64,000 nucleotides of DNA from Dolichospermum flos-aquae CCAP 1403/13F (GTDB lineage Bacteria; Cyanobacteriota; Cyanobacteriia; Cyanobacteriales; Nostocaceae). Positions 1 through 64,000 of the stretch are shown here, in pieces. Position 1 is the stretch's first letter, and every line of letters begins with the position of its first letter. The position numbers were made by a program, and so were the translations under genes. The DNA lies in contig NZ_CP051206.1 in NCBI RefSeq assembly GCF_012516395.1, positions 3,020,501 through 3,084,500 on the forward strand, given 5' to 3'. The notes beneath the pieces were generated by a model. It was not told where the DNA came from. It saw nothing but the letters and a program-made list of their open reading frames with translations, and did not search any database.

Positions 1-1316
1 TGATGACCAACTAATTGCCTCGGACAATGAAAGCTATGTTGATATTAATGTACTTCCCTCTAATGGCCGAGCTGGCTTGCTTCAAGGGTTTTTGGGGAAT
101 GCAGATGGTATCATTTCCAATGAATTTACTCTGCGTAGTGGGACTCTATTAAGCTCCAATCCAACTTGGGAACAAATACATGGAGTATGGGCTGAAAGCT
201 GGCGAGTTCTTGAGAGTGAATCTCTGTTTACAACGCCTCCACCCTTCCAGGGAAATCCTTCTAAAATTACACTAAGCGACTTATCTCCAAAAGATGTACA
301 AGACGCTAAAGATATTGGTATCAAACTGGGTTTACCTGATGCCGCCTTAAATGCTGCTGCCTTAGACTATGCCCTAACCAAAGATATAGCATTTCTGAAC
401 AATGCGGCTAACCTATTCTCGCCGAAGTTCAGTATCAGTAGTTCTTCTATAGCAGAGGGAGATAAAGATAGCTCAAGCGTACGCTTATTTGTGCAATTAT
501 CGACTTCCAGTCAAAGGACTGTGACCGTAGATTATGCCACCCAGGATGGTACTGATCTGAGGTTCAGATTATACTGCGACCAGTGGCACATTAACTTTTC
601 TTCCAGGTACCACTGCTCTGACTCTAGATATCCCCATTTTGGGTGATACAAATATAGAATCTGATGAAAGTTTCTTGGTAAACCTGACTAATCCTTACGG
701 AGCCATTTTCACCACCAGTCAAAGCACTATCAACATCTTGAATGATGATTTAAATTTAGTTCCCATATTCGCAGGTACTAGTAGTAATGATGTTTTTACA
801 GGCGGTGATGGCAATGACATTATCAATGGGGAAGGCGGCGACGATAACCTAAATGGTGGTGCGGGCGATGACACCCTTAATGGTGGACCGGGCAAGGATG
901 TCCTGACTGGTGGTTCGGGCAAGGATATTTTTGTCTACAACAACTTCACCGACTCACTGTTTGCTAATCCAGATCGCATTCGCAGTTTTAATCCCAGTGA
1001 AGGCGATCGCATAGACTTAGCGAATGTTCCCACCGCCACCTTCAACGCGGGCAATATCTCCGCCCTCAATTTAACGGCTGCTGTTATTGCTGCCTATGCT
1101 GATGCCGATCCAACGGTTGTTGGAGCGCAGGCATTAGCCGTTAATCAGGCCGTGTTCTTTAGCTTTGGGGCAACTGCCTCCACAAGACGAACCTATCTTG
1201 CTGTCAACGATAGCAGTCCTGACTATAATTCAGGGAACGATCTTTTCATTGAAGTAACAGGAATAGTTGGAACCTTACCCTCTGGGTCTTTGGCATCTCA
1301 GAGCTATTTTATCTAA
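1..1316 (+). pseudogene. Calx-beta / RTX calcium-binding surface protein, frameshifted and 5'-truncated by the window edge
   Basis: The reading frame is open from the left edge, so the N-terminus lies outside the window. The first part ends in the start of a Calx-beta domain (VTVDYATQDGT). The rest of that domain (GSDYTATSGTLTF, then GDTNIESDESFLVNL) continues in another frame from about base 561, so a one-base insertion or two-base deletion lies at about 551-560. The 3' part carries RTX nonapeptide repeats of the GGxGxDxLxG type at about 780-930 and the C-terminal domain usual in cyanobacterial secreted RTX proteins. The intact protein would be secreted, probably by a type I system, and bind calcium. 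A sequencing error could also explain the shift. Confidence 0.8.
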
Positions 1317-1353
1317 ACTCATCGTAAATGAAGACTCTTAAACTCTTTTTATA

Positions 1354-1977
1354 ATGAATATGCACAATAAAATCGACTTCGCCAACTATCGTCCGATTCT
1401 TACCCTGGGTCTAGCCACTTCTGCGTCTCTGGGGATTATGTCCATGTTTCCTAGTCAAGCAACAGCTATTAACTTGACAGGAGCTTTTGCACCGAGTAAC
1501 TGGACGTTGACCAACACTGAGGCTGACGGATCAGTGGATACTGATGTCTCATCGGGTACAATTATTCTTACTGGGGGTAATAACGGAAGCAACTTACCAG
1601 GTACTACAGATTGGACGATTTCCATTAATTCAGCCAGAGCGGGTAACATTAGCTTTAACTGGGGCTATTCTACCTTGGACACTCCTGGATTTGACTCAGC
1701 AGGGTATCTTCTGAATGGAAATTATACACCATTGGCTATCAAAGATGGAGACTTCAGTACTTCACCCGTTTCTGTCAATGTCAATATTAATGATATCTTT
1801 GGTTTTCGAGCAGCGACTTCCAGTAATAGCGATGGACCGCCTGTACTTAGCGTATTTGTTGATCGTCCCCCTGTCGCTGTCCCGTGGGAAACAGATGCCC
1901 TGCCTATTGTAGGTAGCACTCTTCTGTTTGGTATTGGGATTTGGAAAAAATATAAATCCTCGAATTCTACTTGGTAA
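1354..1977 (+). CDS. Exported protein with a PEP-CTERM-like C-terminal sorting tail
   Basis: The 207-residue protein has an N-terminal signal peptide (hydrophobic LGLATSASLGIMSMF, then ATA before the mature part). Its middle is rich in Ser, Thr and Asn and looks like a beta-sandwich. The C-terminus is a short motif (VPWETDALPIVG), a hydrophobic helix and a basic end (WKKYK). That layout is the cyanobacterial variant of PEP-CTERM/exosortase sorting signals. The mature protein is probably exported and anchored or processed at the cell surface. No enzymatic motif is visible and the function is unknown. Confidence 0.65.
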   Translation: MNMHNKIDFANYRPILTLGLATSASLGIMSMFPSQATAINLTGAFAPSNWTLTNTEADGSVDTDVSSGTIILTGGNNGSNLPGTTDWTISINSARAGNISFNWGYSTLDTPGFDSAGYLLNGNYTPLAIKDGDFSTSPVSVNVNINDIFGFRAATSSNSDGPPVLSVFVDRPPVAVPWETDALPIVGSTLLFGIGIWKKYKSSNSTW

Positions 1978-2103
1978 TTTTTCTACTTGTTTGCAACTAG
2001 CCAGTGCATCATTCCAAACCACGCGAACACAACCAAACAATTGAGCTAAAAGCTTTTGCTGTTGGTCTGTCGGGTAGAAACGGAATTGATATCTGGCTTT
2101 CAT
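1972..2103 (-). pseudogene. tnpB: tnpB (IS200/IS605 family) 5' fragment
   Basis: About 45 codons starting MKARYQFRFYPTDQQQ and continuing LFGCVRVVWNDAL match the N-terminal helix-turn-helix region of TnpB/OrfB from IS605-type elements. The rest of the roughly 400-residue protein, including the RuvC-like nuclease, is missing. After the match the frame runs into the end of the oppositely oriented exported-protein gene. This is a relic of an insertion sequence with no nuclease activity. Confidence 0.7.
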
Positions 2104-2126
2104 CGTTAATGCTATAATTGGACTGT

Positions 2127-2268
2127 AAGTAGAACGGCTTGAATAATTCAAAGTTTGTAGTGAGGAATTTATTCCTCATTTGAGGGCTGAAGCCCTTACT
2201 ACGAAATCATCTCCAGATTTTTTACATTACTTAATCTACTTTGATTTATTTTCGTCTACTTACTTAAA
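2127..2268. repeat. MITE-like dispersed repeat, copy 1 (copy 2 inverted at 43467-43609)
   Basis: This segment of about 140 bp lies just upstream of the tnpB fragment and is nearly identical to the reverse complement of 43467-43609. Its ends form short inverted repeats (GTAAGTAGAAC at one end, GTCTACTTACTT at the other). Inside are two small hairpins, GAGGAATTTATTCCTC and GGGCTGAAGCCC. It has no coding capacity. The position next to tnpB suggests an end of that element, or a non-autonomous derivative moved by a related transposase. Confidence 0.7.
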
Positions 2269-2433
2269 TTAATTATATATTGGTCTTGTATCCCGTCTTT
2301 TCGGTCAGAAGAAAGAACGACGGAGAACGTAAAAAGTGCTTGATTTTTTAATTGATACACATACCATAGATAGATGATTTTCAGTATTAATTCCGGTAAA
2401 TTAACCAACTATGGTAAACACTTGGTATATATG

Positions 2434-2460
2434 GGCTTGGTAAATCGCCAAGCCTTTTTT
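2434..2460 (+). terminator. Strong intrinsic terminator with no gene upstream
   Basis: GGCTTGG, a 7-nt loop, CCAAGCC and then TTTTTT form a canonical rho-independent terminator on the + strand. No coding gene on this strand precedes it for more than 400 bases, and the nearest is the exported protein ending at 1977. It may close an unannotated small RNA beginning somewhere in 2280-2400, or be the displaced terminator of the upstream gene. Confidence 0.6.
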
Positions 2461-2826
2461 ATAAGGAAGAACGCCGAAAACCCTTGAAAATGTGGCTTCC
2501 TGAGTCAGCCACATTTGGGCTTTAGACAAGGGCTGAAGGCTAGAGGCTTTCCTTTATCCTGCATTGACGTTAATTTGAAAATTTGAAATTATTTCAAATT
2601 TTCATCCATATTCGTGATAGAATTAAATTGTCACTAAAGACATAAAAAGCTACCGAGGGACTCTCGGAAAGTTACGCTTGTCAGATATGATTTCGCCCGC
2701 CAGGGCAAACGAAATCAGGGCAAGAACCCAAATATTTAAGGAACCCTGCCTGAAACTGGGATAACTGAGGGATATAGACTGAAACTCTCTATAGAATCTC
2801 CGCGTCTTTAGACCGGAGAGTGTCAA
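2456..2826 (+). mobile_element. Structured noncoding IS200/IS605-type element with omega-RNA-like right end, copy 1
   Basis: About 370 bp here match 47857-48225 along almost the whole length, with differences concentrated in paired positions. Helices visible by eye include AAGG...CCTT with GCC/GGC, CCCTTG/CAAGGG, ATGTGGCT/AGCCACAT, CCGAG/CTCGG, TGATTTCG/CGAAATCA and a terminal hairpin CTCCG/CGGAG around GTCTTTAGAC. The right end is AGTGTCAA, and TCAA is a typical IS200/IS605 right cleavage tetranucleotide. There is no ORF. The best interpretation is a non-autonomous element carrying a TnpB-type guide RNA scaffold. An IsrB-type (HEARO) RNA is the main alternative. Confidence 0.65.
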
Positions 2827-2845
2827 GAAATTTAATGGTTTAGCC

Positions 2846-3601
2846 CTAATTCATCATTAATTCCATTAAACCATCAGCCATGTCAAAATTAGCTGTCACA
2901 TTTTGAACATCATCTAACCCTTCTAGTGTATCAATTAATTTAAGAAGAGATTTAGCCTGATCTACATCTGTAACTTCTACCTGATTACCAGGAAGCCAAC
3001 GTAATTCTATATCTGTGACTTTAAAACCTTTTGTTTGTAATGTTTGACTGAGTTTCTCTAAATTCCCTATGGCTGTAAATACCTCAACTGTTTCCTCGGC
3101 AATCATTTCATAAGACTGGGCATTTCCTTCTAAGGAAGCTTCTAAAAGCTGTTCTTCATCAATTACACCCTCAACTACACAAACTCCTTTTTGGGAAAAC
3201 ATCCAACTTACACAACCTGTTTCTCCCAAGTTTCCGCCATTTTTGCTAAAAGAGACGCGCAAATCCGCCGCAGTCCGATTTCGGTTATCTGTGAGGGCTT
3301 CAATTAAAATTGCGACACCACCAGGACCATAACCTTCATAGCGAATTTCTTCGAGGATGTTGTTATCACTGAAAGTACCTGCACCTTTAGCTACTGCCCT
3401 ATCAATATTATCATTAGGAATGCCCGCAGCTTTGGCTTTATCAATGGCTGTGCGGAGTTGAAAATTACCTGCTGGATCTGGTATACCATTTCTTGCCGCA
3501 ACAATTATTGCCCGTGATAGTTGGGTAAATATACTTCCCCTTCTGGCATCTACTACGGCTTTCTGACGTTTAATATTTGCCCATTTACTATGTCCTGCCA
3601 T
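2846..3601 (-). CDS. yebC: YebC/PmpR family transcription or translation regulator
   Basis: The 251-residue protein begins with the family hallmark MAGHSKWANIKRQK and ends in the usual place for this three-domain family. The conserved YEGYGPGGVA segment lies at about residues 90-100. YebC-like proteins are near-universal cytoplasmic factors first described as DNA-binding regulators, and some members are now linked to relief of ribosome stalling. The gene stands alone, transcribed away from the Uma2 gene. The structured element ends 20 bp beyond its stop codon. Confidence 0.93.
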   Translation of the reverse strand: MAGHSKWANIKRQKAVVDARRGSIFTQLSRAIIVAARNGIPDPAGNFQLRTAIDKAKAAGIPNDNIDRAVAKGAGTFSDNNILEEIRYEGYGPGGVAILIEALTDNRNRTAADLRVSFSKNGGNLGETGCVSWMFSQKGVCVVEGVIDEEQLLEASLEGNAQSYEMIAEETVEVFTAIGNLEKLSQTLQTKGFKVTDIELRWLPGNQVEVTDVDQAKSLLKLIDTLEGLDDVQNVTANFDMADGLMELMMN

Positions 3602-3718
3602 AATTAAAAAAATATTTATTCTCTATTCAAACATAAAATATCTAGGAATTATACATTATCTTTGAAAAATTCTCAGTAGTGTATGGTAAACATTGCCCAC
3701 CCTACCTATAGTTTTTAT

Positions 3719-4369
3719 TTAGATGTGCTGAAATTGGCTTAACAACCAAGCACAAACTTGACTATGATCCATTTGTCGAGTTTTTCTTAATGCTTCATTT
3801 AGTAGAGAAATTTGTAACCCTGGTAATACTTGAGATTCACCAATTCTTTTACTGCCACCATTTTCAATCATAAAAGGGATAACCTGGACATTCTGCACAT
3901 CGAGTACCCAATATTCGGCTACACCTAAATCTTCATACATCAGGCGTTTTTCCCCTTGATCATCAGCTAGGGAACTACTCGCAACTTCAATTACTAAATC
4001 TGGTATGGGATAAATATCTAAATTAACAATGGAAGTTCCATAGGGAATAGCATTTGCTTTTTCAGCAATGTAATAAGAAACATCTGGTTGGACTTCTTGA
4101 AATCCTATTTTTCTGTATGTACAATTATCTTTGCTATTAAACTTAATTCCCTTCATAGTCGCAAATAGATTAACAGCAAAAATAATAATACTATGGTCGC
4201 TGGCATGATCATTTCCGATTGGTGGCATTTCTATCCTCATTTTTCCATTGTGATAATAGCCTTTGGCTTTTTGATGGGCATAATTTTCAGTAACTTGAAT
4301 ATATTCATCCCAAGTTGCTGTTATCCAAGTGTTAGTTAGTAATTGGGTTGACACTTCAGTGATTATCAT
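3719..4369 (-). CDS. Uma2 family (DUF820) restriction endonuclease-like protein
   Basis: The 216-residue protein has the PD-(D/E)xK-like Uma2 core: PDVSYYI at about residues 94-100, PDLVIEVASSS at about 123-133 and the YWVLD strand at about 153-157. The family is greatly expanded in cyanobacteria, where dozens of copies per genome are usual, and its role is unresolved. An N-terminal segment TATWDEYIQV matches the usual family start. It is a single gene with no operon partner. Confidence 0.85.
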   Translation of the reverse strand: MIITEVSTQLLTNTWITATWDEYIQVTENYAHQKAKGYYHNGKMRIEMPPIGNDHASDHSIIIFAVNLFATMKGIKFNSKDNCTYRKIGFQEVQPDVSYYIAEKANAIPYGTSIVNLDIYPIPDLVIEVASSSLADDQGEKRLMYEDLGVAEYWVLDVQNVQVIPFMIENGGSKRIGESQVLPGLQISLLNEALRKTRQMDHSQVCAWLLSQFQHI

Positions 4370-4406
4370 CTTTTGGTACTCCTGAATATTTCACTGTTCT
4401 TGCTAT

Positions 4407-5432
4407 TTATAACCTAGAGGCAGACAAAGCTGCACCAATTAATCCAACTTGTTGATTAAGAATTATATGCACGGGTATTTCTTCCAGTAAAGAACCCATT
4501 CTCCCTTTTTGGGTAAAATTCGTGAGGAAACTACCATTTTGCATTAAAGGGAGGATTTTGGGAGCGATACCACCGGCAATGTATAATCCGCCATAGGGTA
4601 GGAGTTTGAGGGCTAGATTGCCGGCTTCTGCACCGTAGGCTTCTACAAATAATTGCATGGTTTGTTCGGAAAGGCGATCGCTTTTTTCCAGCGCCGCACT
4701 CCCAATAAATGCCCCAGGATCAATGGTTTTTTCGGCTTTTCCGGCTTCTTGTTCCCAAGTTCTGACTGCTTGGGCAATTTCTGGTGATTCGGTGGCTATT
4801 TTCCTATCTCGTAAAAATTGGTAAATGGAGGTAATTCCTAACCCGGAAACCACTCTTTCTACAGAAACTCGTTGAATATTATGTTTATCTACCAGATATT
4901 TCAACAGTTGAAATTCTAACTCATTCCGGGGGGCAAAATCTGCGTGTCCACCCTCGGAAGGAAAGACTTGATATTGATTTTCCTGTTTAATCAAAAATCC
5001 CTGGCCTAATCCAGTTCCTGCACCGATTACAGCCATTGGTGCTGCTGGTTGATATTTACCAACTTGTAAAGTTAGTAAATCCTGTTTTGTTAACCCAAAA
5101 ATGCCATAACCAACAGCCGCAAAGTCATTAATTAGGGAAATTGACAAAATACCCAATTCTTGAGTTAACCGATTTGTATCGAGAAACCAGGCTAAATTGG
5201 TCAACTTGGCGGTGTTTTCTACTACTGGTCCAGCGATCGCAAAACAAGCCTTTTCTGGTGTGCTAGAATTAGCTGTACTCAAAAACTTTTGCACTATAGG
5301 AACTAAATCAGGAAAATCTCCACTGCGGAAACTTTCCTCATACAGAGTTTTTAACTCTAGTGTTTCCGAAAGTTCCACCAAACGCAAAATAGTTTTTGTT
5401 CCGCCTATGTCTCCGGCCAGTAGCAATGTCAT
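4407..5432 (-). CDS. glk: Glucokinase
   Basis: The 341-residue protein matches bacterial Glk (hexokinase-fold) length. The phosphate-binding GDIGGTKT is at residues 8-15, GAGTGLGQGF at about 137-146, and the sugar-binding EGGHADF at about 160-166. It phosphorylates glucose to glucose-6-phosphate in the cytosol, feeding glycolysis and the oxidative pentose phosphate pathway. The gene reads in the same direction as the Uma2 gene behind it but is separated by 37 bases, and co-transcription is possible. The start codon is the first ATG, directly before the LLLAGDIGG strand. Confidence 0.93.
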   Translation of the reverse strand: MTLLLAGDIGGTKTILRLVELSETLELKTLYEESFRSGDFPDLVPIVQKFLSTANSSTPEKACFAIAGPVVENTAKLTNLAWFLDTNRLTQELGILSISLINDFAAVGYGIFGLTKQDLLTLQVGKYQPAAPMAVIGAGTGLGQGFLIKQENQYQVFPSEGGHADFAPRNELEFQLLKYLVDKHNIQRVSVERVVSGLGITSIYQFLRDRKIATESPEIAQAVRTWEQEAGKAEKTIDPGAFIGSAALEKSDRLSEQTMQLFVEAYGAEAGNLALKLLPYGGLYIAGGIAPKILPLMQNGSFLTNFTQKGRMGSLLEEIPVHIILNQQVGLIGAALSASRL

Positions 5433-5532
5433 AAAATTTATCAGTTAGTAAGTTACTTTTGCCCAGTTGTAGCGATATGCACTTGAATGAGATACAGAAT
5501 CTACAGTAAAAGCCATAAGTTAAAAGTCTCTT

Positions 5533-5577
5533 AACTCCTGACTCCTGACTCGGTGACTCCTGACTCGGTGACTCCTG
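5533..5577. repeat. Short tandem repeat (ACTCCTG/CGGTG units)
   Basis: The units ACTCCTG and ACTCCTGACTCGGTG repeat in tandem over about 45 bases between glk and the histidine phosphatase gene. This is the heptanucleotide STRR type of repeat common in heterocystous cyanobacteria. No spacers of constant length occur, so it is not a CRISPR array. Confidence 0.75.
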
Positions 5578-5620
5578 CTATAGCGTCAGTGGCGATTTAG
5601 AGAAAATCCCCATTAAATAT

Positions 5621-6268
5621 TTACACAAATCGCACCAATTCTTCAATTTTTGTCAAATGGGATGTATCTCCCTTTAGTTCTAGCAACCATTCTGAATCTT
5701 GACGGACAACTTTTACCAAAGAACATAGAGAAGCTTTGACTTCATTTTTGGCTATGTCACCCACAAATCCCATTGCTGCACCCAAGACAGACGCGCCATG
5801 TGCCACCAATAGGATATCATGGGGGAAGAATTCAGTAGACAGACATCTGGCAGTTTGCGCCGAACGTTCCCGCACTTTTTCATGAGTTTCCGGGTATTTT
5901 GCGGCTATACGTGATGTGTAACTGGTATCAATTCTGGGAAATAATTTGACTAAAACTGAAGTTGAGAGTTTTTCGGGTTCTTCAGTCATCCATTCGGGGT
6001 TAAGCCATTCACTCAAACCCATTTCTAGTTTAATAGATAAATCCAAAACTTCAGCGATCGCATTCGCAGTTTGGATAGTTCGCAAAAATGGAGAAGCAAA
6101 AATATGGGTGATTCTTTCCCCTTTGAGTCGTTTTGCTAACTGCTGCGCCTGAATCATACCATCATCGGACAAAGGTGGATCATACCGTCTTTCGGCGGTC
6201 AGAAACCAATCGGGATATACGAAATCAAGGCGGTTAGCGTGTCTTGCTATCCAAACTATTTGACTCAT
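5621..6268 (-). CDS. Histidine phosphatase superfamily protein
   Basis: The protein has the phosphatase signature near its N-terminus (WIARHANRLD, with RHA in place of the usual RHG), the SDDGMIQAQQLAKRL segment, and a second catalytic histidine in LLVAHGASV. Family members are cytoplasmic phosphatases or mutases that use a phosphohistidine intermediate, and the substrate cannot be told from sequence. I prefer the ATG giving MSQIVWIARHAN. A longer form using a TTG codon four residues upstream is possible. The gene is followed 33 bases upstream by the aminotransferase on the same strand. Confidence 0.85.
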   Translation of the reverse strand: MSQIVWIARHANRLDFVYPDWFLTAERRYDPPLSDDGMIQAQQLAKRLKGERITHIFASPFLRTIQTANAIAEVLDLSIKLEMGLSEWLNPEWMTEEPEKLSTSVLVKLFPRIDTSYTSRIAAKYPETHEKVRERSAQTARCLSTEFFPHDILLVAHGASVLGAAMGFVGDIAKNEVKASLCSLVKVVRQDSEWLLELKGDTSHLTKIEELVRFV

Positions 6269-6301
6269 GGAGAAATACAAGTGTTAATTTTTGTTATGCG
6301 A

Positions 6302-7468
6302 TTATAATACGATAGTTTGCAAACCTTTGACTAATCTTTCTATACCTGCTTTAGCTGTATCTGCTGGTAACGCACCATAAGCAACCCGCAAATAACAGCC
6401 ATCTTCCATCCCAAAGGTTGTTCCCGGAATTACCGCTATTTTATATTCTTGAATCAGTTTTTTCACTAATTCCAAATCGTTCATTCTTGTATGCACTTTT
6501 ATGAAAAAGTAAAATGCACCATTAGCGGGTGCAATTGTACATAAATTTTCCAGAGATTGCAATGCGTTAATTACTATTTCTCGAACTTTAGCAATTGTCC
6601 CAATATGATCTTTTAAATAATCATCTTTTGCTTGTAAAGCCCCTAAAGCTGCATATTGAGAAACCACAGGTGGACAAATTAAAATGGTATCTTGGACTTT
6701 TTTCACAGCAATTAATAAATGTTGAGGAATTACCATATAACCAATTCGCCAACTAGCAAAACCATAAGCTTTCGACAAACTAAAAAGAGAAATTGTATAT
6801 TGATTACTGCCCGTAAATGCCCCCGGAGAAATATGTTTTACATGATCATAAGTAAAATATTCATAAGCTTCATCACTAATATGATAAATTCCCCTTTCTC
6901 GACAAATTTCATTAACTTGTTTTAATGCTGTCTCTGAATAAATCACACCCGTCGGATTATTTGGAGAAATCGTCACTACTGCACGGGTTTTATTTGTAAT
7001 TGCTGCGTTTATAGCTTCAGGAATTAATTGATAATTTGCATCTGTGGCAACTAATACCGGATGACAACCTGCCATTTTAATCGCCATTTCATGATTGAAA
7101 TAGTAGGGAGTGTTCAAGATAATTTCATCACCAGGAGAAGTAATTGCTAAAATAGCATTTATAAACCCCATATTGCTACCTGCTGTCACCACAATAGCAT
7201 TTTCTTCATTGATATCAATATCATTAAATATTGATAACTTTGCCGTTAAAGCTGTTAATAATTCAGGAATCCCGACAACAGCTTGATAAAGATGATTTTT
7301 AGGTTCAGCAAGGAACTTTGGTAATAATTCCATTGCTGTATCTGGTGGTTGATAGTGAACCACACCTTGTCCTAAAGAAATTGTTCCTGGAGAGTTTTTT
7401 ATTAATTCTCCCACCACCGGAATAATTGGCGATTGAATCGCTTCCATTCGTGATAATTTATAATTCAT
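6302..7468 (-). CDS. Class I/II pyridoxal-phosphate aminotransferase
   Basis: The 388-residue protein is a fold-type I aminotransferase. It has SLGQGVVHYQPP near the N-terminus, SPNNPTGVIY at about residue 168, SDEAYEYF, and the PLP lysine in SLFSLSKAYGFASWRIGY at about residues 226-243. Members transfer amino groups between amino acids and 2-oxo acids, and the substrate is not evident. It sits about 2 kb from the biosynthetic cluster but is separated from it by a MITE and the divergent MATE gene, so I treat it as housekeeping. A supporting role as the cluster's alpha-aminotransferase cannot be excluded. Confidence 0.88.
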   Translation of the reverse strand: MNYKLSRMEAIQSPIIPVVGELIKNSPGTISLGQGVVHYQPPDTAMELLPKFLAEPKNHLYQAVVGIPELLTALTAKLSIFNDIDINEENAIVVTAGSNMGFINAILAITSPGDEIILNTPYYFNHEMAIKMAGCHPVLVATDANYQLIPEAINAAITNKTRAVVTISPNNPTGVIYSETALKQVNEICRERGIYHISDEAYEYFTYDHVKHISPGAFTGSNQYTISLFSLSKAYGFASWRIGYMVIPQHLLIAVKKVQDTILICPPVVSQYAALGALQAKDDYLKDHIGTIAKVREIVINALQSLENLCTIAPANGAFYFFIKVHTRMNDLELVKKLIQEYKIAVIPGTTFGMEDGCYLRVAYGALPADTAKAGIERLVKGLQTIVL

Positions 7469-7565
7469 AACTCTTAAAAATGTATATGTAGGATTCTATT
7501 CCAGAGTATCACCATTTATCTAATTTTTTAAAGTAAGTAGGTGAACACAATAAAACCAAACTGTG

Positions 7566-7740
7566 TAAGAGGATGTTTGAAAAGTGGTATTCCGTAATTT
7601 TCATCACATTGCTACCCCCCTTTCCCCTTGTAAAAGGGGAAACAATAAAAATCCAGTTCCCTCCCCTTGTAAAGGGGAGGGTTAGGGTGGGGTAAAAAAT
7701 ATTTGATACATTAACCATAACTTTTCAAACACCCTCTAAG
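7566..7740. repeat. MITE family 1, copy A
   Basis: About 175 bp with terminal inverted repeats AGAGGATGTTTGAAAAGT and ACTTTTCAAACACCCTCT and TA next to the ends. The centre is pyrimidine-rich (CCCCTTGTAAAAGGGG and similar). It is almost identical to copy E at 62748-62926. The rest of the gap 7469-7964 holds a further palindrome, CCTCTCCCCGCAACGGGG at about 7797, and the MATE gene leader. I see no gene in it. Confidence 0.85.
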
Positions 7741-7964
7741 GGGAGATATACTGAAAACGGTTCATAGTTTAACCAAATATGAAACCCCTCTGGTAAACCT
7801 CTCCCCGCAACGGGGAGAGGCTTTGAACTTGTTCTTTGTATGATAAAAAAGTCCAGCTTCCAGCCGTTTTGAGTATAGAGGATGAAGACAAGTAGAGGGA
7901 GCAGAGGAGGAATAGAACCATTACCCGTTAAAATATCTTTGACAGACTACTACTTACTTAAAAA

Positions 7965-9422
7965 ATGAACCCGACACTCAAGAGCGAGTATGATTTCATA
8001 CCTCGCTATTTCCAGTTAGCTCTAGCCAACGTCCTATCGAATATTATGATCCCGGTAGCTAATTTAGTCAGTGTCATATTTTTGGGTCATCTTGAAGAAA
8101 TCAACAACTTCGCCGGAGTCATCCTCGCTGGCAACTTGCTCAACTTTCTCTACTTCGTTTTACTCTTTTTACGAATGGGGACTACTGGAGTCACAGCGCA
8201 AGCGGTTGGACGAGATGATAGGGAAGAAATGTTATTGATAGGATTGCGTAATGGTTTAGTAGCTCTGGTGCTGGGTATTGCCCTCATACTTTTACAATAC
8301 CCTTTGGGAGAGATTGGGTTTACCATCCTCAATGTCCCCCTAGAAATCAAATCTTCAGGTCTTGCCTATTTCAACACCCAAATTTGGGGAGCGCCTGCGG
8401 TTTTGCTCAATTTTGTTCTGATAGGTTGGTTTCTAGGGCGAGAAAAAAATGGCTTAGTTGTGCTGTTATCAGTAGTTGGTAATGGTGTGAAAATTGGACT
8501 TGACTATCTGTTTATTATCAACTTAGGGTGGGAAAGTATGGGAGCAGGAGTTTCTTCTGCTGCCAGCCAATATATATTGTTGTTGGTAGGATTGATATTT
8601 TTTTGTAGAGAATTCCAGTGGTTGGAAGTGATATCTGTAGCGTTTAAAATATGGGACATCTCAGCTATAAAATCTAACTTAACTCTCAATGGCAACATCT
8701 TTATTAGCAATTTAGTTCTTCTGTTTATCTCCTTAACATTTAGTTATCAAGGATTACAGATGGGAATGCTAGTTTACGCACAGAATTCTTTGTTGTGGCA
8801 GATAATCAGCTTTAATACATATTTTATTGAAGGAATCGGATTCGGTACGGAAAGTTTGGTCGGAAACTTTAAAGGAAAAGGAGATTCACACCAGTTAGCA
8901 CCTCTAGTTAGTTTTTCTGTCTTAACTGCTCTGATTGTAGGAATATTTTTCGGTGGAATATGTATATTATTTCCCGATAGTGTTTTTAGATTATTCACTA
9001 ACCACACCGAAATCATCTCTAAGATAGATACTTTTGTTCCCTGGTTGGTACTGGCCTTGGTACTTAGTTCTATAGATTTTACACTGGAAGGATACTTCTT
9101 AGGTTTAGCACAAGGACATACCCTCCGTAATGTTAGCTTAGTCGCTCTTTTTATCGGATTTGCACCTGTGAATTTTGCTGCCGTTAAGTTTTCCAGTAAC
9201 CATATCTTGTGGTTGAGTCTATCTTTGTTCTATGCAATAAGAACGATGATGTTTGTGGTAAAGTTGCCCAGTACATTTAGAAATGATCTTGATAATATTA
9301 GTGCTACTCTCCCGGCTTTAGAAGCAAATCCCCTGTTGACTTTAGCTTTTGGAGAAACTCGTGAACAAATAATGGTGGAAAAGTTGGGAGTAGGGGAAGA
9401 TGTTGAAAACGGGCGCATATAG
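7965..9422 (+). CDS. MATE family multidrug/natural-product exporter
   Basis: The 485-residue protein has about 12 hydrophobic segments in two halves, with the MATE N-terminal signature LANVLSNIMIPVANLVSVIFLG and the conserved RMGTTGVTAQAVG at about residues 70-82. MATE proteins export amphipathic or cationic small molecules using Na+ or H+ gradients across the plasma membrane. It reads toward the biosynthetic operon and ends 83 bp from it, and nothing else nearby needs an exporter. I infer that it exports the cluster's product, by analogy with MATE pumps in other cyanobacterial toxin clusters. Confidence 0.85.
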   Translation: MNPTLKSEYDFIPRYFQLALANVLSNIMIPVANLVSVIFLGHLEEINNFAGVILAGNLLNFLYFVLLFLRMGTTGVTAQAVGRDDREEMLLIGLRNGLVALVLGIALILLQYPLGEIGFTILNVPLEIKSSGLAYFNTQIWGAPAVLLNFVLIGWFLGREKNGLVVLLSVVGNGVKIGLDYLFIINLGWESMGAGVSSAASQYILLLVGLIFFCREFQWLEVISVAFKIWDISAIKSNLTLNGNIFISNLVLLFISLTFSYQGLQMGMLVYAQNSLLWQIISFNTYFIEGIGFGTESLVGNFKGKGDSHQLAPLVSFSVLTALIVGIFFGGICILFPDSVFRLFTNHTEIISKIDTFVPWLVLALVLSSIDFTLEGYFLGLAQGHTLRNVSLVALFIGFAPVNFAAVKFSSNHILWLSLSLFYAIRTMMFVVKLPSTFRNDLDNISATLPALEANPLLTLAFGETREQIMVEKLGVGEDVENGRI

Positions 9423-9505
9423 CAACTATTATTCCTGAACAATCTGCTCTTCATACTCCCCCCAATTATTGAGGAGAATATAAATCGCACTTGTTTATAT
9501 TTCGG

Positions 9506-10480
9506 TCAATGCCTGCCCAATAATCCTAATCCAAATTTATAGGCACATTCGTCTAAGGCATTTAACAGATAGCCCCCCTCCTGGACTAAACAAAGTGGTA
9601 TAGATGCTTGGGTGAGAATCTGACCAATTTCCTCGAAAATAGCAGGTGGTAGATGCCAACCGCCATGAGGATCATTGATAATAATGTCATAGCCAACAGA
9701 AACAACCATAGCTGCACAACCAAATTCAATTTTGGACTTTTGAACTAGCTGCTTAACTTCAGCTAAAAATTCCTCTGAACTAGGTGAATGGGAAAAAGGA
9801 ATGAAAGTTTGACTATCATTAGCTGGTTGAACTTCTTTGTAAGGATAACTAAGGATTGTGGAACTGTGAATAGAACCGAAGCAAACATCTGGTCGTGATG
9901 CTAATAAAGCAGCAGAACCATTGCCAAAATGAAAGTCAATATCAATCAATCCTACTGGACCTATTCCCGATTCTAGCAGTGTAACTACAGCCGCAACTGC
10001 ATTGTTTAAAAAGCAATATCCTCCTAACCAACCGGGCCCAGCATGGTGTCCGGGAGGTCTACACAAGGCATAGGACAAAGAAGCACCATTGACAATTTTC
10101 TGTGCGGCAGCGATCGCAGTTCTAGTCCCTTCACGAGACAAGTCGTAGACTCCGGCAAATAGAGGAGTATCTGCTGCAATTCCTTGGTCAACAAAAGGAT
10201 AATCAAATAGTAAATCTTCTCCTACCAATGCTCCATTCCAATGAGCTAAAAAATCAAGATAGGACTGTTCATGAATTTGTTGGAGAATGTTATCAAGATA
10301 GCGATCGCTAACCTCAGCCGTGGAAAAATTGCATTCAGGAAGACGCTGTAGACCTTGAATAATCCTCTGGCTACGTTCTTCAACTTCTTGTCCAGCCTTG
10401 TTTCCCTCAGAAGTCACAATGATAGGTGATGCTCCTTGCATTTCTCTTTGTAAGATCACCTCCAGCGACAAATTACTCAT
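9506..10480 (-). CDS. Histone deacetylase / acetylpolyamine amidohydrolase family protein in the biosynthetic cluster
   Basis: The 324-residue protein has the arginase-deacetylase fold signatures. CRPPGHHAGPGW holds the catalytic His pair at about residues 120-130, GLIDIDFHFGNGS holds the Asp and His zinc ligands, and GYDIIINDPHGGW is the third ligand region, ending with EGGYLLNAL. The family removes acetyl groups from lysines, polyamines or small-molecule amines. It is the last gene of the eight-gene operon, 28 bp after the methyltransferase. I infer that it deacetylates an acetamido group placed by the GNAT domain encoded two genes upstream, either in maturation or in turnover. Confidence 0.88.
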   Translation of the reverse strand: MSNLSLEVILQREMQGASPIIVTSEGNKAGQEVEERSQRIIQGLQRLPECNFSTAEVSDRYLDNILQQIHEQSYLDFLAHWNGALVGEDLLFDYPFVDQGIAADTPLFAGVYDLSREGTRTAIAAAQKIVNGASLSYALCRPPGHHAGPGWLGGYCFLNNAVAAVVTLLESGIGPVGLIDIDFHFGNGSAALLASRPDVCFGSIHSSTILSYPYKEVQPANDSQTFIPFSHSPSSEEFLAEVKQLVQKSKIEFGCAAMVVSVGYDIIINDPHGGWHLPPAIFEEIGQILTQASIPLCLVQEGGYLLNALDECAYKFGLGLLGRH

Positions 10481-10508
10481 ACAATCACCTCCCGCATTTC
10501 AAAATTTA

Positions 10509-11525
10509 TCAAACACGTACCAGTTCCATCAGGCTCAGGGGCTTTTCTGGAGAGAAAATATTCACTAATTCAAAACCTGATTTTCGGAAAATAGCCTTAA
10601 ATTCTGCCTGGGTACGCACTAGTCCATGTCCCATACACATCGGATATAAATCTTCCCATTTACTCCAATGGTACTGATTGTCAACGGGAATTACTGGATC
10701 GATAACAAGCAGTTTGCCATTTTTAGGCATAGCATAGTTAATGTTTTCCAAAAATTTGACTATACTATCATCATCCCAATCAATCATGATAAATGACATA
10801 AGATAAATATCACCCCCACTAGGAATGGACTTAAACATATCTCCACCGACTACTTCACATCGTTCATCTACTCCCTCCGCTTTCAGAAACTTAACGGCAT
10901 CAAAAACTGTCTCAGGCATATCAAAAAGGAGTCCTTGTAAGTGGGGATTATGCTTGAGAATGGCAGAAATAATTAGACCTTGACCGCCTGCTATATCTAC
11001 GACTTTGCCAACTTTAGAAAAATCATAAGATTTAAGAAGTTGGATTTGACAGTTTTGAGCAATACCAAACATTGATTGACTAAAAATCAAATTAGGTTCA
11101 GTATTTTTTTCTAAATACTGCCAGTAATTGTTAACCGAATAAACTGATTTGATAGCTGGCTCACCTGTTTTGACAGTATGGTACATATCTCCAAAAACAC
11201 GCCAACGCCACTCATCAATATTAGTTATAGCCAAATATTTTAAAGAGTAAGGATTATCACTTTGAAGATATTCAGCTAGCGGAGTAAGAGCAAAATGACG
11301 TGGTTCAACCTCATGGAAAACCCCTACGGTACTAAGACATCGAAGGATGCGATAGAGGGAGGGAGCATGACTTTCAGTAGCTTGTGCCAACTCTTCAACA
11401 CTTTTTGCTCCTTCTGCCAACAAGTCAGCAATGCTCAACTTCGCAGCAATCCCCAAAGCCTGACTAATCCAAGATGCACAAGTTAACTTGAAAAAATCAT
11501 CAGGACGTATATCTGTAGTCATCAT
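10509..11525 (-). CDS. SAM-dependent O-methyltransferase (Methyltransf_2 type)
   Basis: The 338-residue protein has an N-terminal winged-helix dimerisation domain (about residues 15-95, with APSLYRILRCLSTVGVF) and a Rossmann methyltransferase domain with the SAM loop VVDIAGGQGLIISAIL at about residues 178-193 and the acidic FDMPETV. It resembles small-molecule O-methyltransferases of the caffeate/hydroxyindole type found in natural-product clusters. It lies in the operon between the aminotransferase-GNAT and the HDAC-like gene. The acceptor is not evident. It could methylate a hydroxyl on an N-terminal cap or a carboxylate. Confidence 0.87.
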   Translation of the reverse strand: MMTTDIRPDDFFKLTCASWISQALGIAAKLSIADLLAEGAKSVEELAQATESHAPSLYRILRCLSTVGVFHEVEPRHFALTPLAEYLQSDNPYSLKYLAITNIDEWRWRVFGDMYHTVKTGEPAIKSVYSVNNYWQYLEKNTEPNLIFSQSMFGIAQNCQIQLLKSYDFSKVGKVVDIAGGQGLIISAILKHNPHLQGLLFDMPETVFDAVKFLKAEGVDERCEVVGGDMFKSIPSGGDIYLMSFIMIDWDDDSIVKFLENINYAMPKNGKLLVIDPVIPVDNQYHWSKWEDLYPMCMGHGLVRTQAEFKAIFRKSGFELVNIFSPEKPLSLMELVRV

Positions 11526-11559
11526 GTCGCTCCTTATTACTTTAATTGACTTTCACGGG

Positions 11560-12990
11560 TTATATTGTTATGCTTGATCCAAGGAGTTTCCGCATTCTAG
11601 GACCGAAATCTTCAAAGCCACTCTTTTGATAAAAATGGTGGGTATTAGAAAATCTGGGGAATTCATGGGTTGGCAAACATACTTCTAAACGAGAAATTCC
11701 CTGTTCATGAGCATAGGTTTCCACAGCTTGAATCAGATTTTCACCGATATTTTGACTGCGATGATCTGGATGAACCCATAGTTCCTGAATCAGTACAAAT
11801 TGACCTGCTACATGAATCGCTTCTTGCACAGTTAAAGTAATCAAACCAAGGATAGAATCATTGTCTCCTTCTGGATTAGCAATGAAAATAGCACCAGGAT
11901 ATTTCCCTTCAATTACACGCTGACAAATTGCTGTGGCTTCAGCAGGAAGTTGAAATTCTGGAATACCTTTTAATTCTGCTAACAGAGAACCAATACCTGC
12001 AAGGACAGCAGGAACGTCAGCCAATTGAGCAGAACGAATCTGGTATACTTTTTCAGGGTCAGACTTGGGTGTAGATTTTTCTAAGACCGTTCCTGTCAAC
12101 CAACGGGATGCCATTTCATCTCCTGGGTTGTTGAGCATTTTCTGGAAACGCTCTTGCAGCAGTTGGGTAACAGGTCCGGGAAATTGGCCACCCATAACCT
12201 GTCCACCTACCGCAGAAACAGGACGGATTTCGTGATAAGTTCCGCTCACAAATACTTCATCTGCCACCATTAAGTCTCCCAAAGGTAGAGGTACTTCTTT
12301 TACAGGAATACTCAATTGATTGGCAAAATCAATCACCAAACGCCTTGTGACTCCATCAATACTTTGAGGTAGAATAGGAGTATACAAAACAGAGTTTTTG
12401 ACGATAAAAATATTTGCTCCCGTCATTTCGCAGATAGTTCCATCTGGATTTAACATCAGATTACCGTCAAATCCCAGTTTTTTGGCATTGCGATCGGCAG
12501 CAGCTTCCACAGCATAGAAGCCACTAATTTTACCCCTAGCCAGGGTAGAACCGGCTTCGGGACGACGGATATGACTAATGCCTAAAGTCAGTGGTGGTAA
12601 AAATCCTGAACTGTCAGAACGCCAAGCCATAACCAATGCAGCCGAAGGGAATGGGGAAGGATCTAACCCCAAACAATTACCGTTTGGATATACTAGCAGA
12701 CGGATATATCCCTTTTCTAGATTGTTCGCACTTACGGCTTGCCATAATGCTTTGATAATTGTTTCGGGTTCTACAGGGGACAATCCCAAAGATAACATTG
12801 ACAATCGTAATCGGTTGAGATGCAGATCCAATCCTAATATCTTTGAGCCATTAGCGGTGGAATAAAGCCGAAATGCTTCAAAGGCAGCAGTTCCAAAATT
12901 AAGGGCATGATTATCCACTGGCAAACGTGCTAATTCAGTAGGTACGATGCGTCCATCAAGGTAAGTCCAAGAGCAAAATTCTAAGGCCAT
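11560..12990 (-). CDS. Class IV aminotransferase fused to a GNAT acetyltransferase
   Basis: Residues 1-305 form a branched-chain/ADC-lyase-type fold IV PLP enzyme. GFYAVEAA follows the PLP lysine in LARGKISG at about residue 155, the glutamate is in ICEMTGANIF, and SGTYHEIRPV lies near 252. Residues 332-476 form a GNAT domain with the acetyl-CoA loop HPDHRSQNIGENLI and the closing HHFYQKSGFEDFG. The fusion is unusual. I infer that the first half gives the alpha-amino group to the cyclohexenylidene pyruvate and the second acetylates the ring amine. The aminotransferase is closer to BCAT than to PabC, so PABA formation is less likely. Confidence 0.88.
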   Translation of the reverse strand: MALEFCSWTYLDGRIVPTELARLPVDNHALNFGTAAFEAFRLYSTANGSKILGLDLHLNRLRLSMLSLGLSPVEPETIIKALWQAVSANNLEKGYIRLLVYPNGNCLGLDPSPFPSAALVMAWRSDSSGFLPPLTLGISHIRRPEAGSTLARGKISGFYAVEAAADRNAKKLGFDGNLMLNPDGTICEMTGANIFIVKNSVLYTPILPQSIDGVTRRLVIDFANQLSIPVKEVPLPLGDLMVADEVFVSGTYHEIRPVSAVGGQVMGGQFPGPVTQLLQERFQKMLNNPGDEMASRWLTGTVLEKSTPKSDPEKVYQIRSAQLADVPAVLAGIGSLLAELKGIPEFQLPAEATAICQRVIEGKYPGAIFIANPEGDNDSILGLITLTVQEAIHVAGQFVLIQELWVHPDHRSQNIGENLIQAVETYAHEQGISRLEVCLPTHEFPRFSNTHHFYQKSGFEDFGPRMRKLLGSSITI

Positions 12991-13070
12991 ATAACAATCC
13001 TAAATTAAATGAGTTGTGAATAGTTGTGAAAAATTAAACTTATGAGATGTTGCTGAAAAATCAGCAGTAG

Positions 13071-13382
13071 TTAACCATCTATAATCTCATCTTCCATACG
13101 GCAAGTTTCTTGAATGATGACGCTGTATAATGCGACCATAAAATCTCCATCTAACCCATACTGCATAGCCAATTCTCGACGACGCTGTTTCACAGCTTCG
13201 ACTCGTTCGGGTTGCATCATCGCAATTCCGTGTTGCTTTTTAAAGTTAGCCACCCGTTGACAAATTTCAAATCGCTTGGCTAATGCCTCAACAATCTGAG
13301 AATCTACAGCATCAATTTCTGCTCTAAAACCTTCCAATCCACTCATTTTCAGATTCCCAAATTTTCTTACCAATCTTCTCAT
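13071..13382 (-). CDS. Chorismate mutase-like protein (AroQ fold; probable 4-amino-4-deoxychorismate mutase)
   Basis: The all-helical AroQ domain of about 90 residues shows the usual motif GFRAEIDAVDSQIVEALAKR, the VANFKKQHG helix and the C-terminal VIIQETCRMED. Stand-alone members beside an aminodeoxychorismate synthase (PapB type) rearrange 4-amino-4-deoxychorismate to 4-amino-4-deoxyprephenate. The gene lies 33 bp after the cupin and 80 bp before the aminotransferase-GNAT in one operon. A start at the internal ATG giving MSGLEGFRAEID (base 13346) fits the family better than the first ATG. Confidence 0.88.
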   Translation of the reverse strand: MRRLVRKFGNLKMSGLEGFRAEIDAVDSQIVEALAKRFEICQRVANFKKQHGIAMMQPERVEAVKQRRRELAMQYGLDGDFMVALYSVIIQETCRMEDEIIDG

Positions 13383-13415
13383 TTATTAGCATCAATTTTC
13401 TTAGAAGTTGGGTAT

Positions 13416-14054
13416 CTATAGTGAAACCTTAACTAAAGAAATCGTTTGATCTGAAGTGTTATACCCACTATAGGAAATACCTGGGGGAGCATGGTAAATG
13501 CTACCATATTCTAAAAGTTTTTCTTCTTCACCTACTTTCATCATTATTTGCTCATTAATAATAATACCAATTTCGTTTTTGGTACTTGCATAAATGGGTA
13601 ATTTTTCGTGTGCGGGAATTTCTAAAACGGCTATTTGAAACCATGAACAAATGCCAAAATTACAAGGAAAACCTGTAGCTTTATCTATGGTAGACCGTAG
13701 TTTGAGAATAGGTTCATCAATATTTTTATCTATTTGAGATGATCCTATTAGGTACTTTATTTCCACTCCTAGCACGGTTTCTTGAGAAAGAATTGTAGAA
13801 CCATGAGGAACATTAGAACCTGCGATATAGACCTGCTGAAATGGCTCTAAAATTGCTTTTTTTTCATTAACATTGATTTCCACTGAACCCGAAAAAAGCA
13901 TACCCATTTGGCTTTCTGGATGTTGATGAGGTTCAAAAATTGCTCCTGGTAAGATATTAGCTAGTTGAATAACTATTTCTTGACAACGAAAAAGTGTCAA
14001 CTCTAAATCTGGGCGCGGCTTGATAGTTTGAGGAACTGGGAAAAATGTTGACAT
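13416..14054 (-). CDS. Bicupin isomerase, BacB/AerE-like
   Basis: The 212-residue protein has two cupin barrels. The first carries the metal-binding pattern HQHPESQMGMLFSGSVEI at about residues 42-59. The second is at about 130-205 (IPAHEKLPIYASTKNEIGI and YHAPPGISYSGYNT). BacB in bacilysin and its homologue in aeruginosin clusters are bicupins that isomerise the endocyclic diene of the BacA product to a conjugated exocyclic diene. Lying directly after the BacA-like gene strongly supports that role here, on a 4-amino substrate. Confidence 0.85.
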   Translation of the reverse strand: MSTFFPVPQTIKPRPDLELTLFRCQEIVIQLANILPGAIFEPHQHPESQMGMLFSGSVEINVNEKKAILEPFQQVYIAGSNVPHGSTILSQETVLGVEIKYLIGSSQIDKNIDEPILKLRSTIDKATGFPCNFGICSWFQIAVLEIPAHEKLPIYASTKNEIGIIINEQIMMKVGEEEKLLEYGSIYHAPPGISYSGYNTSDQTISLVKVSL

Positions 14055-14091
14055 TTTCTAATTATGTAAATTGATATAAATGGGAAGAGAA

Positions 14092-14688
14092 TCAGACACC
14101 AGAAAGTTCTAATTGGAAAAGTTGAGGATTTTTGATCCCAATAACTCCCTGCTGTCTATTTTGTTGACGACCATATACGAGCCAAGCTGTTTGGACAGAG
14201 CCAATAACTTCATCAACTACTAATACATCAGGATTTTCTTCAGCAAATTGTAAAGCTGCAATACCGCTATCATACTTACCCGCCAGCAAGTTCTGACCCA
14301 CCACGGGCTTGGCCGTTTCATGGATAAAAGTTGAGTAGCGTTCTGTATTTACATAAGCCCGCGTAGCAGGCATTAATCCTAGACTGCGGGGATGTTCTAC
14401 ATCACGACGAGTTAGGAGTCCCATAGCACGAGTTGGACATAAGAAGCTATCAATTACGAATACTTCCCGAAAGTATTTTTCTGTTAATTCATAAACTTTA
14501 GGATGAGCAGAGTTTTGGATAATGAAGTCAACTTTACCATCATGTAGTAACTCCAGTGCGTCTAACAGATCATTGAACAGTTCTATTTTGGCATTAGCCA
14601 CTTCTTGAAACTCAATATAAGATTGAGTCGCTAATTCATGGCAAGTTCCAACAGGTCCAAGAGTTGCAAAAATTAGTTGTTTATTCAT
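14092..14688 (-). CDS. Prephenate decarboxylase-like protein (BacA/AerD type)
   Basis: The 198-residue protein starts FATLGPVGTCHELAT, the signature of the prephenate dehydratase catalytic domain, but has no ACT regulatory domain and is the size of BacA (about 200 residues). BacA-type enzymes decarboxylate prephenate without aromatising it. The dehydratase motif with the catalytic threonine (N-x-TRF) is not seen. In this operon the natural substrate would be 4-amino-4-deoxyprephenate. The ATG lies 3 bp from the stop of the synthase gene, so translational coupling is likely. Confidence 0.87.
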   Translation of the reverse strand: MNKQLIFATLGPVGTCHELATQSYIEFQEVANAKIELFNDLLDALELLHDGKVDFIIQNSAHPKVYELTEKYFREVFVIDSFLCPTRAMGLLTRRDVEHPRSLGLMPATRAYVNTERYSTFIHETAKPVVGQNLLAGKYDSGIAALQFAEENPDVLVVDEVIGSVQTAWLVYGRQQNRQQGVIGIKNPQLFQLELSGV

Positions 14689-14691
14689 TGC

Positions 14692-16881
14692 TTATACACC
14701 TACTTTTTCATAGCCATCAGAAGTTGTTGTTTTTATTCCCTGGATAGAGTATTGATCGGGATCAATAACTCCACAATTTGTAATCATCATTGCCTGAATC
14801 AATGCTTTAGCTTTCAGCATGATTTCTTCAAACTCCATCTGGGGATCAGAAAGTGCTACAATACCACCACCAACACCAATGGAAGTTTGTTCGGCCGTCA
14901 TCACAGCAGTACGAATAACAATATTCAAATCGGCTGAACCATTTAATCCTAAAAAGCCAATAGACCCAGAGTAAACTCCCCGCGCTTCTTGCTCTAATTT
15001 ATCAATAATTTCCAGGGTTCTAATCTTAGGTGCGCCCGTCATAGAACCCCCAGGAAAGGCGTTACGAATGCAGTCTACAGCACTCATATTAGCGCGTAAT
15101 TGACCACGAATTGTTGTCACCAATTGATGTACTGTAGCGTAGGTTTCCACAGCCATTAATTTGGGAACATGAACAGTACCCACAGCACAAACCCGTCCCA
15201 GATCATTTCTCAGTAAATCCACAATCATCAGATTCTCCGCTCGATCTTTTTCGCTATTTTGCAAGCGATCGCGTAGAATAAAATCTTCTTCAGGTGTTTT
15301 TCCTCGTGGTAGAGTTCCCTTGATGGGTTTTGTTTCCACCCAACCTTGGCGATCAATTTGCAGAAATCGCTCTGGAGATGAACAGGCAATTCCCACATCA
15401 CCAAAGCGCAAGAATGCCGCATAAGGAGCAGGATTGATGCGACGTAACGAACGATAGAATTCCAGAGGATCTGCTGTTGTGTCTGTGTGAATCTGGTTTG
15501 TTAAACAAACTTGATAAGTTTCTCCTTCATGAATTTCTTGCAAACATTTTTTAATATCATCAAGATAAGTATTTTCAGATCTGCTTAATCGAAAAATAAC
15601 AGGTGTTTCTTTCTTCTTAGGAACAACAGGCGACAGCGGGGGAAGATGATCAATTTGGTATTTGATCGTTTCAAACCAATCTTCTGCGGAGGCTGTTTGT
15701 CCCTGCTGAATTAGACAAAGCAGATAGATAGTTTGCTCTTGGTGATCAATTGCAATCATCCGATCTGCTAACAAAAATATGGCATCAGGTAAGGTAGAAG
15801 AGTGATTCAATTTCCCTCCACATTGTGCCTTTAATTCATAGCCAAAATAACCCACGAACCCACAATTGAAATCAAAAGGTAAATCATCAGATGGGCAATG
15901 TCGCCGTTCAATTTCCCGCTGGAGATAATCAAAAATCCCCTCTGTTTTGAAACTGACATTATCGGACTGTGTAATTGTCAGTTCTTGCCCTTGGGTCCGA
16001 TAATGAATTAGGAGACTGTTTTCACCACTGTTATCTCCCATGAAAGAAAAGCGAGAAAGACCAGGTTCAACCCGACTGCTATCTAACCAAAATGCACTGG
16101 CTGATTTACTAAACAAATGTACAAACATCTGTTCTGTATCGGGACACAGTTCGGCTTCGCTCACTGTAAACAAATTCAATTTGCGCGTACAAAGTTCAAA
16201 TTCCTGTTGCTGTTTTTTGTTAGGAGAATTTGTGGGTAAAGTCTCATTCCCGTTATTTCCTGTCCAATAATGTTTTTTCGGACTTTTATCTCGTTCCTGG
16301 GCAAATTTTTGGGTAATTTCTTTAAAATTCTCAAACAAAGTATGTCCATACTCAGTACAGATGGACTCTGGATGAAACTGCACACCCCACATTGGTAAAG
16401 AGCGATGGCGCATTCCCATGATCAGGTTGTCCTCTGTCCACGCTGTTTTTTCTAAACAGTCCGGTAGGTCATCTGCAACCAGCAAAGAATGGTAGCGCAC
16501 CACAGAAAAAGGAGAAGGTATTCCCGCAAACAAATCAGTAGCAGTATGATAAACCTCACTGAGCCGACCATGCCGAACTTCAGGTGCGTGAATAACTTTT
16601 CCTCCATAGCTAAATCCTAGTCCCTGATGTCCCAAGCAGACCCCTAGAAGTGGTACTTGGGCATTTTCAATCATTTGACGACAGATCCCAAAATCTTTTG
16701 ATTTTTCTGGACGACCAGGACCTGGTGAAATCACGATGTTATCAAATTCCCACTGTTTGAGTTCATCCCATATAACTTGATCGTTACAAATCACAGTGGG
16801 ATACTCTCCATTGACTTCTGCAATCAATTGGTAAAGGTTAAAAGTATAAGAGTCGTAGTTATCAATAATCAGGGTTTTCAT
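14692..16881 (-). CDS. Aminodeoxychorismate synthase, fused PabA-PabB type
   Basis: The 729-residue protein joins a class I glutamine amidotransferase (residues 1-195; catalytic Cys in GVCLGHQGLG, His-Glu in GVQFHPES) to a chorismate-binding domain (about 240-715). The key motif reads PIKGTLPRG at about residue 520. The lysine there is typical of aminodeoxychorismate synthases, whereas anthranilate synthases have alanine. GGSMTGAPK and VRTAV-type motifs follow. It converts chorismate and glutamine to 4-amino-4-deoxychorismate. It is the second gene of the operon, 79 bp after the NRPS, which argues for secondary metabolism rather than folate. Confidence 0.93.
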   Translation of the reverse strand: MKTLIIDNYDSYTFNLYQLIAEVNGEYPTVICNDQVIWDELKQWEFDNIVISPGPGRPEKSKDFGICRQMIENAQVPLLGVCLGHQGLGFSYGGKVIHAPEVRHGRLSEVYHTATDLFAGIPSPFSVVRYHSLLVADDLPDCLEKTAWTEDNLIMGMRHRSLPMWGVQFHPESICTEYGHTLFENFKEITQKFAQERDKSPKKHYWTGNNGNETLPTNSPNKKQQQEFELCTRKLNLFTVSEAELCPDTEQMFVHLFSKSASAFWLDSSRVEPGLSRFSFMGDNSGENSLLIHYRTQGQELTITQSDNVSFKTEGIFDYLQREIERRHCPSDDLPFDFNCGFVGYFGYELKAQCGGKLNHSSTLPDAIFLLADRMIAIDHQEQTIYLLCLIQQGQTASAEDWFETIKYQIDHLPPLSPVVPKKKETPVIFRLSRSENTYLDDIKKCLQEIHEGETYQVCLTNQIHTDTTADPLEFYRSLRRINPAPYAAFLRFGDVGIACSSPERFLQIDRQGWVETKPIKGTLPRGKTPEEDFILRDRLQNSEKDRAENLMIVDLLRNDLGRVCAVGTVHVPKLMAVETYATVHQLVTTIRGQLRANMSAVDCIRNAFPGGSMTGAPKIRTLEIIDKLEQEARGVYSGSIGFLGLNGSADLNIVIRTAVMTAEQTSIGVGGGIVALSDPQMEFEEIMLKAKALIQAMMITNCGVIDPDQYSIQGIKTTTSDGYEKVGV

Positions 16882-16960
16882 GTTTAAATCCTCTTAATTA
16901 ACTCGTCAAAAGGGCTAAAGCCTAACTACATACAAAAGTTTGATAGGTTTCCAGCAATTT

Positions 16961-19900
16961 TTATCCATAAACTCTATCTTTTAAGATTTCAACATAATTT
17001 TGCAGCATTAATTGAATATCTTTGTAACTAAAATATGTCTGATCGTATTCTACATGAATGCTGACATTTCCTGATAATGATTCCATGGAAATAGCATAAT
17101 TTAAAGGAAAGTTAAACTTGTCATAAATCATTTTTCTCTGTACCTTTAAGCTAGTATGCTTGTCCACAGTTTTGGTATTATGGAAATTTACAAAATTAAA
17201 CGTAGCCAAAAATAATTCCGTTGTTTTTTGATCTGACAAAATTTCCAGCAGTGGATATCTCACAAAAGGTTCGATATCAATTAGGGTTTGCTGGACATTT
17301 TTAATTTGCACACTTTTATCTTCTGTAATTGTTTGACAAAATGGCACAATATTCCAGAATAAACCCAAAGCTCCGAAGGGATCAGATAATCTTTCTATCC
17401 TACCATTAGAAATAACTCCTACAGAAACCTGATTTTCTTTCATGACAATACTAATGAGATCCAGGTATGTACTCAAGAAAATTGCTTTTGGTGAAACTTT
17501 TAATTTTCGACAACATTCACGTAAATCAAGAATTATTTCTGCGTTAAAGTTGTCTTCTATGGCTTTCTGGCTATCGGAAGCAGACTTTACTTGAAATACG
17601 GTTGTCTTTAACGGCTGCAATGGTTTATATTTGTAATTTTGTAAATGAAGTTTCCAGAAATTTGATGCTTCTGTTGAGCTAATGATTTCTTTCTCTAAAG
17701 CGACAAATTCCTGATGCACATTATTTGCAGGAATCACGGTTATTTCTTCTCCTTGCTTGAGAGCAGAATATAATTCCTCTAGTTGATTTACAAATTCAAT
17801 ACCACTCCAACCATCTGTAATTGCATGGTGCATTGACATAAAGAACTCAAATCTATTTTCAGCTTTGCGAACAAGCCATAATCTAAAAAGTGCTTCATTG
17901 CAATTCTCAACGTTGAATAAATTTTGCCTATCTTGCTTTATGATTGCATTAATGTAATTTTCCTGTTCGTCTGATTTGATGTGACTAATATCTTCTTCAT
18001 TGATGGAAAATTTCAGATTTTTTCTAACCACTTGACATACTGGTTTTCCGTTCTGAAAAATAAACACCGTTCTCAGAGTTGGATGTTTTTCTACTAGAAT
18101 TTGTAGAGCTTTCTTGAAGACACTTATAGAAAGATTTTCATCATATATATCTAATAATTCCTGTCCATGATAAACCCCCATTTTTTGATGATCATTCGCG
18201 TAATGATGCAACATAAACTCCTGCATTTTGGCCAGAGGATATGCGAATTGTGTATCATCAGGTAATAACTCAGAGATATCTTGAGTCAGTTCTAATAAAT
18301 GTAGGGGGACAGGAACATTATTTTCCTGATGCTGATAATTATTTATTGGTTGAGAAAAGCCGTAAATTTCCTGGTTTGCAGATACATCAATAGATAAACA
18401 ATGAGTAATTAGAAACCGCAAATTTGCTGCAAAATCTTCAGCGAGATTTTCAATAGTGTCTCGGTGGTGAAAATTTTCGCTGTAAGTCCAATCTAGTTTC
18501 AACTGACCATCTACTACGAGTCCATTAATATCTAGTAAATGACTGCAATTCTCTTGCTGGCAATGTTCCGCTCCCACTGATTCAGAAGCTAGTTTAAAGA
18601 AGGAATTTTCTTGTCTTCCCCAATCGAATTGTCCCAAATAATTGAAACTAACTTCAGCTTTTGGCATTGTTGAAAGTTGAGAGATAATATCTTTATCCCC
18701 ACTCAAATAGCGCAGCAAACCGTAGCCAATACCTCGGTTGGGAACAGCACGCAGTTGTTCTTTGATCGACTTAATCCCATCTCCCAGATTATCTGTTGCT
18801 TTTAACTCTAAAAGTACGGGAAAGATGGTCGTAAACCAACCGACTGTCCTCGATAAGTCTACATCTTCAAAAATATCTTCTCGTCCATGACCTTCAAGAT
18901 CAAGTAACACAGAATTACTACCAATCCAACTACCTAAAGTCTGCAATAAAGCAGTTAGCAAGATATCATTAATCTGGGTTTTATAAGCTTTAGGAACTTC
19001 CTGCAATAAAGCGCGGGTTTCCTCAGGTGAGAGTGAGACTGATATGATCTGATTGAATGCTACAGTATTAGCACCCAAGGCATGATCAACTGGTATACGG
19101 GTTATCTGTGTACGTGAAATACCTTGCCAATTAGTTAGTTTTTGCTTGGCAATATCAGACTGTGCGTAAGAATTTAGTTTCTCAGCCCAATATTTAAAAG
19201 AGGTCGTTTTAGGACGAAACTGAATTTTTTCACCGCGACTAATCTGTTGGTAAGCTGTTTCTAAGTCTTCTAACAAAATTCGCCAAGAAACGCCGTCTAC
19301 TGCTAGGTGATGAATAATTATTAATAATCGGCTGGATTTGTTAGTACCTAGACCAAAAAACGCTACTTGCACTATTGGACCAGAAGCAATATTCAAGCTA
19401 GTTTGCAGGGAATTAGCAGTGGCTTCAATAGCTGCTTTTTGTTCCCTATCTGGGATGTCCGATAAATCTACATAAGAAAAAGGAATAGTATCATCAGAGG
19501 TAATATTAATCTGTTCCCCATCGGCAGGACAACGTAAGCGCAGAGTATCATGATGTAATAATAATTTTCGCATCACTTCTGGGAATAAAGTCCAGTCAAC
19601 TACCCCAGATAATTCCAGCAGCAATGACTGATTAAAGTGGTGAGGTTCTGGGAAATTTTGCTCTTTGAACCAGTGTTGAATAGGTGTCAGCGGTAATAAT
19701 CCTGTTACCAAACCTTGTTCTGCTTTCACCGTCTGAGAGATGTTAGTTACTGCCGCCAATTCAGCAATCGTCTGGTTTTGAAATATCTGTTTAGCCGTTA
19801 ATTGCAATCCAGCTTGTTTAGCTTTAAAAATAATCTGAATACTGAGAATAGAATCTCCACCCAACTCAAAGAAATTGTCATGGATACCAACTTCTTTAAG

Positions 19901-22900
19901 ATGCAGAACTTCACACCATATTTTTGCTAGTATTTCTTCAGACTCCGTGCGCGGTGCTGCTAGATCCGTTTCTATTTTATGGCTTGTTGTATCAGGTTTA
20001 GGTAAACCACGCCGATCTACCTTACCATTAGGGGTAAGAGGCAGAGCATCCAAAACCACAAAAGCAGAAGGTATCATGTAATCTGGTAACTTTTGTTTCA
20101 GGAAAGAACGCAATTGCGACTGGGGTAAAGACGTTTCATTCAACGTCCCTACTATGTATGCAACTAAGCGTTTAGAACCTGGAATATGATCAGAATCAAT
20201 CACTACCGCTTCTGATATTTGGGGGTGTGTAATCAGTAAAGTTTCAATTTCCCCCAGTTCAATGCGAAAACCGCGTATTTTCACCTGATTATCAATGCGA
20301 CCCAAAAACTCAATATTCCCGTCGGGTAAATAACGAGCTAAATCCCCTGTTTTGTAAATACGTTCTAATGGATTAAAAGGATGAGGAATAAATTTTGCAT
20401 CTGTTAAATCTGGACGGTGGAGATAACCTCTAGCTAAACCCATACCACCAATATGCAACTCCCCTGGTACACCCATAGGAACTGGTTGTAAATAGCTATC
20501 AAGAATATAAATCTGCACATTATCAAAAGCATTGCCAATTACTTGTTTTGGCTGTGTATCCTCTGTTGCTAACTTTGATAAGTCGTATACTGTTGACAAT
20601 ACCGTTGCTTCTGTTGGTCCGTAGCCGTTCATTAATAGCGGTGGTGCTTTTAAATTCTGAATACTTGACCTCTCCTCCATGCACTTTTGCCACAACTTTA
20701 ATTTTTCTGGTAGCCATTGTTCTCCCCCAGTTGATAACAATCTTACTGATGGTGGTAGGGTTTCATTGGTTGTTGCTAATTCAGCCGTTAACTGCTGCCA
20801 GTAGGCTGTTCCCACCATTAATACTGTTAATTTCCATTCCCAGCACTTCTGTACAAATGTGGAGACAGCACCCAACATTTCGGCAGTCCGTAGCACTAAA
20901 GTTCCACCACATATTAAACAGGGATAGATTTCTTCTGCGGCTGCGTCAAAACTAATAGATGCTGCTTGAAGAACTCTGTCTTTATTGTTCATCCCATACT
21001 TATCTCTTACGGTTTGGGTTAAATTCACTAAAGACCGATGTTCAATCATTACTCCTTTCGGCTTTCCTGTGGAGCCGGAAGTATAAATTACATAGGCTAA
21101 ATTATTGGCTTTAACTTGAGTTTGTGGGTTTTTATCGCTTTGAGTGCTGATTAATTCCCAATTGGTATCTAAACAAATTACTTGTACCGCAGAATCTAGA
21201 GACGTTCCATGGAACGTCTCTACAATAGTTAATAGCACTTTTGCCTGAGAATCATCCAACATATAAGCTAAACGTTCTGCTGGATAAGCTGGATCTAAAG
21301 GAACATAAGCACCACCAGCTTTGAGAATCCCTAATAATCCTACTACCATTAACAGCGATCGCTCTACACATATTCCTACTAAAACTTCTGGATTCACACC
21401 CAGTTTTTGCAGATAATTTGCCAGTTGATTTGCCTGTTGATTTAATTCCTGATAAGTTAGTTTTTCCCCTTCAATCTCTACTGCTACAGCGTCAGGTGTT
21501 TTGATTACCTGTTCTTCAAATAATTGATGGATACATTTATCTAATGGATAATCTTTTTTAGTATTATTCCAATCAACTAATAATTGATATTGCTCAATTT
21601 CTGTTAACAATGGTAATTGGGAAATAGGTTGCTGTGGATTGGCGACAATTCCTGTTACTAAAGTGTGGAAATTTCCTGCCATGCGAGCAATTGTTGAATC
21701 ATCAAACAAGTCGCTATTATATTCCCATTCGGCTATCAATCCAGAAGATGTATTCTCAATTGAGAGAGCTAAATCGAACTTCGCTATTCCCGTTTCCACA
21801 GGAAATGAACTTATACTTAACCCTGGCAAATCTAAACTTGATATAGGAACATTCTGGAGATCAAACATGACCTGAAACAGAGGCAAGTGACTCAAAGAAC
21901 GCTGAGGTTGCAAAGCATCAACCAATTTCTCAAAGGGCAGGTCTTGATGACTGTATGCTTGCAGAGATACTTCCCGCACCCTCATTAGTAACTGCTCAAA
22001 ACTGGGGTTGTCTGACAAATCAGTTCGCAGCACTAAAGTATTCACAAAAAGACCAATTATCCCTTCTATTTCCGGACGATTACGACCAGCAATGGGTGTA
22101 CCAATTACAATATCCTTTTCCCCTGTGTAACGATAAAGCAAGGTAACAAAAGCCGCAAAAAACGTCATAAATGGGGTAACTCCCGCACCCTTGCTAAGTA
22201 GGTTCATGGACTCACCTAGGGACTGAGGAAGTGTAAATTGTTGATGTTTTCCCCGGTTTGTTTGAATAGCAGGTCTGGGTCTATCGGTAGGAAGTTCTAA
22301 TAAGGTGGGAGCGCCTTGAAGTTGTTGCTGCCAATAGGATAGCTGCTCTGTAATTCTCCCTTGTTCCCACCACTGTCGCTGCCAAACGGCAAAGTCTGCA
22401 TACTGTATGGGTAATTCAGGCAGTTCAACAACTTTTTGAGGGGTTTTGTCATTACAGAATGCAGTGTAGAGTGTTGCTAATTCTTGGACAAATACCCCTG
22501 TTGACCAACCATCAAAAATAATGTGGTGTGCTGTGAGGATAAAAACGTACTCTGTTGAGGTAAGCTGTAAGAGAGTGGCACGTATTAAAGGTTCTCTTTC
22601 TAGATCATAGGATCGCACTGCCTCATTTAGAACTAATCGCTGCATTTCCACTTCTCGTTCCTCTGTTGGCAGATACAGCAAATCTACGATTTCTAGTGGC
22701 AAAAAAAGAGTTTCAGCAATAACCTGAATGGGTTGATTTTCTTGTGTGACAAAGTTTGTCCGTAACGCTTCATGTCGACGGATGATTTCGTTCAGGCTCG
22801 ATTGTAGCGCAGTTACATTAAGTTTCCCGCTAAACCGCCAAAGGATAGGGATGTTATAAAACGCACTATTGGGATCTAATTTGTCTAAAAACCACAATCT

Positions 22901-25900
22901 CGCTTGTGCAAAGGAGAGAGGGAGGTTTTCTGTCCTACCAACTGGTTTAATTGCAGTTTGTAGTTCGTAGTTGGGCTTTAGCCCAAACTCGGCAAAACTA
23001 GCTATAGTTGGTGCTGTAAATAAAGTGCGGACGGACAAATCCATCTGCAAGATTTGACGTAGCCGAGATATGATTTGGGTAGCGAGCAGGGAATGACCAC
23101 CGATTTCAAAGAAGTTATCGTGTATACCTATATTTTCTAAATGAAGCACCTCTTCCCAAACAGTAGCAATTGTTCGCTCCACATCCGTTTGGGGTGCAAC
23201 GTAATTTGCTGCTGAGTCAGGTCTATTTTGGTCAGGTTTCGGTAAATTGCGCCGATCTACCTTACCATTCGGAGTTAGAGGTAAAGCATCTAAAACCACA
23301 AAAGCAGAAGGTATCATGTAATCTGGTAACTTCTCTTTCAGGAAAGAGCGCAATTGCGACTGGGGCAAAGAGGTTCCAGAGGAAGTTTCTACGATATATG
23401 CAACCAATCGTTTAGAACCAGGAATATCATCAGAATCAATCACTACCGCTTCTGATATTTGAGGATGTGTAATTAGTAAAGTTTCAATTTCCCCCAGTTC
23501 AATGCGAAAACCGCGTATTTTCACCTGATTGTCAATGCGACCCAGAAACTCAATGTTACCGTTAGGTAAATAGCGAGCTAAGTCTCCTGTTTTGTAAATA
23601 CGTTCTGATTGCTTAAAGGGATGAGCAATAAATTTTGCATCTGTTAGATCTGGATGGTGGAGATAGCCTCTAGCTAAACCCATACCACCAATATGCAATT
23701 CCCCAGGTACACCAATAGGAACGGGCTGGAGGAAGCTATCAAGAATATAAGTCTGGACATTATCAAAAGGAGTGCCAATGATTTGCTGTCCCTGTGTATT
23801 CTCTAGGCGCAACTCCGATAAATTGTATACCGTTGATAATACGGTTGCTTCTGTTGGTCCATAGCCGTTCATTAACATCGGTGGCGCTTTTAAATTCTGA
23901 ACGCGCGATCTATATTCCATGCTCTTTTGCCACAGGTTCAATTTTTCTGGCAGCCATTGTTCTCCACCATTAGCTAACAACCTTACTGATGGTGGTAGGG
24001 TTTCATTGGTTGTTGCTAATTCTGCCGTTAGCTGGTGCCAGTATGCTGTTCCCATCATTAATACTGTTAATTCCCATTCCCAGCACTTCTGGATAAATGT
24101 GGAGACAGTACCCAACATTTCAGCAGTCCGTAGCACTAAGGTTGCACCAGAGACTAGACAGGGATAGATTTCTTCTGCGGCTGCGTCAAAACTGATCGAT
24201 GCAGCTTGCAGAACTCTGTCTCTATTGCTTATCTCATATTTGTCTTTTACCGTTTGGGCAAAGTTCGCTAAAGACCGATGTTCAATCATTACTCCTTTCG
24301 GCTTTCCTGTGGAGCCAGAGGTATAAATTACATAGGCTAAATTATTGGCTTTAACTTGAGTTTGTGGGTTTTTATCGCTTTGAGTGCTGATTAATTCCCA
24401 ATTGGTATCTAAACAGATCACCTCTAAGCCAGTATTCGGTATTGAGTTCACTAACTGCTGTTGAGTTAATAGCACTTTTGCCTGAGAATCATCCAACATA
24501 TAGGCTAAACGTTCTGCTGGATAAGCTGGATCTAAAGGAACATAAGCACCACCAGCTTTAAGAATCCCTAATAATCCTACTACCATTAACAGCGATCGCT
24601 CTACACAAATTCCTACTAAAACCTCTGGATTTACACCCAGTTTTTGCAGATAATTTGCTAGTTGATTTGCCCGTTGATTTAATTCCTGATAAGTTAGTTT
24701 TTCCCCTTCAATCTCTACTGCTACAGCGTCAGGTGTTTTGATTACCTGTTCTTCAAATAATTGATGGATACATTTATCTAATGGATATTCTTTTTTAGTA
24801 TTATTCCAATCAACTAATAATTGATATTGCTCAATTTCTGTTAACAATGGTAATTGGGAAATAGGTTGCTGTGGATTAATTAAAATACTTTCTAGCAAGG
24901 TTTGATAATTTCCTGCTATTCGTTCTACAGTGGAAATATTAAACAGATCAGTATTGTATTGCCAGCAAAAATTAAACTCACCACCAGTTTTAATAATCGC
25001 CAAATCTATATCAAATGCTGATCCTCGTTGATGTCCTTCTATTAAGAATGGCGACATCACTAAAGATGATTTTTGGCTATTATCATACCAGCGATGCTCT
25101 TGCCAAGTTAAAGAAACTTGAAACAGAGGAGAACGACTAGAATCTCTTTCAGGAATAAGCTGTTTTACTAATAGGGGAAAGGGATAATCTTCATGTTTCT
25201 TACCCTCAGAAACTGTGCGACGTATTTGAGCAAGAAAATCTCTGAAGGTGGGATTTTCCCCTAGATTTGCACGTAATACTATGGGGTCTGTAAAGTAGCC
25301 AATAATACTTTCAAATTCCTTTTTACCTGACCGACCTGCAACTGGACAACCTACTAGGATGTCTTCTTGTCCTGATAAGCGGTAAAATAGGATAAAAAAT
25401 GCAGCCAGGAAAATTCTATACAGGCTGGTTTTTTCTAATTCTGACAACTTTCTCAGCCTGGAAAGCAATTCTTCATCTAACTTGATGATGTGTGTGCTAC
25501 CAGAGTAGGTTTGCACATTTGGTCTAAGTTTATCTACGGGCAAGTCTAAGACTGGCAACTCACCTATTAATTGTTTATGCCAGTATGCTGAAAGTTGTTC
25601 ACCTTGAGAACTTGACAACATCTCGGTCTGCCAACTTACATAATCTGTGTATGATAGCTTTGGAAGAGAGAGACTATTATCTGTTTGAGAATTATAAATA
25701 TCTGAATTTTCAATAATTTGTAAGTCAGCTTGAGACGATGTTTTTACTTCTGTAGCATACAGAATTTGCAGTTCATTTAATAATATGTCAAAAGACCACA
25801 TATCTCCAGCAATGTGGTGCATGGCCAGTAATTGGATATGTTCTGCTGATGATCTTGTAAATAGATGTACCCGCAATACTGGACCTGTTTCCAAGTTGTA

Positions 25901-26260
25901 AGGACGCTCGGTTTCTACCAGAATTTTTTTTTCTAAGTAGTCTAATTCCCAAGTAGAAGCATCTGTTATTTTAATATCTATCTCTTGGTATGGGTGAATT
26001 ACTTGAATAGGTTGATCTTCATACTGTGCATAAGTAGTTCGTAGGATAGGATGACGTTCTACAATCTGAAGCCACGCTCTGTGCCATGCCTCCAAATCTA
26101 ACTCTGAGTTTATCCGTACTGTTGTATAGATATTGTATGCGATGCTCTGGGGTGCTATCTGGTCAAGAAACCACATCACTTGTTGACCGTAGGAGAGGGG
26201 AAATGATTTCGTTTCCTCTGTAAGTTGTGGCTGCTTTTCCAAAGAAGAATTGCTTTGCAT
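16961..26260 (-). CDS. Two-module nonribosomal peptide synthetase, C-A-T-C-A-T-E-C
   Basis: The 3099-residue protein has these domains: C1 about 20-460 (HHIAGDM), A1 about 490-1000, T1 around GGHSLL at 1054, C2 about 1110-1550 (HHIIFDG), A2 about 1570-2080, T2 around GGDSILS at 2133, epimerase about 2185-2620 (HHLAVDG) and a terminal C about 2670-3095 (MHHAITDG). By alignment to GrsA the ten-residue codes read D-A-E-M-L-N-G-V-L-K (A1) and D-A-E-M-L-T-G-V-L-K (A2), so both modules probably load the same or very similar residues. The acid at position 239 suits a basic side chain. There is no thioesterase. It is the first gene of the operon and would make an acylated or modified dipeptide with a D residue. 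Confidence 0.95.
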   Translation of the reverse strand: MQSNSSLEKQPQLTEETKSFPLSYGQQVMWFLDQIAPQSIAYNIYTTVRINSELDLEAWHRAWLQIVERHPILRTTYAQYEDQPIQVIHPYQEIDIKITDASTWELDYLEKKILVETERPYNLETGPVLRVHLFTRSSAEHIQLLAMHHIAGDMWSFDILLNELQILYATEVKTSSQADLQIIENSDIYNSQTDNSLSLPKLSYTDYVSWQTEMLSSSQGEQLSAYWHKQLIGELPVLDLPVDKLRPNVQTYSGSTHIIKLDEELLSRLRKLSELEKTSLYRIFLAAFFILFYRLSGQEDILVGCPVAGRSGKKEFESIIGYFTDPIVLRANLGENPTFRDFLAQIRRTVSEGKKHEDYPFPLLVKQLIPERDSSRSPLFQVSLTWQEHRWYDNSQKSSLVMSPFLIEGHQRGSAFDIDLAIIKTGGEFNFCWQYNTDLFNISTVERIAGNYQTLLESILINPQQPISQLPLLTEIEQYQLLVDWNNTKKEYPLDKCIHQLFEEQVIKTPDAVAVEIEGEKLTYQELNQRANQLANYLQKLGVNPEVLVGICVERSLLMVVGLLGILKAGGAYVPLDPAYPAERLAYMLDDSQAKVLLTQQQLVNSIPNTGLEVICLDTNWELISTQSDKNPQTQVKANNLAYVIYTSGSTGKPKGVMIEHRSLANFAQTVKDKYEISNRDRVLQAASISFDAAAEEIYPCLVSGATLVLRTAEMLGTVSTFIQKCWEWELTVLMMGTAYWHQLTAELATTNETLPPSVRLLANGGEQWLPEKLNLWQKSMEYRSRVQNLKAPPMLMNGYGPTEATVLSTVYNLSELRLENTQGQQIIGTPFDNVQTYILDSFLQPVPIGVPGELHIGGMGLARGYLHHPDLTDAKFIAHPFKQSERIYKTGDLARYLPNGNIEFLGRIDNQVKIRGFRIELGEIETLLITHPQISEAVVIDSDDIPGSKRLVAYIVETSSGTSLPQSQLRSFLKEKLPDYMIPSAFVVLDALPLTPNGKVDRRNLPKPDQNRPDSAANYVAPQTDVERTIATVWEEVLHLENIGIHDNFFEIGGHSLLATQIISRLRQILQMDLSVRTLFTAPTIASFAEFGLKPNYELQTAIKPVGRTENLPLSFAQARLWFLDKLDPNSAFYNIPILWRFSGKLNVTALQSSLNEIIRRHEALRTNFVTQENQPIQVIAETLFLPLEIVDLLYLPTEEREVEMQRLVLNEAVRSYDLEREPLIRATLLQLTSTEYVFILTAHHIIFDGWSTGVFVQELATLYTAFCNDKTPQKVVELPELPIQYADFAVWQRQWWEQGRITEQLSYWQQQLQGAPTLLELPTDRPRPAIQTNRGKHQQFTLPQSLGESMNLLSKGAGVTPFMTFFAAFVTLLYRYTGEKDIVIGTPIAGRNRPEIEGIIGLFVNTLVLRTDLSDNPSFEQLLMRVREVSLQAYSHQDLPFEKLVDALQPQRSLSHLPLFQVMFDLQNVPISSLDLPGLSISSFPVETGIAKFDLALSIENTSSGLIAEWEYNSDLFDDSTIARMAGNFHTLVTGIVANPQQPISQLPLLTEIEQYQLLVDWNNTKKDYPLDKCIHQLFEEQVIKTPDAVAVEIEGEKLTYQELNQQANQLANYLQKLGVNPEVLVGICVERSLLMVVGLLGILKAGGAYVPLDPAYPAERLAYMLDDSQAKVLLTIVETFHGTSLDSAVQVICLDTNWELISTQSDKNPQTQVKANNLAYVIYTSGSTGKPKGVMIEHRSLVNLTQTVRDKYGMNNKDRVLQAASISFDAAAEEIYPCLICGGTLVLRTAEMLGAVSTFVQKCWEWKLTVLMVGTAYWQQLTAELATTNETLPPSVRLLSTGGEQWLPEKLKLWQKCMEERSSIQNLKAPPLLMNGYGPTEATVLSTVYDLSKLATEDTQPKQVIGNAFDNVQIYILDSYLQPVPMGVPGELHIGGMGLARGYLHRPDLTDAKFIPHPFNPLERIYKTGDLARYLPDGNIEFLGRIDNQVKIRGFRIELGEIETLLITHPQISEAVVIDSDHIPGSKRLVAYIVGTLNETSLPQSQLRSFLKQKLPDYMIPSAFVVLDALPLTPNGKVDRRGLPKPDTTSHKIETDLAAPRTESEEILAKIWCEVLHLKEVGIHDNFFELGGDSILSIQIIFKAKQAGLQLTAKQIFQNQTIAELAAVTNISQTVKAEQGLVTGLLPLTPIQHWFKEQNFPEPHHFNQSLLLELSGVVDWTLFPEVMRKLLLHHDTLRLRCPADGEQINITSDDTIPFSYVDLSDIPDREQKAAIEATANSLQTSLNIASGPIVQVAFFGLGTNKSSRLLIIIHHLAVDGVSWRILLEDLETAYQQISRGEKIQFRPKTTSFKYWAEKLNSYAQSDIAKQKLTNWQGISRTQITRIPVDHALGANTVAFNQIISVSLSPEETRALLQEVPKAYKTQINDILLTALLQTLGSWIGSNSVLLDLEGHGREDIFEDVDLSRTVGWFTTIFPVLLELKATDNLGDGIKSIKEQLRAVPNRGIGYGLLRYLSGDKDIISQLSTMPKAEVSFNYLGQFDWGRQENSFFKLASESVGAEHCQQENCSHLLDINGLVVDGQLKLDWTYSENFHHRDTIENLAEDFAANLRFLITHCLSIDVSANQEIYGFSQPINNYQHQENNVPVPLHLLELTQDISELLPDDTQFAYPLAKMQEFMLHHYANDHQKMGVYHGQELLDIYDENLSISVFKKALQILVEKHPTLRTVFIFQNGKPVCQVVRKNLKFSINEEDISHIKSDEQENYINAIIKQDRQNLFNVENCNEALFRLWLVRKAENRFEFFMSMHHAITDGWSGIEFVNQLEELYSALKQGEEITVIPANNVHQEFVALEKEIISSTEASNFWKLHLQNYKYKPLQPLKTTVFQVKSASDSQKAIEDNFNAEIILDLRECCRKLKVSPKAIFLSTYLDLISIVMKENQVSVGVISNGRIERLSDPFGALGLFWNIVPFCQTITEDKSVQIKNVQQTLIDIEPFVRYPLLEILSDQKTTELFLATFNFVNFHNTKTVDKHTSLKVQRKMIYDKFNFPLNYAISMESLSGNVSIHVEYDQTYFSYKDIQLMLQNYVEILKDRVYG
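21198..21221. repeat. 24-nt perfect palindrome inserted in frame in the second adenylation domain
   Basis: The stretch AGAGACGTTCC followed by its exact reverse complement is a 24-nt palindrome. Module 1 has no such palindrome at the equivalent place: there the protein reads TQQQLVNSIPNTGLE, while module 2 reads TIVETFHGTSLDSAVQ. Length and frame leave the enzyme open. The loop lies between the early A-domain core motifs and the P-loop YTSGSTGKPKG. Confidence 0.8.
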
Positions 26261-26590
26261 TGCTAATTTATAACTTTGTTATCTGTGAGTTTAATTGTAG
26301 TCGTTAGGGGCGTACAGAAAATAGCACAACCATAATAACAGAAATTCGTACTATGATTCTTCGATTTCTAAGAGGATGTTTGAAAAGTTTTAGGTTGTGA
26401 TTTTAGGCACTTACAGATCCCCCCTAACCCCCCTTGTTAAGGGGGGAACTAGAGTCAAAGTCCCCCTTTTTAAGGGGGATTTAGGGGGATCTAAAAATAT
26501 TTGATACACCATGAGGGACTTTTCAAACACCCTCTAACGGGTAAATGGGTATCCTGGTATCTACGTTCCCTGTTCCCTTTGAATGTACAT
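26261..26590. promoter_or_regulatory. Upstream region of the biosynthetic operon
   Basis: This 330-bp gap separates the NRPS start from the DUF3318 gene. The promoter of the operon must lie here, because the eight genes behind it are tightly spaced. More than half of the gap is MITE copy B (26369-26538), leaving about 110 bp directly before the NRPS. I could not identify a convincing -10/-35 pair or regulator site by eye. Confidence 0.5.
26369..26538. repeat. MITE family 1, copy B
   Basis: Terminal inverted repeats AGAGGATGTTTGAAAAGT and ACTTTTCAAACACCCTCT flank a core with CCCCCCTAACCCCCC and GGGGGATTTAGGGGG palindromes, and TA lies next to the ends. It has no coding capacity. It is inserted between the NRPS operon promoter region and the convergent end of the DUF3318 gene. 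Confidence 0.85.
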
Positions 26591-27202
26591 CTATTGATAA
26601 TTTTTAGGAATACCAACTTGTGATAAACCAGCAATTACTTTCAAGTTTTGACAACGAATTAATTCACTAAAATTTAAACCAGAACGCCCTTCTATTGTTC
26701 CTACTACTTCAATAGCTGTTAACAAATGTTGGGCGGCTTCAGTTTCTGAATAACCTCGTCTTTGGGCGATTCTAATAGCGACTGTATCAGCAGTTAATTC
26801 TGACTCCTGGGATTTATTCGTGCGCCAAATCCGGATAGCCGCTACAGCACTTAATCCCCCGGCTATTACCACACCTACCACATCCGCCTGGACTGCCTCC
26901 AGTATTCCGCCTACAAGCCCTGCTAACACCACACCTTGATAAATATTAGGTTGTAACCATTTCACCCCTATTAACCAGCTTACCTTCTGTAATAGGAGTA
27001 AATCTCGTTGGGGTTTTGTCAACCGTCTCCATAAGTCGAAATTAATATATATTGGTCTTGCTTGACTCAATGGCAGGGGAAAAGCCGCATCTATTACCTG
27101 TTTTCGTTCTGGTTTACTGACGATTTTAGTCATCATCCGCCCAGAAGCAGGCATGACATCCAACAACCGACGAATTTCAATATTTGGTTCCATAATATCC
27201 AT
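26591..27202 (-). CDS. DUF3318 family membrane-associated protein
   Basis: The 203-residue protein has the cyanobacterial DUF3318 layout: an N-terminal segment EIRRLLDVMPASGRM, the FDLWRRLTKPQRDLLLL core, two hydrophobic stretches at about 98-135 (GVVLAGLVGGILEA and VVIAGGLSAVAAI) and a C-terminal helical segment. It is probably an inner or thylakoid membrane protein. The function is unknown. The downstream start MEPNIEIRRLL (base 27193) is an equally good choice. Confidence 0.75.
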   Translation of the reverse strand: MDIMEPNIEIRRLLDVMPASGRMMTKIVSKPERKQVIDAAFPLPLSQARPIYINFDLWRRLTKPQRDLLLLQKVSWLIGVKWLQPNIYQGVVLAGLVGGILEAVQADVVGVVIAGGLSAVAAIRIWRTNKSQESELTADTVAIRIAQRRGYSETEAAQHLLTAIEVVGTIEGRSGLNFSELIRCQNLKVIAGLSQVGIPKNYQ

Positions 27203-27267
27203 TGTTAGTCATAATTATGTATATTCAATGACTACTAAGATTACACTCTATTACAGTTTATATTTAT

Positions 27268-27522
27268 ATGGACGCTTTTGATCCCAATCCGCCAGAATGG
27301 ACTAATCAAGCCGTACACGCCTATCAATTCCATTGTCCCAAATGCCATGCTGGTAGTCGAGAAGCCGTTAATGTGTGGTTAAATAGAAGGTCTCCTGTCA
27401 GTACCCCAGATCGTCGTCGTAAGTGGCAAGAATTTTACCATTGTCATTGCGGTTATGTCTGGTGGGCTTGGAGTAATGATAGACCACCGACGGATTTATC
27501 TAAGGAAAATCAAAATAATTAA
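27268..27522 (+). CDS. Small zinc-ribbon protein conserved in cyanobacteria
   Basis: The 84-residue protein has two cysteine pairs, CPKCHAG at about residues 24-30 and CHCGYVWW at about 60-67, that can form one zinc ribbon, with a basic linker RRSPVSTPDRRRKW between them. It is divergent from the DUF3318 gene with only 65 bp between them, so the two share a promoter region. The function is unknown. A nucleic-acid or protein-binding role is a guess from the fold. Confidence 0.7.
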   Translation: MDAFDPNPPEWTNQAVHAYQFHCPKCHAGSREAVNVWLNRRSPVSTPDRRRKWQEFYHCHCGYVWWAWSNDRPPTDLSKENQNN

Positions 27523-27530
27523 CTGCTTTG

Positions 27531-27577
27531 AGGCAGAGCCTCTATGGTGGCATTCCCAGTCGGAGACTGGGAACGAG
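27531..27577 (+). repeat. REP-like palindromic element, copy 1
   Basis: About 47 bp reading AGGCAGAGCCTCT, a short spacer, then GCATTCCCAGTC, GGAGACTGGGAACGAGA. Both halves are hairpins (GGCAGAGCC and TTCCCAGTC/GACTGGGAA). The same element occurs at 29436-29482 (inverted) and 30101-30149 on both sides of the RAYT transposase gene, which marks it as the cognate repeat of that enzyme. Confidence 0.8.
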
Positions 27578-27586
27578 AGATTGTAT

Positions 27587-28405
27587 TTATTCTAAATCTG
27601 GTTCAACACCAAGCGATCGAAGTTGGGCAATTAATCTTTCGGTTTTTTGCCTTTCTTGTTCTAACTTTTGCCTTTCTTGTTCTAACTTTTGTCTTTCTTG
27701 TTCAGCTTTTTGTCTTTCTTGTTCAGCTTTCTGTCTTTCCTCCTCTGTGCTGGTTAATATCCAATTACCGTCTTTGTCGTACCAACGTAACCAAGGCATT
27801 TCGACGGTTTTATAACTTCCTTGCCACACTCCTAAACCTAATTCTATTTCGGGAATCCAAAACCGAAAATCTGATAATTCTACTTCAGCATAACGAGCGC
27901 CAGTTAACTGAAACATTCTAAATTTAGATTTATAACGATCAAAGATGGCGTAATAGGGTACTCTTAAAATTTGTTCGTAAACTTCCCATTTACCAGGAGG
28001 TTTTTCGACATCTCTTAATATTGTCCCTAAGTCTTCTTTTTCTGTTCCTGGTGAGAGTAATTCAACAATAATATGAGGATTAACTGCTTCTTGCCAAACT
28101 ACATAACTTAACCGCAAATCTCTATTGTCATAAAGTGAGGGAACACCTAACACTGCAAACCAATCTGGACGTTTATACCATGAAGGATGACGCAAATCAT
28201 AATAAAGATTCAGATCACTTCCTGTAAATATTTGGTCGCTAGGATAGTCAAGTGGACGGAATGTTTCTGCTAATAATTGTGGTTGGAATAAATGAAATTG
28301 ATCTGGCAAACCAGGTTGATCTTGATCTTCGCTAGGAAGATCATACATTGTCGGTAATGTTTCTTTAGGGGAAAGTGGCGGATCTGTTTGATACATTCTT
28401 AACAA
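27587..28405 (-). CDS. Uma2 family (DUF820) endonuclease-like protein with C-terminal coiled coil
   Basis: The 272-residue protein has the long form of the Uma2 core: LNLYYDLRHPSWYKRPDWF at about residues 65-83, PHIIVELLSPGTEKEDLG at about 111-128 and the VPYYAIFD strand. The C-terminus carries five or more heptads of the type EQERQKxEQERQK at about 220-255, which form a coiled coil. Repetitive codons there could vary in number by slippage. It is a single gene. The overlapping opposite-strand ORFs are shadows of the coiled coil. Confidence 0.85.
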   Translation of the reverse strand: MLRMYQTDPPLSPKETLPTMYDLPSEDQDQPGLPDQFHLFQPQLLAETFRPLDYPSDQIFTGSDLNLYYDLRHPSWYKRPDWFAVLGVPSLYDNRDLRLSYVVWQEAVNPHIIVELLSPGTEKEDLGTILRDVEKPPGKWEVYEQILRVPYYAIFDRYKSKFRMFQLTGARYAEVELSDFRFWIPEIELGLGVWQGSYKTVEMPWLRWYDKDGNWILTSTEEERQKAEQERQKAEQERQKLEQERQKLEQERQKTERLIAQLRSLGVEPDLE

Positions 28406-28540
28406 TCCTAAAGATAGAATTTCTATTTCTATTATGTAGCAATATGATTTGGTTTAGAAAATGGTAGCGACTGTTTTGAATATTCGGTTTTGTGGGTAAG
28501 AAAGTTTTGTTTATTGAGAATTTACAAGAATCAAATCTTC

Positions 28541-28972
28541 CTAATTATGAATTGACCCATCTGGCATTGTAGCGCCTTTGAGTATGGCTCCTTCGAGGTC
28601 GGCTTCTGTGAGCAAAACTTCTGTGAGCAAAACTTCTGTCCAGTCCGGTTTAAAGCGGTAGGCTCCTCTGAGGTTGGCTCTTGTGAGGTTGGCTCTTGTG
28701 AGGACGGCTTCTGTGAGGTTGGCTCCTGCGAGGACGGCTTCTGTGAGGTTGGCTACTATGAGTTTGGCTCCTGTGAGGTCGGCTTCTGTGAGTTTGGCTC
28801 CTGTGAGGTCGGCTCCTGTGAGTTTGGCTACTATGAGTTTGGCTACTATGAGTTTGGCTCCTGTGAGGTCGGCTTGTTTGAGGTTGGCTACGAAGAGGTT
28901 GGCTCCTGTGAGGTTGAATCTTGCGAGGTTCAATCCACTAATATTAACTTGAGTTAAATCAATATACTTGCA
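28541..28972 (-). CDS. Pentapeptide-repeat protein (probably the 3' part of a frameshifted gene)
   Basis: About 20 consecutive A(D/N/K)LxxA-type pentapeptides form a right-handed quadrilateral beta-helix. The annotatable start is a TTG at 28933 (NLARFNLTGANL), but the same frame is open further upstream and reads DLTQVNISGLNLARF, which is still repeat-like. The frame meets the end of the upstream membrane-protein ORF at about 28957-28975. A single membrane protein with a C-terminal pentapeptide domain, split by a one-base shift, explains both ORFs. The biochemical role is unknown. Confidence 0.65.
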   Translation of the reverse strand, partial: CKYIDLTQVNISGLNLARFNLTGANLFVANLKQADLTGAKLIVAKLIVAKLTGADLTGAKLTEADLTGAKLIVANLTEAVLAGANLTEAVLTRANLTRANLRGAYRFKPDWTEVLLTEVLLTEADLEGAILKGATMPDGSIHN

Positions 28973-29340
28973 GCCTCTGCATTTCTATTTGCCGCGCCTG
29001 CATTTTTATTTGTAGCCTTTGCAGTCTCTTCCATAGCCTCTGCACGTCTACCTGCAAAGTAAACATTAACAATTACTGCCCCTCCACTAATGAATAAACC
29101 TAATACTTTAAGACTTTCAACAATATATTCATATTTGTTTTTCAATAATTCTGTTCTATTAGTAATTAAAATCATTGAGATAAAATAAATTGTAACAGCA
29201 ACAGCTATCAAAAACAAAAATATAGTTACAGCGATCGCCCAATTTTTAATACAATCGTTTTTATCATCTGTGAACATAATACAATTTCTACTCCCTGTGT
29301 AAAATGGCTTTATTAAGTAAGCAATGCAAGATACAGACAT
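28954..29340 (-). CDS. Two-TM membrane protein, probable 5' part of the frameshifted pentapeptide-repeat gene
   Basis: The 128-residue ORF has transmembrane segments at about residues 33-58 (AIAVTIFLFLIAVAVTIYF) and 78-98 (LGLFISGGAVIVNVYF), followed by Ala/Asn/Glu-rich helical repeats (NKNAGAANRNAEAA). In cyanobacteria this layout is usually followed directly by pentapeptide repeats in the same protein. Here the repeats continue in the next frame. The ORF stops at 28954, only about 20 bases into the region where the other frame becomes repeat-like. Confidence 0.6.
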   Translation of the reverse strand: MSVSCIAYLIKPFYTGSRNCIMFTDDKNDCIKNWAIAVTIFLFLIAVAVTIYFISMILITNRTELLKNKYEYIVESLKVLGLFISGGAVIVNVYFAGRRAEAMEETAKATNKNAGAANRNAEAASILI

Positions 29341-29435
29341 TTTAGCACATCAAAAAGCAAATACACTAGAACAAGAAAAAATTTTATTGTTAAAATAACC
29401 TTAAATAACGGCAGAAAAATTAAAATTTATTCTTC

Positions 29436-29482
29436 CTCGTTCCTAGTCTCTGACTAGGAATGCTATCAAGAGGCTCTGCCTC
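29436..29482 (-). repeat. REP-like palindromic element, copy 2 (inverted)
   Basis: The reverse complement of the 27531 repeat: CTCGTTCCTAGTCTC...GACTAGGAATGC, then AGAGGCTCTGCCTC. It lies 6 bp beyond the stop codon of the RAYT gene and is inverted relative to copy 3 on the other side of that gene. Confidence 0.8.
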
Positions 29483-29488
29483 AATATC

Positions 29489-30022
29489 TCACAAATCAAT
29501 CAATTCCACCTCTAATAAACTCGGCAATTCCATATAATTCCGGTAACTAGAATAACGCCAATGAGCCGGATCATCAACATACCCACGTCGCACCGGATTA
29601 TTATGAATATATTCTAATTTTTGGATAAACATTTCTTCATTAGCAATTGCTTGGAGATGAAAACCTTCTTGCCACAGTTGATAATCTTGTTTGATCTTGT
29701 GTTTTAATTTATGAAATTCTAATTGATTAAGTATATATTCAGCATTATTTTTCTGGAGTAAATCAATAATGGAACGAGCCGTAAATGATTTAAAATTCCC
29801 TATTTCTTTAGATAAGTTTGCAGCCGCAGCGATGAGATGAAGATGATTTTCCATAATGACATAACCATATAATGTCAAACGCTGCTGACGTTGGAGAAAG
29901 TTGAGGGAATCTATGATAATTTGGACAAGTTCAATATTGCCAAATAATGGCATCCAATTTACTAATGTGCAGGTGAGGAAATGTGGTTGAGTTCCTAATA
30001 CATGATAGCGGCTGCGTCCCAT
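29489..30022 (-). CDS. REP-associated tyrosine transposase (RAYT, Y1_Tnp family)
   Basis: The 177-residue protein has the HUH motif in YVIMENHLHLIAAA at about residues 53-66 and the catalytic tyrosine region YIHNNPVRRGYVDDPAHWRYSSYRNY near the C-terminus, both diagnostic of the RAYT/TnpA-REP family. These single-domain endonucleases cut and mobilise REP palindromes. The gene is bracketed by two inverted REP-like elements (29436-29482 and 30101-30149), with a third copy 2 kb away. Length and motifs look intact. Confidence 0.9.
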   Translation of the reverse strand: MGRSRYHVLGTQPHFLTCTLVNWMPLFGNIELVQIIIDSLNFLQRQQRLTLYGYVIMENHLHLIAAAANLSKEIGNFKSFTARSIIDLLQKNNAEYILNQLEFHKLKHKIKQDYQLWQEGFHLQAIANEEMFIQKLEYIHNNPVRRGYVDDPAHWRYSSYRNYMELPSLLEVELIDL

Positions 30023-30100
30023 TGTTTCATTTAATTTGGTAGATGTGGTGATTTTATTTTAATATGAGAGGCAGTTTTTTAATAATAATGAGGGAATATG

Positions 30101-30149
30101 GGAGGCAGAGCCTCTAGAGGGCATTCCCAGTCAGAGACTGGGAACGAGG
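30101..30149 (+). repeat. REP-like palindromic element, copy 3
   Basis: GGAGGCAGAGCCTCT, a short spacer and GCATTCCCAGTCAGAGACTG followed by GGAACGAGG. It is the + orientation partner of copy 2 and lies between the RAYT start and the end of the NDH-2 gene. Confidence 0.8.
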
Positions 30150-30155
30150 GAGGAA

Positions 30156-31493
30156 CTACACATTTAACGGTTTTTTTGGGATGACTGGCGTTGGTACAGG
30201 GGCAATAGTTTCCTTACCTGTAATTAATCTCGCGCCACGATTGCGGGTAAAATAACTCCACAACCATTGAATCATCACCACTAACTTATTATCAAATTCA
30301 ATCAAGAAGTAGATATGAATAAATAACCACACAAACCAGGCAAAGAAACCTCTAAGTTTGATAAATCCTAAATCAACAACTGCGGCGTGTTGCCCAATCA
30401 TTGCTAAACTACCTCTATCCACATATTTGAATGGACGTAATGTTTCACCTTTCAACCGTTTTTGAATGAGTTTAGCCACATATTCGCCTTCCTGCATGGC
30501 GACTGGTGCAACTCCCGGTAAAGGTTTATCATTTTGATGGGCGAAATTTGCTAAGTCACCAACTACGAAAATGTTGGGAAATCCTTTAATACTTAGGTCT
30601 GGTTCAACCATAACACGACCAGCGCGATCGCTCTCAACTCCCGTCTTCTCTGTCAAAACTTTCCCCATTGCTGAGGCTTTCACACCCGCAGCCCACAACA
30701 CGGTTTTTGCTGCAATTTCTTTAACATCATCACCTTGCTTAATCGTCACAATATCATTTTCAATATGTGTAACTAAGGTTTTGGTTTGCACATCCACACC
30801 CAAAGCTTTTAAAGATGCTTCCGCTGTGTGAGATAATTCCGGTGCAAAAGGGGGAAGAATCCGATCTAAACCTTCTAACAATAAAACTCTGGTTTCTGCG
30901 GTGTCAATGTTGCGGAAATCTTCTGTCAGGGTTTTAGTTGCCAATTCAGCGATCGCTCCTGCCAATTCTACCCCGGTTGGACCACCGCCAACAATGACAA
31001 AAGTTAATAAAGCCTGGCGTTTAACCGGATCACTTTCACTTTCAGCGGCTTCAAATGCTGAAAATATCCGCCGACGCATCTCAATGGCATCTTCTACAGT
31101 CTTTAAACCCGGTGCAAACTCTTCCCAGTTATCCTTCCCAAAATAGGAATGCTTCGCCCCTGTAGCCACAATTAAAGTATCGTAGGGGACAGATTCCGCG
31201 CCTACCATCACATTTTGGGTGGTAGTGTCAATATCATTCACCTCACCCAACAGTACCTTTGTATTCTTACTCTTGCTGAGAACAGCCCGCAAGGGAGAGG
31301 AAATATCCGCTGGGGACAAAGAACCTGTAGCGACTTGGTACAGCAGTGGTTGAAAGAGATGAAAATTGCGTTTATCAATCAGCGTGATTTGCACATTGGC
31401 TTTAGCCATAGACTTTGCAGCATACAATCCACCAAAACCACCACCAATAATCACGACTTGATGAACTGGTTTCTTGTCAGCTAGATCAACCAT
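30156..31493 (-). CDS. ndh: Type II NAD(P)H dehydrogenase (NDH-2)
   Basis: The 445-residue flavoprotein has the FAD-binding VVIIGGGFGGLYAAK at about residues 12-26, the NADH-binding FVIVGGGPTGVELAG at about 165-179, and FVVGDLANF at about 310-318. The C-terminal part (about 370-420) is hydrophobic and amphipathic, as in single-subunit NDH-2 enzymes that attach to the membrane. It oxidises NAD(P)H and reduces quinone without pumping protons. It is divergent from ilvC across a 220-bp region with a perfect palindrome. Confidence 0.92.
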   Translation of the reverse strand: MVDLADKKPVHQVVIIGGGFGGLYAAKSMAKANVQITLIDKRNFHLFQPLLYQVATGSLSPADISSPLRAVLSKSKNTKVLLGEVNDIDTTTQNVMVGAESVPYDTLIVATGAKHSYFGKDNWEEFAPGLKTVEDAIEMRRRIFSAFEAAESESDPVKRQALLTFVIVGGGPTGVELAGAIAELATKTLTEDFRNIDTAETRVLLLEGLDRILPPFAPELSHTAEASLKALGVDVQTKTLVTHIENDIVTIKQGDDVKEIAAKTVLWAAGVKASAMGKVLTEKTGVESDRAGRVMVEPDLSIKGFPNIFVVGDLANFAHQNDKPLPGVAPVAMQEGEYVAKLIQKRLKGETLRPFKYVDRGSLAMIGQHAAVVDLGFIKLRGFFAWFVWLFIHIYFLIEFDNKLVVMIQWLWSYFTRNRGARLITGKETIAPVPTPVIPKKPLNV

Positions 31494-31608
31494 AAAAAAT
31501 ATTTCCTTCCACTACAGGGCTGTAACTATTCTTAACAAATTTGTATCAAAATTATCACAATTATTTCTGTTTATCTTGAACTTCTGAAAAAAAAATAAAA
31601 GTATCTAC

Positions 31609-31641
31609 AGATCCCCGACTTCTTTGAGAAGTCGGGGATCT
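31609..31641. repeat. Perfect palindrome in the ndh-ilvC divergent promoter region
   Basis: AGATCCCCGACTTCT, a TTG loop and the exact reverse complement form a 15-bp stem. The palindrome type AGATCCCCGACTTCTT is very common between genes in cyanobacteria and is more likely a dispersed repeat than an operator. It is not followed by a T-tract on either strand. The rest of 31494-31713 should hold the two divergent promoters. Confidence 0.75.
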
Positions 31642-31686
31642 GATAGTCCGATTTGCGATACAATCGTAAGTCTGCCAATTTCATGA

Positions 31687-32709
<1,023 letters not shown>

Positions 32710-32939
32710 TTTTGGGTAATTGGTAATTGGTAATTCTTTACCGATTACCAAGTTTTGACCATCGAACTAACCCTCTTTTAAGAAACATTTCTGTTTCTTT
32801 ACATACATGGGAAATGCGATCGCTTTCTGCAATATCGGATAAATCAACGAATTTTCAAGGTTACAGCCCAGGAAAAATTAAGGGTTGACCCCAACTTGAT
32901 GAAAGCGGGTTAAAACAGTTCAAAAAAACATAATTAACC

Positions 32940-34154
32940 ATGGACTTTAACTTAAATAATCAACAGAAAACCTTAATTGAATTAGTTCAAGAATTAGGAA
33001 AAAATAAATTTGCTGCTCGTGCTTCTGTCTATGACGAAGAAGCTTCTTTTCCTTGGGAAAATTATGAAGATTTACGAAATCACGGACTTCTAGCATTATG
33101 CGTACCAAAAAAATATGGGGGGATGGGGGTTGATTTTCCCAGTTATTGTTTAATATCGGCTGAAATAGCCCGATATTGTGGTGCTACTGCTCTTACTTAT
33201 AATATGCACATTTCTTCAACTCTTTGGTTAAATGTTTTAAATGATTTACCATTGACGGAATCTCAAATAGCGGAATGTGAAATCTATAAAAAACTTCATT
33301 TTCAAAGAATAGTTGAAAAACAGGCACTTTATTCCCAACCAATTTCTGAAGAAGGTGCAGGTGTATCTCTTGGTAAAGCTTATCAAACAACTGCTAAAAA
33401 GGTCGAGGAAGGATGGTTAATTAATGGAAAAAAAACCTTTGCTTCACTTTCAGAAGCTGCCGACTATTATGGTATTGTTTGTACTGAGGAAACAGAAAAT
33501 ATTTCAGTAGAGAATTGTCTTTATATTGCTATCCCAGCTAAAACTCAAGGGGTGCAAGTAGTTGGAGAATGGAATTCTCTAGGAATGAGAGCTACTATTT
33601 CTCGCACTTTAATCTTCGATAATGTTTTTGTTCCTAATAATGCTCAATTACTGCCCTCAAATATTTATTTAAAACTGACTGAGTTGTACCCACATATGTT
33701 TTTTACTCTAGCACCTACTTATATGGGTATTGCTCAAGCTGCTTATGATTTTACAATTAAGTATTTGCGTGGTGAAGTAGTAGGAATGCCACCGATCAAA
33801 CAAAGACAAAATAAAATCAAGCAATTTAATGTTGCTCAAATGTTTATTATTTTAGAGCAAACTAAGGCAATTTTTTATCGAGTTATCAATGAAGCCAAAA
33901 TAAATCCTAGTAAAGCTGAAAGATTAAGAGCTTATGCGGCAAATTATACTGTAATGGAAAACAGCAATCAATTATGTAGTTTAGCTATTCGTGTTTGTGG
34001 TGGACATTCTCTTTTAAAATCATTTCCTTTGGAAAGACTTTATCGAGATAGTCGTTGTGGTGGGTTAATGAGACCCTGGGGATCTGATAGATGTTTAGAA
34101 AAATTAGGAATGGAAACTTTATATGAATCACAAGAAACAGATGAGCAAGGATAA
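32940..34154 (+). CDS. Acyl-CoA dehydrogenase family protein
   Basis: The 404-residue protein has the three-domain acyl-CoA dehydrogenase layout. The N-terminal helical domain contains GLLALCVPKKYGGMG at about 51-65, the middle beta domain has ISEEGAGVSLG and WLINGKKTFAS, and the C-terminal helical domain has RVCGGHSLLKSFPLERLYRD. The family uses FAD to dehydrogenate acyl thioesters or acts on related substrates. Cyanobacteria mostly lack beta-oxidation, and no partner genes (thiolase, enoyl-CoA hydratase, ETF) are nearby, so the substrate is unknown. Confidence 0.88.
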   Translation: MDFNLNNQQKTLIELVQELGKNKFAARASVYDEEASFPWENYEDLRNHGLLALCVPKKYGGMGVDFPSYCLISAEIARYCGATALTYNMHISSTLWLNVLNDLPLTESQIAECEIYKKLHFQRIVEKQALYSQPISEEGAGVSLGKAYQTTAKKVEEGWLINGKKTFASLSEAADYYGIVCTEETENISVENCLYIAIPAKTQGVQVVGEWNSLGMRATISRTLIFDNVFVPNNAQLLPSNIYLKLTELYPHMFFTLAPTYMGIAQAAYDFTIKYLRGEVVGMPPIKQRQNKIKQFNVAQMFIILEQTKAIFYRVINEAKINPSKAERLRAYAANYTVMENSNQLCSLAIRVCGGHSLLKSFPLERLYRDSRCGGLMRPWGSDRCLEKLGMETLYESQETDEQG

Positions 34155-34256
34155 TTATAGGTAGGATGAAATTAGTAATGCAACATGATCAAGGATTTTG
34201 GTGCGCTACGCTATCATGATTCTACAGCCAATGGAATAATCTCTGGAGTGTAGAAA

Positions 34257-34742
34257 ATGGAATCTCTAATTTCAACTTTCACCCAAAATTTAGATTTTTC
34301 CGAATCGGAAATAACAGCAATACTTTCCACACCGTTAAATGAGGTACTAAATTCACCGGCTTTGAAACAAGAATTAGACAGTTTAGATATTAGCTTACTC
34401 AAAAAAACCTTACCTACAGCCGGTGCGGTATTAGCTGAACATTTACCACTTTTTTATGATTGGCTAAAAAACGAGTTAGGAGTTGAGCGTGTTCCTGACA
34501 GTCCAGATCATACAACAAAATGGGTGGTTGGTTTTCTCAATAATCAAGAAAGTATCAATCACTTAGTTGAATTACATCGTCCCGTACCCCACGCAGCTTT
34601 AGAACAAGCCGTTCCTCGGTTGGTGGGTTTATTTGATGGTGTGGAAGATGTGAAAGTGCGTCAAGAATGGGAGAAAGCAGTTGCCGCACTTTGTTTAGTT
34701 TTAGTAGTAGATGCCCGTGAACAGGAAAAACTGGCTAATTAA
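34257..34742 (+). CDS. Conserved hypothetical helical protein
   Basis: I do not recognise this 161-residue protein. It is mostly alpha-helical, acidic at the N-terminus and has no signal peptide, membrane segment or cysteine cluster. HLPLFYDWLKNELGVERVPD and WVVGFLNNQE look like conserved blocks. It starts 102 bp after the acyl-CoA dehydrogenase on the same strand and may share its transcript. Confidence 0.6.
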   Translation: MESLISTFTQNLDFSESEITAILSTPLNEVLNSPALKQELDSLDISLLKKTLPTAGAVLAEHLPLFYDWLKNELGVERVPDSPDHTTKWVVGFLNNQESINHLVELHRPVPHAALEQAVPRLVGLFDGVEDVKVRQEWEKAVAALCLVLVVDAREQEKLAN

Positions 34743-34790
34743 TTGGAATTTATGGTCCGAATCAGGATTATTAAGATTAAATGATTAATA

Positions 34791-34979
34791 GGATTTAGTA
34801 TGCAGATATTTGCAAACTTTCTGTTTTTCAGATTATTTCTCTGTCTGAATCAGGATGCTCAGGATTGAAGGATTAACAGGATTCAATATGCAGATATTTG
34901 CAAACTTTCTGTTTTTCAGATCATTTTATGGATAACAATCCTGTAAATCCTGATTCTGACATTTTGTAAATCCTGATTT
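34791..34979. repeat. Imperfect direct repeats between the hypothetical gene and the amidase gene
   Basis: A segment of about 45 bp containing TATGCAGATATTTGCAAACT and CTGTTTTTCAGAT occurs twice, at about 34798-34843 and 34886-34924. It is separated by AATCAGGATGCTCAGGATT, and related CCTGTAAATCCTGATT copies run to 34979. No ORF is present. This 250-bp gap is repeat-filled. Confidence 0.75.
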
Positions 34980-34989
34980 TGACTTAAAG

Positions 34990-36381
34990 TTAAAGTGCTG
35001 GACGATGTTGAATCCAAGGGTTAGCGGCTTCTAATTGCGCTGCTAAACTAATTAAGGTAGACTCAGCGGCAGGTTTACCAATTAACTGTACACTTAGGGG
35101 TAAACCATGACTATCGAAACCGACAGGAAGGGCGATCGCAGGTAATCCGGTAGCATTTGCAACAGGACAAGGCGCGACCCAATGGGCAATTTTGGCAAAT
35201 GTCTCTTCTGGACTCAAATCTGCCCATTCACCGACGCGAATGGGAGAATGGAGATAAACTGGTAATACCAATACATCTACAGTATCAAAAAATGCGATAA
35301 TTTGCCGGGAGACAATTTGCATTTGGGAAAGTGCTTGCAGATATTCAGCTACAGAACCATTTTTTGCTAATAACCATTGGTTTAAAGGCTGTAAGGCTGG
35401 CGAAGGAATTCCTGCTGCTGCTATTCCAGCTTGCCAAACTACTATAAATGGTTCGATTAAACTACTAAAATCTGGGTATTTTTCCTCAACTTGATGTCCA
35501 AATTGTGCTAATAACCCGACGGTTTTTAATACTCCTTGTTTACAGTTAGCGTCAGCTTCTCCAAAGGGCAGAATACTGGTACTAAAGGCAATTTTCAGAC
35601 TATCTAATTTGACTTGAGTTGCAGAGAGAAATGATGGTTGCGGATTTGGTAGCCAATAAGGATCACCTGTGACATAGCCAGAGATCACATCTAACATAGC
35701 CGCTGCATCAGCCACTGTGCGGGCAAGGGGACCATCCACCGCAATGCCCCCCAAGCGATCGCCTACAGGGGCTTTAGAGACTCTGCCTCTGGCTGGTTTG
35801 ATGCCAACAACACCACAGCAAGCCGCCGGACCACGCACTGAACCACCACCATCTGAACCTTGGGCAATTGCACTTAATCCCGCTGCTACTGATGATGCGG
35901 CACCACCACTAGAACCACCAGGAGTATATTCTAAATTCCAAGGGTTTCTCGCTGGGGGAAATCCCGCAGGTTCACTGTAAGGATAAGAACCTAATTCCGA
36001 AGTTGCGGTTTTACCAAGAATAATAAAACCAGCTTGTTTAATTCTGGTAACTACACCATCATCATGATTGGCAATATTATTTAACAGTGCCGAATTTCCG
36101 TAAGTACAAGTAACACCCGCAACCGCACTTAAGTCTTTAATGGAAATTGGTACACCAAAAAATGGCGGTAATTCTGAAGTCGTTGTCAGTAATTCTGTTT
36201 TGTTTTTAGCATCAGCAATGGCTAAATCTGCCGTGACTGTAAAATAACTTCCCAGTTGGGGATTTAAGCGTTCGATTCTTTCTAAATATACTTCCACCAA
36301 CTCTAGAGGTGACACTTCTCGCAGACGGATTAATTGTGCTAACTCTAAAGCGGGAGTAAAAGCTAAATCATTGTTATTCAT
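34990..36381 (-). CDS. Amidase signature family protein
   Basis: The 463-residue protein has the amidase signature. The catalytic lysine is in PISIKDLSAVAG at about residue 83, the glycine-serine-rich TPGGSSGGAASSVAAG at about 150-165, and the nucleophile region QGSDGGGSVRGPAACCG at about 172-188. The family hydrolyses aliphatic or aromatic amides. A GatA role is unlikely because the sequence is shorter and has no gatB or gatC beside it. The substrate is unknown. Confidence 0.88.
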   Translation of the reverse strand: MNNNDLAFTPALELAQLIRLREVSPLELVEVYLERIERLNPQLGSYFTVTADLAIADAKNKTELLTTTSELPPFFGVPISIKDLSAVAGVTCTYGNSALLNNIANHDDGVVTRIKQAGFIILGKTATSELGSYPYSEPAGFPPARNPWNLEYTPGGSSGGAASSVAAGLSAIAQGSDGGGSVRGPAACCGVVGIKPARGRVSKAPVGDRLGGIAVDGPLARTVADAAAMLDVISGYVTGDPYWLPNPQPSFLSATQVKLDSLKIAFSTSILPFGEADANCKQGVLKTVGLLAQFGHQVEEKYPDFSSLIEPFIVVWQAGIAAAGIPSPALQPLNQWLLAKNGSVAEYLQALSQMQIVSRQIIAFFDTVDVLVLPVYLHSPIRVGEWADLSPEETFAKIAHWVAPCPVANATGLPAIALPVGFDSHGLPLSVQLIGKPAAESTLISLAAQLEAANPWIQHRPAL

Positions 36382-36568
36382 AGATATAAATTTGCCAACT
36401 TCACTTGTGACTTTAGCAGGATTTTTGAGAATTATCGCTATTGGACTTATTGCAAGAATCGGAAAAGTTGACAGGAAAATACTCTCCTTTTCCCGAATTC
36501 TACAAAAGGTCTAATTCGTGTTTTTATACTTTACAACAACTCTGAACTTACAGAGTCATAATTTAATA

Positions 36569-36643
36569 GGGCGAACGATGGGGATCGAACCCACGAATGG
36601 TGGTACCACAAACCACTGCCTTAACCACTTGGCTACGCTCGCC
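36569..36643 (-). tRNA. trnH: tRNA-His (GTG)
   Basis: Read on the minus strand, the sequence folds as a cloverleaf. The 5' side GGCGAGCG pairs with CGTTCGCC plus the discriminator C, the anticodon stem GTGGT/ACCAC encloses a TTGTGGT loop with anticodon GTG, and the T arm is CGTGGGTTCGATCCCCATC-like. The extra 5' G opposite C73 is encoded, which is the histidine identity element. CCA is not encoded. The flanks carry no other RNA gene that I can see. Confidence 0.95.
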
Positions 36644-36762
36644 ATTCACTCTGTGAGTATAGCATTACCTCCAGAAAATAATCAAGCTTTTTTTAGCAGA
36701 AATTAGATAATTTTCTTGGTAGTGTTTAAAAGACTAATAAATATACCAGTTCAGGCTAGAAT

Positions 36763-37143
36763 ATGAAACCTTTGACTATTCTTATATGTGTAGGAGCAGC
36801 GAGCGTTACCGTCCTGGGAGCAATTATGGCGAAAACTAACCCCAATCAGGGTGAATATGAACAATATGCCGTTCAAAAGCTGACAACATATTTAGAAGCT
36901 GATGTCTGTCACAAAACACCAAGTTTCTTGGAAAAATTAATCAAAGTTAATTGTCAAGAATTGCTTCAATCCGCCACACCACACATCAAAGAACTGATTA
37001 CCACCACAACTAACCGACAAGACTATATAATCTTTAGTATTTACCGCACGGAAATCAAACTTGATTCTTGGATACCAGGATACAAATTTGAAACAGTGGG
37101 AGCATTGAATCAATTTTATACTTACAATGCTGAAGAAAAATAA
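36763..37143 (+). CDS. DUF4359 family protein, exported or membrane-anchored
   Basis: The 126-residue protein has an N-terminal hydrophobic helix (TILICVGAASVTVLGAIMA) that acts as a signal anchor, then the DUF4359 core with two cysteines in ADVCHKTPSFL and KVNCQELL and a C-terminal FSIYRTEIKLDSWIPGYKFETVG. The family is cyanobacterial and of unknown function. The gene ends about 50 bp before sirB on the same strand. Confidence 0.75.
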   Translation: MKPLTILICVGAASVTVLGAIMAKTNPNQGEYEQYAVQKLTTYLEADVCHKTPSFLEKLIKVNCQELLQSATPHIKELITTTTNRQDYIIFSIYRTEIKLDSWIPGYKFETVGALNQFYTYNAEEK

Positions 37144-37195
37144 ATTAGCATCTTTCTCCTGTGTTTCTCAGTCCCCCAGTCCCCAGTCCCCAAAT

Positions 37196-37939
37196 ATGCA
37201 AATTAATAAAATTACAGCTTATCTTTTAGTGTCTCATGGGAGTCGTGATCCTCGTCCAGATATTGCTATGCAGCAATTAGCGGGAATGTTAAGTGAGATA
37301 TTACCCCAAGGTGAAAATTTCGTAGGTGTTGCTACCCTAGAGGCCAATATCCAACCTTTACACCTGCAAATTCAAGATTTTGCTGATCGTGTTCAGGCTT
37401 TTGGTTGTCAAAGGGTGCAAATTATCCCCCTATTTTTGTTACCGGGATTTCATGTTATGACTGATATTCCCGCAGAAATCGCCCTTGCAGAACAGGCCAT
37501 AACTGAAGGAATGACAATAGAATTGCGTCCTTATATTGGTAGTTATCCTGGTTTAGAAAAGTTTTTTGCGGGGATGATGACTACGATTAAAGCAGATGTA
37601 TCTATTATTTTGGCTCATGGTAGCCGACGGGCTGGTTCTCATGCCCCTGTGGAAAATATAGCAGCTACTGTGGACGCAGTTACAGCTTATTGGTCTGTCC
37701 CTCCCAGTTTAGAAGTCAGAGTACAGGAATTGATAGCCGCTGGTTATGGACGAATTGCGATTTTCCCCTATTTTTTATTTACAGGTGGGATAACTGATGC
37801 GATCGCTCTGGCAGTAGAAACGCTAAAATTACAATTTCCATCAGTAAGTTTTCAACTCGCACAACCATTAGGAACAAGTCGAGAATTTGCGAATTTAATC
37901 GAGAATTTCATCAAAGAAGAGGACAAAGTTTTTGGGTAA
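37196..37939 (+). CDS. sirB: Sirohydrochlorin ferrochelatase (CbiX/SirB family)
   Basis: The protein has two tandem CbiX-type halves: LLVSHGSRDPRPDIA near the N-terminus and IILAHGSRRAGSHAPV at about residue 138, with GCQRVQIIPLFLLPGFHV between. It inserts Fe2+ (or Co2+) into sirohydrochlorin on the way to siroheme. I chose the ATG giving MQINKITAYLL because the longer upstream extension is low-complexity. It overlaps the start of cobA by 8 bp, so the two genes of the branch are translationally coupled. Confidence 0.88.
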   Translation: MQINKITAYLLVSHGSRDPRPDIAMQQLAGMLSEILPQGENFVGVATLEANIQPLHLQIQDFADRVQAFGCQRVQIIPLFLLPGFHVMTDIPAEIALAEQAITEGMTIELRPYIGSYPGLEKFFAGMMTTIKADVSIILAHGSRRAGSHAPVENIAATVDAVTAYWSVPPSLEVRVQELIAAGYGRIAIFPYFLFTGGITDAIALAVETLKLQFPSVSFQLAQPLGTSREFANLIENFIKEEDKVFG

Positions 37940-38684
37940 AGTTTATTTAGTTGGTGCTGGACCTGGAGATCCTGGACTCATGACTCTCAAAGGAAAGGGT
38001 TTATTAACCTGTGCAGATGTGGTTATTTATGATGCTTTGGTGAGTCCAGAAGTGCTGGAAATGATCAATCCTGAAGCAGAAAAAATCAATGCGGGTAAAC
38101 GCATGGGTAGACATTCACTGTTACAGGAAGTCACTACCCAATTACTGATTGAGAAAGCGGAGAATAATGCCATAGTTGTTCGGCTTAAAGGTGGTGATCC
38201 TTTTATTTTCGGTCGTGGTGGGGAAGAAATGGCAGAATTGGTAGCCGCCGGGATTTCCGTGGAAGTTGTGCCAGGGATTACATCAGGAATCGCCGCAGCG
38301 GCCTATGCTGGTATACCCTTAACCCATCGGCTTTATAGTTCTTCTGTCACCTTTGTAACTGGACATGAATCCGCCGGTAAGTATAAACCCCAGGTAAATT
38401 GGCAAGCCATAGCGCACGGTTCGGAAACTATAGTAATTTATATGGGTATTCACAATTTACCCTACATTATTGAACAGTTTACTCTAGCTGGATTGAGTTT
38501 AGATACACCCATTGCCTTAATCCGCTGGGGAACTCGGCCAGAACAGGAAGAATTAATTGGTGAATTGGGGACAATTGTAGAACAAGTGGAAGCAAAGGGA
38601 TTTCTTGCACCGGCAATAGCTGTAATTGGTGCAGTCGTGAAATTACACGATATATTATCTGATTCTGTACAGGAGAAAAAATAG
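37932..38684 (+). CDS. cobA: Uroporphyrinogen-III C-methyltransferase
   Basis: The 250-residue single-domain enzyme has VYLVGAGPGDPGLMTLKG at the N-terminus, RLKGGDPFIFGRGGEE at about residues 83-98 and VVPGITSGIAAAAYAGIPLTHR at about 110-131. It methylates uroporphyrinogen III twice with SAM to give precorrin-2 for siroheme and cobalamin. The start is a TTG that overlaps the sirB stop region, and no other start keeps the conserved N-terminal strand. Siroheme from this pair serves nitrite and sulfite reductases. Confidence 0.92.
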   Translation: MGKVYLVGAGPGDPGLMTLKGKGLLTCADVVIYDALVSPEVLEMINPEAEKINAGKRMGRHSLLQEVTTQLLIEKAENNAIVVRLKGGDPFIFGRGGEEMAELVAAGISVEVVPGITSGIAAAAYAGIPLTHRLYSSSVTFVTGHESAGKYKPQVNWQAIAHGSETIVIYMGIHNLPYIIEQFTLAGLSLDTPIALIRWGTRPEQEELIGELGTIVEQVEAKGFLAPAIAVIGAVVKLHDILSDSVQEKK

Positions 38685-38704
38685 AGGAAAAGTTTGGTTA
38701 GGGT

Positions 38705-38895
38705 TAGAGGTTGTTTGATAGCGAAGCGTGGCGTTAGCCATAAAGTATCAGATGAAACCCATAATCTCCAAAAACCTAACCCCCCTGCCCCCCTTCCCTA
38801 CCAGGGAATGGGGTTTTCAAAGCCTCTCCCCGCGTCGGGGAGAGGTTTGGAGAGGGGTCAATTTATACATTCAAAACTTTTCAAACATCCTCTTA
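38705..38895. repeat. MITE family 1, copy C, carrying a nested small repeat
   Basis: The ends TAGAGGTTGTTTGA and AACTTTTCAAACATCCTCTTA and the core CCTCTCCCCGCGTCGGGGAG with GGAGAGGGG place this in MITE family 1 (subtype shared with copy D). Just inside the left end, GATAGCGAAGCGTGGCGTTAG resembles the small GATAGC..GTGGCGTAGCCAT repeat seen elsewhere in the window, so one small element seems to have inserted into another. Confidence 0.75.
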
Positions 38896-38905
38896 CACAT
38901 CCTTT

Positions 38906-39706
38906 TTATTTGTCCTTTCTGTTGATATTCTGTTGTTGAATAATTTCGCTAATTTCTGCCAAACTTAAATTTAAAACCTGTGCGATTTGTTCTGTGGTTA
39001 AACCTAATCCTATCAAACCAGGAACTGCGTCTAACTTGGCTTTGCGTTCACCTTCTTCTTTTGCTTCTTGATAAAATCGGGTTTGTTTTAACTCACTTAA
39101 TCCAAACATGGCTTCTATTTCCTCCCTATTCATTCTTGGAAACTTGTAAATTAAAATTGTCTCGATGATTTGTAATACTTGTTGCTGTTGAAATTGAGAA
39201 TCTATTTCTTGTTTAGTTCTGGTGATTAATTCTCTAGCTTGGGTAATGGAATTATCTGGGTTAGCGATGATTAGTTTTATTGTAGCAATACCAATGGGTA
39301 AAGATGTTGTTTCTGCTAATTCATCGAGATAAATAACTCTAACTCGTTGACTCGTAAAAAATTCCTGATAATGCTGAATATCTTGTGTATCTATGCTGCG
39401 CGTTGGATAGATAACTACAGCATTCCAGTTATTTTTGGGTTTGTTTTGGCGGATGTAAAGAAAGATTTCGCTAAAAAGTCTATGGTAGAGATCCGTATCT
39501 AGTTGAAATTGTACTTCTAAAAAGTAGATGGGGTTATCTGTATTTTGGTTAGGTAAGAAAACTCCATCTATTCTCAAGGCTGTTTGTTTGACTTCAACTG
39601 ATGAAAATTGATAAAGTTCTGCTAGTTGGGGAGAGTTACCAATAAGTTCAAAAAATATACTAGGTATTTCTTGAAACAATCGGTAAAATATGCTGTCTGT
39701 TTTCAT
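38906..39706 (-). CDS. Rpn family recombination-promoting nuclease-like protein (DUF2887)
   Basis: The 266-residue protein starts TDSIFYRLFQEIPSIFFEL and has the PD-(D/E)xK core with RIDGVFLP at about residues 46-53 and the catalytic FLEVQFQ at about 62-68, where Q replaces K as usual in this family. RSIDTQDIQHYQEFF and RVRVIYLDEL follow. Rpn-like genes are abundant in cyanobacteria and are linked to transposon-like spread. The C-terminus (GLTTEQIAQVLNLSLAEI) is a helix-turn-helix-like tail. It lies directly beside MITE copy C. Confidence 0.85.
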   Translation of the reverse strand: MKTDSIFYRLFQEIPSIFFELIGNSPQLAELYQFSSVEVKQTALRIDGVFLPNQNTDNPIYFLEVQFQLDTDLYHRLFSEIFLYIRQNKPKNNWNAVVIYPTRSIDTQDIQHYQEFFTSQRVRVIYLDELAETTSLPIGIATIKLIIANPDNSITQARELITRTKQEIDSQFQQQQVLQIIETILIYKFPRMNREEIEAMFGLSELKQTRFYQEAKEEGERKAKLDAVPGLIGLGLTTEQIAQVLNLSLAEISEIIQQQNINRKDK

Positions 39707-39785
39707 TTTAAAAAGGTTTATTACATTTTATTAATGCAGCCTACAGGATTAGCGATCGCTTCATGTTCGAGATGTAGGTACTAAG

Positions 39786-40211
39786 TCATAAAAACTCATG
39801 AAATAGGTTATCAAAGGGTTCTGTATTTTTCCAGCGATAGGTGTTAAAGTCTCGATAATCAACTGATAAAATTTGTCCATGACCTAATTCTTCTGCCAGA
39901 ATAACGAGAGAGGCATCGGCTAAATCCATCGGTAAATCTTTATATTTTTCCATCAGTTCTTCAATACGCTGGCAATGATGTTGTTTGAGATCAAATATTT
40001 GTAGCTTTCCTGTGGAAATTTTATTAATAAAGATTTTTGGAGCATCTATTCCTACTCTTTTTTCTAATAGATAGCACGTTTCTGTGACGACACACCAGGT
40101 TGTAATAAATTTCTGATTAGCTAAATCTTGAAATCGTTTTTTGGCGGATATATGAACTGCATCTTTTTTATTGGCAAGAGCTAACCAAAAGCCTGTATCA
40201 ACTATGATCAT
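39786..40211 (-). CDS. PIN-domain ribonuclease toxin (VapC-like)
   Basis: The PIN fold shows the first acidic residue in MIIVDTGFWLALAN, a middle glutamate in VVTETCYLLEKR, and PMDLADASLVILAEELG with DYRDFNTYR near the C-terminus, so the acidic triad or quartet looks complete. Such proteins cleave RNA and are neutralised by the gene product encoded upstream. The ATG at 40211 overlaps the antitoxin stop codon region, which is typical of toxin-antitoxin operons. A start 18 bases upstream is possible. Confidence 0.85.
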   Translation of the reverse strand: MIIVDTGFWLALANKKDAVHISAKKRFQDLANQKFITTWCVVTETCYLLEKRVGIDAPKIFINKISTGKLQIFDLKQHHCQRIEELMEKYKDLPMDLADASLVILAEELGHGQILSVDYRDFNTYRWKNTEPFDNLFHEFL

Positions 40212-40437
40212 ATTTTTGATTAAGTTCACGGTCTAAGTAGTTTTTATGGTTTTTAGAGAGGTCTGTTTCAGCTTCTATGCAACCGATAAAATCTGACCAG
40301 TCTTGCAAGGAATTTTCTGAGGATTTCTGTTGATTCTGAAGGTAGCGTTTTTTTAGGACTTCTACGAGTTCGACTATGATTTGTTGTGCATCGGGAGGAA
40401 GAGACGCAATATCTTGTTGAATTGTATTTAAGTTCAT
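40198..40437 (-). CDS. Antitoxin partner of the PIN toxin (DUF2281-like)
   Basis: The 79-residue protein starts with a short helical region, TIQQDIASLPPDAQQIIVELVEVLKKRY, common in antitoxins of the DUF2281 type, followed by a charged tail that would wrap the toxin. It precedes the PIN gene and overlaps it by 14 bp. It is expected to bind and inhibit the nuclease and to repress the operon. The family assignment rests on the N-terminal pattern only. Confidence 0.75.
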   Translation of the reverse strand: MNLNTIQQDIASLPPDAQQIIVELVEVLKKRYLQNQQKSSENSLQDWSDFIGCIEAETDLSKNHKNYLDRELNQKYDHS

Positions 40438-40494
40438 AATTTGATTTTGGTGTTTCCCTGATTATAGTTTAGCAACAAATGTTTTTACTAAACC

Positions 40495-41803
40495 ACCTGA
40501 GTTCGATATAAATAATCATCCTGAAAACTAATTATATCAGGCTTTTCTCAATTAGCAATGATTGTTGACAATAAATAAACAAGAGAAAACAATCCAAAAT
40601 TGAATATTTTGGACTCATAATTTAATTGCATGAAAATAATTAAATTAATAAAGCTGGTAGAGAAGTTACTTCATGTTTATCTAATTTTAAATAAGGTTTT
40701 TTATCTTGCCAAGTATAAGCAATTAAACCAGTGGTCGGTGAGCGAAGCCGAACCGCAATAATATTAACCATAAAATTAGAAATACTGCGATGACGAGAAT
40801 GAACAACTTGGGAAATATTTTGATAGCCTGCGTGGCGTAGCCATAGTTGGTCGTTGACAGTTTCGATTAAAGCTCTTTTTCTTAACATAAATTTTTCCCA
40901 CAATTCAACTAATTTATTCTTCATATTCTTCTTAAAAGGAGTAATTAATTTCACATCATTTTCCAATAGTTTCTGAAATAAACTTTTAGAAATATATCCT
41001 TTATCTCCAAAAAGTCTTCCCCATAAATTTTGTGCCAAAGTAGGAACTGGTTTCCGGTCATCAACATTTCCGGGAGTAACTTGAAAAGCTAATAATTCGC
41101 CTTGTTCATTAATAATTAAATGAAGTTTAAATCCAAAGTACCAATCCACAGAACTCTTGCCCCAGCCCGATAAGCCACGGAAAACTTTATTTCTTTTTGC
41201 TCTTTTATTATGACAAATAGGAATACCCATGCTGTCAATAAAAGAGATGCCACTACATTGACCTTTTCGACTATTAAGATAACAAATTAAAGGCAGTAAA
41301 GCATCAGGCATTAATTCAACAAAGCGATTATAACTCACTAAAGATGGAAAATATCTGTGGTAGTTTGTTAAAATGCTTTTTTGATAATAGTCCTGAAAAT
41401 TACGATAACTTGATTGGTGAAAATGAACAATAATAGTCATGACTTCACTTAAACATAAGCGACTTTTTCTTTTTCTTTTTTGTGACTGGCTCGAAATTAG
41501 TTCTGAGTTCAATTTTGCTTCAAAATCCCAACAGAAATCATCTATTGCACAAAATAATTGTTCTAATTCCATTGTCCATTTTCCTTGCTCAAACAACTAC
41601 TTTATTCTTAAATCTTTGGTGCAATCTTGAGAATGATTAATAATGTTATTTAATGGTTTTTAAGAAAAATTTACAATTTATATTATTTATTCCCAATCAA
41701 TTGTCAACAACCGAAAATTATTGACAACCGCTAAAAATTTATTTAATCCTGAAACTCTTTCCAGTCAACACTTGTAAGTTATTCTCTTACGTCGAACTCA
41801 GGT
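40495..41803 (-). mobile_element. IS982-family insertion sequence
   Basis: The terminal inverted repeats are ACCTGAGTTCGATAT at the left end and, read inward, ACCTGAGTTCGACGT at the right end. The element is about 1.3 kb with one transposase gene on the minus strand. The immediate flanks (AACC left, AGGTT right) extend the inverted repeat slightly. I could not find a clear target-site duplication. It is inserted between two toxin-antitoxin loci. Confidence 0.8.
40640..41596 (-). CDS. IS982-family transposase with two 8-residue in-frame insertions
   Basis: The 318-residue DDE transposase has ISFIDSMGIPICHNKR, RLFGDKGYISKSL and ALIETVNDQL holding the D-D-E residues, followed by VVHSRHRSISNFMVN. 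Compared with the usual family pattern NDQL-NISQ and IIAGLIAYT, it carries extra WLRHAGYQ after NDQL and VRLRSPTT before GLIAYT. Each is 24 nt and derives from a small palindromic cyanobacterial repeat. The frame stays open, but activity may be lost. It probably uses the first or second ATG. Confidence 0.88.
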   Translation of the reverse strand: MFEQGKWTMELEQLFCAIDDFCWDFEAKLNSELISSQSQKRKRKSRLCLSEVMTIIVHFHQSSYRNFQDYYQKSILTNYHRYFPSLVSYNRFVELMPDALLPLICYLNSRKGQCSGISFIDSMGIPICHNKRAKRNKVFRGLSGWGKSSVDWYFGFKLHLIINEQGELLAFQVTPGNVDDRKPVPTLAQNLWGRLFGDKGYISKSLFQKLLENDVKLITPFKKNMKNKLVELWEKFMLRKRALIETVNDQLWLRHAGYQNISQVVHSRHRSISNFMVNIIAVRLRSPTTGLIAYTWQDKKPYLKLDKHEVTSLPALLI

Positions 41804-41963
41804 AGGTTCAGCATAACAGCTTCGCCATCAGGGGCGCGAACGGATATTGAAAAAACACCAACGATATGGAGCAACGCCCCAAAAAGTTATTAGAGCCGGT
41901 GTAAGATGTTATCGCCCTTTCAGTTAATTTATAGTTTTCAGTTCTTTTTTAGATATTATATCG

Positions 41964-42015
41964 TTAATGTTGGGTTTCGTTCCTCAACCCAACCTACAAG
42001 ATCAGCGATCGCACT
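41964..42015. repeat. Dispersed 50-bp repeat, copy 1 (copy 2 at 42921-42970)
   Basis: AATGTTGGGTTTCGTTCCTC followed by AACCCAACCTACAAGATCAG and a HIP1 site GCGATCGC. The inner TTGGGTT and AACCCAA pair as a hairpin. The same 50 bp recur at 42921-42970 with one difference, and an inverted relative (GTAGGTTGGGTTAAGCGATC) lies at about 42050-42088. The surrounding gap 41804-42091 shows no gene. Confidence 0.75.
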
Positions 42016-42091
42016 CAGGTTTTATTTGGAACTTCAATTAGTCAAAAATCGTAGGTTGGGTTAAGCGATCGCGCAACCCAACATTTTAATT

Positions 42092-42451
42092 TTAATCTTC
42101 ACCATTTCTACCATACTCTTGTACGAAAAAAATCTGTCCGACTGCTTTTATATTTTGCTTCATAACCCGCAACAAACGATTCTCTAAGGTGCGACTATCC
42201 TCATCCAAAAAATCAATTATCGCCTTGACTTTCCCAGTATAATCACGATCGTGTTTAAAAATAATCATGCCAGCATGATTTGGTGCAGTGCGATGTAGAT
42301 CGATAAAATCTTGGCGATTTTCGGTAATCAAAATGCGACCTGTCGCTGTGGCATACTGCAAAACAACATCGTCAGGAATCCCTTGATTTGCTTGACCTGC
42401 TTCGTAGGAAGTTAATACATCGTGTCCCTCCGATCTGAGTAAGTTTACCAT
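42092..42451 (-). CDS. DUF5615 PIN-like toxin, probably N-terminally damaged
   Basis: The ORF reads MVNLLRSEGHDVLTSYEAG, GIPDDVVLQYATATGRILITENRQDF, as in DUF5615 PIN-like proteins, which normally start MKxLLDENxP upstream of this point. In the same frame the bases before the ATG read HENFPIA, so the conserved D-E-N acid becomes H-E-N and no start precedes it. The other frame offers ATGAAAATTTTC. A small deletion or shift near 42455-42475 seems likely. The partner DUF433 gene lies directly upstream. Confidence 0.7.
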   Translation of the reverse strand: MVNLLRSEGHDVLTSYEAGQANQGIPDDVVLQYATATGRILITENRQDFIDLHRTAPNHAGMIIFKHDRDYTGKVKAIIDFLDEDSRTLENRLLRVMKQNIKAVGQIFFVQEYGRNGED

Positions 42452-42493
42452 TGCGATCGGAAAATTTTCATGTTTTGTAAAATTGTAATGCCA

Positions 42494-42811
42494 TTAAACT
42501 AAATCATCTTGGGCAATTTCTTGATCGATTTGTTCAGGATTTTGTTCGTAGTAATGCCAAGCTGCACTTAAATCTTCCGCAGTCAATCCAGGATAATTTG
42601 CCAATAATTCTCCATCAGGCGCACCTTGTTGACGATATGCTACCAAAGTCCATAGGGGAATTCGTGTATTTCTAATTCGCGCTTGTCCCCCACAAACTCC
42701 AGGTGTAATCTGAATTGGATGTTGCAACATTTGCACGTAATTCAATGCTTGGTCAACTAATTCCTCTGGTAAAGCTGCAATTACTTCGAGCAGTTGAGTC
42801 CTCTTATTCAT
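42494..42811 (-). CDS. DUF433 antitoxin (VapB-like)
   Basis: The 105-residue protein has the DUF433 core: TPGVCGGQARIRNTRIPLW, LVAYRQQGAPDGELLANYPGLTAEDLSAAWHYYE. DUF433 genes are regularly paired with DUF5615 PIN-like genes, as here, and act as antitoxin and DNA-binding repressor (winged helix-like). The N-terminal 35 residues (LLEVIAALPEELVDQALNYVQML) form an extra helical segment found in cyanobacterial versions. Confidence 0.85.
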   Translation of the reverse strand: MNKRTQLLEVIAALPEELVDQALNYVQMLQHPIQITPGVCGGQARIRNTRIPLWTLVAYRQQGAPDGELLANYPGLTAEDLSAAWHYYEQNPEQIDQEIAQDDLV

Positions 42812-42920
42812 GACAACAAAATCTCTCTCGCTTATTTCATCCTAACTTGAAAATAAGCGATACCACAAAGTGGTTGCCAAGGGCATCGCCAACACTAAAA
42901 CCGACTAATATTATTATATC

Positions 42921-42970
42921 AATGTTGGGTTTCGTTCATCAACCCAACCTACAAGATCAGCGATCGCACT
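42921..42970. repeat. Dispersed 50-bp repeat, copy 2
   Basis: Same sequence as 41964-42015 with one substitution in the hairpin loop (TTCATC for TTCCTC), including the trailing HIP1 site. The rest of the gap 42812-43148 shows no coding potential. Confidence 0.75.
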
Positions 42971-43148
42971 GGTTTGTTTCAGCTAATTTGGTGTATTAGA
43001 AAAATGCTATAAATTCTATAATCTAAGACTTTAAGCCAAAATCTATTGCCCTATTTTAGCTTCGTGAAAAATAACCTGTTTACAATTCTTAATATTTTAT
43101 TGTAACCTTTAAATATTACAATTATTTCATCTAACCAGAAAATTCCAT

Positions 43149-43373
43149 TCATTTCCCTAACTCATGAAGTGCATTTCTGTATTTTGTGCTGACTTTTTTG
43201 TAAGCCTCCATTGCTTTTTCAAAATCAGGATTACAAGAAGTTATCATAACACCGGCTGGGGTTTCAGTGACAAATACGCTGTCTCCTTCTTGAACTTTAA
43301 GTTTTTCCAGGGCTTCTTTAGGTAATGTTAAGCCCAAGGAATTTCCAACTTTACGAATTTTTAAGGTGTACAT
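43149..43373 (-). CDS. AbrB/MazE-type SpoVT domain antitoxin without a partner
   Basis: The 74-residue protein has the swapped-hairpin AbrB fold: TLKIRKVGNSLGLTLPKEAL, KLKVQEGDSVFVTETPAGVMI, then a C-terminal toxin-binding helix FEKAMEAYKKVSTKYRNALHEL. It belongs with MazE/PhdD-like antitoxins whose toxin is usually a Fic/Doc protein encoded just downstream. Here 150 bp of AT-rich DNA without a gene follow, so it is an orphan. Confidence 0.8.
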   Translation of the reverse strand: MYTLKIRKVGNSLGLTLPKEALEKLKVQEGDSVFVTETPAGVMITSCNPDFEKAMEAYKKVSTKYRNALHELGK

Positions 43374-43466
43374 AAGTTAATAGCTTCTTGATCAGAGTAA
43401 TACTATTGTAATAACATATTTTATGAACCACCCCATATTAGTTCGTTGAAGATGTGGTTTTTTACT

Positions 43467-43609
43467 TTAAGTAAGTAGACGAAAATAAATCAAAGTATAT
43501 TAAGTAATGTAAAAAATCTGGAGATGATTTCGTAGTGAGGGCTTCAGCCCTCAAATGAGGAATAAATTCCTCACTACAAACTTTGAATTATTCAAGCCGT
43601 TCTACTTAG
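43467..43609. repeat. MITE-like dispersed repeat, copy 2 (inverted relative to 2127-2268)
   Basis: The reverse complement of this segment is nearly identical to 2127-2268, with only a few substitutions. Both ends match, with inverted terminal GTAAGTAGA-type sequences. No tnpB sequence lies beside this copy, so the repeat moves or is copied on its own. The rest of the gap 43374-43760 shows nothing else. Confidence 0.7.
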
Positions 43610-43760
43610 TCAGTTACTTAGTGATAGATGAAGATTACACTGGATAAATGTAATCCTCAATATTTCCCGATTGTAAGCTGTTACGCAGCTAAATTTGATA
43701 ACCTTTTATTGATAGATATTGGCAGCCATGATGAAGTTCATTAACCTGACTTGTGAATTT

Positions 43761-44840
43761 TCACACAATATGTTGAAAAATTATTTTCAGTAAATCCCCT
43801 TGGGAAAAAGGTTTTTCTAAATAACCATTAGCTTTCACAAACTTAGCTTTTGCTCTATCTCTTAATCCCATTCTTTCAGTCATCAAAATCACAGGAGTAT
43901 TTTTATAATGCGTGTGCTTCCGTAATAAAGAACAGATTTCATAGCCATTTAAATTAGGCATTTCTACACTTAGTAAAATGATATCTGGCTGCGCTCGCAG
44001 AATTTCCATTAAAGCTTGGGAAGAATCCATGAATTTCAGCACAGAAAATATTTGCTCATCTAAAAAATTTTCCACAGCATTTAATATGCTATAATCATCG
44101 TCCACACCCAAAATACTGTATTTCTTTCTAGCAGTAACTTGAGGGTTAATCGGCTGATTTATATGTGGTTTAGAATCAACTTGCTCAGAATTATTTTTGG
44201 GTAATTGTTCCTGATATGTGCTATGTGAATCTGACTGATAATAATTTTCAAAATTCAAATTTTTCTGAACATCAACCTTAACCCCTGATTGAGATTGTTC
44301 CACTAAAGTTCTTAAATTCAAATGACAGAATTTAGGGAGATTATCTAAAAAAGTATGAGGAACAAATTCATAACTGCCATATTCTAACTTCAGTAATGGT
44401 TGTAAAACCTCCAGCGCCAATTTTTCAATCAGCAAAGCAGCCTGGACGTGACTAATATATTTTTGATTAACTAACCAACAAATTGCTAAATAATCCGGAT
44501 TGGGGATTGATTGATTCTCAATATCTTTTTCAAAAATCATCCGTACCTGTTCGTTGATACCCAGAGGAAGAGTAGAAATTTGCTGACTTAACTGCTGTAA
44601 ATTTCGGTAAAGAGGTTCAAACATTTCCTCAGAGTAACCAGCGTAAATTAACTTACCCTGATCCATATATATTGACCATGCACCCGACTCGCTAAAGACT
44701 TGTAAACAACCAGTAAAAGAATTATTAGTAATCTTCTTTAATAAAGTAATTGGTTGTAGCTTTTGGAAAAATCTATATCTACTAATCGGAATTGTATTCA
44801 TACTCTGAGATTGATCATTAAAATTTTCTCTCATGATCAT
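43761..44840 (-). CDS. PatA-like regulator: DUF4388/PATAN domain plus degenerate receiver
   Basis: The protein has an N-terminal DUF4388 (PATAN) region at about residues 20-190 (PITLLKKITNNSFTGCLQVF, AICWLVNQKYISHVQAALL), an Asn/Gln-rich linker, and a C-terminal CheY-like receiver at about 238-358. The receiver keeps VDDDYSIL and MTERM and the lysine in YLEKPF. The phosphoacceptor position reads LLSVEMPNLNGYE: serine (codon 43968-43970) replaces aspartate. PatA-type proteins control heterocyst pattern or phototaxis. This one cannot be phosphorylated in the usual way. The start could also be the ATG at 44801. Confidence 0.82.
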   Translation of the reverse strand: MIMRENFNDQSQSMNTIPISRYRFFQKLQPITLLKKITNNSFTGCLQVFSESGAWSIYMDQGKLIYAGYSEEMFEPLYRNLQQLSQQISTLPLGINEQVRMIFEKDIENQSIPNPDYLAICWLVNQKYISHVQAALLIEKLALEVLQPLLKLEYGSYEFVPHTFLDNLPKFCHLNLRTLVEQSQSGVKVDVQKNLNFENYYQSDSHSTYQEQLPKNNSEQVDSKPHINQPINPQVTARKKYSILGVDDDYSILNAVENFLDEQIFSVLKFMDSSQALMEILRAQPDIILLSVEMPNLNGYEICSLLRKHTHYKNTPVILMTERMGLRDRAKAKFVKANGYLEKPFSQGDLLKIIFQHIV

Positions 44841-45027
44841 TTAATTACTGGATTTTACAAAGGTTTTAAATTCTAATTCTTGAATTCTTACTTTTAGGTT
44901 ACTATAGATTTTTTAGAGAAATAAAAAAGTATGTTAAACATAATATGAAAAAATGAAGTTTAGAGGTTTGACCCGAACACCTCTAATTTTTAAGCCCAAT
45001 GTTTCTTAAATCACCCAATACCTAATC

Positions 45028-45963
45028 GTGTCTGCAATTAATAATATCCAAGTTACCGAAAATAGCGATCGCCTAGATCGTTACCTATCCCAAGAGTTAT
45101 CAGATTTATCCCGTTCTCGCATCCAGCAGTTAATAGAACAGGGTCATGTCCAAATTAATAATCTCATCTGCACATCTAAGAAGATTAACCTGAAAACAGG
45201 CGATCTCATTACCCTCGAAATTCCCACCGTTCAACCTTTAGCAATAATCGCCGAGAATATTCCCCTAGACATCCTCTATGAAGACGACGAGTTAATTATT
45301 ATCAATAAACCCGCCGGTTTGGTTGTCCACCCCGCACCAGGCCATCCTGACGGAACTTTAGTTAATGCTATCTTGGCACACTGTCCCAATTTACCGGGAA
45401 TTGGTGGCATTCAGCGTCCGGGAATTGTCCATCGTTTGGACAAGGATACAACGGGAGCGATTGCGATCGCTAAAACAGACCTGGCTTATCAACATCTACA
45501 AGCACAACTACAAGCAAAAACCGCCAGAAGAGAATATTTAGGTTTAATTTACGGTGTCCCCAAAACAGAAACCGGAAGTATAGACTTACCCATTGGTCGC
45601 AATCCCCAGGACCGCAAAAGAATGGCCATCGTTTCTATAGAAGATGGTGGACGTAATGCTATCACCCATTGGCGAGTAAAAGAACGCTTTGGAAATTACA
45701 CATTAATTCACTTTCAACTAGAAACAGGCCGGACCCATCAAATTCGCGTCCACAGTGCCAAAATGGGTCATCCTCTCGTTGGCGACCCCATTTATAGTTC
45801 TGGTCATTCCCTCGGCGTAAATTTGCCAGGACAAGCATTACACGCTTGGAAACTCCAGCTACAACATCCCGCTTCTGGAAATTTGGTGGAAGTGACAGCA
45901 CCCCTTCCCCGCAGCTTTGCAACTTTACTGGAAGTGTTACGCCGTCGTAGTGGTCTTTATTAA
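45028..45963 (+). CDS. rluD: RluA/RluD-type 23S rRNA pseudouridine synthase
   Basis: The 311-residue protein has an N-terminal S4 RNA-binding domain (LSRSRIQQLIEQGHVQINN) and the catalytic domain with HRLDKDTTGAIAIAKTD, whose aspartate is the catalytic residue, then GRTHQIRVH and PLVGDPIY. It isomerises uridines in 23S rRNA. The start is a GTG. The protein begins near the S4 domain as in the family. It is a single gene ending about 600 bp before the phycocyanin operon. Confidence 0.92.
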   Translation: MSAINNIQVTENSDRLDRYLSQELSDLSRSRIQQLIEQGHVQINNLICTSKKINLKTGDLITLEIPTVQPLAIIAENIPLDILYEDDELIIINKPAGLVVHPAPGHPDGTLVNAILAHCPNLPGIGGIQRPGIVHRLDKDTTGAIAIAKTDLAYQHLQAQLQAKTARREYLGLIYGVPKTETGSIDLPIGRNPQDRKRMAIVSIEDGGRNAITHWRVKERFGNYTLIHFQLETGRTHQIRVHSAKMGHPLVGDPIYSSGHSLGVNLPGQALHAWKLQLQHPASGNLVEVTAPLPRSFATLLEVLRRRSGLY

Positions 45964-46580
45964 GAATTTCTGCAAAAATAGCCATTTATTCTCAATTTGT
46001 GAATATAGCTTTTTTAATATTTATATCCCCCCTGGGGGGAAAAAGTAGCAGGTTTTCCAAATATTTAGAAATGTAAATTTAACAATTCTTAACAAAACTT
46101 AGCTAAAACTTATACAACAAAAAACTGCTGTAATCCATTTATGATAGTGAGTTTCTGGAAAATTAAAACAATCTTTAACTGCTGAATATTGCGATTGTTG
46201 TCAAAAAATGTAAAGTTGTGTAACAAAAATATTGACTTTTTATCAGTTGTAATCCTTGTGTATAAAGGATTTGAGCTAGTTTGTAGGCGACGATCTTATT
46301 TATTCATAATTTGTAACAAATAATGGCTCTATGGCATTGTATAAACATAAACTGTAGGGGTTAAACAACAGGAGAAAGTTGAAAAAAGCAGGCAATTCAT
46401 CAAGTTTGCCGGTTTCTCAAAAAATTCCCCTTGACTCTCATAATTTCTGGTTTTTAAACTGTAAACTGGTAGATGAGAAGACAAAATGAGAGACGCTTTG
46501 ATTTGACTCCGTTGCGAACAAATCCGAATTAGTTTTAATTTAGACATCTCTCAACTAAGTAATTTAGGAGATTAGAGTCC
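45964..46580 (+). promoter_or_regulatory. Long leader and promoter region of the cpc operon
   Basis: This 617-bp AT-rich region has no ORF of note. It contains a CCCCCCTGGGGGG palindrome at about 46028-46040, which may end rluD transcripts. A TTGACT at about 46430 is followed by TAAACT at a fitting distance, giving a weak promoter candidate. A clear ribosome-binding site TTAGGAGATTAGAG precedes the cpcB ATG. Long untranslated leaders are normal for cpc operons. The exact start site cannot be read from sequence. Confidence 0.5.
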
Positions 46581-47102
46581 ATGACATTAGATGTATTTTC
46601 CAAAGTTGTTTCCCAAGCTGACGCTAGAGGCGAATTCCTCAGCACCGAACAACTAGATGCTTTAACCGCAGTTGTAGCTTCCGGCAGCAAGCGTTTAGAT
46701 GTTGTTAACCGCATTACCAGCAACGCTTCCGCTATCGTTACCAACGCGGCTCGTTCTTTGTTTGAAGAACAACCCAACTTGATCGCTCCTGGTGGAAACG
46801 CTTACACCAACCGTCGTATGGCTGCTTGTCTCCGCGACATGGAAATCATTTTACGCTATGTAACCTACGCAGCGATCGCTGGTGATGCTAGTGTTCTTGA
46901 TGACCGTTGCTTAAATGGTTTGCGCGAAACATACCAAGCTTTGGGTACTCCTGGTTCTTCCGTAGCAGTTGGTGTTGGTAAAATGAAAGAAGCAGCGATC
47001 GCTATCGTTAACGATCCTAACGGTATCACCAAAGGTGATTGCAGTTCTTTGGTTTCTGAAGTTGCAAGCTACTTCGACCGCGCTGCGGCTGCTGTTGCCT
47101 AA
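46581..47102 (+). CDS. cpcB: C-phycocyanin beta subunit
   Basis: The 173-residue globin-fold protein begins [19 protein letters not shown], which distinguishes CpcB from PecB. Chromophore cysteines lie in [14 protein letters not shown] (Cys82/84) and [10 protein letters not shown] (Cys153/155). The conserved asparagine site N72 is in [12 protein letters not shown]. It pairs with CpcA to form phycocyanin hexamers of the phycobilisome rods on the thylakoid. It is the first gene of the operon with a strong AGGAG site. Confidence 0.97.
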
Positions 47103-47184
47103 CAATTCATTACAAATTAGCTCGAATCTTAATTGAGCTTTTCCCAGTAAAACAAGCAAGAAACTATCTAGGAGATTTTCACCA

Positions 47185-47673
47185 ATGAAAACACCAATTA
47201 CCGAAGCAATCGCATCTGCTGATACCCAAGGACGCTTTTTAAGCAACACCGAATTACAAGCAGTTAATGGTCGTCTAGTTCGTGCTGCTGCCAGCATGGA
47301 AGCTGCTCGTGGTTTGACAGCTAACGCTCAAAAATTAATTGACGGCGCTACCAGCGCTGTATACAGCAAATTCCCTTACACCACCTCTACACCAGGCAAT
47401 CAATTTGCAGCTGATAGCCGTGGTAAAGCTAAATGCGCTCGTGACGTTGGTCACTACCTCCGCATCATCACCTACAGCCTAGTTGCTGGTGGAACAGGTC
47501 CTTTGGATGAGTTCTTGATTGCTGGTTTGACTGAAATGCACGCAGCTTTCGACTTATCTCCTAGCTGGTACGTAGAAGCTTTGAAATCTATCAAAGCTAG
47601 TCATGGTTTGAGCGGTCAAGCTGCTAACGAAGCTAATACCTACATTGACTACGCAATCAACGCTCTTAGCTAG
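47185..47673 (+). CDS. cpcA: C-phycocyanin alpha subunit
   Basis: The 162-residue protein starts [20 protein letters not shown] and carries the single phycocyanobilin cysteine in [14 protein letters not shown] (Cys84). It ends [10 protein letters not shown]. It lacks one residue (V2) compared with many homologues. An ATCTAGGAGATTTTC ribosome-binding site precedes the ATG. It forms the alpha-beta monomer with CpcB, and its bilin is attached by the CpcE/CpcF lyase encoded downstream. A strongly folded sequence begins 9 bp after the stop codon. Confidence 0.97.
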
Positions 47674-47681
47674 ATAGCGTC

Positions 47682-47853
47682 ATGCCCGGAGAGGGATACA
47701 ATTGTTAGATGGAGTTACCCCTCAAGGGGTTTGCCAGTTATTCATGGGGAGTCACTGCGTAAGTTGGAAAGTATTCCGATTGGGACTTAGGTGGCGTTAA
47801 GACCATACATGATAATTCTGGTTCACCTAGCAATTGGATCTAGCTCCGGGCAT
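47682..47853 (+). ncRNA. Candidate 172-nt structured RNA in the cpcA-cpcC intergenic region
   Basis: The ends ATGCCCGGAG and CTCCGGGCAT pair perfectly over 10 bp. Inside, GATACAATTG (47695) pairs with CAATTGGATC (47831) with one mismatch. Then come ACCCC-TCAA-GGGGT, CCAGTTAT.CATG with CATGATAA..CTGG, GTCAC/GTGGC with TAAGT/ACTTA, and GGAA-AGTA-TTCC. All helices are nested. This was read by eye. It could be a 3' stabiliser or attenuator of the abundant cpcBA message, or a palindromic insertion. I know no matching RNA family. Confidence 0.55.
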
Positions 47854-47856
47854 AGT

Positions 47857-48225
47857 TTTATAAGGGAAATGCCGAAAACCCTTGAAGATGTAGCTGACTT
47901 AGGAAGCTACATATGTGCTTTAGACAAGGGATGAAGGCTAGAGGCTTTCCTTTATCCTGCATTGACATTAATTTAAAAATTTGAAATTATTTCAAATTTT
48001 AATCCATATTCGTGAGACAATTAAATTGTCAGCAAAGACATTAAAAACCTACCGGGGGACTCTCGGAAAGTTACGCTTGTCAGAGATGATTCTGCCAGTA
48101 ATGGCAAACAGGATCAGGGCAAGAACCCAAATATTTAAGGAACCCTGCCTGAAGCTGGGATAACTGAGAGATATAGACTGAAACTCTCTATAGAATCCCC
48201 GCGTCTTTAGACCGGGGAGTGTCAA
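47857..48225 (+). mobile_element. Structured noncoding IS200/IS605-type element with omega-RNA-like right end, copy 2
   Basis: This matches 2456-2826 from TTTATAAGG to AGTGTCAA. Stems carry paired changes relative to copy 1: ATGTAGCT/AGCTACAT for ATGTGGCT/AGCCACAT, GCCA/TGGC for GCCC/GGGC, and CCCCG/CGGGG for CTCCG/CGGAG at the right end. There is no ORF. It lies between cpcA and cpcC in the orientation of the operon, so it is transcribed as part of it. The sequence just past TCAA (CTACAAATAAAATAGG) would be the guide if this is a TnpB-type RNA. Confidence 0.65.
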
Positions 48226-48238
48226 CTACAAATAAAAT

Positions 48239-48350
48239 AGGTCAAGAGTCAAGAGTCAATAGGCAAGAGTCAAGAGTCAAGAGTCAACAGACCACTGACC
48301 ACTGACCACTGACCACTGACCACTGACCACTGACCACTGACAATTGACAA
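48239..48350. repeat. Heptanucleotide tandem repeats before cpcC
   Basis: Repeats of AGTCAAG (about 48241-48290) are followed by at least seven copies of CCACTGA (about 48290-48345). These are STRR-type heptamers. They lie within 50 bp of the cpcC ribosome-binding site and copy number is likely to vary between strains. Confidence 0.85.
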
Positions 48351-48398
48351 CTGACAAGCTTTATTCAGCCAAAATTCGGCACAATAAAGGGGAAAAAC

Positions 48399-49259
48399 AT
48401 GGCAATTACAGCAGCAGCATCCAGACTGGGAACAGAGGCTTTTAGCGACGCACGCAGAGTTGAACTGCGCCCTAACCCCAGCCGCGAAGAAGTCGAAGCG
48501 GTAATTCGTGCTGTTTATCGGCACGTTTTGGGAAATGACTATATATTGGCATCAGATCGCCTGATTAGTGCAGAATCACTTCTGCGCGATGGCAATCTAA
48601 GCGTGCGCGAGTTTGTTCGCAGCGTTGCTAAATCAGAACTCTACAAAGCTAAATTCTTCTACAACAGTTTCCAAACTCGGTTAATTGAACTCAACTATAA
48701 ACATTTGTTGGGTCGCGCACCATACAATGAGTCTGAAGTAACTTACCACTTAGACTTATATATTAACCAAGGTTACGACGCGGAAATTGACTCCTACATT
48801 GATTCTGAAGAATATCAAAACAGCTTTGGGGAAAGTGTTGTTCCCTACTATCGCGGTTTTGATTTTCAAGCAGGACAAAGTGCCGCCGGTTTTACGCGGA
48901 TGTTCCGTTTATATCGTGGTTATGCTAACAGCGATACTGCTCAAGTGGAAGGTGATAAATCTCGTTTAGCGCGAGAATTAGCTAGTAATAAAACTTCCTC
49001 AGTTGTTGGCCCATCTGGTAGTAACGATAATTGGGGTTTCCGTGTATCTGCGGATAACGCTCCTAAGCAAAATCTCGGTAATGCCGTAGGACAATCGAAT
49101 CGCACTTACCGTGTTGAAGTTACAGGCATTCGCAATCCTGGATACCCCAGTGTCCGCCGTAGTAGCACAGTATTTATTGTCCCTTACGAGCGCCTTTCTG
49201 AAAAAATTCAGCAAATTCAGAGAGTTGGCGGCAAAATTGTCAGCGTAATTTCCACCTAA
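48399..49259 (+). CDS. cpcC: Phycocyanin rod linker polypeptide (CpcC)
   Basis: The 286-residue protein has a PBS-linker domain at about residues 20-150 ([53 protein letters not shown]) and a C-terminal CpcD-like domain at about 230-286 ([36 protein letters not shown]). It joins phycocyanin hexamers in the rod and tunes energy transfer. An AAGGGG site precedes the ATG. An insertion of about 725 bp separates it from cpcA. Confidence 0.95.
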
Positions 49260-49657
49260 GATCCGGCGCTGTTCACAAAAATATCGCGGGTCGTGTGGAA
49301 GCCACTTGGCTTCAGACAGTGGAGGAAACACGCCACGAGTGGTTTTAACCACCGTGAAAATGATAAAATTAAACTGTGAGTAGGAATAATCATCTACGTA
49401 TTGAAGTGTTTTGTAAGGAGCAACCCCTGATTTACCTCGTACCTGCACTGCAACTCTGGGTAAACAAGTAATGGGAAAACATGGAGCGTACCGAACTGGC
49501 TTGTGATGAACTCGGAAAGCATTAATTGAATCCTAAGTAAGAGCAATTGCAATACTTCTCGTGCTAGTAGTTGTTTTGAGCGTCTAGGGGGATATTTGAC
49601 TATCCCTTTTAAGTTAAATCTTAGAGAATCTGCGTGTCTTCAGACCGCAGAGTGTCA
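49260..49657 (+). mobile_element. Decayed IS200/IS605-type element relic, copy 3 of the right end
   Basis: The right end at 49624-49657 (GAATCTGCG, TGTCTTCAGAC, CGCAG, AGTGTCAA) is the same hairpin as in the two full elements, with a third compensated stem (CTGCG/CGCAG). The 360 bp before it do not align with the full copies by eye and hold no intact ORF. It fills most of the cpcC-cpcD gap, ending 33 bp before the cpcD ATG and leaving the cpcD ribosome-binding site intact. Confidence 0.55.
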
Positions 49658-49690
49658 ACGACAAAACTCATCATAGGAGATATAGAAGTA

Positions 49691-49930
49691 ATGTTCGGTC
49701 AAACCACACTTGGTGCTAGTAGTGTTTCTTCATCTGCCAGCCGCGTATTTCGTTACGAAGTTGTCGGCTTAAAGCAAAATCAAGAAACCGACAAAAATAA
49801 ATTCGACATTCGCCGCAGTGGTAGCGTATTTATTACCGTACCCTACGGACGCATGACTGAAGAAATGCAGCGGATTAGCCGTTTAGGTGGCAGAATCGTC
49901 AAAATTGAAGCTTTGACAGTAGCAGAATAA
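49691..49930 (+). CDS. cpcD: Small rod-capping linker (CpcD)
   Basis: The 79-residue CpcD-domain protein reads FRYEVVGLKQNQ, FDIRRSGSVFITVPYGRM, RISRLGGRIVKIE. It caps the outer end of phycocyanin rods. The ATG at 49691 follows an ATAGGAGATATAG ribosome-binding site. An upstream in-frame start would lie inside the element relic and is not used. Confidence 0.95.
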   Translation: MFGQTTLGASSVSSSASRVFRYEVVGLKQNQETDKNKFDIRRSGSVFITVPYGRMTEEMQRISRLGGRIVKIEALTVAE

Positions 49931-49946
49931 GTATAACTTCCTGGCA

Positions 49947-50777
49947 ATGATAGAAACCAGTGGAGAAGAATATTCTGCCCAGAATGCACCAAATCTGACA
50001 CCAGAGATAGCTATTGCTAACCTGCAATCATCAGATTTAAGTCTCCGCTATTATGCTGCTTGGTGGTTGGGTAAGTTCCGAGTCCGTCAGCCAGAAGCCA
50101 TAGACGCGCTCATTGCTGCGCTAGAGGATGAATCTGACAGAACCGAACTGGGTGGTTATCCCTTACGGCGTAATGCTGCCAGGGCGCTTGGTAAATTAGG
50201 CAATTTAAAAGCCGTACCAGGTTTGATTAGGTGTTTAGAATGTGCTGATTTTTATGTCCGCGAAGCAGCAGCCCAATCTTTAGCTATGCTTGGAGATAAA
50301 ACCGCATTACCAGCCCTGATAAAACTGCTAGATGGGGGAGTTGAGGCTGCTGTACAAGTACCTGGTTTTCCCCACCTTGCCCAGCCCTATACAGCAGTAA
50401 TAGAAGCCTTGGGAGCTATGGGTGCAACTGAGGCTATTTCCCTTGTGCAGCCTTTTCTCAAGCATTCAGTTCCTCGATTGCAATGCTCCGCCGCCAGAGC
50501 CATGTACCAACTGACACAAGACTCTATTTATGGCGAGTTATTAGTGAAAACTTTGGCAACAGGTGATTTGAAAATGCGCCGCGTTGTTTTGGGGGACGTG
50601 GGGGCAATTGGGTATTTGGCCGCAGCAGAAGCGATCGCCCAAACGCAAGTGGAAAATAGCTTTAAACTTATCGCTTTGAAAGGATTATTAGAGTATCAAC
50701 TGCCACAACAGTCTGATACTTTTGGTATATCTGAACAAGCTATCCGAGTCATGAATCTCATGGATTCACTCTTGTAG
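49947..50777 (+). CDS. cpcE: Phycocyanobilin lyase subunit alpha (CpcE)
   Basis: The 276-residue HEAT-repeat protein has units such as SSDLSLRYYAAWWLGKFR, PLRRNAARALGKLGNLKAVPGL and DFYVREAAAQSLAMLGDKTALPAL. With CpcF it attaches phycocyanobilin to Cys84 of CpcA and can also remove it. The start lies 16 bp after the cpcD stop. The length matches Nostocales CpcE. Confidence 0.95.
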   Translation: MIETSGEEYSAQNAPNLTPEIAIANLQSSDLSLRYYAAWWLGKFRVRQPEAIDALIAALEDESDRTELGGYPLRRNAARALGKLGNLKAVPGLIRCLECADFYVREAAAQSLAMLGDKTALPALIKLLDGGVEAAVQVPGFPHLAQPYTAVIEALGAMGATEAISLVQPFLKHSVPRLQCSAARAMYQLTQDSIYGELLVKTLATGDLKMRRVVLGDVGAIGYLAAAEAIAQTQVENSFKLIALKGLLEYQLPQQSDTFGISEQAIRVMNLMDSLL

Positions 50778-50811
50778 TCAGTAGTCAGTTGTTAATTGTC
50801 AGTTGTAAAAC

Positions 50812-50853
50812 TACTGACCACTGACCACTGACCACTGACCACTGACCACTGAC
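50812..50853. repeat. Heptanucleotide tandem repeat CCACTGA between cpcE and cpcF
   Basis: Five or more copies of CCACTGA end 10 bp before the cpcF ATG. It is the same unit as at 48290-48345. The repeat replaces the place where a ribosome-binding site would be, and only GACAACGGAAAA precedes the start codon. Confidence 0.85.
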
Positions 50854-50862
50854 AACGGAAAA

Positions 50863-51462
50863 ATGGATGAACTAATTCGGGCTATTACCGTAGCAGACAC
50901 ACCTTCCCAGATGGTGACAGCAGTTAAAAATCTGGCAGCAGCCAAAGATCCATCGGCAATTCCGACCTTAATTGCTGTCTTTGGTTATAACAATCCAGAA
51001 GCAGCCATAGTGGCAGCAGCAGCATTGACGCAGTTGGGAGAAATAGCAGTTCCACAATTGCTAGACCAAATTGATGATTATAACTATGGCGCACGGGCTT
51101 ATTCGATTCGCACTCTCGCAGCGATCGCAGATCCCCGTGCTTTGGATATTCTCATCTCTACAACACTCACTGATTTTGCCCCCAGTGTTCGCCGTGCCGC
51201 TGCTAAGGGACTAGGAAATCTACATTGGCAGAAGCTAGACATTTCCGCCAGTCAAATAGCCATCAACCGCGCGCTAGAGACACTTCTCTTTATCTGTGAA
51301 GATACAGACTGGTCAATTCGTTATGCTGCTATTGTTGGATTACAAGCTTTAGCAAAAGTAGCTATAGTCCAATCGCCTATTCTTGCTAAATTTCAATTAA
51401 TGCTGACTAACGATCCTGAAAAAGCAGTTCGCGCTCGCGTTCAGTTGGCCTGTAGCCAGTAA
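50863..51462 (+). CDS. cpcF: Phycocyanobilin lyase subunit beta (CpcF)
   Basis: The 199-residue HEAT-like protein has DPSAIPTLIAVFGYNNPEAAI, YGARAYSIRTLAAIADPRAL and FAPSVRRAAAKGLGNLHW. It is the obligate partner of CpcE in attaching bilin to CpcA Cys84. It is separated from cpcE by 85 bp that consist largely of tandem heptamers. Confidence 0.95.
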   Translation: MDELIRAITVADTPSQMVTAVKNLAAAKDPSAIPTLIAVFGYNNPEAAIVAAAALTQLGEIAVPQLLDQIDDYNYGARAYSIRTLAAIADPRALDILISTTLTDFAPSVRRAAAKGLGNLHWQKLDISASQIAINRALETLLFICEDTDWSIRYAAIVGLQALAKVAIVQSPILAKFQLMLTNDPEKAVRARVQLACSQ

Positions 51463-51499
51463 ACTGATTTATATACCATATAACAAGGTAAAAGTAAAG

Positions 51500-52336
51500 A
51501 TGTCAATACCACTACTAGAATACGCGCCCAAATCGCAAAACCAGCGAGTAGAAGGTTATGAAGTCCCCAACGAAGACACCCCAACTATTTATCGCTTAGA
51601 TCGGGCTACCTCAGATCAAGATATTGATAGCATCATCTGGGCTGCATACCGCCAAATTTTCAGCGAACACCTGATTTTAGCCAGCTATAAGCAAACCGCT
51701 TTAGAATCACAACTGCGAAATCGGGCAATTACCCTGCGTGATTTTATCCGGGGTTTAGGTAAATCAGAGGTTTACCGCACCCAAGTAGCAGATACCAACT
51801 CCAACTATCGCTTAGTTGACATCACCTTAAAACGGTTCTTAGGCCGGGCTGCTTACAACAAAGCCGAAGAAATCGCTTGGTCAATTGTCATTGCGACCAA
51901 AGGTTTACACGGTTTTATAGATGCTTTATTAGAATCAGACGAGTATTTAGATAACTTTGGTGATGATGTTGTCCCCTACCAACGTCGTCGTTTTGGTTCA
52001 CGCCCCTTTAACCTGGCTAACCCCCGTTATGGTTCTGACTGGCGCGATACCCAAAACATTCGCGAAATGGCTGGCCGTTCCTACTATAGCATCCGCACAT
52101 CAGGACAACTAACTACAGCAGATATCCGTCGGGCAATTCCTGCCAACTTCTTCATTATGGCTGGGTCTATTATTACCAACGAATGCAACTACCAACGGAG
52201 TTTGGCCACTGCCCAATCTTTTGTTAGTAGCAGCGAAATCCCTGATACAAGCAGAGATCATCAAGAACAACCCACAATTAAACCTGTAGCAGTTTCTTTA
52301 CCTTATCGTTATATTCCTGCTAACGCCAAAAATTAG
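51500..52336 (+). CDS. cpcG1: Phycobilisome rod-core linker CpcG1
   Basis: The 278-residue protein begins MSIPLLEYAPKSQNQRVEGYEVPNED-like and has the PBS-linker domain (WAAYRQIFSEHLILASYKQ, LRDFIRGLGKSEVYR, LKRFLGRAAYNKAEEIAWSI). CpcG proteins attach phycocyanin rods to the allophycocyanin core. Its C-terminal extension (about 190-278) is the longest of the four paralogues here. It starts 37 bp after cpcF in a run of four cpcG genes. Confidence 0.93.
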   Translation: MSIPLLEYAPKSQNQRVEGYEVPNEDTPTIYRLDRATSDQDIDSIIWAAYRQIFSEHLILASYKQTALESQLRNRAITLRDFIRGLGKSEVYRTQVADTNSNYRLVDITLKRFLGRAAYNKAEEIAWSIVIATKGLHGFIDALLESDEYLDNFGDDVVPYQRRRFGSRPFNLANPRYGSDWRDTQNIREMAGRSYYSIRTSGQLTTADIRRAIPANFFIMAGSIITNECNYQRSLATAQSFVSSSEIPDTSRDHQEQPTIKPVAVSLPYRYIPANAKN

Positions 52337-52379
52337 TTATTAGTTATTGGTAAGAACAACTGACAACTGACAACTGTAA

Positions 52380-52444
52380 GGGCGAAGCATTTGGAGAACT
52401 ATTTTTGGCAATGACCGATAATTTATCTTCCAAATGCTTCGCCC
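52380..52444. repeat. 65-bp palindromic element (family 2), copy 1
   Basis: GGGCGAAGCATTTGGA and TCCAAATGCTTCGCCC form 16-bp arms around a conserved centre (GAACTATTTTTGGCAATGAC and CGATAATTTATCT). It lies between cpcG1 and cpcG2, ending 26 bp before the cpcG2 ATG. Two more copies lie between sbpA and cysT at 60526 and 60614. Confidence 0.88.
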
Positions 52445-52470
52445 CTACCAACAACCAACAACTGACAAAC

Positions 52471-53214
52471 ATGACAATACCTTTACTAGAATACAAACCC
52501 AGTTCCCAAAACCAGCGCGTTTCTGGTTATGAAGTTCCCAACGAAGATACACCCACAATTTACCGCATCGAAGACTACGCCTTTGGTGGAGAAGTAGAAG
52601 AATTAATTTGGGCTGCTTATCGGCAACTTTTTAGCGAACACGTCATTCTCAAATTTTATCGCCAAGTTCATTTAGAATCCCAAGTAAAAAACAAAGCAAT
52701 TACCGTCCGCGATTTTATCCGGGGTTTAGCTAAATCTGAAGCTTTCCAAAGTTTGGTAATTCAGAGTAATTCTAATTACAGATTAGTAGAAATTGGGCTG
52801 AAACGGTTATTAGGTCGCGCACCTTACAACAACAAAGAAGAAATCGCTTGGTCAATTGTGATTGCTACCAAAGGTTGGGGTGGTTTTGTTGACGCTTTGC
52901 TCGATTCTGAAGAATATCAAAGCAACTTTGGGGAAAATATCGTTCCCTACCAAAGACGACGTTATAAGGATAGACCCTTTAATTTGGTAACACCACGATA
53001 CAGCGATTACTGGCGCGACCAACTTGAAGAAGCTCGTTATAAATGGGGTGACATTAAAAACTTTTTGGATATGGCAAATTCCATTAAAATTAAAACAGTG
53101 ACTTACACACCAGTTAGCACTGCCAATATCCAAATTCCTAACACTACCAAGGAAACGACATCAACAGGTATCCCTGTTTCTATCAGTCCTAGTGTTAGTT
53201 TTCCCCTGCGCTAG
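52471..53214 (+). CDS. cpcG2: Phycobilisome rod-core linker CpcG2
   Basis: The 247-residue protein starts [20 protein letters not shown] and has the PBS-linker domain ([52 protein letters not shown]). I chose this ATG because all CpcG paralogues begin at this motif. The longer frame upstream runs through the palindromic element. No ribosome-binding site is visible in the CAACTGACAAAC-type sequence before it, unlike cpcG4. Confidence 0.93.
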   Translation: MTIPLLEYKPSSQNQRVSGYEVPNEDTPTIYRIEDYAFGGEVEELIWAAYRQLFSEHVILKFYRQVHLESQVKNKAITVRDFIRGLAKSEAFQSLVIQSNSNYRLVEIGLKRLLGRAPYNNKEEIAWSIVIATKGWGGFVDALLDSEEYQSNFGENIVPYQRRRYKDRPFNLVTPRYSDYWRDQLEEARYKWGDIKNFLDMANSIKIKTVTYTPVSTANIQIPNTTKETTSTGIPVSISPSVSFPLR

Positions 53215-53354
53215 ATAGTTTTTTAATTAGCTGGGTAATCTCGGTTACAAAAGTGATAAAGTTTGTATTTTTTTAAGGATTTTAATTTTAGTTAGTTTGC
53301 TAAGTATTAGAGCATTTTGAAATGCCAAATTTACCAAAAGGCAGGTTCTTTAAA

Positions 53355-54083
53355 ATGGCAATTCCTTTACTTGAATACAAACCTACAACTCAAAACCAAA
53401 GAGTTAGCAGCTTTGGTACGGCAGATATTAACGAAGACAATCCTTATATCTACCGCATTGAAAATGCTAACTCTGCCGGCGAAATTGAACAACTAATTTG
53501 GGCTGCTTATCGCCAAGTTTTCAACGAACAGGAGATTCTCAAATTTAACCGCCAAATTACCTTAGAAACTCAACTCAAAAATCGGTCAATTACGGTTAAA
53601 GACTTCATTCGTGGTTTGGTGAAATCAGAGCGATTTTATCAGCTAGTTGTGACACCAAATAACAACTATCGGTTGGTAGAAATGTTCCTGAAAAGGATCT
53701 TAGGTCGTTCTCCCTACAATGAGCAAGAAAAAATTGCCTGGTCAATTCAAATTGCTACTTTAGGTTGGGGAAAATTTGTGGATGTTTTGATTGATAGTAG
53801 CGAGTATGAACAAGCCTTTGGCGAATATACCGTACCCTATCAACGCAAACGAATGACCACAGACCGACCAATCAGCTTTACTCCCCGCTATGGTGCTGAT
53901 TATCGTGACCGGGCAGGTATTGTCCAAAAATGGCCGTATCTTCGTCAATGGCGTGGAGGTTTCTACCCAGGCTCTGGGCAAAATGTTGATTTGGGGGCAT
54001 TGTCTGCCGTATTACTGGTAATAACCGCAGGCATCACTTTCTTGTTGATTCTCAATTGGTTAGGAATTAGTGATATCTACTAG
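53355..54083 (+). CDS. cpcL: Membrane-anchored rod linker CpcL (CpcG3 type)
   Basis: The 242-residue protein has the PBS-linker domain ([53 protein letters not shown]) and ends in a hydrophobic helix, [19 protein letters not shown], that the other three paralogues lack. In Anabaena the CpcG3/CpcL paralogue with this tail builds rod-only phycobilisomes attached to photosystem I complexes on the thylakoid. The same role is likely here. The ATG giving [10 protein letters not shown] is chosen over an upstream one. Confidence 0.9.
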
Positions 54084-54310
54084 CCTTTTGAGGGGAAAAT
54101 AAGTAAGTAACCCCGCCTCAGAATGAATTCTGATAGCTTGCGTGGCGTAGCCATGTCTAATAGCAAAGGTCGTGTTTAGACGACTGAAAAAGAATTTATA
54201 GTCCGTTTTAACGGACTTTAGTTATTAGCCCTAAACTTCAGTTCTGGGCGGGGTATTTCTAGAACGAAATCTTTCTTTGTTTAATTTGATCATAAAAGGA
54301 GAAAATTAAT

Positions 54311-55072
54311 ATGGCATTGCCATTACTTCAATACAATCCAAGTAGTCAAAATCACCGGGTGGCCAGCTTTGGCGTTGCTGACCAAAATGAAGATACACCT
54401 TATATCTATCGCATTGAAGATGTTAGTTCTTACACTGACATGACAAACATCATTTGGGCTGCTTATCGCCAAGTTTTTAGCGAACATGAAATTCTCAAGT
54501 TTAACCGTCAAGTTACTTTAGAATCCCAACTTAAAAACGGTTCTTTGTCAGTTCGTGACTTTATCCGGGGTTTAGCTAAATCTGAAGCTTTCTATCGTTT
54601 AGTTGTCTCTGTTAACAACAACTACCGTTTAGTAGACATCACCCTCAAACGCTTATTGGGTCGTTGTGCTTACAATAAAAAAGAAGAAATTGCTTGGTCA
54701 ATTGTTATTTGTAACAAGGGCTTTGGCGGCTTTGTTGATGTTTTATTAGACAGCGCAGAATACACCCAAAACTTTGGTGATAATACCGTACCTTACCAAC
54801 GCAAGCGGTTTGTAGATCGTCCTTTTAACTTGGTAACTCCTCGTTACGGTGCCGACTTCCAAGAAACAGCCGGTACAGTCAAAACCGACTGGCGCTTTAC
54901 CTTGGAAAACTTCTACACTGCTAAGGCAAAAGCAAAGCGTTTAAAAGAAGGCGATCCTGCTAAATTTGCAGATATGGCTGCTTCTGTATCTGGTAAAGGT
55001 AACTATGCTCAAAAGTTATCTTCTTTTGACATTGATTACCTCAATGCTGTTCCTTACCGTGGTAAACGCTAG
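54311..55072 (+). CDS. cpcG4: Phycobilisome rod-core linker CpcG4
   Basis: The 253-residue protein begins [20 protein letters not shown] and has the PBS-linker domain ([53 protein letters not shown]). The C-terminus has a charged helical tail ([14 protein letters not shown]) typical of CpcG4. A clear AAAAGGAGAAAA ribosome-binding site is present. The 227-bp gap from cpcL contains a GATAGCTTGCGTGGCGTAGC small repeat at about 54131. Confidence 0.93.
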
Positions 55073-55168
55073 TACCGCAGAGCGGAATTAAAAATTAATA
55101 ATTAAAAATTAAAAAGGCGGATATTACCAGCTTTTTAGTTATTTTTAATAGTTAGTTAACTTCCGCTG

Positions 55169-55198
55169 TTGGGTACTAAGTTGACCCAAAAATTTTTA
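55169..55198 (+). terminator. Possible terminator after cpcG4
   Basis: TTGGGT, a 9-nt loop and ACCCAA are followed by AAATTTTTAAT. The stem is short and the T-run follows a run of A, so this is a weak candidate for the end of the phycobilisome linker operon. The rest of the gap 55073-55319 is AT-rich with no gene. Confidence 0.4.
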
Positions 55199-55319
55199 AT
55201 TTATAGGGTGCGTTAGGAAGATAATTCTTGACGCACTCTTAATTTTTTGCGCTGCTTCCCATAGTTTTTGCAAACAGGAATTTTTTTGCCTTTAAAGATG
55301 TACCTTGAGGTAGAATCTC

Positions 55320-55658
55320 CTATAACTCAATTAACTTGAAGTCCCAAATTTTTAAAACTGCGATCGCTATTTCTGGATCTATACCATCATAGGCTTCCCA
55401 TTCAGACTGTGGATCTTTAGGATGTCCTTCACCTACATAACCTGCAATTTTTATAATGGGAATATTCACTAAGTAATCACGTTCCATGCCTTTGGGGAGG
55501 GCTAATTTAATTCTGCGGCCTACAAACTTCGATGCACTGGATTCAGCTACAGATTCACGAACTAAACAAATATCACCAGCAGTCCCCCAAGTAGTTTGGT
55601 AAATGTGGAGAAACGATATATAACTTTCTGGTTTGATGGATCTTTTGAGAACTTGCAT
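55320..55658 (-). CDS. Hypothetical cyanobacterial protein
   Basis: I do not recognise this 112-residue protein. It has no signal peptide or membrane segment. Blocks such as GRRIKLALPKGMERDYLVNIP and PQSEWEAYDGIDPEIAIAVLKIWDF look conserved and folded. It reads convergently to cpcG4 and in the same direction as msrB behind it. An association with photosynthesis is only suggested by position. Confidence 0.6.
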   Translation of the reverse strand: MQVLKRSIKPESYISFLHIYQTTWGTAGDICLVRESVAESSASKFVGRRIKLALPKGMERDYLVNIPIIKIAGYVGEGHPKDPQSEWEAYDGIDPEIAIAVLKIWDFKLIEL

Positions 55659-55736
55659 TATCTAATCCTTATCCTTGTTTTCGACAATTTTATCTAAACT
55701 CTACCTGCTATATTCCAATTTCCTGCTTTTGACAGA

Positions 55737-55762
55737 ATAAAACAAGGGGTTTGCACCCCTTG
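55737..55762 (-). terminator. Intrinsic terminator of msrB
   Basis: On the minus strand CAAGGGG, a TGCAAA-type loop and CCCCTTG are followed by TTTTATTCT. It lies 33 bp after the msrB stop codon in the correct orientation. Confidence 0.8.
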
Positions 55763-55794
55763 AGAGAGTTTAAAAAGTGAACCGTATTAGTGAT

Positions 55795-56289
55795 CTACGC
55801 AGGTGTAAACTGCAAAGATACACCGTTCATACAGTAACGGAGACCAGTTGGTTTGGGTCCATCATTAAAAACATGGCCTAAATGTCCACCACAATTACTA
55901 CAATGGACTTCAGTTCGGGTCATGAAAAATGTTCTATCTGTAGTAGTAGCGATCGCTCCCTCTATTGGTTTAAAAAAGCTCGGCCAGCCAGTACCACTAT
56001 TAAACTTAGTATCAGCAGTAAACAAAGCCTGTCCACACCCAGCGCAGACATAAGTACCAGGTTCATATTGCTTATCGAGGGGACTGGTATGGGAGGGTTC
56101 TGTACCATGTTTCCGCAATACCCGAAACTGTTCTGGTGTGAGGATACTCTTCCATTCTTCCTCTGTTTTTGTCACTGTAAACTCTGGATTAGAAAGTGCC
56201 ATAGATTCTGAACTCCAATTGATATAACGGGAAAAAAAGGCTGTACCGATTAAAACTGTACTGATTTGCAAAAAATGGCGTTTGTTCAT
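55795..56289 (-). CDS. msrB: Peptide-methionine (R)-S-oxide reductase with N-terminal signal
   Basis: The protein has the MsrB core with two zinc-binding pairs (CAGCGQALF and CSNCGGHLGHVF) and the catalytic cysteine in GLRYCMNGVSLQF. TGWPSFFKPI is also conserved. Residues 1-30 (MNKRHFLQISTVLIGTAFF) form a signal or membrane anchor, so the enzyme probably works outside the cytoplasm or in the lumen, repairing oxidised methionine. I chose the ATG before NKRHFLQ over an upstream one. Confidence 0.92.
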   Translation of the reverse strand: MNKRHFLQISTVLIGTAFFSRYINWSSESMALSNPEFTVTKTEEEWKSILTPEQFRVLRKHGTEPSHTSPLDKQYEPGTYVCAGCGQALFTADTKFNSGTGWPSFFKPIEGAIATTTDRTFFMTRTEVHCSNCGGHLGHVFNDGPKPTGLRYCMNGVSLQFTPA

Positions 56290-56541
56290 TATTCTATTAT
56301 TTGCTATTTTTTGCTTCCATGACCAAGAAACTCCCATAAATTTCTAAATCCTCCAGGAGAAATTGATGAAAATCACCTAAAAACGTCTTGCTTAGTGAAA
56401 AAGAATATGTAATACTAATTACCACGATGAGTTTCTCCAAACAGGTTTTTATTAATATTTGATAATTAAATGTCCAAATTGTACCTGTTCCATCAAAAAT
56501 AATCAGTTATTCTTTAGTTGATCTTTACAACTACAAAACTA

Positions 56542-57315
56542 ATGTGCCAACTGCTAGGAATGAATTGCAACGTACCGACAGACATTTGCTTTTCCTTTGA
56601 AGGTTTTTCTGCCAGGGGAGGAAAAACAGATGAACATAGCGACGGTTGGGGAATTGCTTTTTTTGAAGGCAAAGGATGTCGGATTTTTCTAGACGCTGAA
56701 GCCTCTATCGCGTCACCAATTGCCGATTTTATCCGTCAGTATCCCATTCATTCTACTCATGTAATTGCCCATATCCGCAAAGCTACTCAAGGCAAAATAG
56801 CCTTGGAAAATTGTCATCCTTTCCGTCGGGAACTGTGGGGAAGATATTGGGTATTTGCTCATAATGGTAATTTACCAGATTTTAACCCAGAAAATCATGG
56901 GACTTTTCAACCTGTGGGCGCTACCGACAGCGAAAAAGCATTTTGCCTAATTCTTAATACTTTGCGATCGCATTTTCCTCAAGAACAACCACCGGTAAAG
57001 GAACTTTATCAGACATTACATGAAATTACCAAAGAAATAGCAGCCTTTGGATCTTTTAACTACATATTATCAGATGGTGAGCATTTTTTCACCTATTGCT
57101 CAACTAAACTTTGCTACATTATTAGACAAGCGCCTTTTGCTGCGGCTCATTTAATTGATGAAGAGATGACTGTAGATTTTAGTGAATTGACTACATCTAA
57201 AGATCGCGTGGCTGTGATTGTGACTACACCCCTAACTGATAACGAAGTTTGGACACAAATACAACCCGGAGAATTACTCATATTTCAGGATGGTTTACCC
57301 CTAAAATTTGCCTAA
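56542..57315 (+). CDS. Class II glutamine amidotransferase-like protein (YafJ family)
   Basis: The mature protein would begin with the Ntn nucleophile Cys2 in MCQLLGMNCN, so I start at this ATG rather than 24 bases earlier. HIRKATQG, AHNGNLPDF and GATDSEKAFCLIL are the conserved glutaminase motifs. No synthase domain is fused, and the family's acceptor substrate is not known. It stands alone. Confidence 0.85.
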   Translation: MCQLLGMNCNVPTDICFSFEGFSARGGKTDEHSDGWGIAFFEGKGCRIFLDAEASIASPIADFIRQYPIHSTHVIAHIRKATQGKIALENCHPFRRELWGRYWVFAHNGNLPDFNPENHGTFQPVGATDSEKAFCLILNTLRSHFPQEQPPVKELYQTLHEITKEIAAFGSFNYILSDGEHFFTYCSTKLCYIIRQAPFAAAHLIDEEMTVDFSELTTSKDRVAVIVTTPLTDNEVWTQIQPGELLIFQDGLPLKFA

Positions 57316-57395
57316 TTCTTGACAACTATTTTATTAATAAGACAAAGCAAAATTCTGGAGATATTCATTTCTAGAACTTGTTAGTAAATGCTTAT

Positions 57396-57711
57396 TTAAT
57401 ATTGTAAATATCTGCTCCTTTTGATAGGTTTATTAATAAAATCAGTTGCCCCAAATACCTTAGAGGTTGTTTGAAAAGTATTATATGAAACCCATAATCT
57501 CCAAAAACCTAACCCCCCTTCCCCCCTTCCCTACAAGGGAATGGGGTTTTTAAAGCCTCTCCCCTACCAGGGGAGAGGTTTGGAGAGGGGTCTGTTTACA
57601 CATTAAAAACTTTTAAAACATCCTCTTAGCCCGAACTCGATCAAAAGCTCCATCACTACTAGTTAATATAATAATTGGCACTTGGGAAAAAACAGAAGTC
57701 CGTCGTAATTG
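57396..57711 (-). pseudogene. Response-regulator receiver remnant interrupted by MITE copy D
   Basis: Read on the minus strand, 57711-57630 encode QLRRTSVFSQVPIIILTSSDGAF-DRVRA and 57460-57396 encode KVFGATDFINKPIKRSRY and a stop. Together they make the C-terminal half of a PatA/CheY-like receiver. MITE copy D sits exactly between RVRA and KVFGA. The first half of the receiver, with the phosphoacceptor, is not recognisable upstream. It is a dead fragment. Confidence 0.75.
57461..57629. repeat. MITE family 1, copy D, with TA target duplication
   Basis: TAGAGGTTGTTTGAAAAGT and ACTTTTAAAACATCCTCTTA end the element. Removing it with one TA restores the receiver-domain frame GGGCTAAGGTATTT, so the insertion target and boundaries are known at this copy. 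The interior has CCTCTCCCCTACCAGGGGAG palindromes as in copy C. Confidence 0.85.
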
Positions 57712-57808
57712 TTATTAAATCACGGTTTCAAAAATCCTGCATCGCTACAAAAACTTTGTCTACACCGTGACCCAAGAATATATTACAATCAACCAAGAAT
57801 TGCTATAC

Positions 57809-58894
57809 TTAGCGTCTTCCCCGTTGAATTTTATCAAAAATCGCACCATCTGCAAAGAATTTCTTCTGGACACCACTCCAACCGCCAAGATCAGCTACAG
57901 TGTAGAGTCGGGCAATATAAGGGAATTTACTTTTTACTTCTTTAGACACAGTTGGGTCAACTGGACGAAAACCAACTTTAGCAAATTCACGTTGTGCTTC
58001 TGGAGTGAAAAGGAACTTGACAAAAGCTTCAGAAACCTCACGATTTCCATGCTTATCAACATTTTTATCCACAACTGCAACAGGTCCCTCTATCGAAATA
58101 TTTACTGGAGGAATTATGTAAGAAGTATCTGTTTTGCCTTGCTGTGCAGCTAAAATGACTTCGTTTTCATAGTTTATTAATACATCACCCTGACCTTTTT
58201 TGTAAAAAGCATCACTTGATTCTCTGGCATCTTTGGGTAATACAACTACATTTTTAAACACATCTGTTACAAACTTTAACGCCTGGGCATCATTTCCGCC
58301 ATTCTTAACTACTGAACCCCATAAAGCGAGAAAATTCCATTTAGCTCCACCTGATGTCTTAGGGTTTGCAGTAACAAGTTTTACATCAGGTCTTACTAAA
58401 TCAGTCCAAGTCTTGATCTTTTTCGGATTACCAGCGCGAGTTTCTAGGGCAACTACTGAACGGGTAACAATTGCATTATTCGGAGCCTCTTTTTCCCAAC
58501 CTGGTTTAATTAAACCGGCTTGTTCAATTTTTGTAATATCTCCAGCCAATGCTAATGCTACCACATCTGCACCTAAACCGTCAATGACAGCGCGAGTTTG
58601 CGAGCCAGAACCACCGTAGCTTTCTTTAATTTCAACATCTTGACCTTTTTCTCTTTTCCATTTCGCCACAAAATTGGGAATAATTTTTGAGTAAGCCGCT
58701 TTGGTGACTGCGTAAGTAACTAAGGTAAGTTCAACTTTTTTACCGCTTTGACTAATTAGTTGCGTTTTCTGGGCTGTACCTGCAAATACAGGCAAAATAG
58801 TGCTTATACTTAAACCTGTTGCTAAGAATAAAGCAGGAAAAAACGGCTTTGTCATGGGAACAAATTTTGCGGTGTTGGAAGAATTATCTGTCAT
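57809..58894 (-). CDS. sbpA: Sulfate/thiosulfate ABC transporter substrate-binding protein, copy 1
   Basis: The protein of about 360 residues has a signal peptide (PFFPALFLATGLSISTILPVFAG) and the periplasmic sulfate-binding fold: LTLVTYAVTKAAYSKIIPNF, KESYGGSGSQTRAV, NPKTSGGAKWNFLALWGS, ALINYENEV-type and NVDKHGNREVSEAFV. It binds sulfate in the periplasm for the CysT/CysW permease. It is divergent from a second sbpA copy. The ATG at 58855 directly before the signal peptide may be the true start. Confidence 0.92.
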   Translation of the reverse strand: MTDNSSNTAKFVPMTKPFFPALFLATGLSISTILPVFAGTAQKTQLISQSGKKVELTLVTYAVTKAAYSKIIPNFVAKWKREKGQDVEIKESYGGSGSQTRAVIDGLGADVVALALAGDITKIEQAGLIKPGWEKEAPNNAIVTRSVVALETRAGNPKKIKTWTDLVRPDVKLVTANPKTSGGAKWNFLALWGSVVKNGGNDAQALKFVTDVFKNVVVLPKDARESSDAFYKKGQGDVLINYENEVILAAQQGKTDTSYIIPPVNISIEGPVAVVDKNVDKHGNREVSEAFVKFLFTPEAQREFAKVGFRPVDPTVSKEVKSKFPYIARLYTVADLGGWSGVQKKFFADGAIFDKIQRGRR

Positions 58895-59378
58895 GGGATG
58901 TCCTAAAATTGGCTTAAATCTAATCTACGGTAACTCTGTAAAGATAACGTATTTAACCTCTAGAGAAAGAGCTTACCAGATGTCATAAATAAAATCAATA
59001 GTTTTTGCACTTAAAAACAACTATTTTCCTATCGGGTATTGTATGTATTAAATATTGCGAATATGTTTTTTCAGCTTTTAATGCCTATAAAGTTTATATG
59101 GCAAATCTTTTAACAAATTAAATTCTATATTTATTTTTAAATCCTTGTTTAGATAAAGTATTAAAAATTGAGAATTAGTTAAGTAATTTCCTGAAAACCT
59201 CCATAAAGATAATTAAAAATTGATACTTATCATTGAAAGGCATTGTAATTTTTCTTGAAACTGGTAAAATCACCATATTCCCTATCGTCAATATGCAGTT
59301 TTTACTAGTTTTGATAACCAGATACCTGCAATAATGGTATTTTCATTAATTAACCGTAGTCTCACAGAAGGACAAAAG
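58895..59378. promoter_or_regulatory. Divergent promoter region between two sbpA genes
   Basis: The region of about 480 bp is very AT-rich and without ORFs of note. It must hold the promoters of both sbpA genes. Sulfur-limitation control is expected from biology (CysR-type regulators), but I could not pick out a binding site by eye. An AGAAGGAC ribosome-binding site precedes the + strand sbpA ATG. Confidence 0.45.
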
Positions 59379-60491
59379 ATGAATTTGTGGCAACAATCAC
59401 TTAAAAGAGTACAACTTGGGTTCAGTCCCAATTCTCTCAAAGGCTTTATATCACTTTTCTTAGTAGGGACAGTATTAAGTGTATCTCTTGCTGCTTGCTC
59501 TGGGACAAACACCAGGAATTTACCTAGTGCAACTACTGATACGGGTAAAAAACAGAATGTAGAATTAACCCTTGTATCCTTTGCTGTCACCAAAGCTGCT
59601 CACGCCGCTATTATTCCCAAATTTGTGGAAAAATGGCAAAAGGAACATAACCAAACTGTAGTATTTAAACAAAGCTATGGTGGTTCTGGTTCGCAAACTC
59701 GTGCGGTGGTTGATGGTTTAGAAGCAGATATTGTTCATCTAGCTCTGGCTTTAGATACGCAAAAAATTGAAAAAGCGGGATTAATTCAGCCTGGGTGGGA
59801 GAAAAAATTTCCTAATAATGGTATTGTTTCTAAGTCTGTTGCAGCTTTAGTAACTCGTGAAGGCAACCCCAAAGGGATTAAGAATTGGGCTGATTTAGCC
59901 AAAGATAATGTTAAACTAATTACCGCAGATCCGAAAACTTCTGGGGTAGCGCGGTGGAATTTTCTCGCCCTTTGGAATTCAGTCATTAAAACTGGTGGAG
60001 ATGAAACTAAAGCTATTGATTTTGTGACCAAAGTTTATAAAAATGTCCCTGTATTAACCAAAGATGCTCGTGAAGCTACAGACGCATTTTTTAAACAAGG
60101 TCAAGGTGATGCTTTGATTAACTATGAAAATGAAATTGTTTTGGCAAAAGACAAGGGTGAAAAAACAAATTACATTCTTCCTGATATAAATATCTCCATT
60201 GATAATCCTATTGCTGTTGTGGATAAAAATGTTGATAAACATGGTAATCGTGAAGTAGCAGAAGCTTTTGTTAAATATTTGTTTACCCCCGAAGCACAAC
60301 GGGAATTTGCTAAAGTAGGATTTCGTCCTGTAGATGAAACAGTAGCTAAGAGTAAAGAATTTGCTGACAAATATCCCCAAATAAAAACTTTAGGTACAGT
60401 TCAAGAATTAGGTGGTTGGGATGCTGTTCAGAAAAAGTTCTTTAATGATGGGGCAATTTTTGACCAAATTCAAGCTAAAAATAAACAGTAA
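59379..60491 (+). CDS. sbpA: Sulfate/thiosulfate ABC transporter substrate-binding lipoprotein, copy 2
   Basis: The 370-residue protein has a lipoprotein signal (FLVGTVLSVSLAACSG, lipobox LAAC) instead of a plain signal peptide. The binding fold parallels copy 1: LTLVSFAVTKAAHAAIIP, KQSYGGSGSQTRAV, DPKTSGVARWNFLALWNS. It heads the cysT-cysW-NIL operon. The two sbpA products differ in anchoring, which suggests one soluble and one membrane-tethered receptor for the same permease. Confidence 0.93.
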   Translation: MNLWQQSLKRVQLGFSPNSLKGFISLFLVGTVLSVSLAACSGTNTRNLPSATTDTGKKQNVELTLVSFAVTKAAHAAIIPKFVEKWQKEHNQTVVFKQSYGGSGSQTRAVVDGLEADIVHLALALDTQKIEKAGLIQPGWEKKFPNNGIVSKSVAALVTREGNPKGIKNWADLAKDNVKLITADPKTSGVARWNFLALWNSVIKTGGDETKAIDFVTKVYKNVPVLTKDAREATDAFFKQGQGDALINYENEIVLAKDKGEKTNYILPDINISIDNPIAVVDKNVDKHGNREVAEAFVKYLFTPEAQREFAKVGFRPVDETVAKSKEFADKYPQIKTLGTVQELGGWDAVQKKFFNDGAIFDQIQAKNKQ

Positions 60492-60525
60492 TTGGTAATT
60501 GGTAATTGACAACTAACAACTGTAC

Positions 60526-60590
60526 GGGCGAAGCATTTGGAGAACTATTTTTGGCAATCACCGATAATTTATCTTCCAAATGCTTCGCCC
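60526..60590. repeat. 65-bp palindromic element (family 2), copy 2
   Basis: Arms GGGCGAAGCATTTGGA/TCCAAATGCTTCGCCC around the same centre as at 52380, with one base change (CAATCACC for CAATGACC). It is the first of two tandem copies between sbpA and cysT. Confidence 0.88.
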
Positions 60591-60613
60591 CTACTGACAA
60601 CTAACAACTGTAC

Positions 60614-60678
60614 GGGCGAAGCATTTGGAGAACTATTTTTGGCAATGACCGATAATTTATCTTCCAAATGCTTCGCCC
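60614..60678. repeat. 65-bp palindromic element (family 2), copy 3
   Basis: Identical to the 52380 copy as far as I can read. It is separated from copy 2 by about 23 bp of CTGACAACTAACAACTGTAC and ends 35 bp before the cysT ATG, with no obvious ribosome-binding site after it. Confidence 0.88.
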
Positions 60679-60713
60679 CTACTAACAACTAACAACTGAC
60701 AACTAACAAAATT

Positions 60714-61583
60714 ATGACTGAATCTGCGGCTGTACAAACTCATATTAAACCTCCCATTTGGAAGGTATTTGTAGATAATTTGATTCATCTTCCTTGGACT
60801 TGGCGGATTACTTTGGGATATCTAACTGTGATGTTATTTATTCCGATTATGGCGATGTTTCTCAAAGCTGGTACGGTAGCTCCTGCGAAGTTTTGGGAAA
60901 TTGCCACCAGCGAGTTAGCATTAGCAACTTATAATGTTACCTTTGTGACTTCATTATTTGCAGCTTTGCTGAATGGTGTGTTTGGAACTTTGATTGCTTG
61001 GGTATTAGTGCGTTACGATTTTCCTTTGAAACGGATTATTGATGCCACAGTAGATTTACCCTTCGCTTTGCCAACATCTGTCGCAGGTTTAACACTGGCA
61101 ACAGTTTACAGTGAGAATGGTTGGTTGGGTTCATTGTTAGCACCAATGGGGATTAAGGTATCTTTTACTCGGTTGGGAGTTGGGGTAGCAATGATATTTA
61201 TATCTTTACCCTTTATCGTCAGAACTGTGCAACCTGTTCTGCAAGAAATGGAATCGGAAATTGAAGAAGCGGCTTGGAGTTTAGGTGCTTCTGAATGGCA
61301 AACTTTCTGGAAAGTGATTTTACCGCCTTTATTTCCAACAATTTTAACTGGTGTCGCTTTGGGTTTTTCCCGCGCAGTTGGTGAATATGGTTCAACAGTC
61401 ATTATTTCTTCTAATACACCCTATAAAGATTTGATTGCACCTGTGTTAATTTTCCAGCGGTTGGAACAATATGACTATGCTGGTGCAACTGTAATTGGTG
61501 TGGTTTTATTAGGAATTTCTTTGGTAATGTTATTAGCAATTAATTTCTTACAAGCTTGGGCAAGAAGATATGACAATAGATAA
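60714..61583 (+). CDS. cysT: Sulfate ABC transporter permease CysT
   Basis: The 289-residue permease has six predicted membrane helices and the ABC-permease EAA loop [21 protein letters not shown] at about residues 180-200, followed by [18 protein letters not shown]. With CysW it forms the channel for sulfate taken from SbpA. It overlaps the cysW start by 14 bp. No cysA ATPase gene lies in the window. Confidence 0.95.
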
Positions 61584-62409
61584 AGTTAAAAGACCAAAAA
61601 AACAGAGTTGGGTACCGGCAGTTTTAATTGGGATTGCGATCGCTTACCTATTTCTGGTTCAATATATTCCAGCTATTAATGTTTTTTTTGAAGCTTTCAA
61701 AAAGGGAACTGGACCATTTTTATCTAACCTGGCAAAACCGGAATTTCTCCACGCAGCTTGGTTAACCCTGTTACTGGCTGCTATTTCTATCCCTGTAAAT
61801 GCCGTATTTGGATTATGTGCGGCTTGGGCGATCGCTCGACATAAATTCCCTGGACGCGCTATAGTTCTCAGTATCATTGATTTGCCCTTTTCCATCTCCC
61901 CAGTCGTCGCCGGGTTAATGATAGTCTTATTGTACGGGAGACAGGGCTGGTTTGGTCCTTGGCTACAAGCCCATGATATTAAAATTGTCTTTGCTTTTCC
62001 AGGGATGCTTATGGCTACCGCTTTTGTGAGTATGCCTTTTGTGGCCAGAGAAGTAATTCCTGTCTTAGAAGAATTTGGCAAAGATCAGGAAGAAGCTGCC
62101 AGAACATTAGGTGCAAACGATTGGCAAACTTTTTGGCGGGTAACTTTACCGAGTATTCGTTGGGGGTTACTCTACGGTTTAATCTTGACAAATGCCAGAG
62201 CCATGGGTGAATTTGGTGCAGTTTCTGTGGTATCTGGTAACATTGCCAATACAACCCAGACTTTACCATTATTTGTGGAAGATGCTTACAAACAATATGA
62301 AACAGAAGCTGCTTTTTCTGCTGCTGTATTGTTAGCATTTCTGGCAGTTATCACCTTGATTCTGAAGGAAATCATAGAACGAAAAACCGAAATTAAAGAA
62401 GTTGAATAA
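61570..62409 (+). CDS. cysW: Sulfate ABC transporter permease CysW
   Basis: The 279-residue permease has six predicted helices and the EAA loop [21 protein letters not shown] at about residues 175-195, followed by [18 protein letters not shown]. It pairs with CysT in the inner membrane. Start-stop overlap with cysT shows tight co-translation. The gene for the NIL-domain protein follows 53 bp later. Confidence 0.95.
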
Positions 62410-62462
62410 TGGGTAAGTAGGTAATTTTCAGACAACTATTAAATTACATCTTAGAGGTGGTT

Positions 62463-62729
62463 ATGAGTAGTGAAAATACCCTGATAAACAAGCGAATTCG
62501 CGTCAGAATTCCCCAAGATCATCATCAAGAACCTGTAATTTCTCGCCTAGTTTCAGAATATGGCTTGACTGTGAATATCAAAGCCGCAATTCTCGGACAG
62601 GATGCTGTAGGTGATGGTTGGTTTGATTTAGATTTACAAGGAACAAATGGACAAATTCAAAATGGGTTAACCTATTTACAAGAATTGAAATTGCAAGTTT
62701 GGGATGAAAATAGCATTAGTGATTGGTGA
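62463..62729 (+). CDS. NIL-domain protein
   Basis: The 88-residue protein is a single ferredoxin-like NIL domain: INKRIRVRIPQDHHQEPVIS, GLTVNIKAAILGQDAVGDGWFDLDLQG and LTYLQELKLQVW. NIL domains occur at the C-terminus of some ABC transporter ATPases (MetN) as regulatory ligand-sensing domains. A stand-alone copy after the cysTW genes is common in cyanobacteria and probably tunes the transporter. An AGAGGTGG site precedes the ATG. Confidence 0.85.
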   Translation: MSSENTLINKRIRVRIPQDHHQEPVISRLVSEYGLTVNIKAAILGQDAVGDGWFDLDLQGTNGQIQNGLTYLQELKLQVWDENSISDW

Positions 62730-62747
62730 AAAAATTGTAGCTTAGGT

Positions 62748-62926
62748 TAAGAGGATGTTTGAAAAGTGGTATTCCGTAATTTTCATCACATTGCTACCCC
62801 CCTTAGTCCCCCCTTGTAAAGGGGGGAAACAATAAAAATCCAGTTCCCTCCCCTTTACAAGGGGAGGGTTAGGGTGGGGTAAAAAATATTTGATACATCA
62901 ACCATAACTTTTCAAACACCCTCTAA
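62748..62926. repeat. MITE family 1, copy E
   Basis: TAAGAGGATGTTTGAAAAGT to ACTTTTCAAACACCCTCTAAG with a core almost identical to copy A at 7566, including GTGGTATTCCGTAATTTTC and GTTCCCTCCCC. It lies 18 bp after the NIL gene. Confidence 0.85.
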
Positions 62927-62974
62927 GCAACAGAGCCACAGCAGATGGAGGAGAATTATCGCTCAGTTGTATCA

Positions 62975-63065
62975 ATATCCCCCCTAAGTCCCGTTTTTAA
63001 GGGGTATTTAGGGGGATCTCAAGATTTTGGATACATGACCAAAGACTTTTCAAGCATCCTCTTAG
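62975..63065. repeat. MITE family 1, copy F (right half only)
   Basis: It has the CCCCCCTAAGTCCC / GGGGGATCTC core and the right end GACTTTTCAAGCATCCTCTTAG of the copy B subtype. The left end is missing. It lies 50 bp after copy E, so two MITEs accumulated behind the sulfate operon. Confidence 0.7.
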
Positions 63066-63307
63066 ACAAAACAATCTTAGTTATGTCCGCAATTTCTCAG
63101 ATTCCTCACCTTTTTAAGCAATGGGAGATATCCACCTGTAAAAATAATCATCAATAAACTGCTTTTTTTTCAGACATAAATATCGAAATTATGTCCTAAT
63201 TCTTAAATCAAACCACTTGATTTTCTCAAATTAATTAGTAAAAATATAAATAAGTCTAACATCTTGTAGGCTCTCTTGGTGACAACTTAACCTTATCCAA
63301 TGTCCAG

Positions 63308-63330
63308 AGTCCGCTAACGCGGACTTTTTT
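63308..63330 (+). terminator. Intrinsic terminator, probably of the sulfate operon
   Basis: AGTCCGC-TAAC-GCGGACT followed by TTTTTT on the + strand. It is about 580 bp after the NIL gene. MITE copies E and F occupy much of that distance, so the terminator was probably much closer originally. The rest of 63066-63347 shows no gene. Confidence 0.85.
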
Positions 63331-63347
63331 ATTTATCTTGATATTCT

Positions 63348-64000
63348 CTACATTTTTATCTCAGGTTTTAACTTTTCAATTTTTTGAGTAAAGTATAATT
63401 CTTGATATTTAAGTTGTTGAGCTATTTCTAATCCTTTCTGAAATGCTGTTAATGCTTGTGTAGATTCTTGGCGTTCTAAATATAAGTCACCAATTTGGTC
63501 ATAAGCTGACATTAAACCATAAGAATTGTTAGCTAATGTTTGTGTTTCTATGAGAATTTGGCTAGTTTGTAAAGCTGCATCTATTTGTTTTTGTGAACGA
63601 TAAAAAGTAATTAATTTCTCTAATGCTTCTCCAGCTTTAGCGTATTGTTCTAATTGCCATGCACCAGTATAAGCTGCTTGATAATTATCAAAAGCCTGTT
63701 GTTTTAAATTGGGATCTTTTTGAGCTAGAGATTCATAATTTGCAGCTATCGCTAATTTCAAAGCTGGAATTTGACTCAAATTTTGTTCACGAGTATAAAC
63801 TTGGACTAATTTATTTAATATATCTATTGCTGCTTGTGGTTGTTTTCCTTGGGAATAGATATAAGCTAACTGTTGTAAATATCCTAATTCATTAGTTTTA
63901 TCACCCTGATTAATTGCCAAATTTAACAGTTTTTGGTAAGTATTAGCAGCTTGGGGATAATCAAACCAACTTAAATGTAATTCTCCAATATTTTTTAAAG
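63348..64000 (-). CDS. TPR-repeat protein, truncated by the window edge
   Basis: The frame is open to the right edge (upstream residues read GELHLSWFDYPQAANTYQKL). The visible 217 residues form tetratricopeptide repeats: LGYLQQLAYIYSQGKQPQAA, KQQAFDNYQAAYTGAWQLEQ, SAYDQIGDLYLERQESTQALTAF. Such proteins act as protein-protein scaffolds. The N-terminus is needed to judge localisation. It ends IEKLKPEIKM 20 bp before the terminator on the opposite strand. Confidence 0.8.
   Translation of the reverse strand, partial: LKNIGELHLSWFDYPQAANTYQKLLNLAINQGDKTNELGYLQQLAYIYSQGKQPQAAIDILNKLVQVYTREQNLSQIPALKLAIAANYESLAQKDPNLKQQAFDNYQAAYTGAWQLEQYAKAGEALEKLITFYRSQKQIDAALQTSQILIETQTLANNSYGLMSAYDQIGDLYLERQESTQALTAFQKGLEIAQQLKYQELYFTQKIEKLKPEIKM

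Follow-up and report, generated by a model that had tools for sequence, protein, structure and literature searches.

The window, a 64,000-nucleotide stretch of DNA from Dolichospermum flos-aquae CCAP 1403/13F, carries a radiosumin-type run of eight co-directional genes on the minus strand (9506-26260) and, convergent to them, a MATE gene on the plus strand (7965-9422). The run spans 16.75 kb, with 3-80 bases between neighbours. This layout had been proposed in a preliminary description and was confirmed by open reading frames and family matches. At the head of the run lies a gene for an NRPS of 3099 aa (16961-26260), for which domain search and PDB matches give the order C-A-T-C-A-T-E-C. It is followed by a PabA-PabB fusion, a 4-amino-4-deoxychorismate (ADC) synthase, or ADCS (14692-16881), which scores over the PabB-fungal and pabB cut-offs and carries the PIKGT lysine and GATase motifs. 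The next gene encodes a putative decarboxylase of 198 aa (14092-14688), which has no match in Pfam, NCBIfam or PDB and which we take to be BacA/AerD-like from its position; it was aligned within a set of six homologues that belong to clusters of the Aayp type. A bicupin isomerase (13416-14054) resembles AerE and BacB; its best PDB matches are 5zbe, presumably AerE (E=1.2e-45), and BacB, 3h7j (E=2.9e-16).

Family matches identify the four remaining genes of the run as an AroQ-type chorismate mutase (13071-13382), with ADC as its proposed substrate; a class IV aminotransferase fused to a GNAT acetyltransferase (11560-12990); a SAM methyltransferase of the Methyltransf_2 family, probably for 4-N-methylation (10509-11525); and an HDAC-fold deacetylase resembling acetylpolyamine amidohydrolases (9506-10480). 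The deacetylase has homologues in the related clusters of Plectonema radiosum NIES-515 and of genomes G012, G019, G181 and G165, and the MATE protein, a probable exporter, in those of NIES-515, G012 and G019. The ADC synthase, chorismate mutase, putative BacA-like protein, cupin and aminotransferase thus stand together in one operon-like run. Values of dN/dS between 0.09 and 0.31 point to purifying selection in the seven genes tested, that is, all but the NRPS and the methyltransferase. Given this selection and the recurrence of the gene set in other genera, the cluster is not a product of chance.

The MATE protein matches Pfam MatE and also the NCBIfam model GntT_guanitoxin (671.7 against a cut-off of 525), yet a guanitoxin cluster was rejected, since no scanned neighbour passes a gnt model; the MATE protein alone does so among the 14 window proteins scanned. 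The neighbour at 6302-7468 does not reach the GntC cut-off and passes the one for PRK05957.

The two adenylation domains of the NRPS, A1 (23240-24757, code DAEMLNGVLK) and A2 (20000-21520, code DAEMLTGVLK), are 87% identical with near-identical codes, such that two like residues are expected, which fits the earlier claim that two such residues are linked. The second module is followed by an epimerization (E) domain at approximately 18344-19705, with the motif HHLAVDGVSW and PDB matches that include 2xhg (E=5e-83), which we take to be an E domain. Approximately at 16964-18343 lies a terminal condensation-like domain (motif HHAITDG, with matches to NRPS chains in the PDB), a probable release step; the Pfam result holds no thioesterase, and the protein ends E-C.

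Comparison with other clusters supports the radiosumin reading of the preliminary description. Radiosumin is a known trypsin inhibitor of small size. A homologous cluster is present in P. radiosum NIES-515, presumably a radiosumin-producing strain, with 74-88% protein identity per gene. The NRPS aligns over its full length with its counterparts in NIES-515 and G019, although it is a single gene in the window and is split into two genes in both of these. The methyltransferase gene was not found in the NIES-515, G019 or G012 clusters; among the loci compared, HT-58-2 alone has a homologue of it beyond the window (84% identical; loci L078 and L103 are one place). The published radiosumin cluster is reportedly from D. 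planctonicum strain UHCC 0167, and its abstract is said to give a length of 16.8 kb, which agrees with the 16.75 kb of the window's eight genes. The abstract in question is that of Ouyang et al. 2023, Org. Biomol. Chem., doi 10.1039/D3OB00385J, in which the radiosumin gene cluster was published. Radiosumin is also assigned to P. radiosum in the title of a cited reference. In PMC10531186, the radiosumins of Dolichospermum planctonicum are described as built from two Aayp-type residues, with acetyl as well as methyl groups and with a residue of D configuration, and radiosumin D as carrying D-Aayp at P1' and, at P1, a 4-amino group that is methylated. The E domain and methyltransferase of the window's cluster fit radiosumin D as described there, and both a GNAT domain and a methyltransferase are encoded. 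The cluster is therefore a new member of an already published kind, and its novelty lies in its ADCS.

The preliminary description had held the enzymes to be exactly sufficient for making, linking, acetylating and methylating the residues. The gene set does match a radiosumin pathway, but that account did not cover the deacetylase or the E and terminal C domains of the NRPS. In the pathway that we propose from gene content, ADCS would convert chorismate and glutamine to ADC, which the chorismate mutase would rearrange to 4-amino-4-deoxyprephenate. Decarboxylation and the double-bond shift would then fall to the BacA-like protein together with the cupin, and the class IV aminotransferase would yield Aayp. 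The two-module NRPS would couple two Aayp residues and epimerize the second, and its terminal C domain would release the dipeptide. The acetylation and methylation state of the side amines may be set by the GNAT domain, the methyltransferase and the HDAC-like deacetylase, with export by the MATE protein. It is quite unlikely that the product is instead a related Aayp compound, for example one to which the terminal C domain attaches an extra amine. The E-C ending and lack of a thioesterase in the Pfam result would suit such a compound, as would the A-T-reductase assembly lines of the related G181 and G165 clusters and the differing second A code in NIES-515, which starts DSEI over the first four positions read. 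Codes vary elsewhere as well: the first A domain reads DAEMITGVLK in G019 and DGEPLIGGLK in the decaying cluster of G142. The end-to-end NRPS alignment argues against a different product, as do the matching features of the D. planctonicum radiosumins in PMC10531186.

The preliminary description also took an ADC synthase to set this cluster apart from other cyanobacterial NRPS families; the enzyme is indeed present, but its standing as the genome's sole PabB went unseen. The cluster ADCS is the single match over the cut-off of TIGR00553 (pabB) in the window's genome. Across the genus, 15 of 16 genomes have a single match over this cut-off; G012 has two. The window's genome also encodes a 503-aa relative of ADCS, which is over the trpE cut-off but not that of PabB-clade2, a model that no protein of this genome passes. 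By contrast, among 11 sampled genomes of the family that lack a TIGR00553 match, all five examined further, from other genera, have a PabB-clade2 protein over the cut-off; the same 11 show two proteins at 275-313 bits in nine cases and one in G036 and G041. The lysine of PIKGT (rather than PIAGT), the catalytic lysine of the ADCS type, is present in 53/53 ADCS sequences. DHPS and PabC are both encoded in the window's genome. By model cut-off, PabB is sole in 28 of the 32 genomes with an ADCS of the R clade, to which the cluster ADCS belongs, with PabB-like genes below the cut-off sought in 15 of these genomes; NIES-515 and G181 carry a second ADCS. Near the ADCS start there are three promoter-like sites, of which one is on the strand of the gene; shuffled sequence gives a mean of 1.7 (sd 1.2). 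The cluster ADCS appears, from its sequence matches, to be the cell's sole source of a folate precursor, so this portion of the cluster is probably one that the cell cannot do without.

Traces of the PabB that it may have replaced are found in this and other genomes of the genus. In ten congeners that lack the fused ADCS, and also in G012, which retains both PabB sources, a PabB-PabC fusion has an open frame of 579-619 codons. In four of the six ADCS-bearing genomes of the genus (that of the window, G003, G013 and G015), the syntenic locus holds PabC alone. Three of these four PabC-only proteins retain 9-14 residues of the PabB start, and in G013 the leader persists in the DNA only. Because this leader is still present, the PabB-PabC fusion preceded the PabC-only state in this genus. 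The junctions differ among the four genomes, most simply by separate excisions, and all leave PabC open. In a further ADCS-bearing genome, G011, no PabC was detectable and no match to the fusion was found at all. PabB was lost in 4/6 genomes with ADCS and in 0/10 without it (Fisher p=0.008), or in 5/6 against 0/10 if G011 is counted (p=0.0014), neither value being corrected for kinship. It is hardly credible that the PabB half was lost by random decay unrelated to ADCS, given these counts and the differing junctions that spare PabC each time. Constraint on PabC is loose, which would favour such decay: dN/dS is 0.42 when the PabC portions of two intact fusions are compared and reaches 0.81 for G003. 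Remains of a second radiosumin cluster, with a fragment of ADCS among them, are also present in the window's genome, so the loss of PabB may date from a time when this other copy still worked.

ADCS also appears to outlast its cluster. An open ADCS lies beside broken radiosumin genes in G011, G060, G142 and UBA11372, and the NRPS of G142 has four in-frame stops. Radiosumin coding fragments on the same strand, within up to 4 kb, were found at 9/25 stand-alone R-clade copies but 0/21 controls, a sample of ADCS copies outside that clade. Only coding queries were counted, with intergenic matches and a short repeat excluded; flanks were sometimes shorter than 4 kb (186 bases at the shortest, in a control), and G003 is among the nine by 53 bases of fragment. 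The fragments come from NRPS, BacA-like, aminotransferase or deacetylase genes, and none lies on the wrong strand at any of the 46 copies.

Taken together, these data make it very probable that the window holds a radiosumin gene cluster and that the ADC synthase of this cluster has a second role in folate synthesis. The wider account that we propose is itself probable, with somewhat less assurance: arrival of the cluster would make the host PabB redundant, PabB would be excised repeatedly while PabC is spared, and ADCS would be kept as a folate enzyme as the inhibitor genes decay, leaving the cluster partly essential. ADC from the cluster enzyme would then pass to p-aminobenzoate through the separate PabC that PabB excision left behind, and R-clade ADCS would outlast cluster decay across the family because folate needs it. 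It is possible, if doubtful, that the stand-alone ADCS is instead an ancestral housekeeping gene beside which radiosumin clusters formed several times, with no survival from decay. ADCS fusions are indeed common (97 of 217 family genomes at E<=1e-120), 16 of the 25 stand-alone R-clade copies show no ruin, and clades other than R exist, where the 21 copies tested show no radiosumin fragments. Against such an origin stand the fragments at the other nine R-clade copies, the priority of the PabB-PabC fusion in the window's genus and the ADCS tree, in which the earliest branch of the R clade is the cluster-borne G165 copy and further cluster-borne copies sit close to its base, with modest support.

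It is unlikely that ADCS serves radiosumin alone while p-aminobenzoate for folate comes from a promiscuous TrpE, uptake or another synthase. Precedent for a dedicated enzyme comes from Streptomyces venezuelae, where the chloramphenicol cluster has an ADCS of its own and a homologue outside it is presumed to serve primary metabolism (PMC4249514). G011, without a recognisable PabC, suggests that other routes may exist, and TrpE might make some ADC, which counts against a role in folate. Such a division of labour is at odds with the loss of PabB and retention of PabC where ADCS is present, with the presence of a PabB in every genome of the genus and in the five examined from other genera, and with the apparent survival of ADCS beyond the rest of the cluster. 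Should the proposed folate role hold, a protease-inhibitor cluster would be tied to an essential vitamin, which would explain the persistence of radiosumin cluster pieces. A secondary-metabolite gene would have taken the place of a primary gene whose deletion has left legible scars, and a cluster of this kind may prove lethal to delete or silence regardless of what it makes. R-clade ADCS could then serve as a marker for past and present radiosumin-type producers.

Among known systems, the cluster is most like that for radiosumin, through its predicted chorismate-derived Aayp dipeptide and its homologue in P. radiosum NIES-515; the latter differs in having two NRPS genes, and no methyltransferase was found there. 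Bacilysin (BacA, BacB) and aeruginosin (AerD, AerE) share the same prephenate-type logic in their early steps, and the window's cupin is homologous to BacB and 5zbe. Both were nevertheless rejected as identities, since the cupin is common to them but the window has an ADC synthase and a different assembly line. Where they bear a C4 hydroxy group, the residue here would bear an amino group, hence the added ADC synthase, and there is no reductase among the eight genes. The chloramphenicol cluster of S. venezuelae likewise includes an ADC synthase (cmlB/pabAB), but that organism has a second ADCS, presumed to serve primary metabolism (PMC4249514), and none was found in the window's genome. The PabB-PabC fusion is a common arrangement for p-aminobenzoate, according to PMC1971073; it is open in 11/16 genomes of the genus, whereas the window's genome keeps PabC with a 14-residue PabB leader.

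The preliminary description had pictured eight co-directional genes and a facing MATE exporter, and the open reading frames confirm this layout: the eight-gene run occupies 9506-26260 on the minus strand, with intergenic gaps of 3-80 bases, and the MATE gene (7965-9422, plus strand) faces it. The window's genome (G000) comprises 5.22 Mb in two contigs. The run includes a PabA-PabB fusion (14692-16881, minus strand), the 4-amino-4-deoxychorismate (ADC) synthase or ADCS, which scores above the curated cut-offs of the PabB-fungal and pabB models, and a 198-residue protein (14092-14688, minus strand) provisionally called BacA-like from its position. The MATE protein also exceeds the NCBIfam cut-off for GntT, the guanitoxin transporter; automatic annotation may mislead. 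A gene for a putative Uma2-type endonuclease lies at 27587-28405, near a DUF3318 gene.

Named genomes were scanned with the BacA-like alignment, which gave eight loci, including one in Plectonema radiosum NIES-515. The cluster of this strain (G078:C7) shares the MATE, deacetylase, aminotransferase-GNAT, mutase, cupin, BacA-like, ADCS and NRPS genes at 74-88% identity. The BacA-like gene, with fragments counted, is present in 10 of 217 family genomes. The earlier proposal that the cluster is of radiosumin type is borne out by the NIES-515 homologue, by the gene set and by the likeness of the A domains. A 2023 paper by Ouyang reportedly describes a radiosumin cluster of 16.8 kb in 13 filamentous cyanobacteria; the eight-gene run is 16.75 kb, in agreement with that length. 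We hold the window's cluster to be a further member of this already published type, with the ADCS finding as the new part.

Pfam identifies four condensation-type, two A and two T domains in the NRPS, in the order C-A-T-C-A-T-E-C, and no thioesterase. Its motif and best solved-structure matches (2xhg, an E domain) mark the third condensation-type domain as one for epimerization, and the terminal one is condensation-like by its solved-structure matches. The E domain and the methyltransferase fit radiosumin D. The A domains are 87% identical to each other, with the codes DAEMLNGVLK (A1) and DAEMLTGVLK (A2). The codes were extracted by sequence patterns and verified by eye on a GrsA alignment, using what we assume to be the code positions; the final K, assigned by script, sits in an NGKVD motif. 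The solved structure closest to the A1 core is the anabaenopeptin domain ApnA A1 (4d4g, E=1.2e-32), which binds Arg and Tyr and has in common with window A1 a glutamate at the third code position. Glutamate there can face a basic side chain, and by analogy would be a good match for the amine on the side chain of Aayp, the amino acid of radiosumins. The codes vary among clusters: DAEMITGVLK for the first A domain of G019, DAEMLTGVLK for the second of G012, a start of DSEI for the second of NIES-515, and DGEPLIGGLK for the first in the decaying cluster of G142.

The architecture varies as well. The NRPS is one gene in the window and is split into two in NIES-515 and G019. The cluster of G012 (L039 5893-11964), a genome of the window's genus, occupies the same genomic place but has only the second NRPS module and lacks the methyltransferase. 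Among the compared loci, the methyltransferase has a single homologue outside the window, which shares 84% identity and belongs to an Aayp-type cluster in Nostocales HT-58-2. At that locus (L078 5052-12499), the Aayp gene set and the methyltransferase lie beside ABC transporter genes; the sole NRPS match there is distant (39%) and lies further along. In an uncultured Scytonema MAG (G181) and Nostoc CHAB 5844 (G165), Aayp genes instead accompany an A-T-reductase protein (L045 7561-10719 and L056 14831-17845, respectively), suggesting possible Aayp aldehydes as a further chemotype.

Comparison of the window's cluster with those of G012 and G019 gives dN/dS of 0.09-0.31 across seven genes (ADCS, BacA-like, cupin, mutase, aminotransferase-GNAT, deacetylase and MATE, the last compared to G019 only); the ADCS values are 0.155 and 0.138. 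The PIKGT and GATase motifs are found in 53 of 53 ADCS sequences, with the variants GVCLGNQ in one and GICLGHQ in two.

When the pabB model TIGR00553 was run over 16 genomes of the genus, 15 had one match above cut-off and G012 had two. In G000, G003, G011, G012, G013 and G015, the PabA-PabB fusion accounts for a match; the matches of the ten remaining genomes, like the second one of G012, are PabB-PabC fusions. The remaining matches in the window's genome at E<=1e-20 are a 503-residue protein, which is above the trpE_most cut-off and below that of PabB-clade2 (354.9 vs 408.55), and a 477-residue frame at 107 bits. The PabB-PabC locus is syntenic across eight genomes compared side by side, and the fusion is open for 579-619 codons in the ten ADCS-free genomes and G012. 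A stop was counted at the fusion in G001, G006, G007 and G014 because it begins five residues later there.

PabC stands alone at this locus in G000, G003, G013 and G015, open and 213-253 residues long. The PabC of G000 (L065 4691-5377, G000:C1:341691-342377, outside the window) retains a 14-residue leader from the PabB start and resumes near residue 371; this leader is an in-frame excision scar. By alignment, nine residues of the PabB start are retained in both G003 and G015, which resume near 374 and 346, respectively. In G013, the leader survives in the DNA with a stop, and PabC has a new ATG start near residue 372. Since the junctions differ, they are most simply separate excision events, and the fused state preceded the PabC-only state. 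No match whatsoever to PabC was found in G011, though ADCS and DHPS are present; DHPS was also found in G000 and G012. PabB is lost in five of six genomes with ADCS (four of six with PabC retained) vs none of ten without it (Fisher p = 0.0014, or 0.008 for the PabC-retained count, kinship ignored). PabC evolves more loosely, with dN/dS from 0.185 to 0.81 across 15 pairs, and therefore the case for a strong need of PabC is weaker.

TIGR00553 matches above cut-off in 108 of the 217 family genomes. Of the remaining 109, 11 were searched at a looser limit: nine have two proteins at 275-313 bits, and G036 and G041 have one each, as well as longer proteins scoring 207-214 bits. Among these 11, five (G016, G034, G036, G041 and G043) have a candidate above the cut-off of a further ADC synthase model, PabB-clade2; the candidate's name is open to some doubt because it also exceeds PRK05940, named by NCBI as an anthranilate synthase. 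Some kind of PabB seems usual in the family, and no second PabB of the PabB-clade2 type was found in the window's genome. Extra chorismate-binding proteins, with open frames of about 734-785 codons and 204-225 bits against pabB, occur in G018, G036, G041, G048, G060, G142 and others.

A tree was built from 53 ADCS sequences, with G099 excluded because its gene is split. One clade of 31 rows (R clade, support 100/100) contains the window's ADCS and every cluster-borne copy entered except that of G074. G165, with its variant cluster, is the first branch (91/84 for the rest); G181, also with a variant cluster, sits at the next fork, which is unresolved; and the NIES-515 cluster copy is the first branch of a 23-row subclade (92/80). 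A single over-cut-off PabB is found in 28 of 32 R-clade genomes (the 31 and G099), the exceptions being G012, G035, G078 and G181.

Intact ADCS genes also persist in decayed clusters. In G011, ADCS is open amid fragments of the NRPS, BacA-like, cupin, mutase, aminotransferase and deacetylase genes; in G142, it is open behind an NRPS carrying four in-frame stops; and Calothrix PCC 7103 (G060) and UBA11372 have open ADCS with broken neighbours. Such fragments were counted by script, using coding queries from four clusters, up to 4 kb away on the same strand at E<=1e-8. They flank 9 of the 25 R-clade ADCS genes that lie outside clusters and none of 21 copies sampled from other clades (Fisher p=0.002, kinship ignored), and a wrong-strand control gave 0 of 46. 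The window's genome holds a second ruin outside the window (G000:C1 ~583,448-583,721; L058 ~1448-1721), adjoining recG and a transposase-like gene. In it, 162 bases match ADCS (96%), 68 match the aminotransferase (98.5%) and 32 match the deacetylase-MATE spacer (97%), all closest to the G012 cluster. Here, where another ADCS exists, the ADCS has decayed as well.

The radiosumin cluster appears to hold a primary-metabolism gene, ADCS, that would now be indispensable to the genome. A search with partial coverage of the radiosumin, ADC synthase/folate and pabAB literature found no title on a cluster-borne ADCS as the sole cyanobacterial folate enzyme. PabA-PabB and PabB-PabC fusions are common, according to one report (PMC1971073). 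S. venezuelae has a second ADCS, presumed to be the primary one (PMC4249514). The ADCS finding sets the window's cluster apart, as a secondary-metabolite cluster with an apparent primary-metabolism gene.
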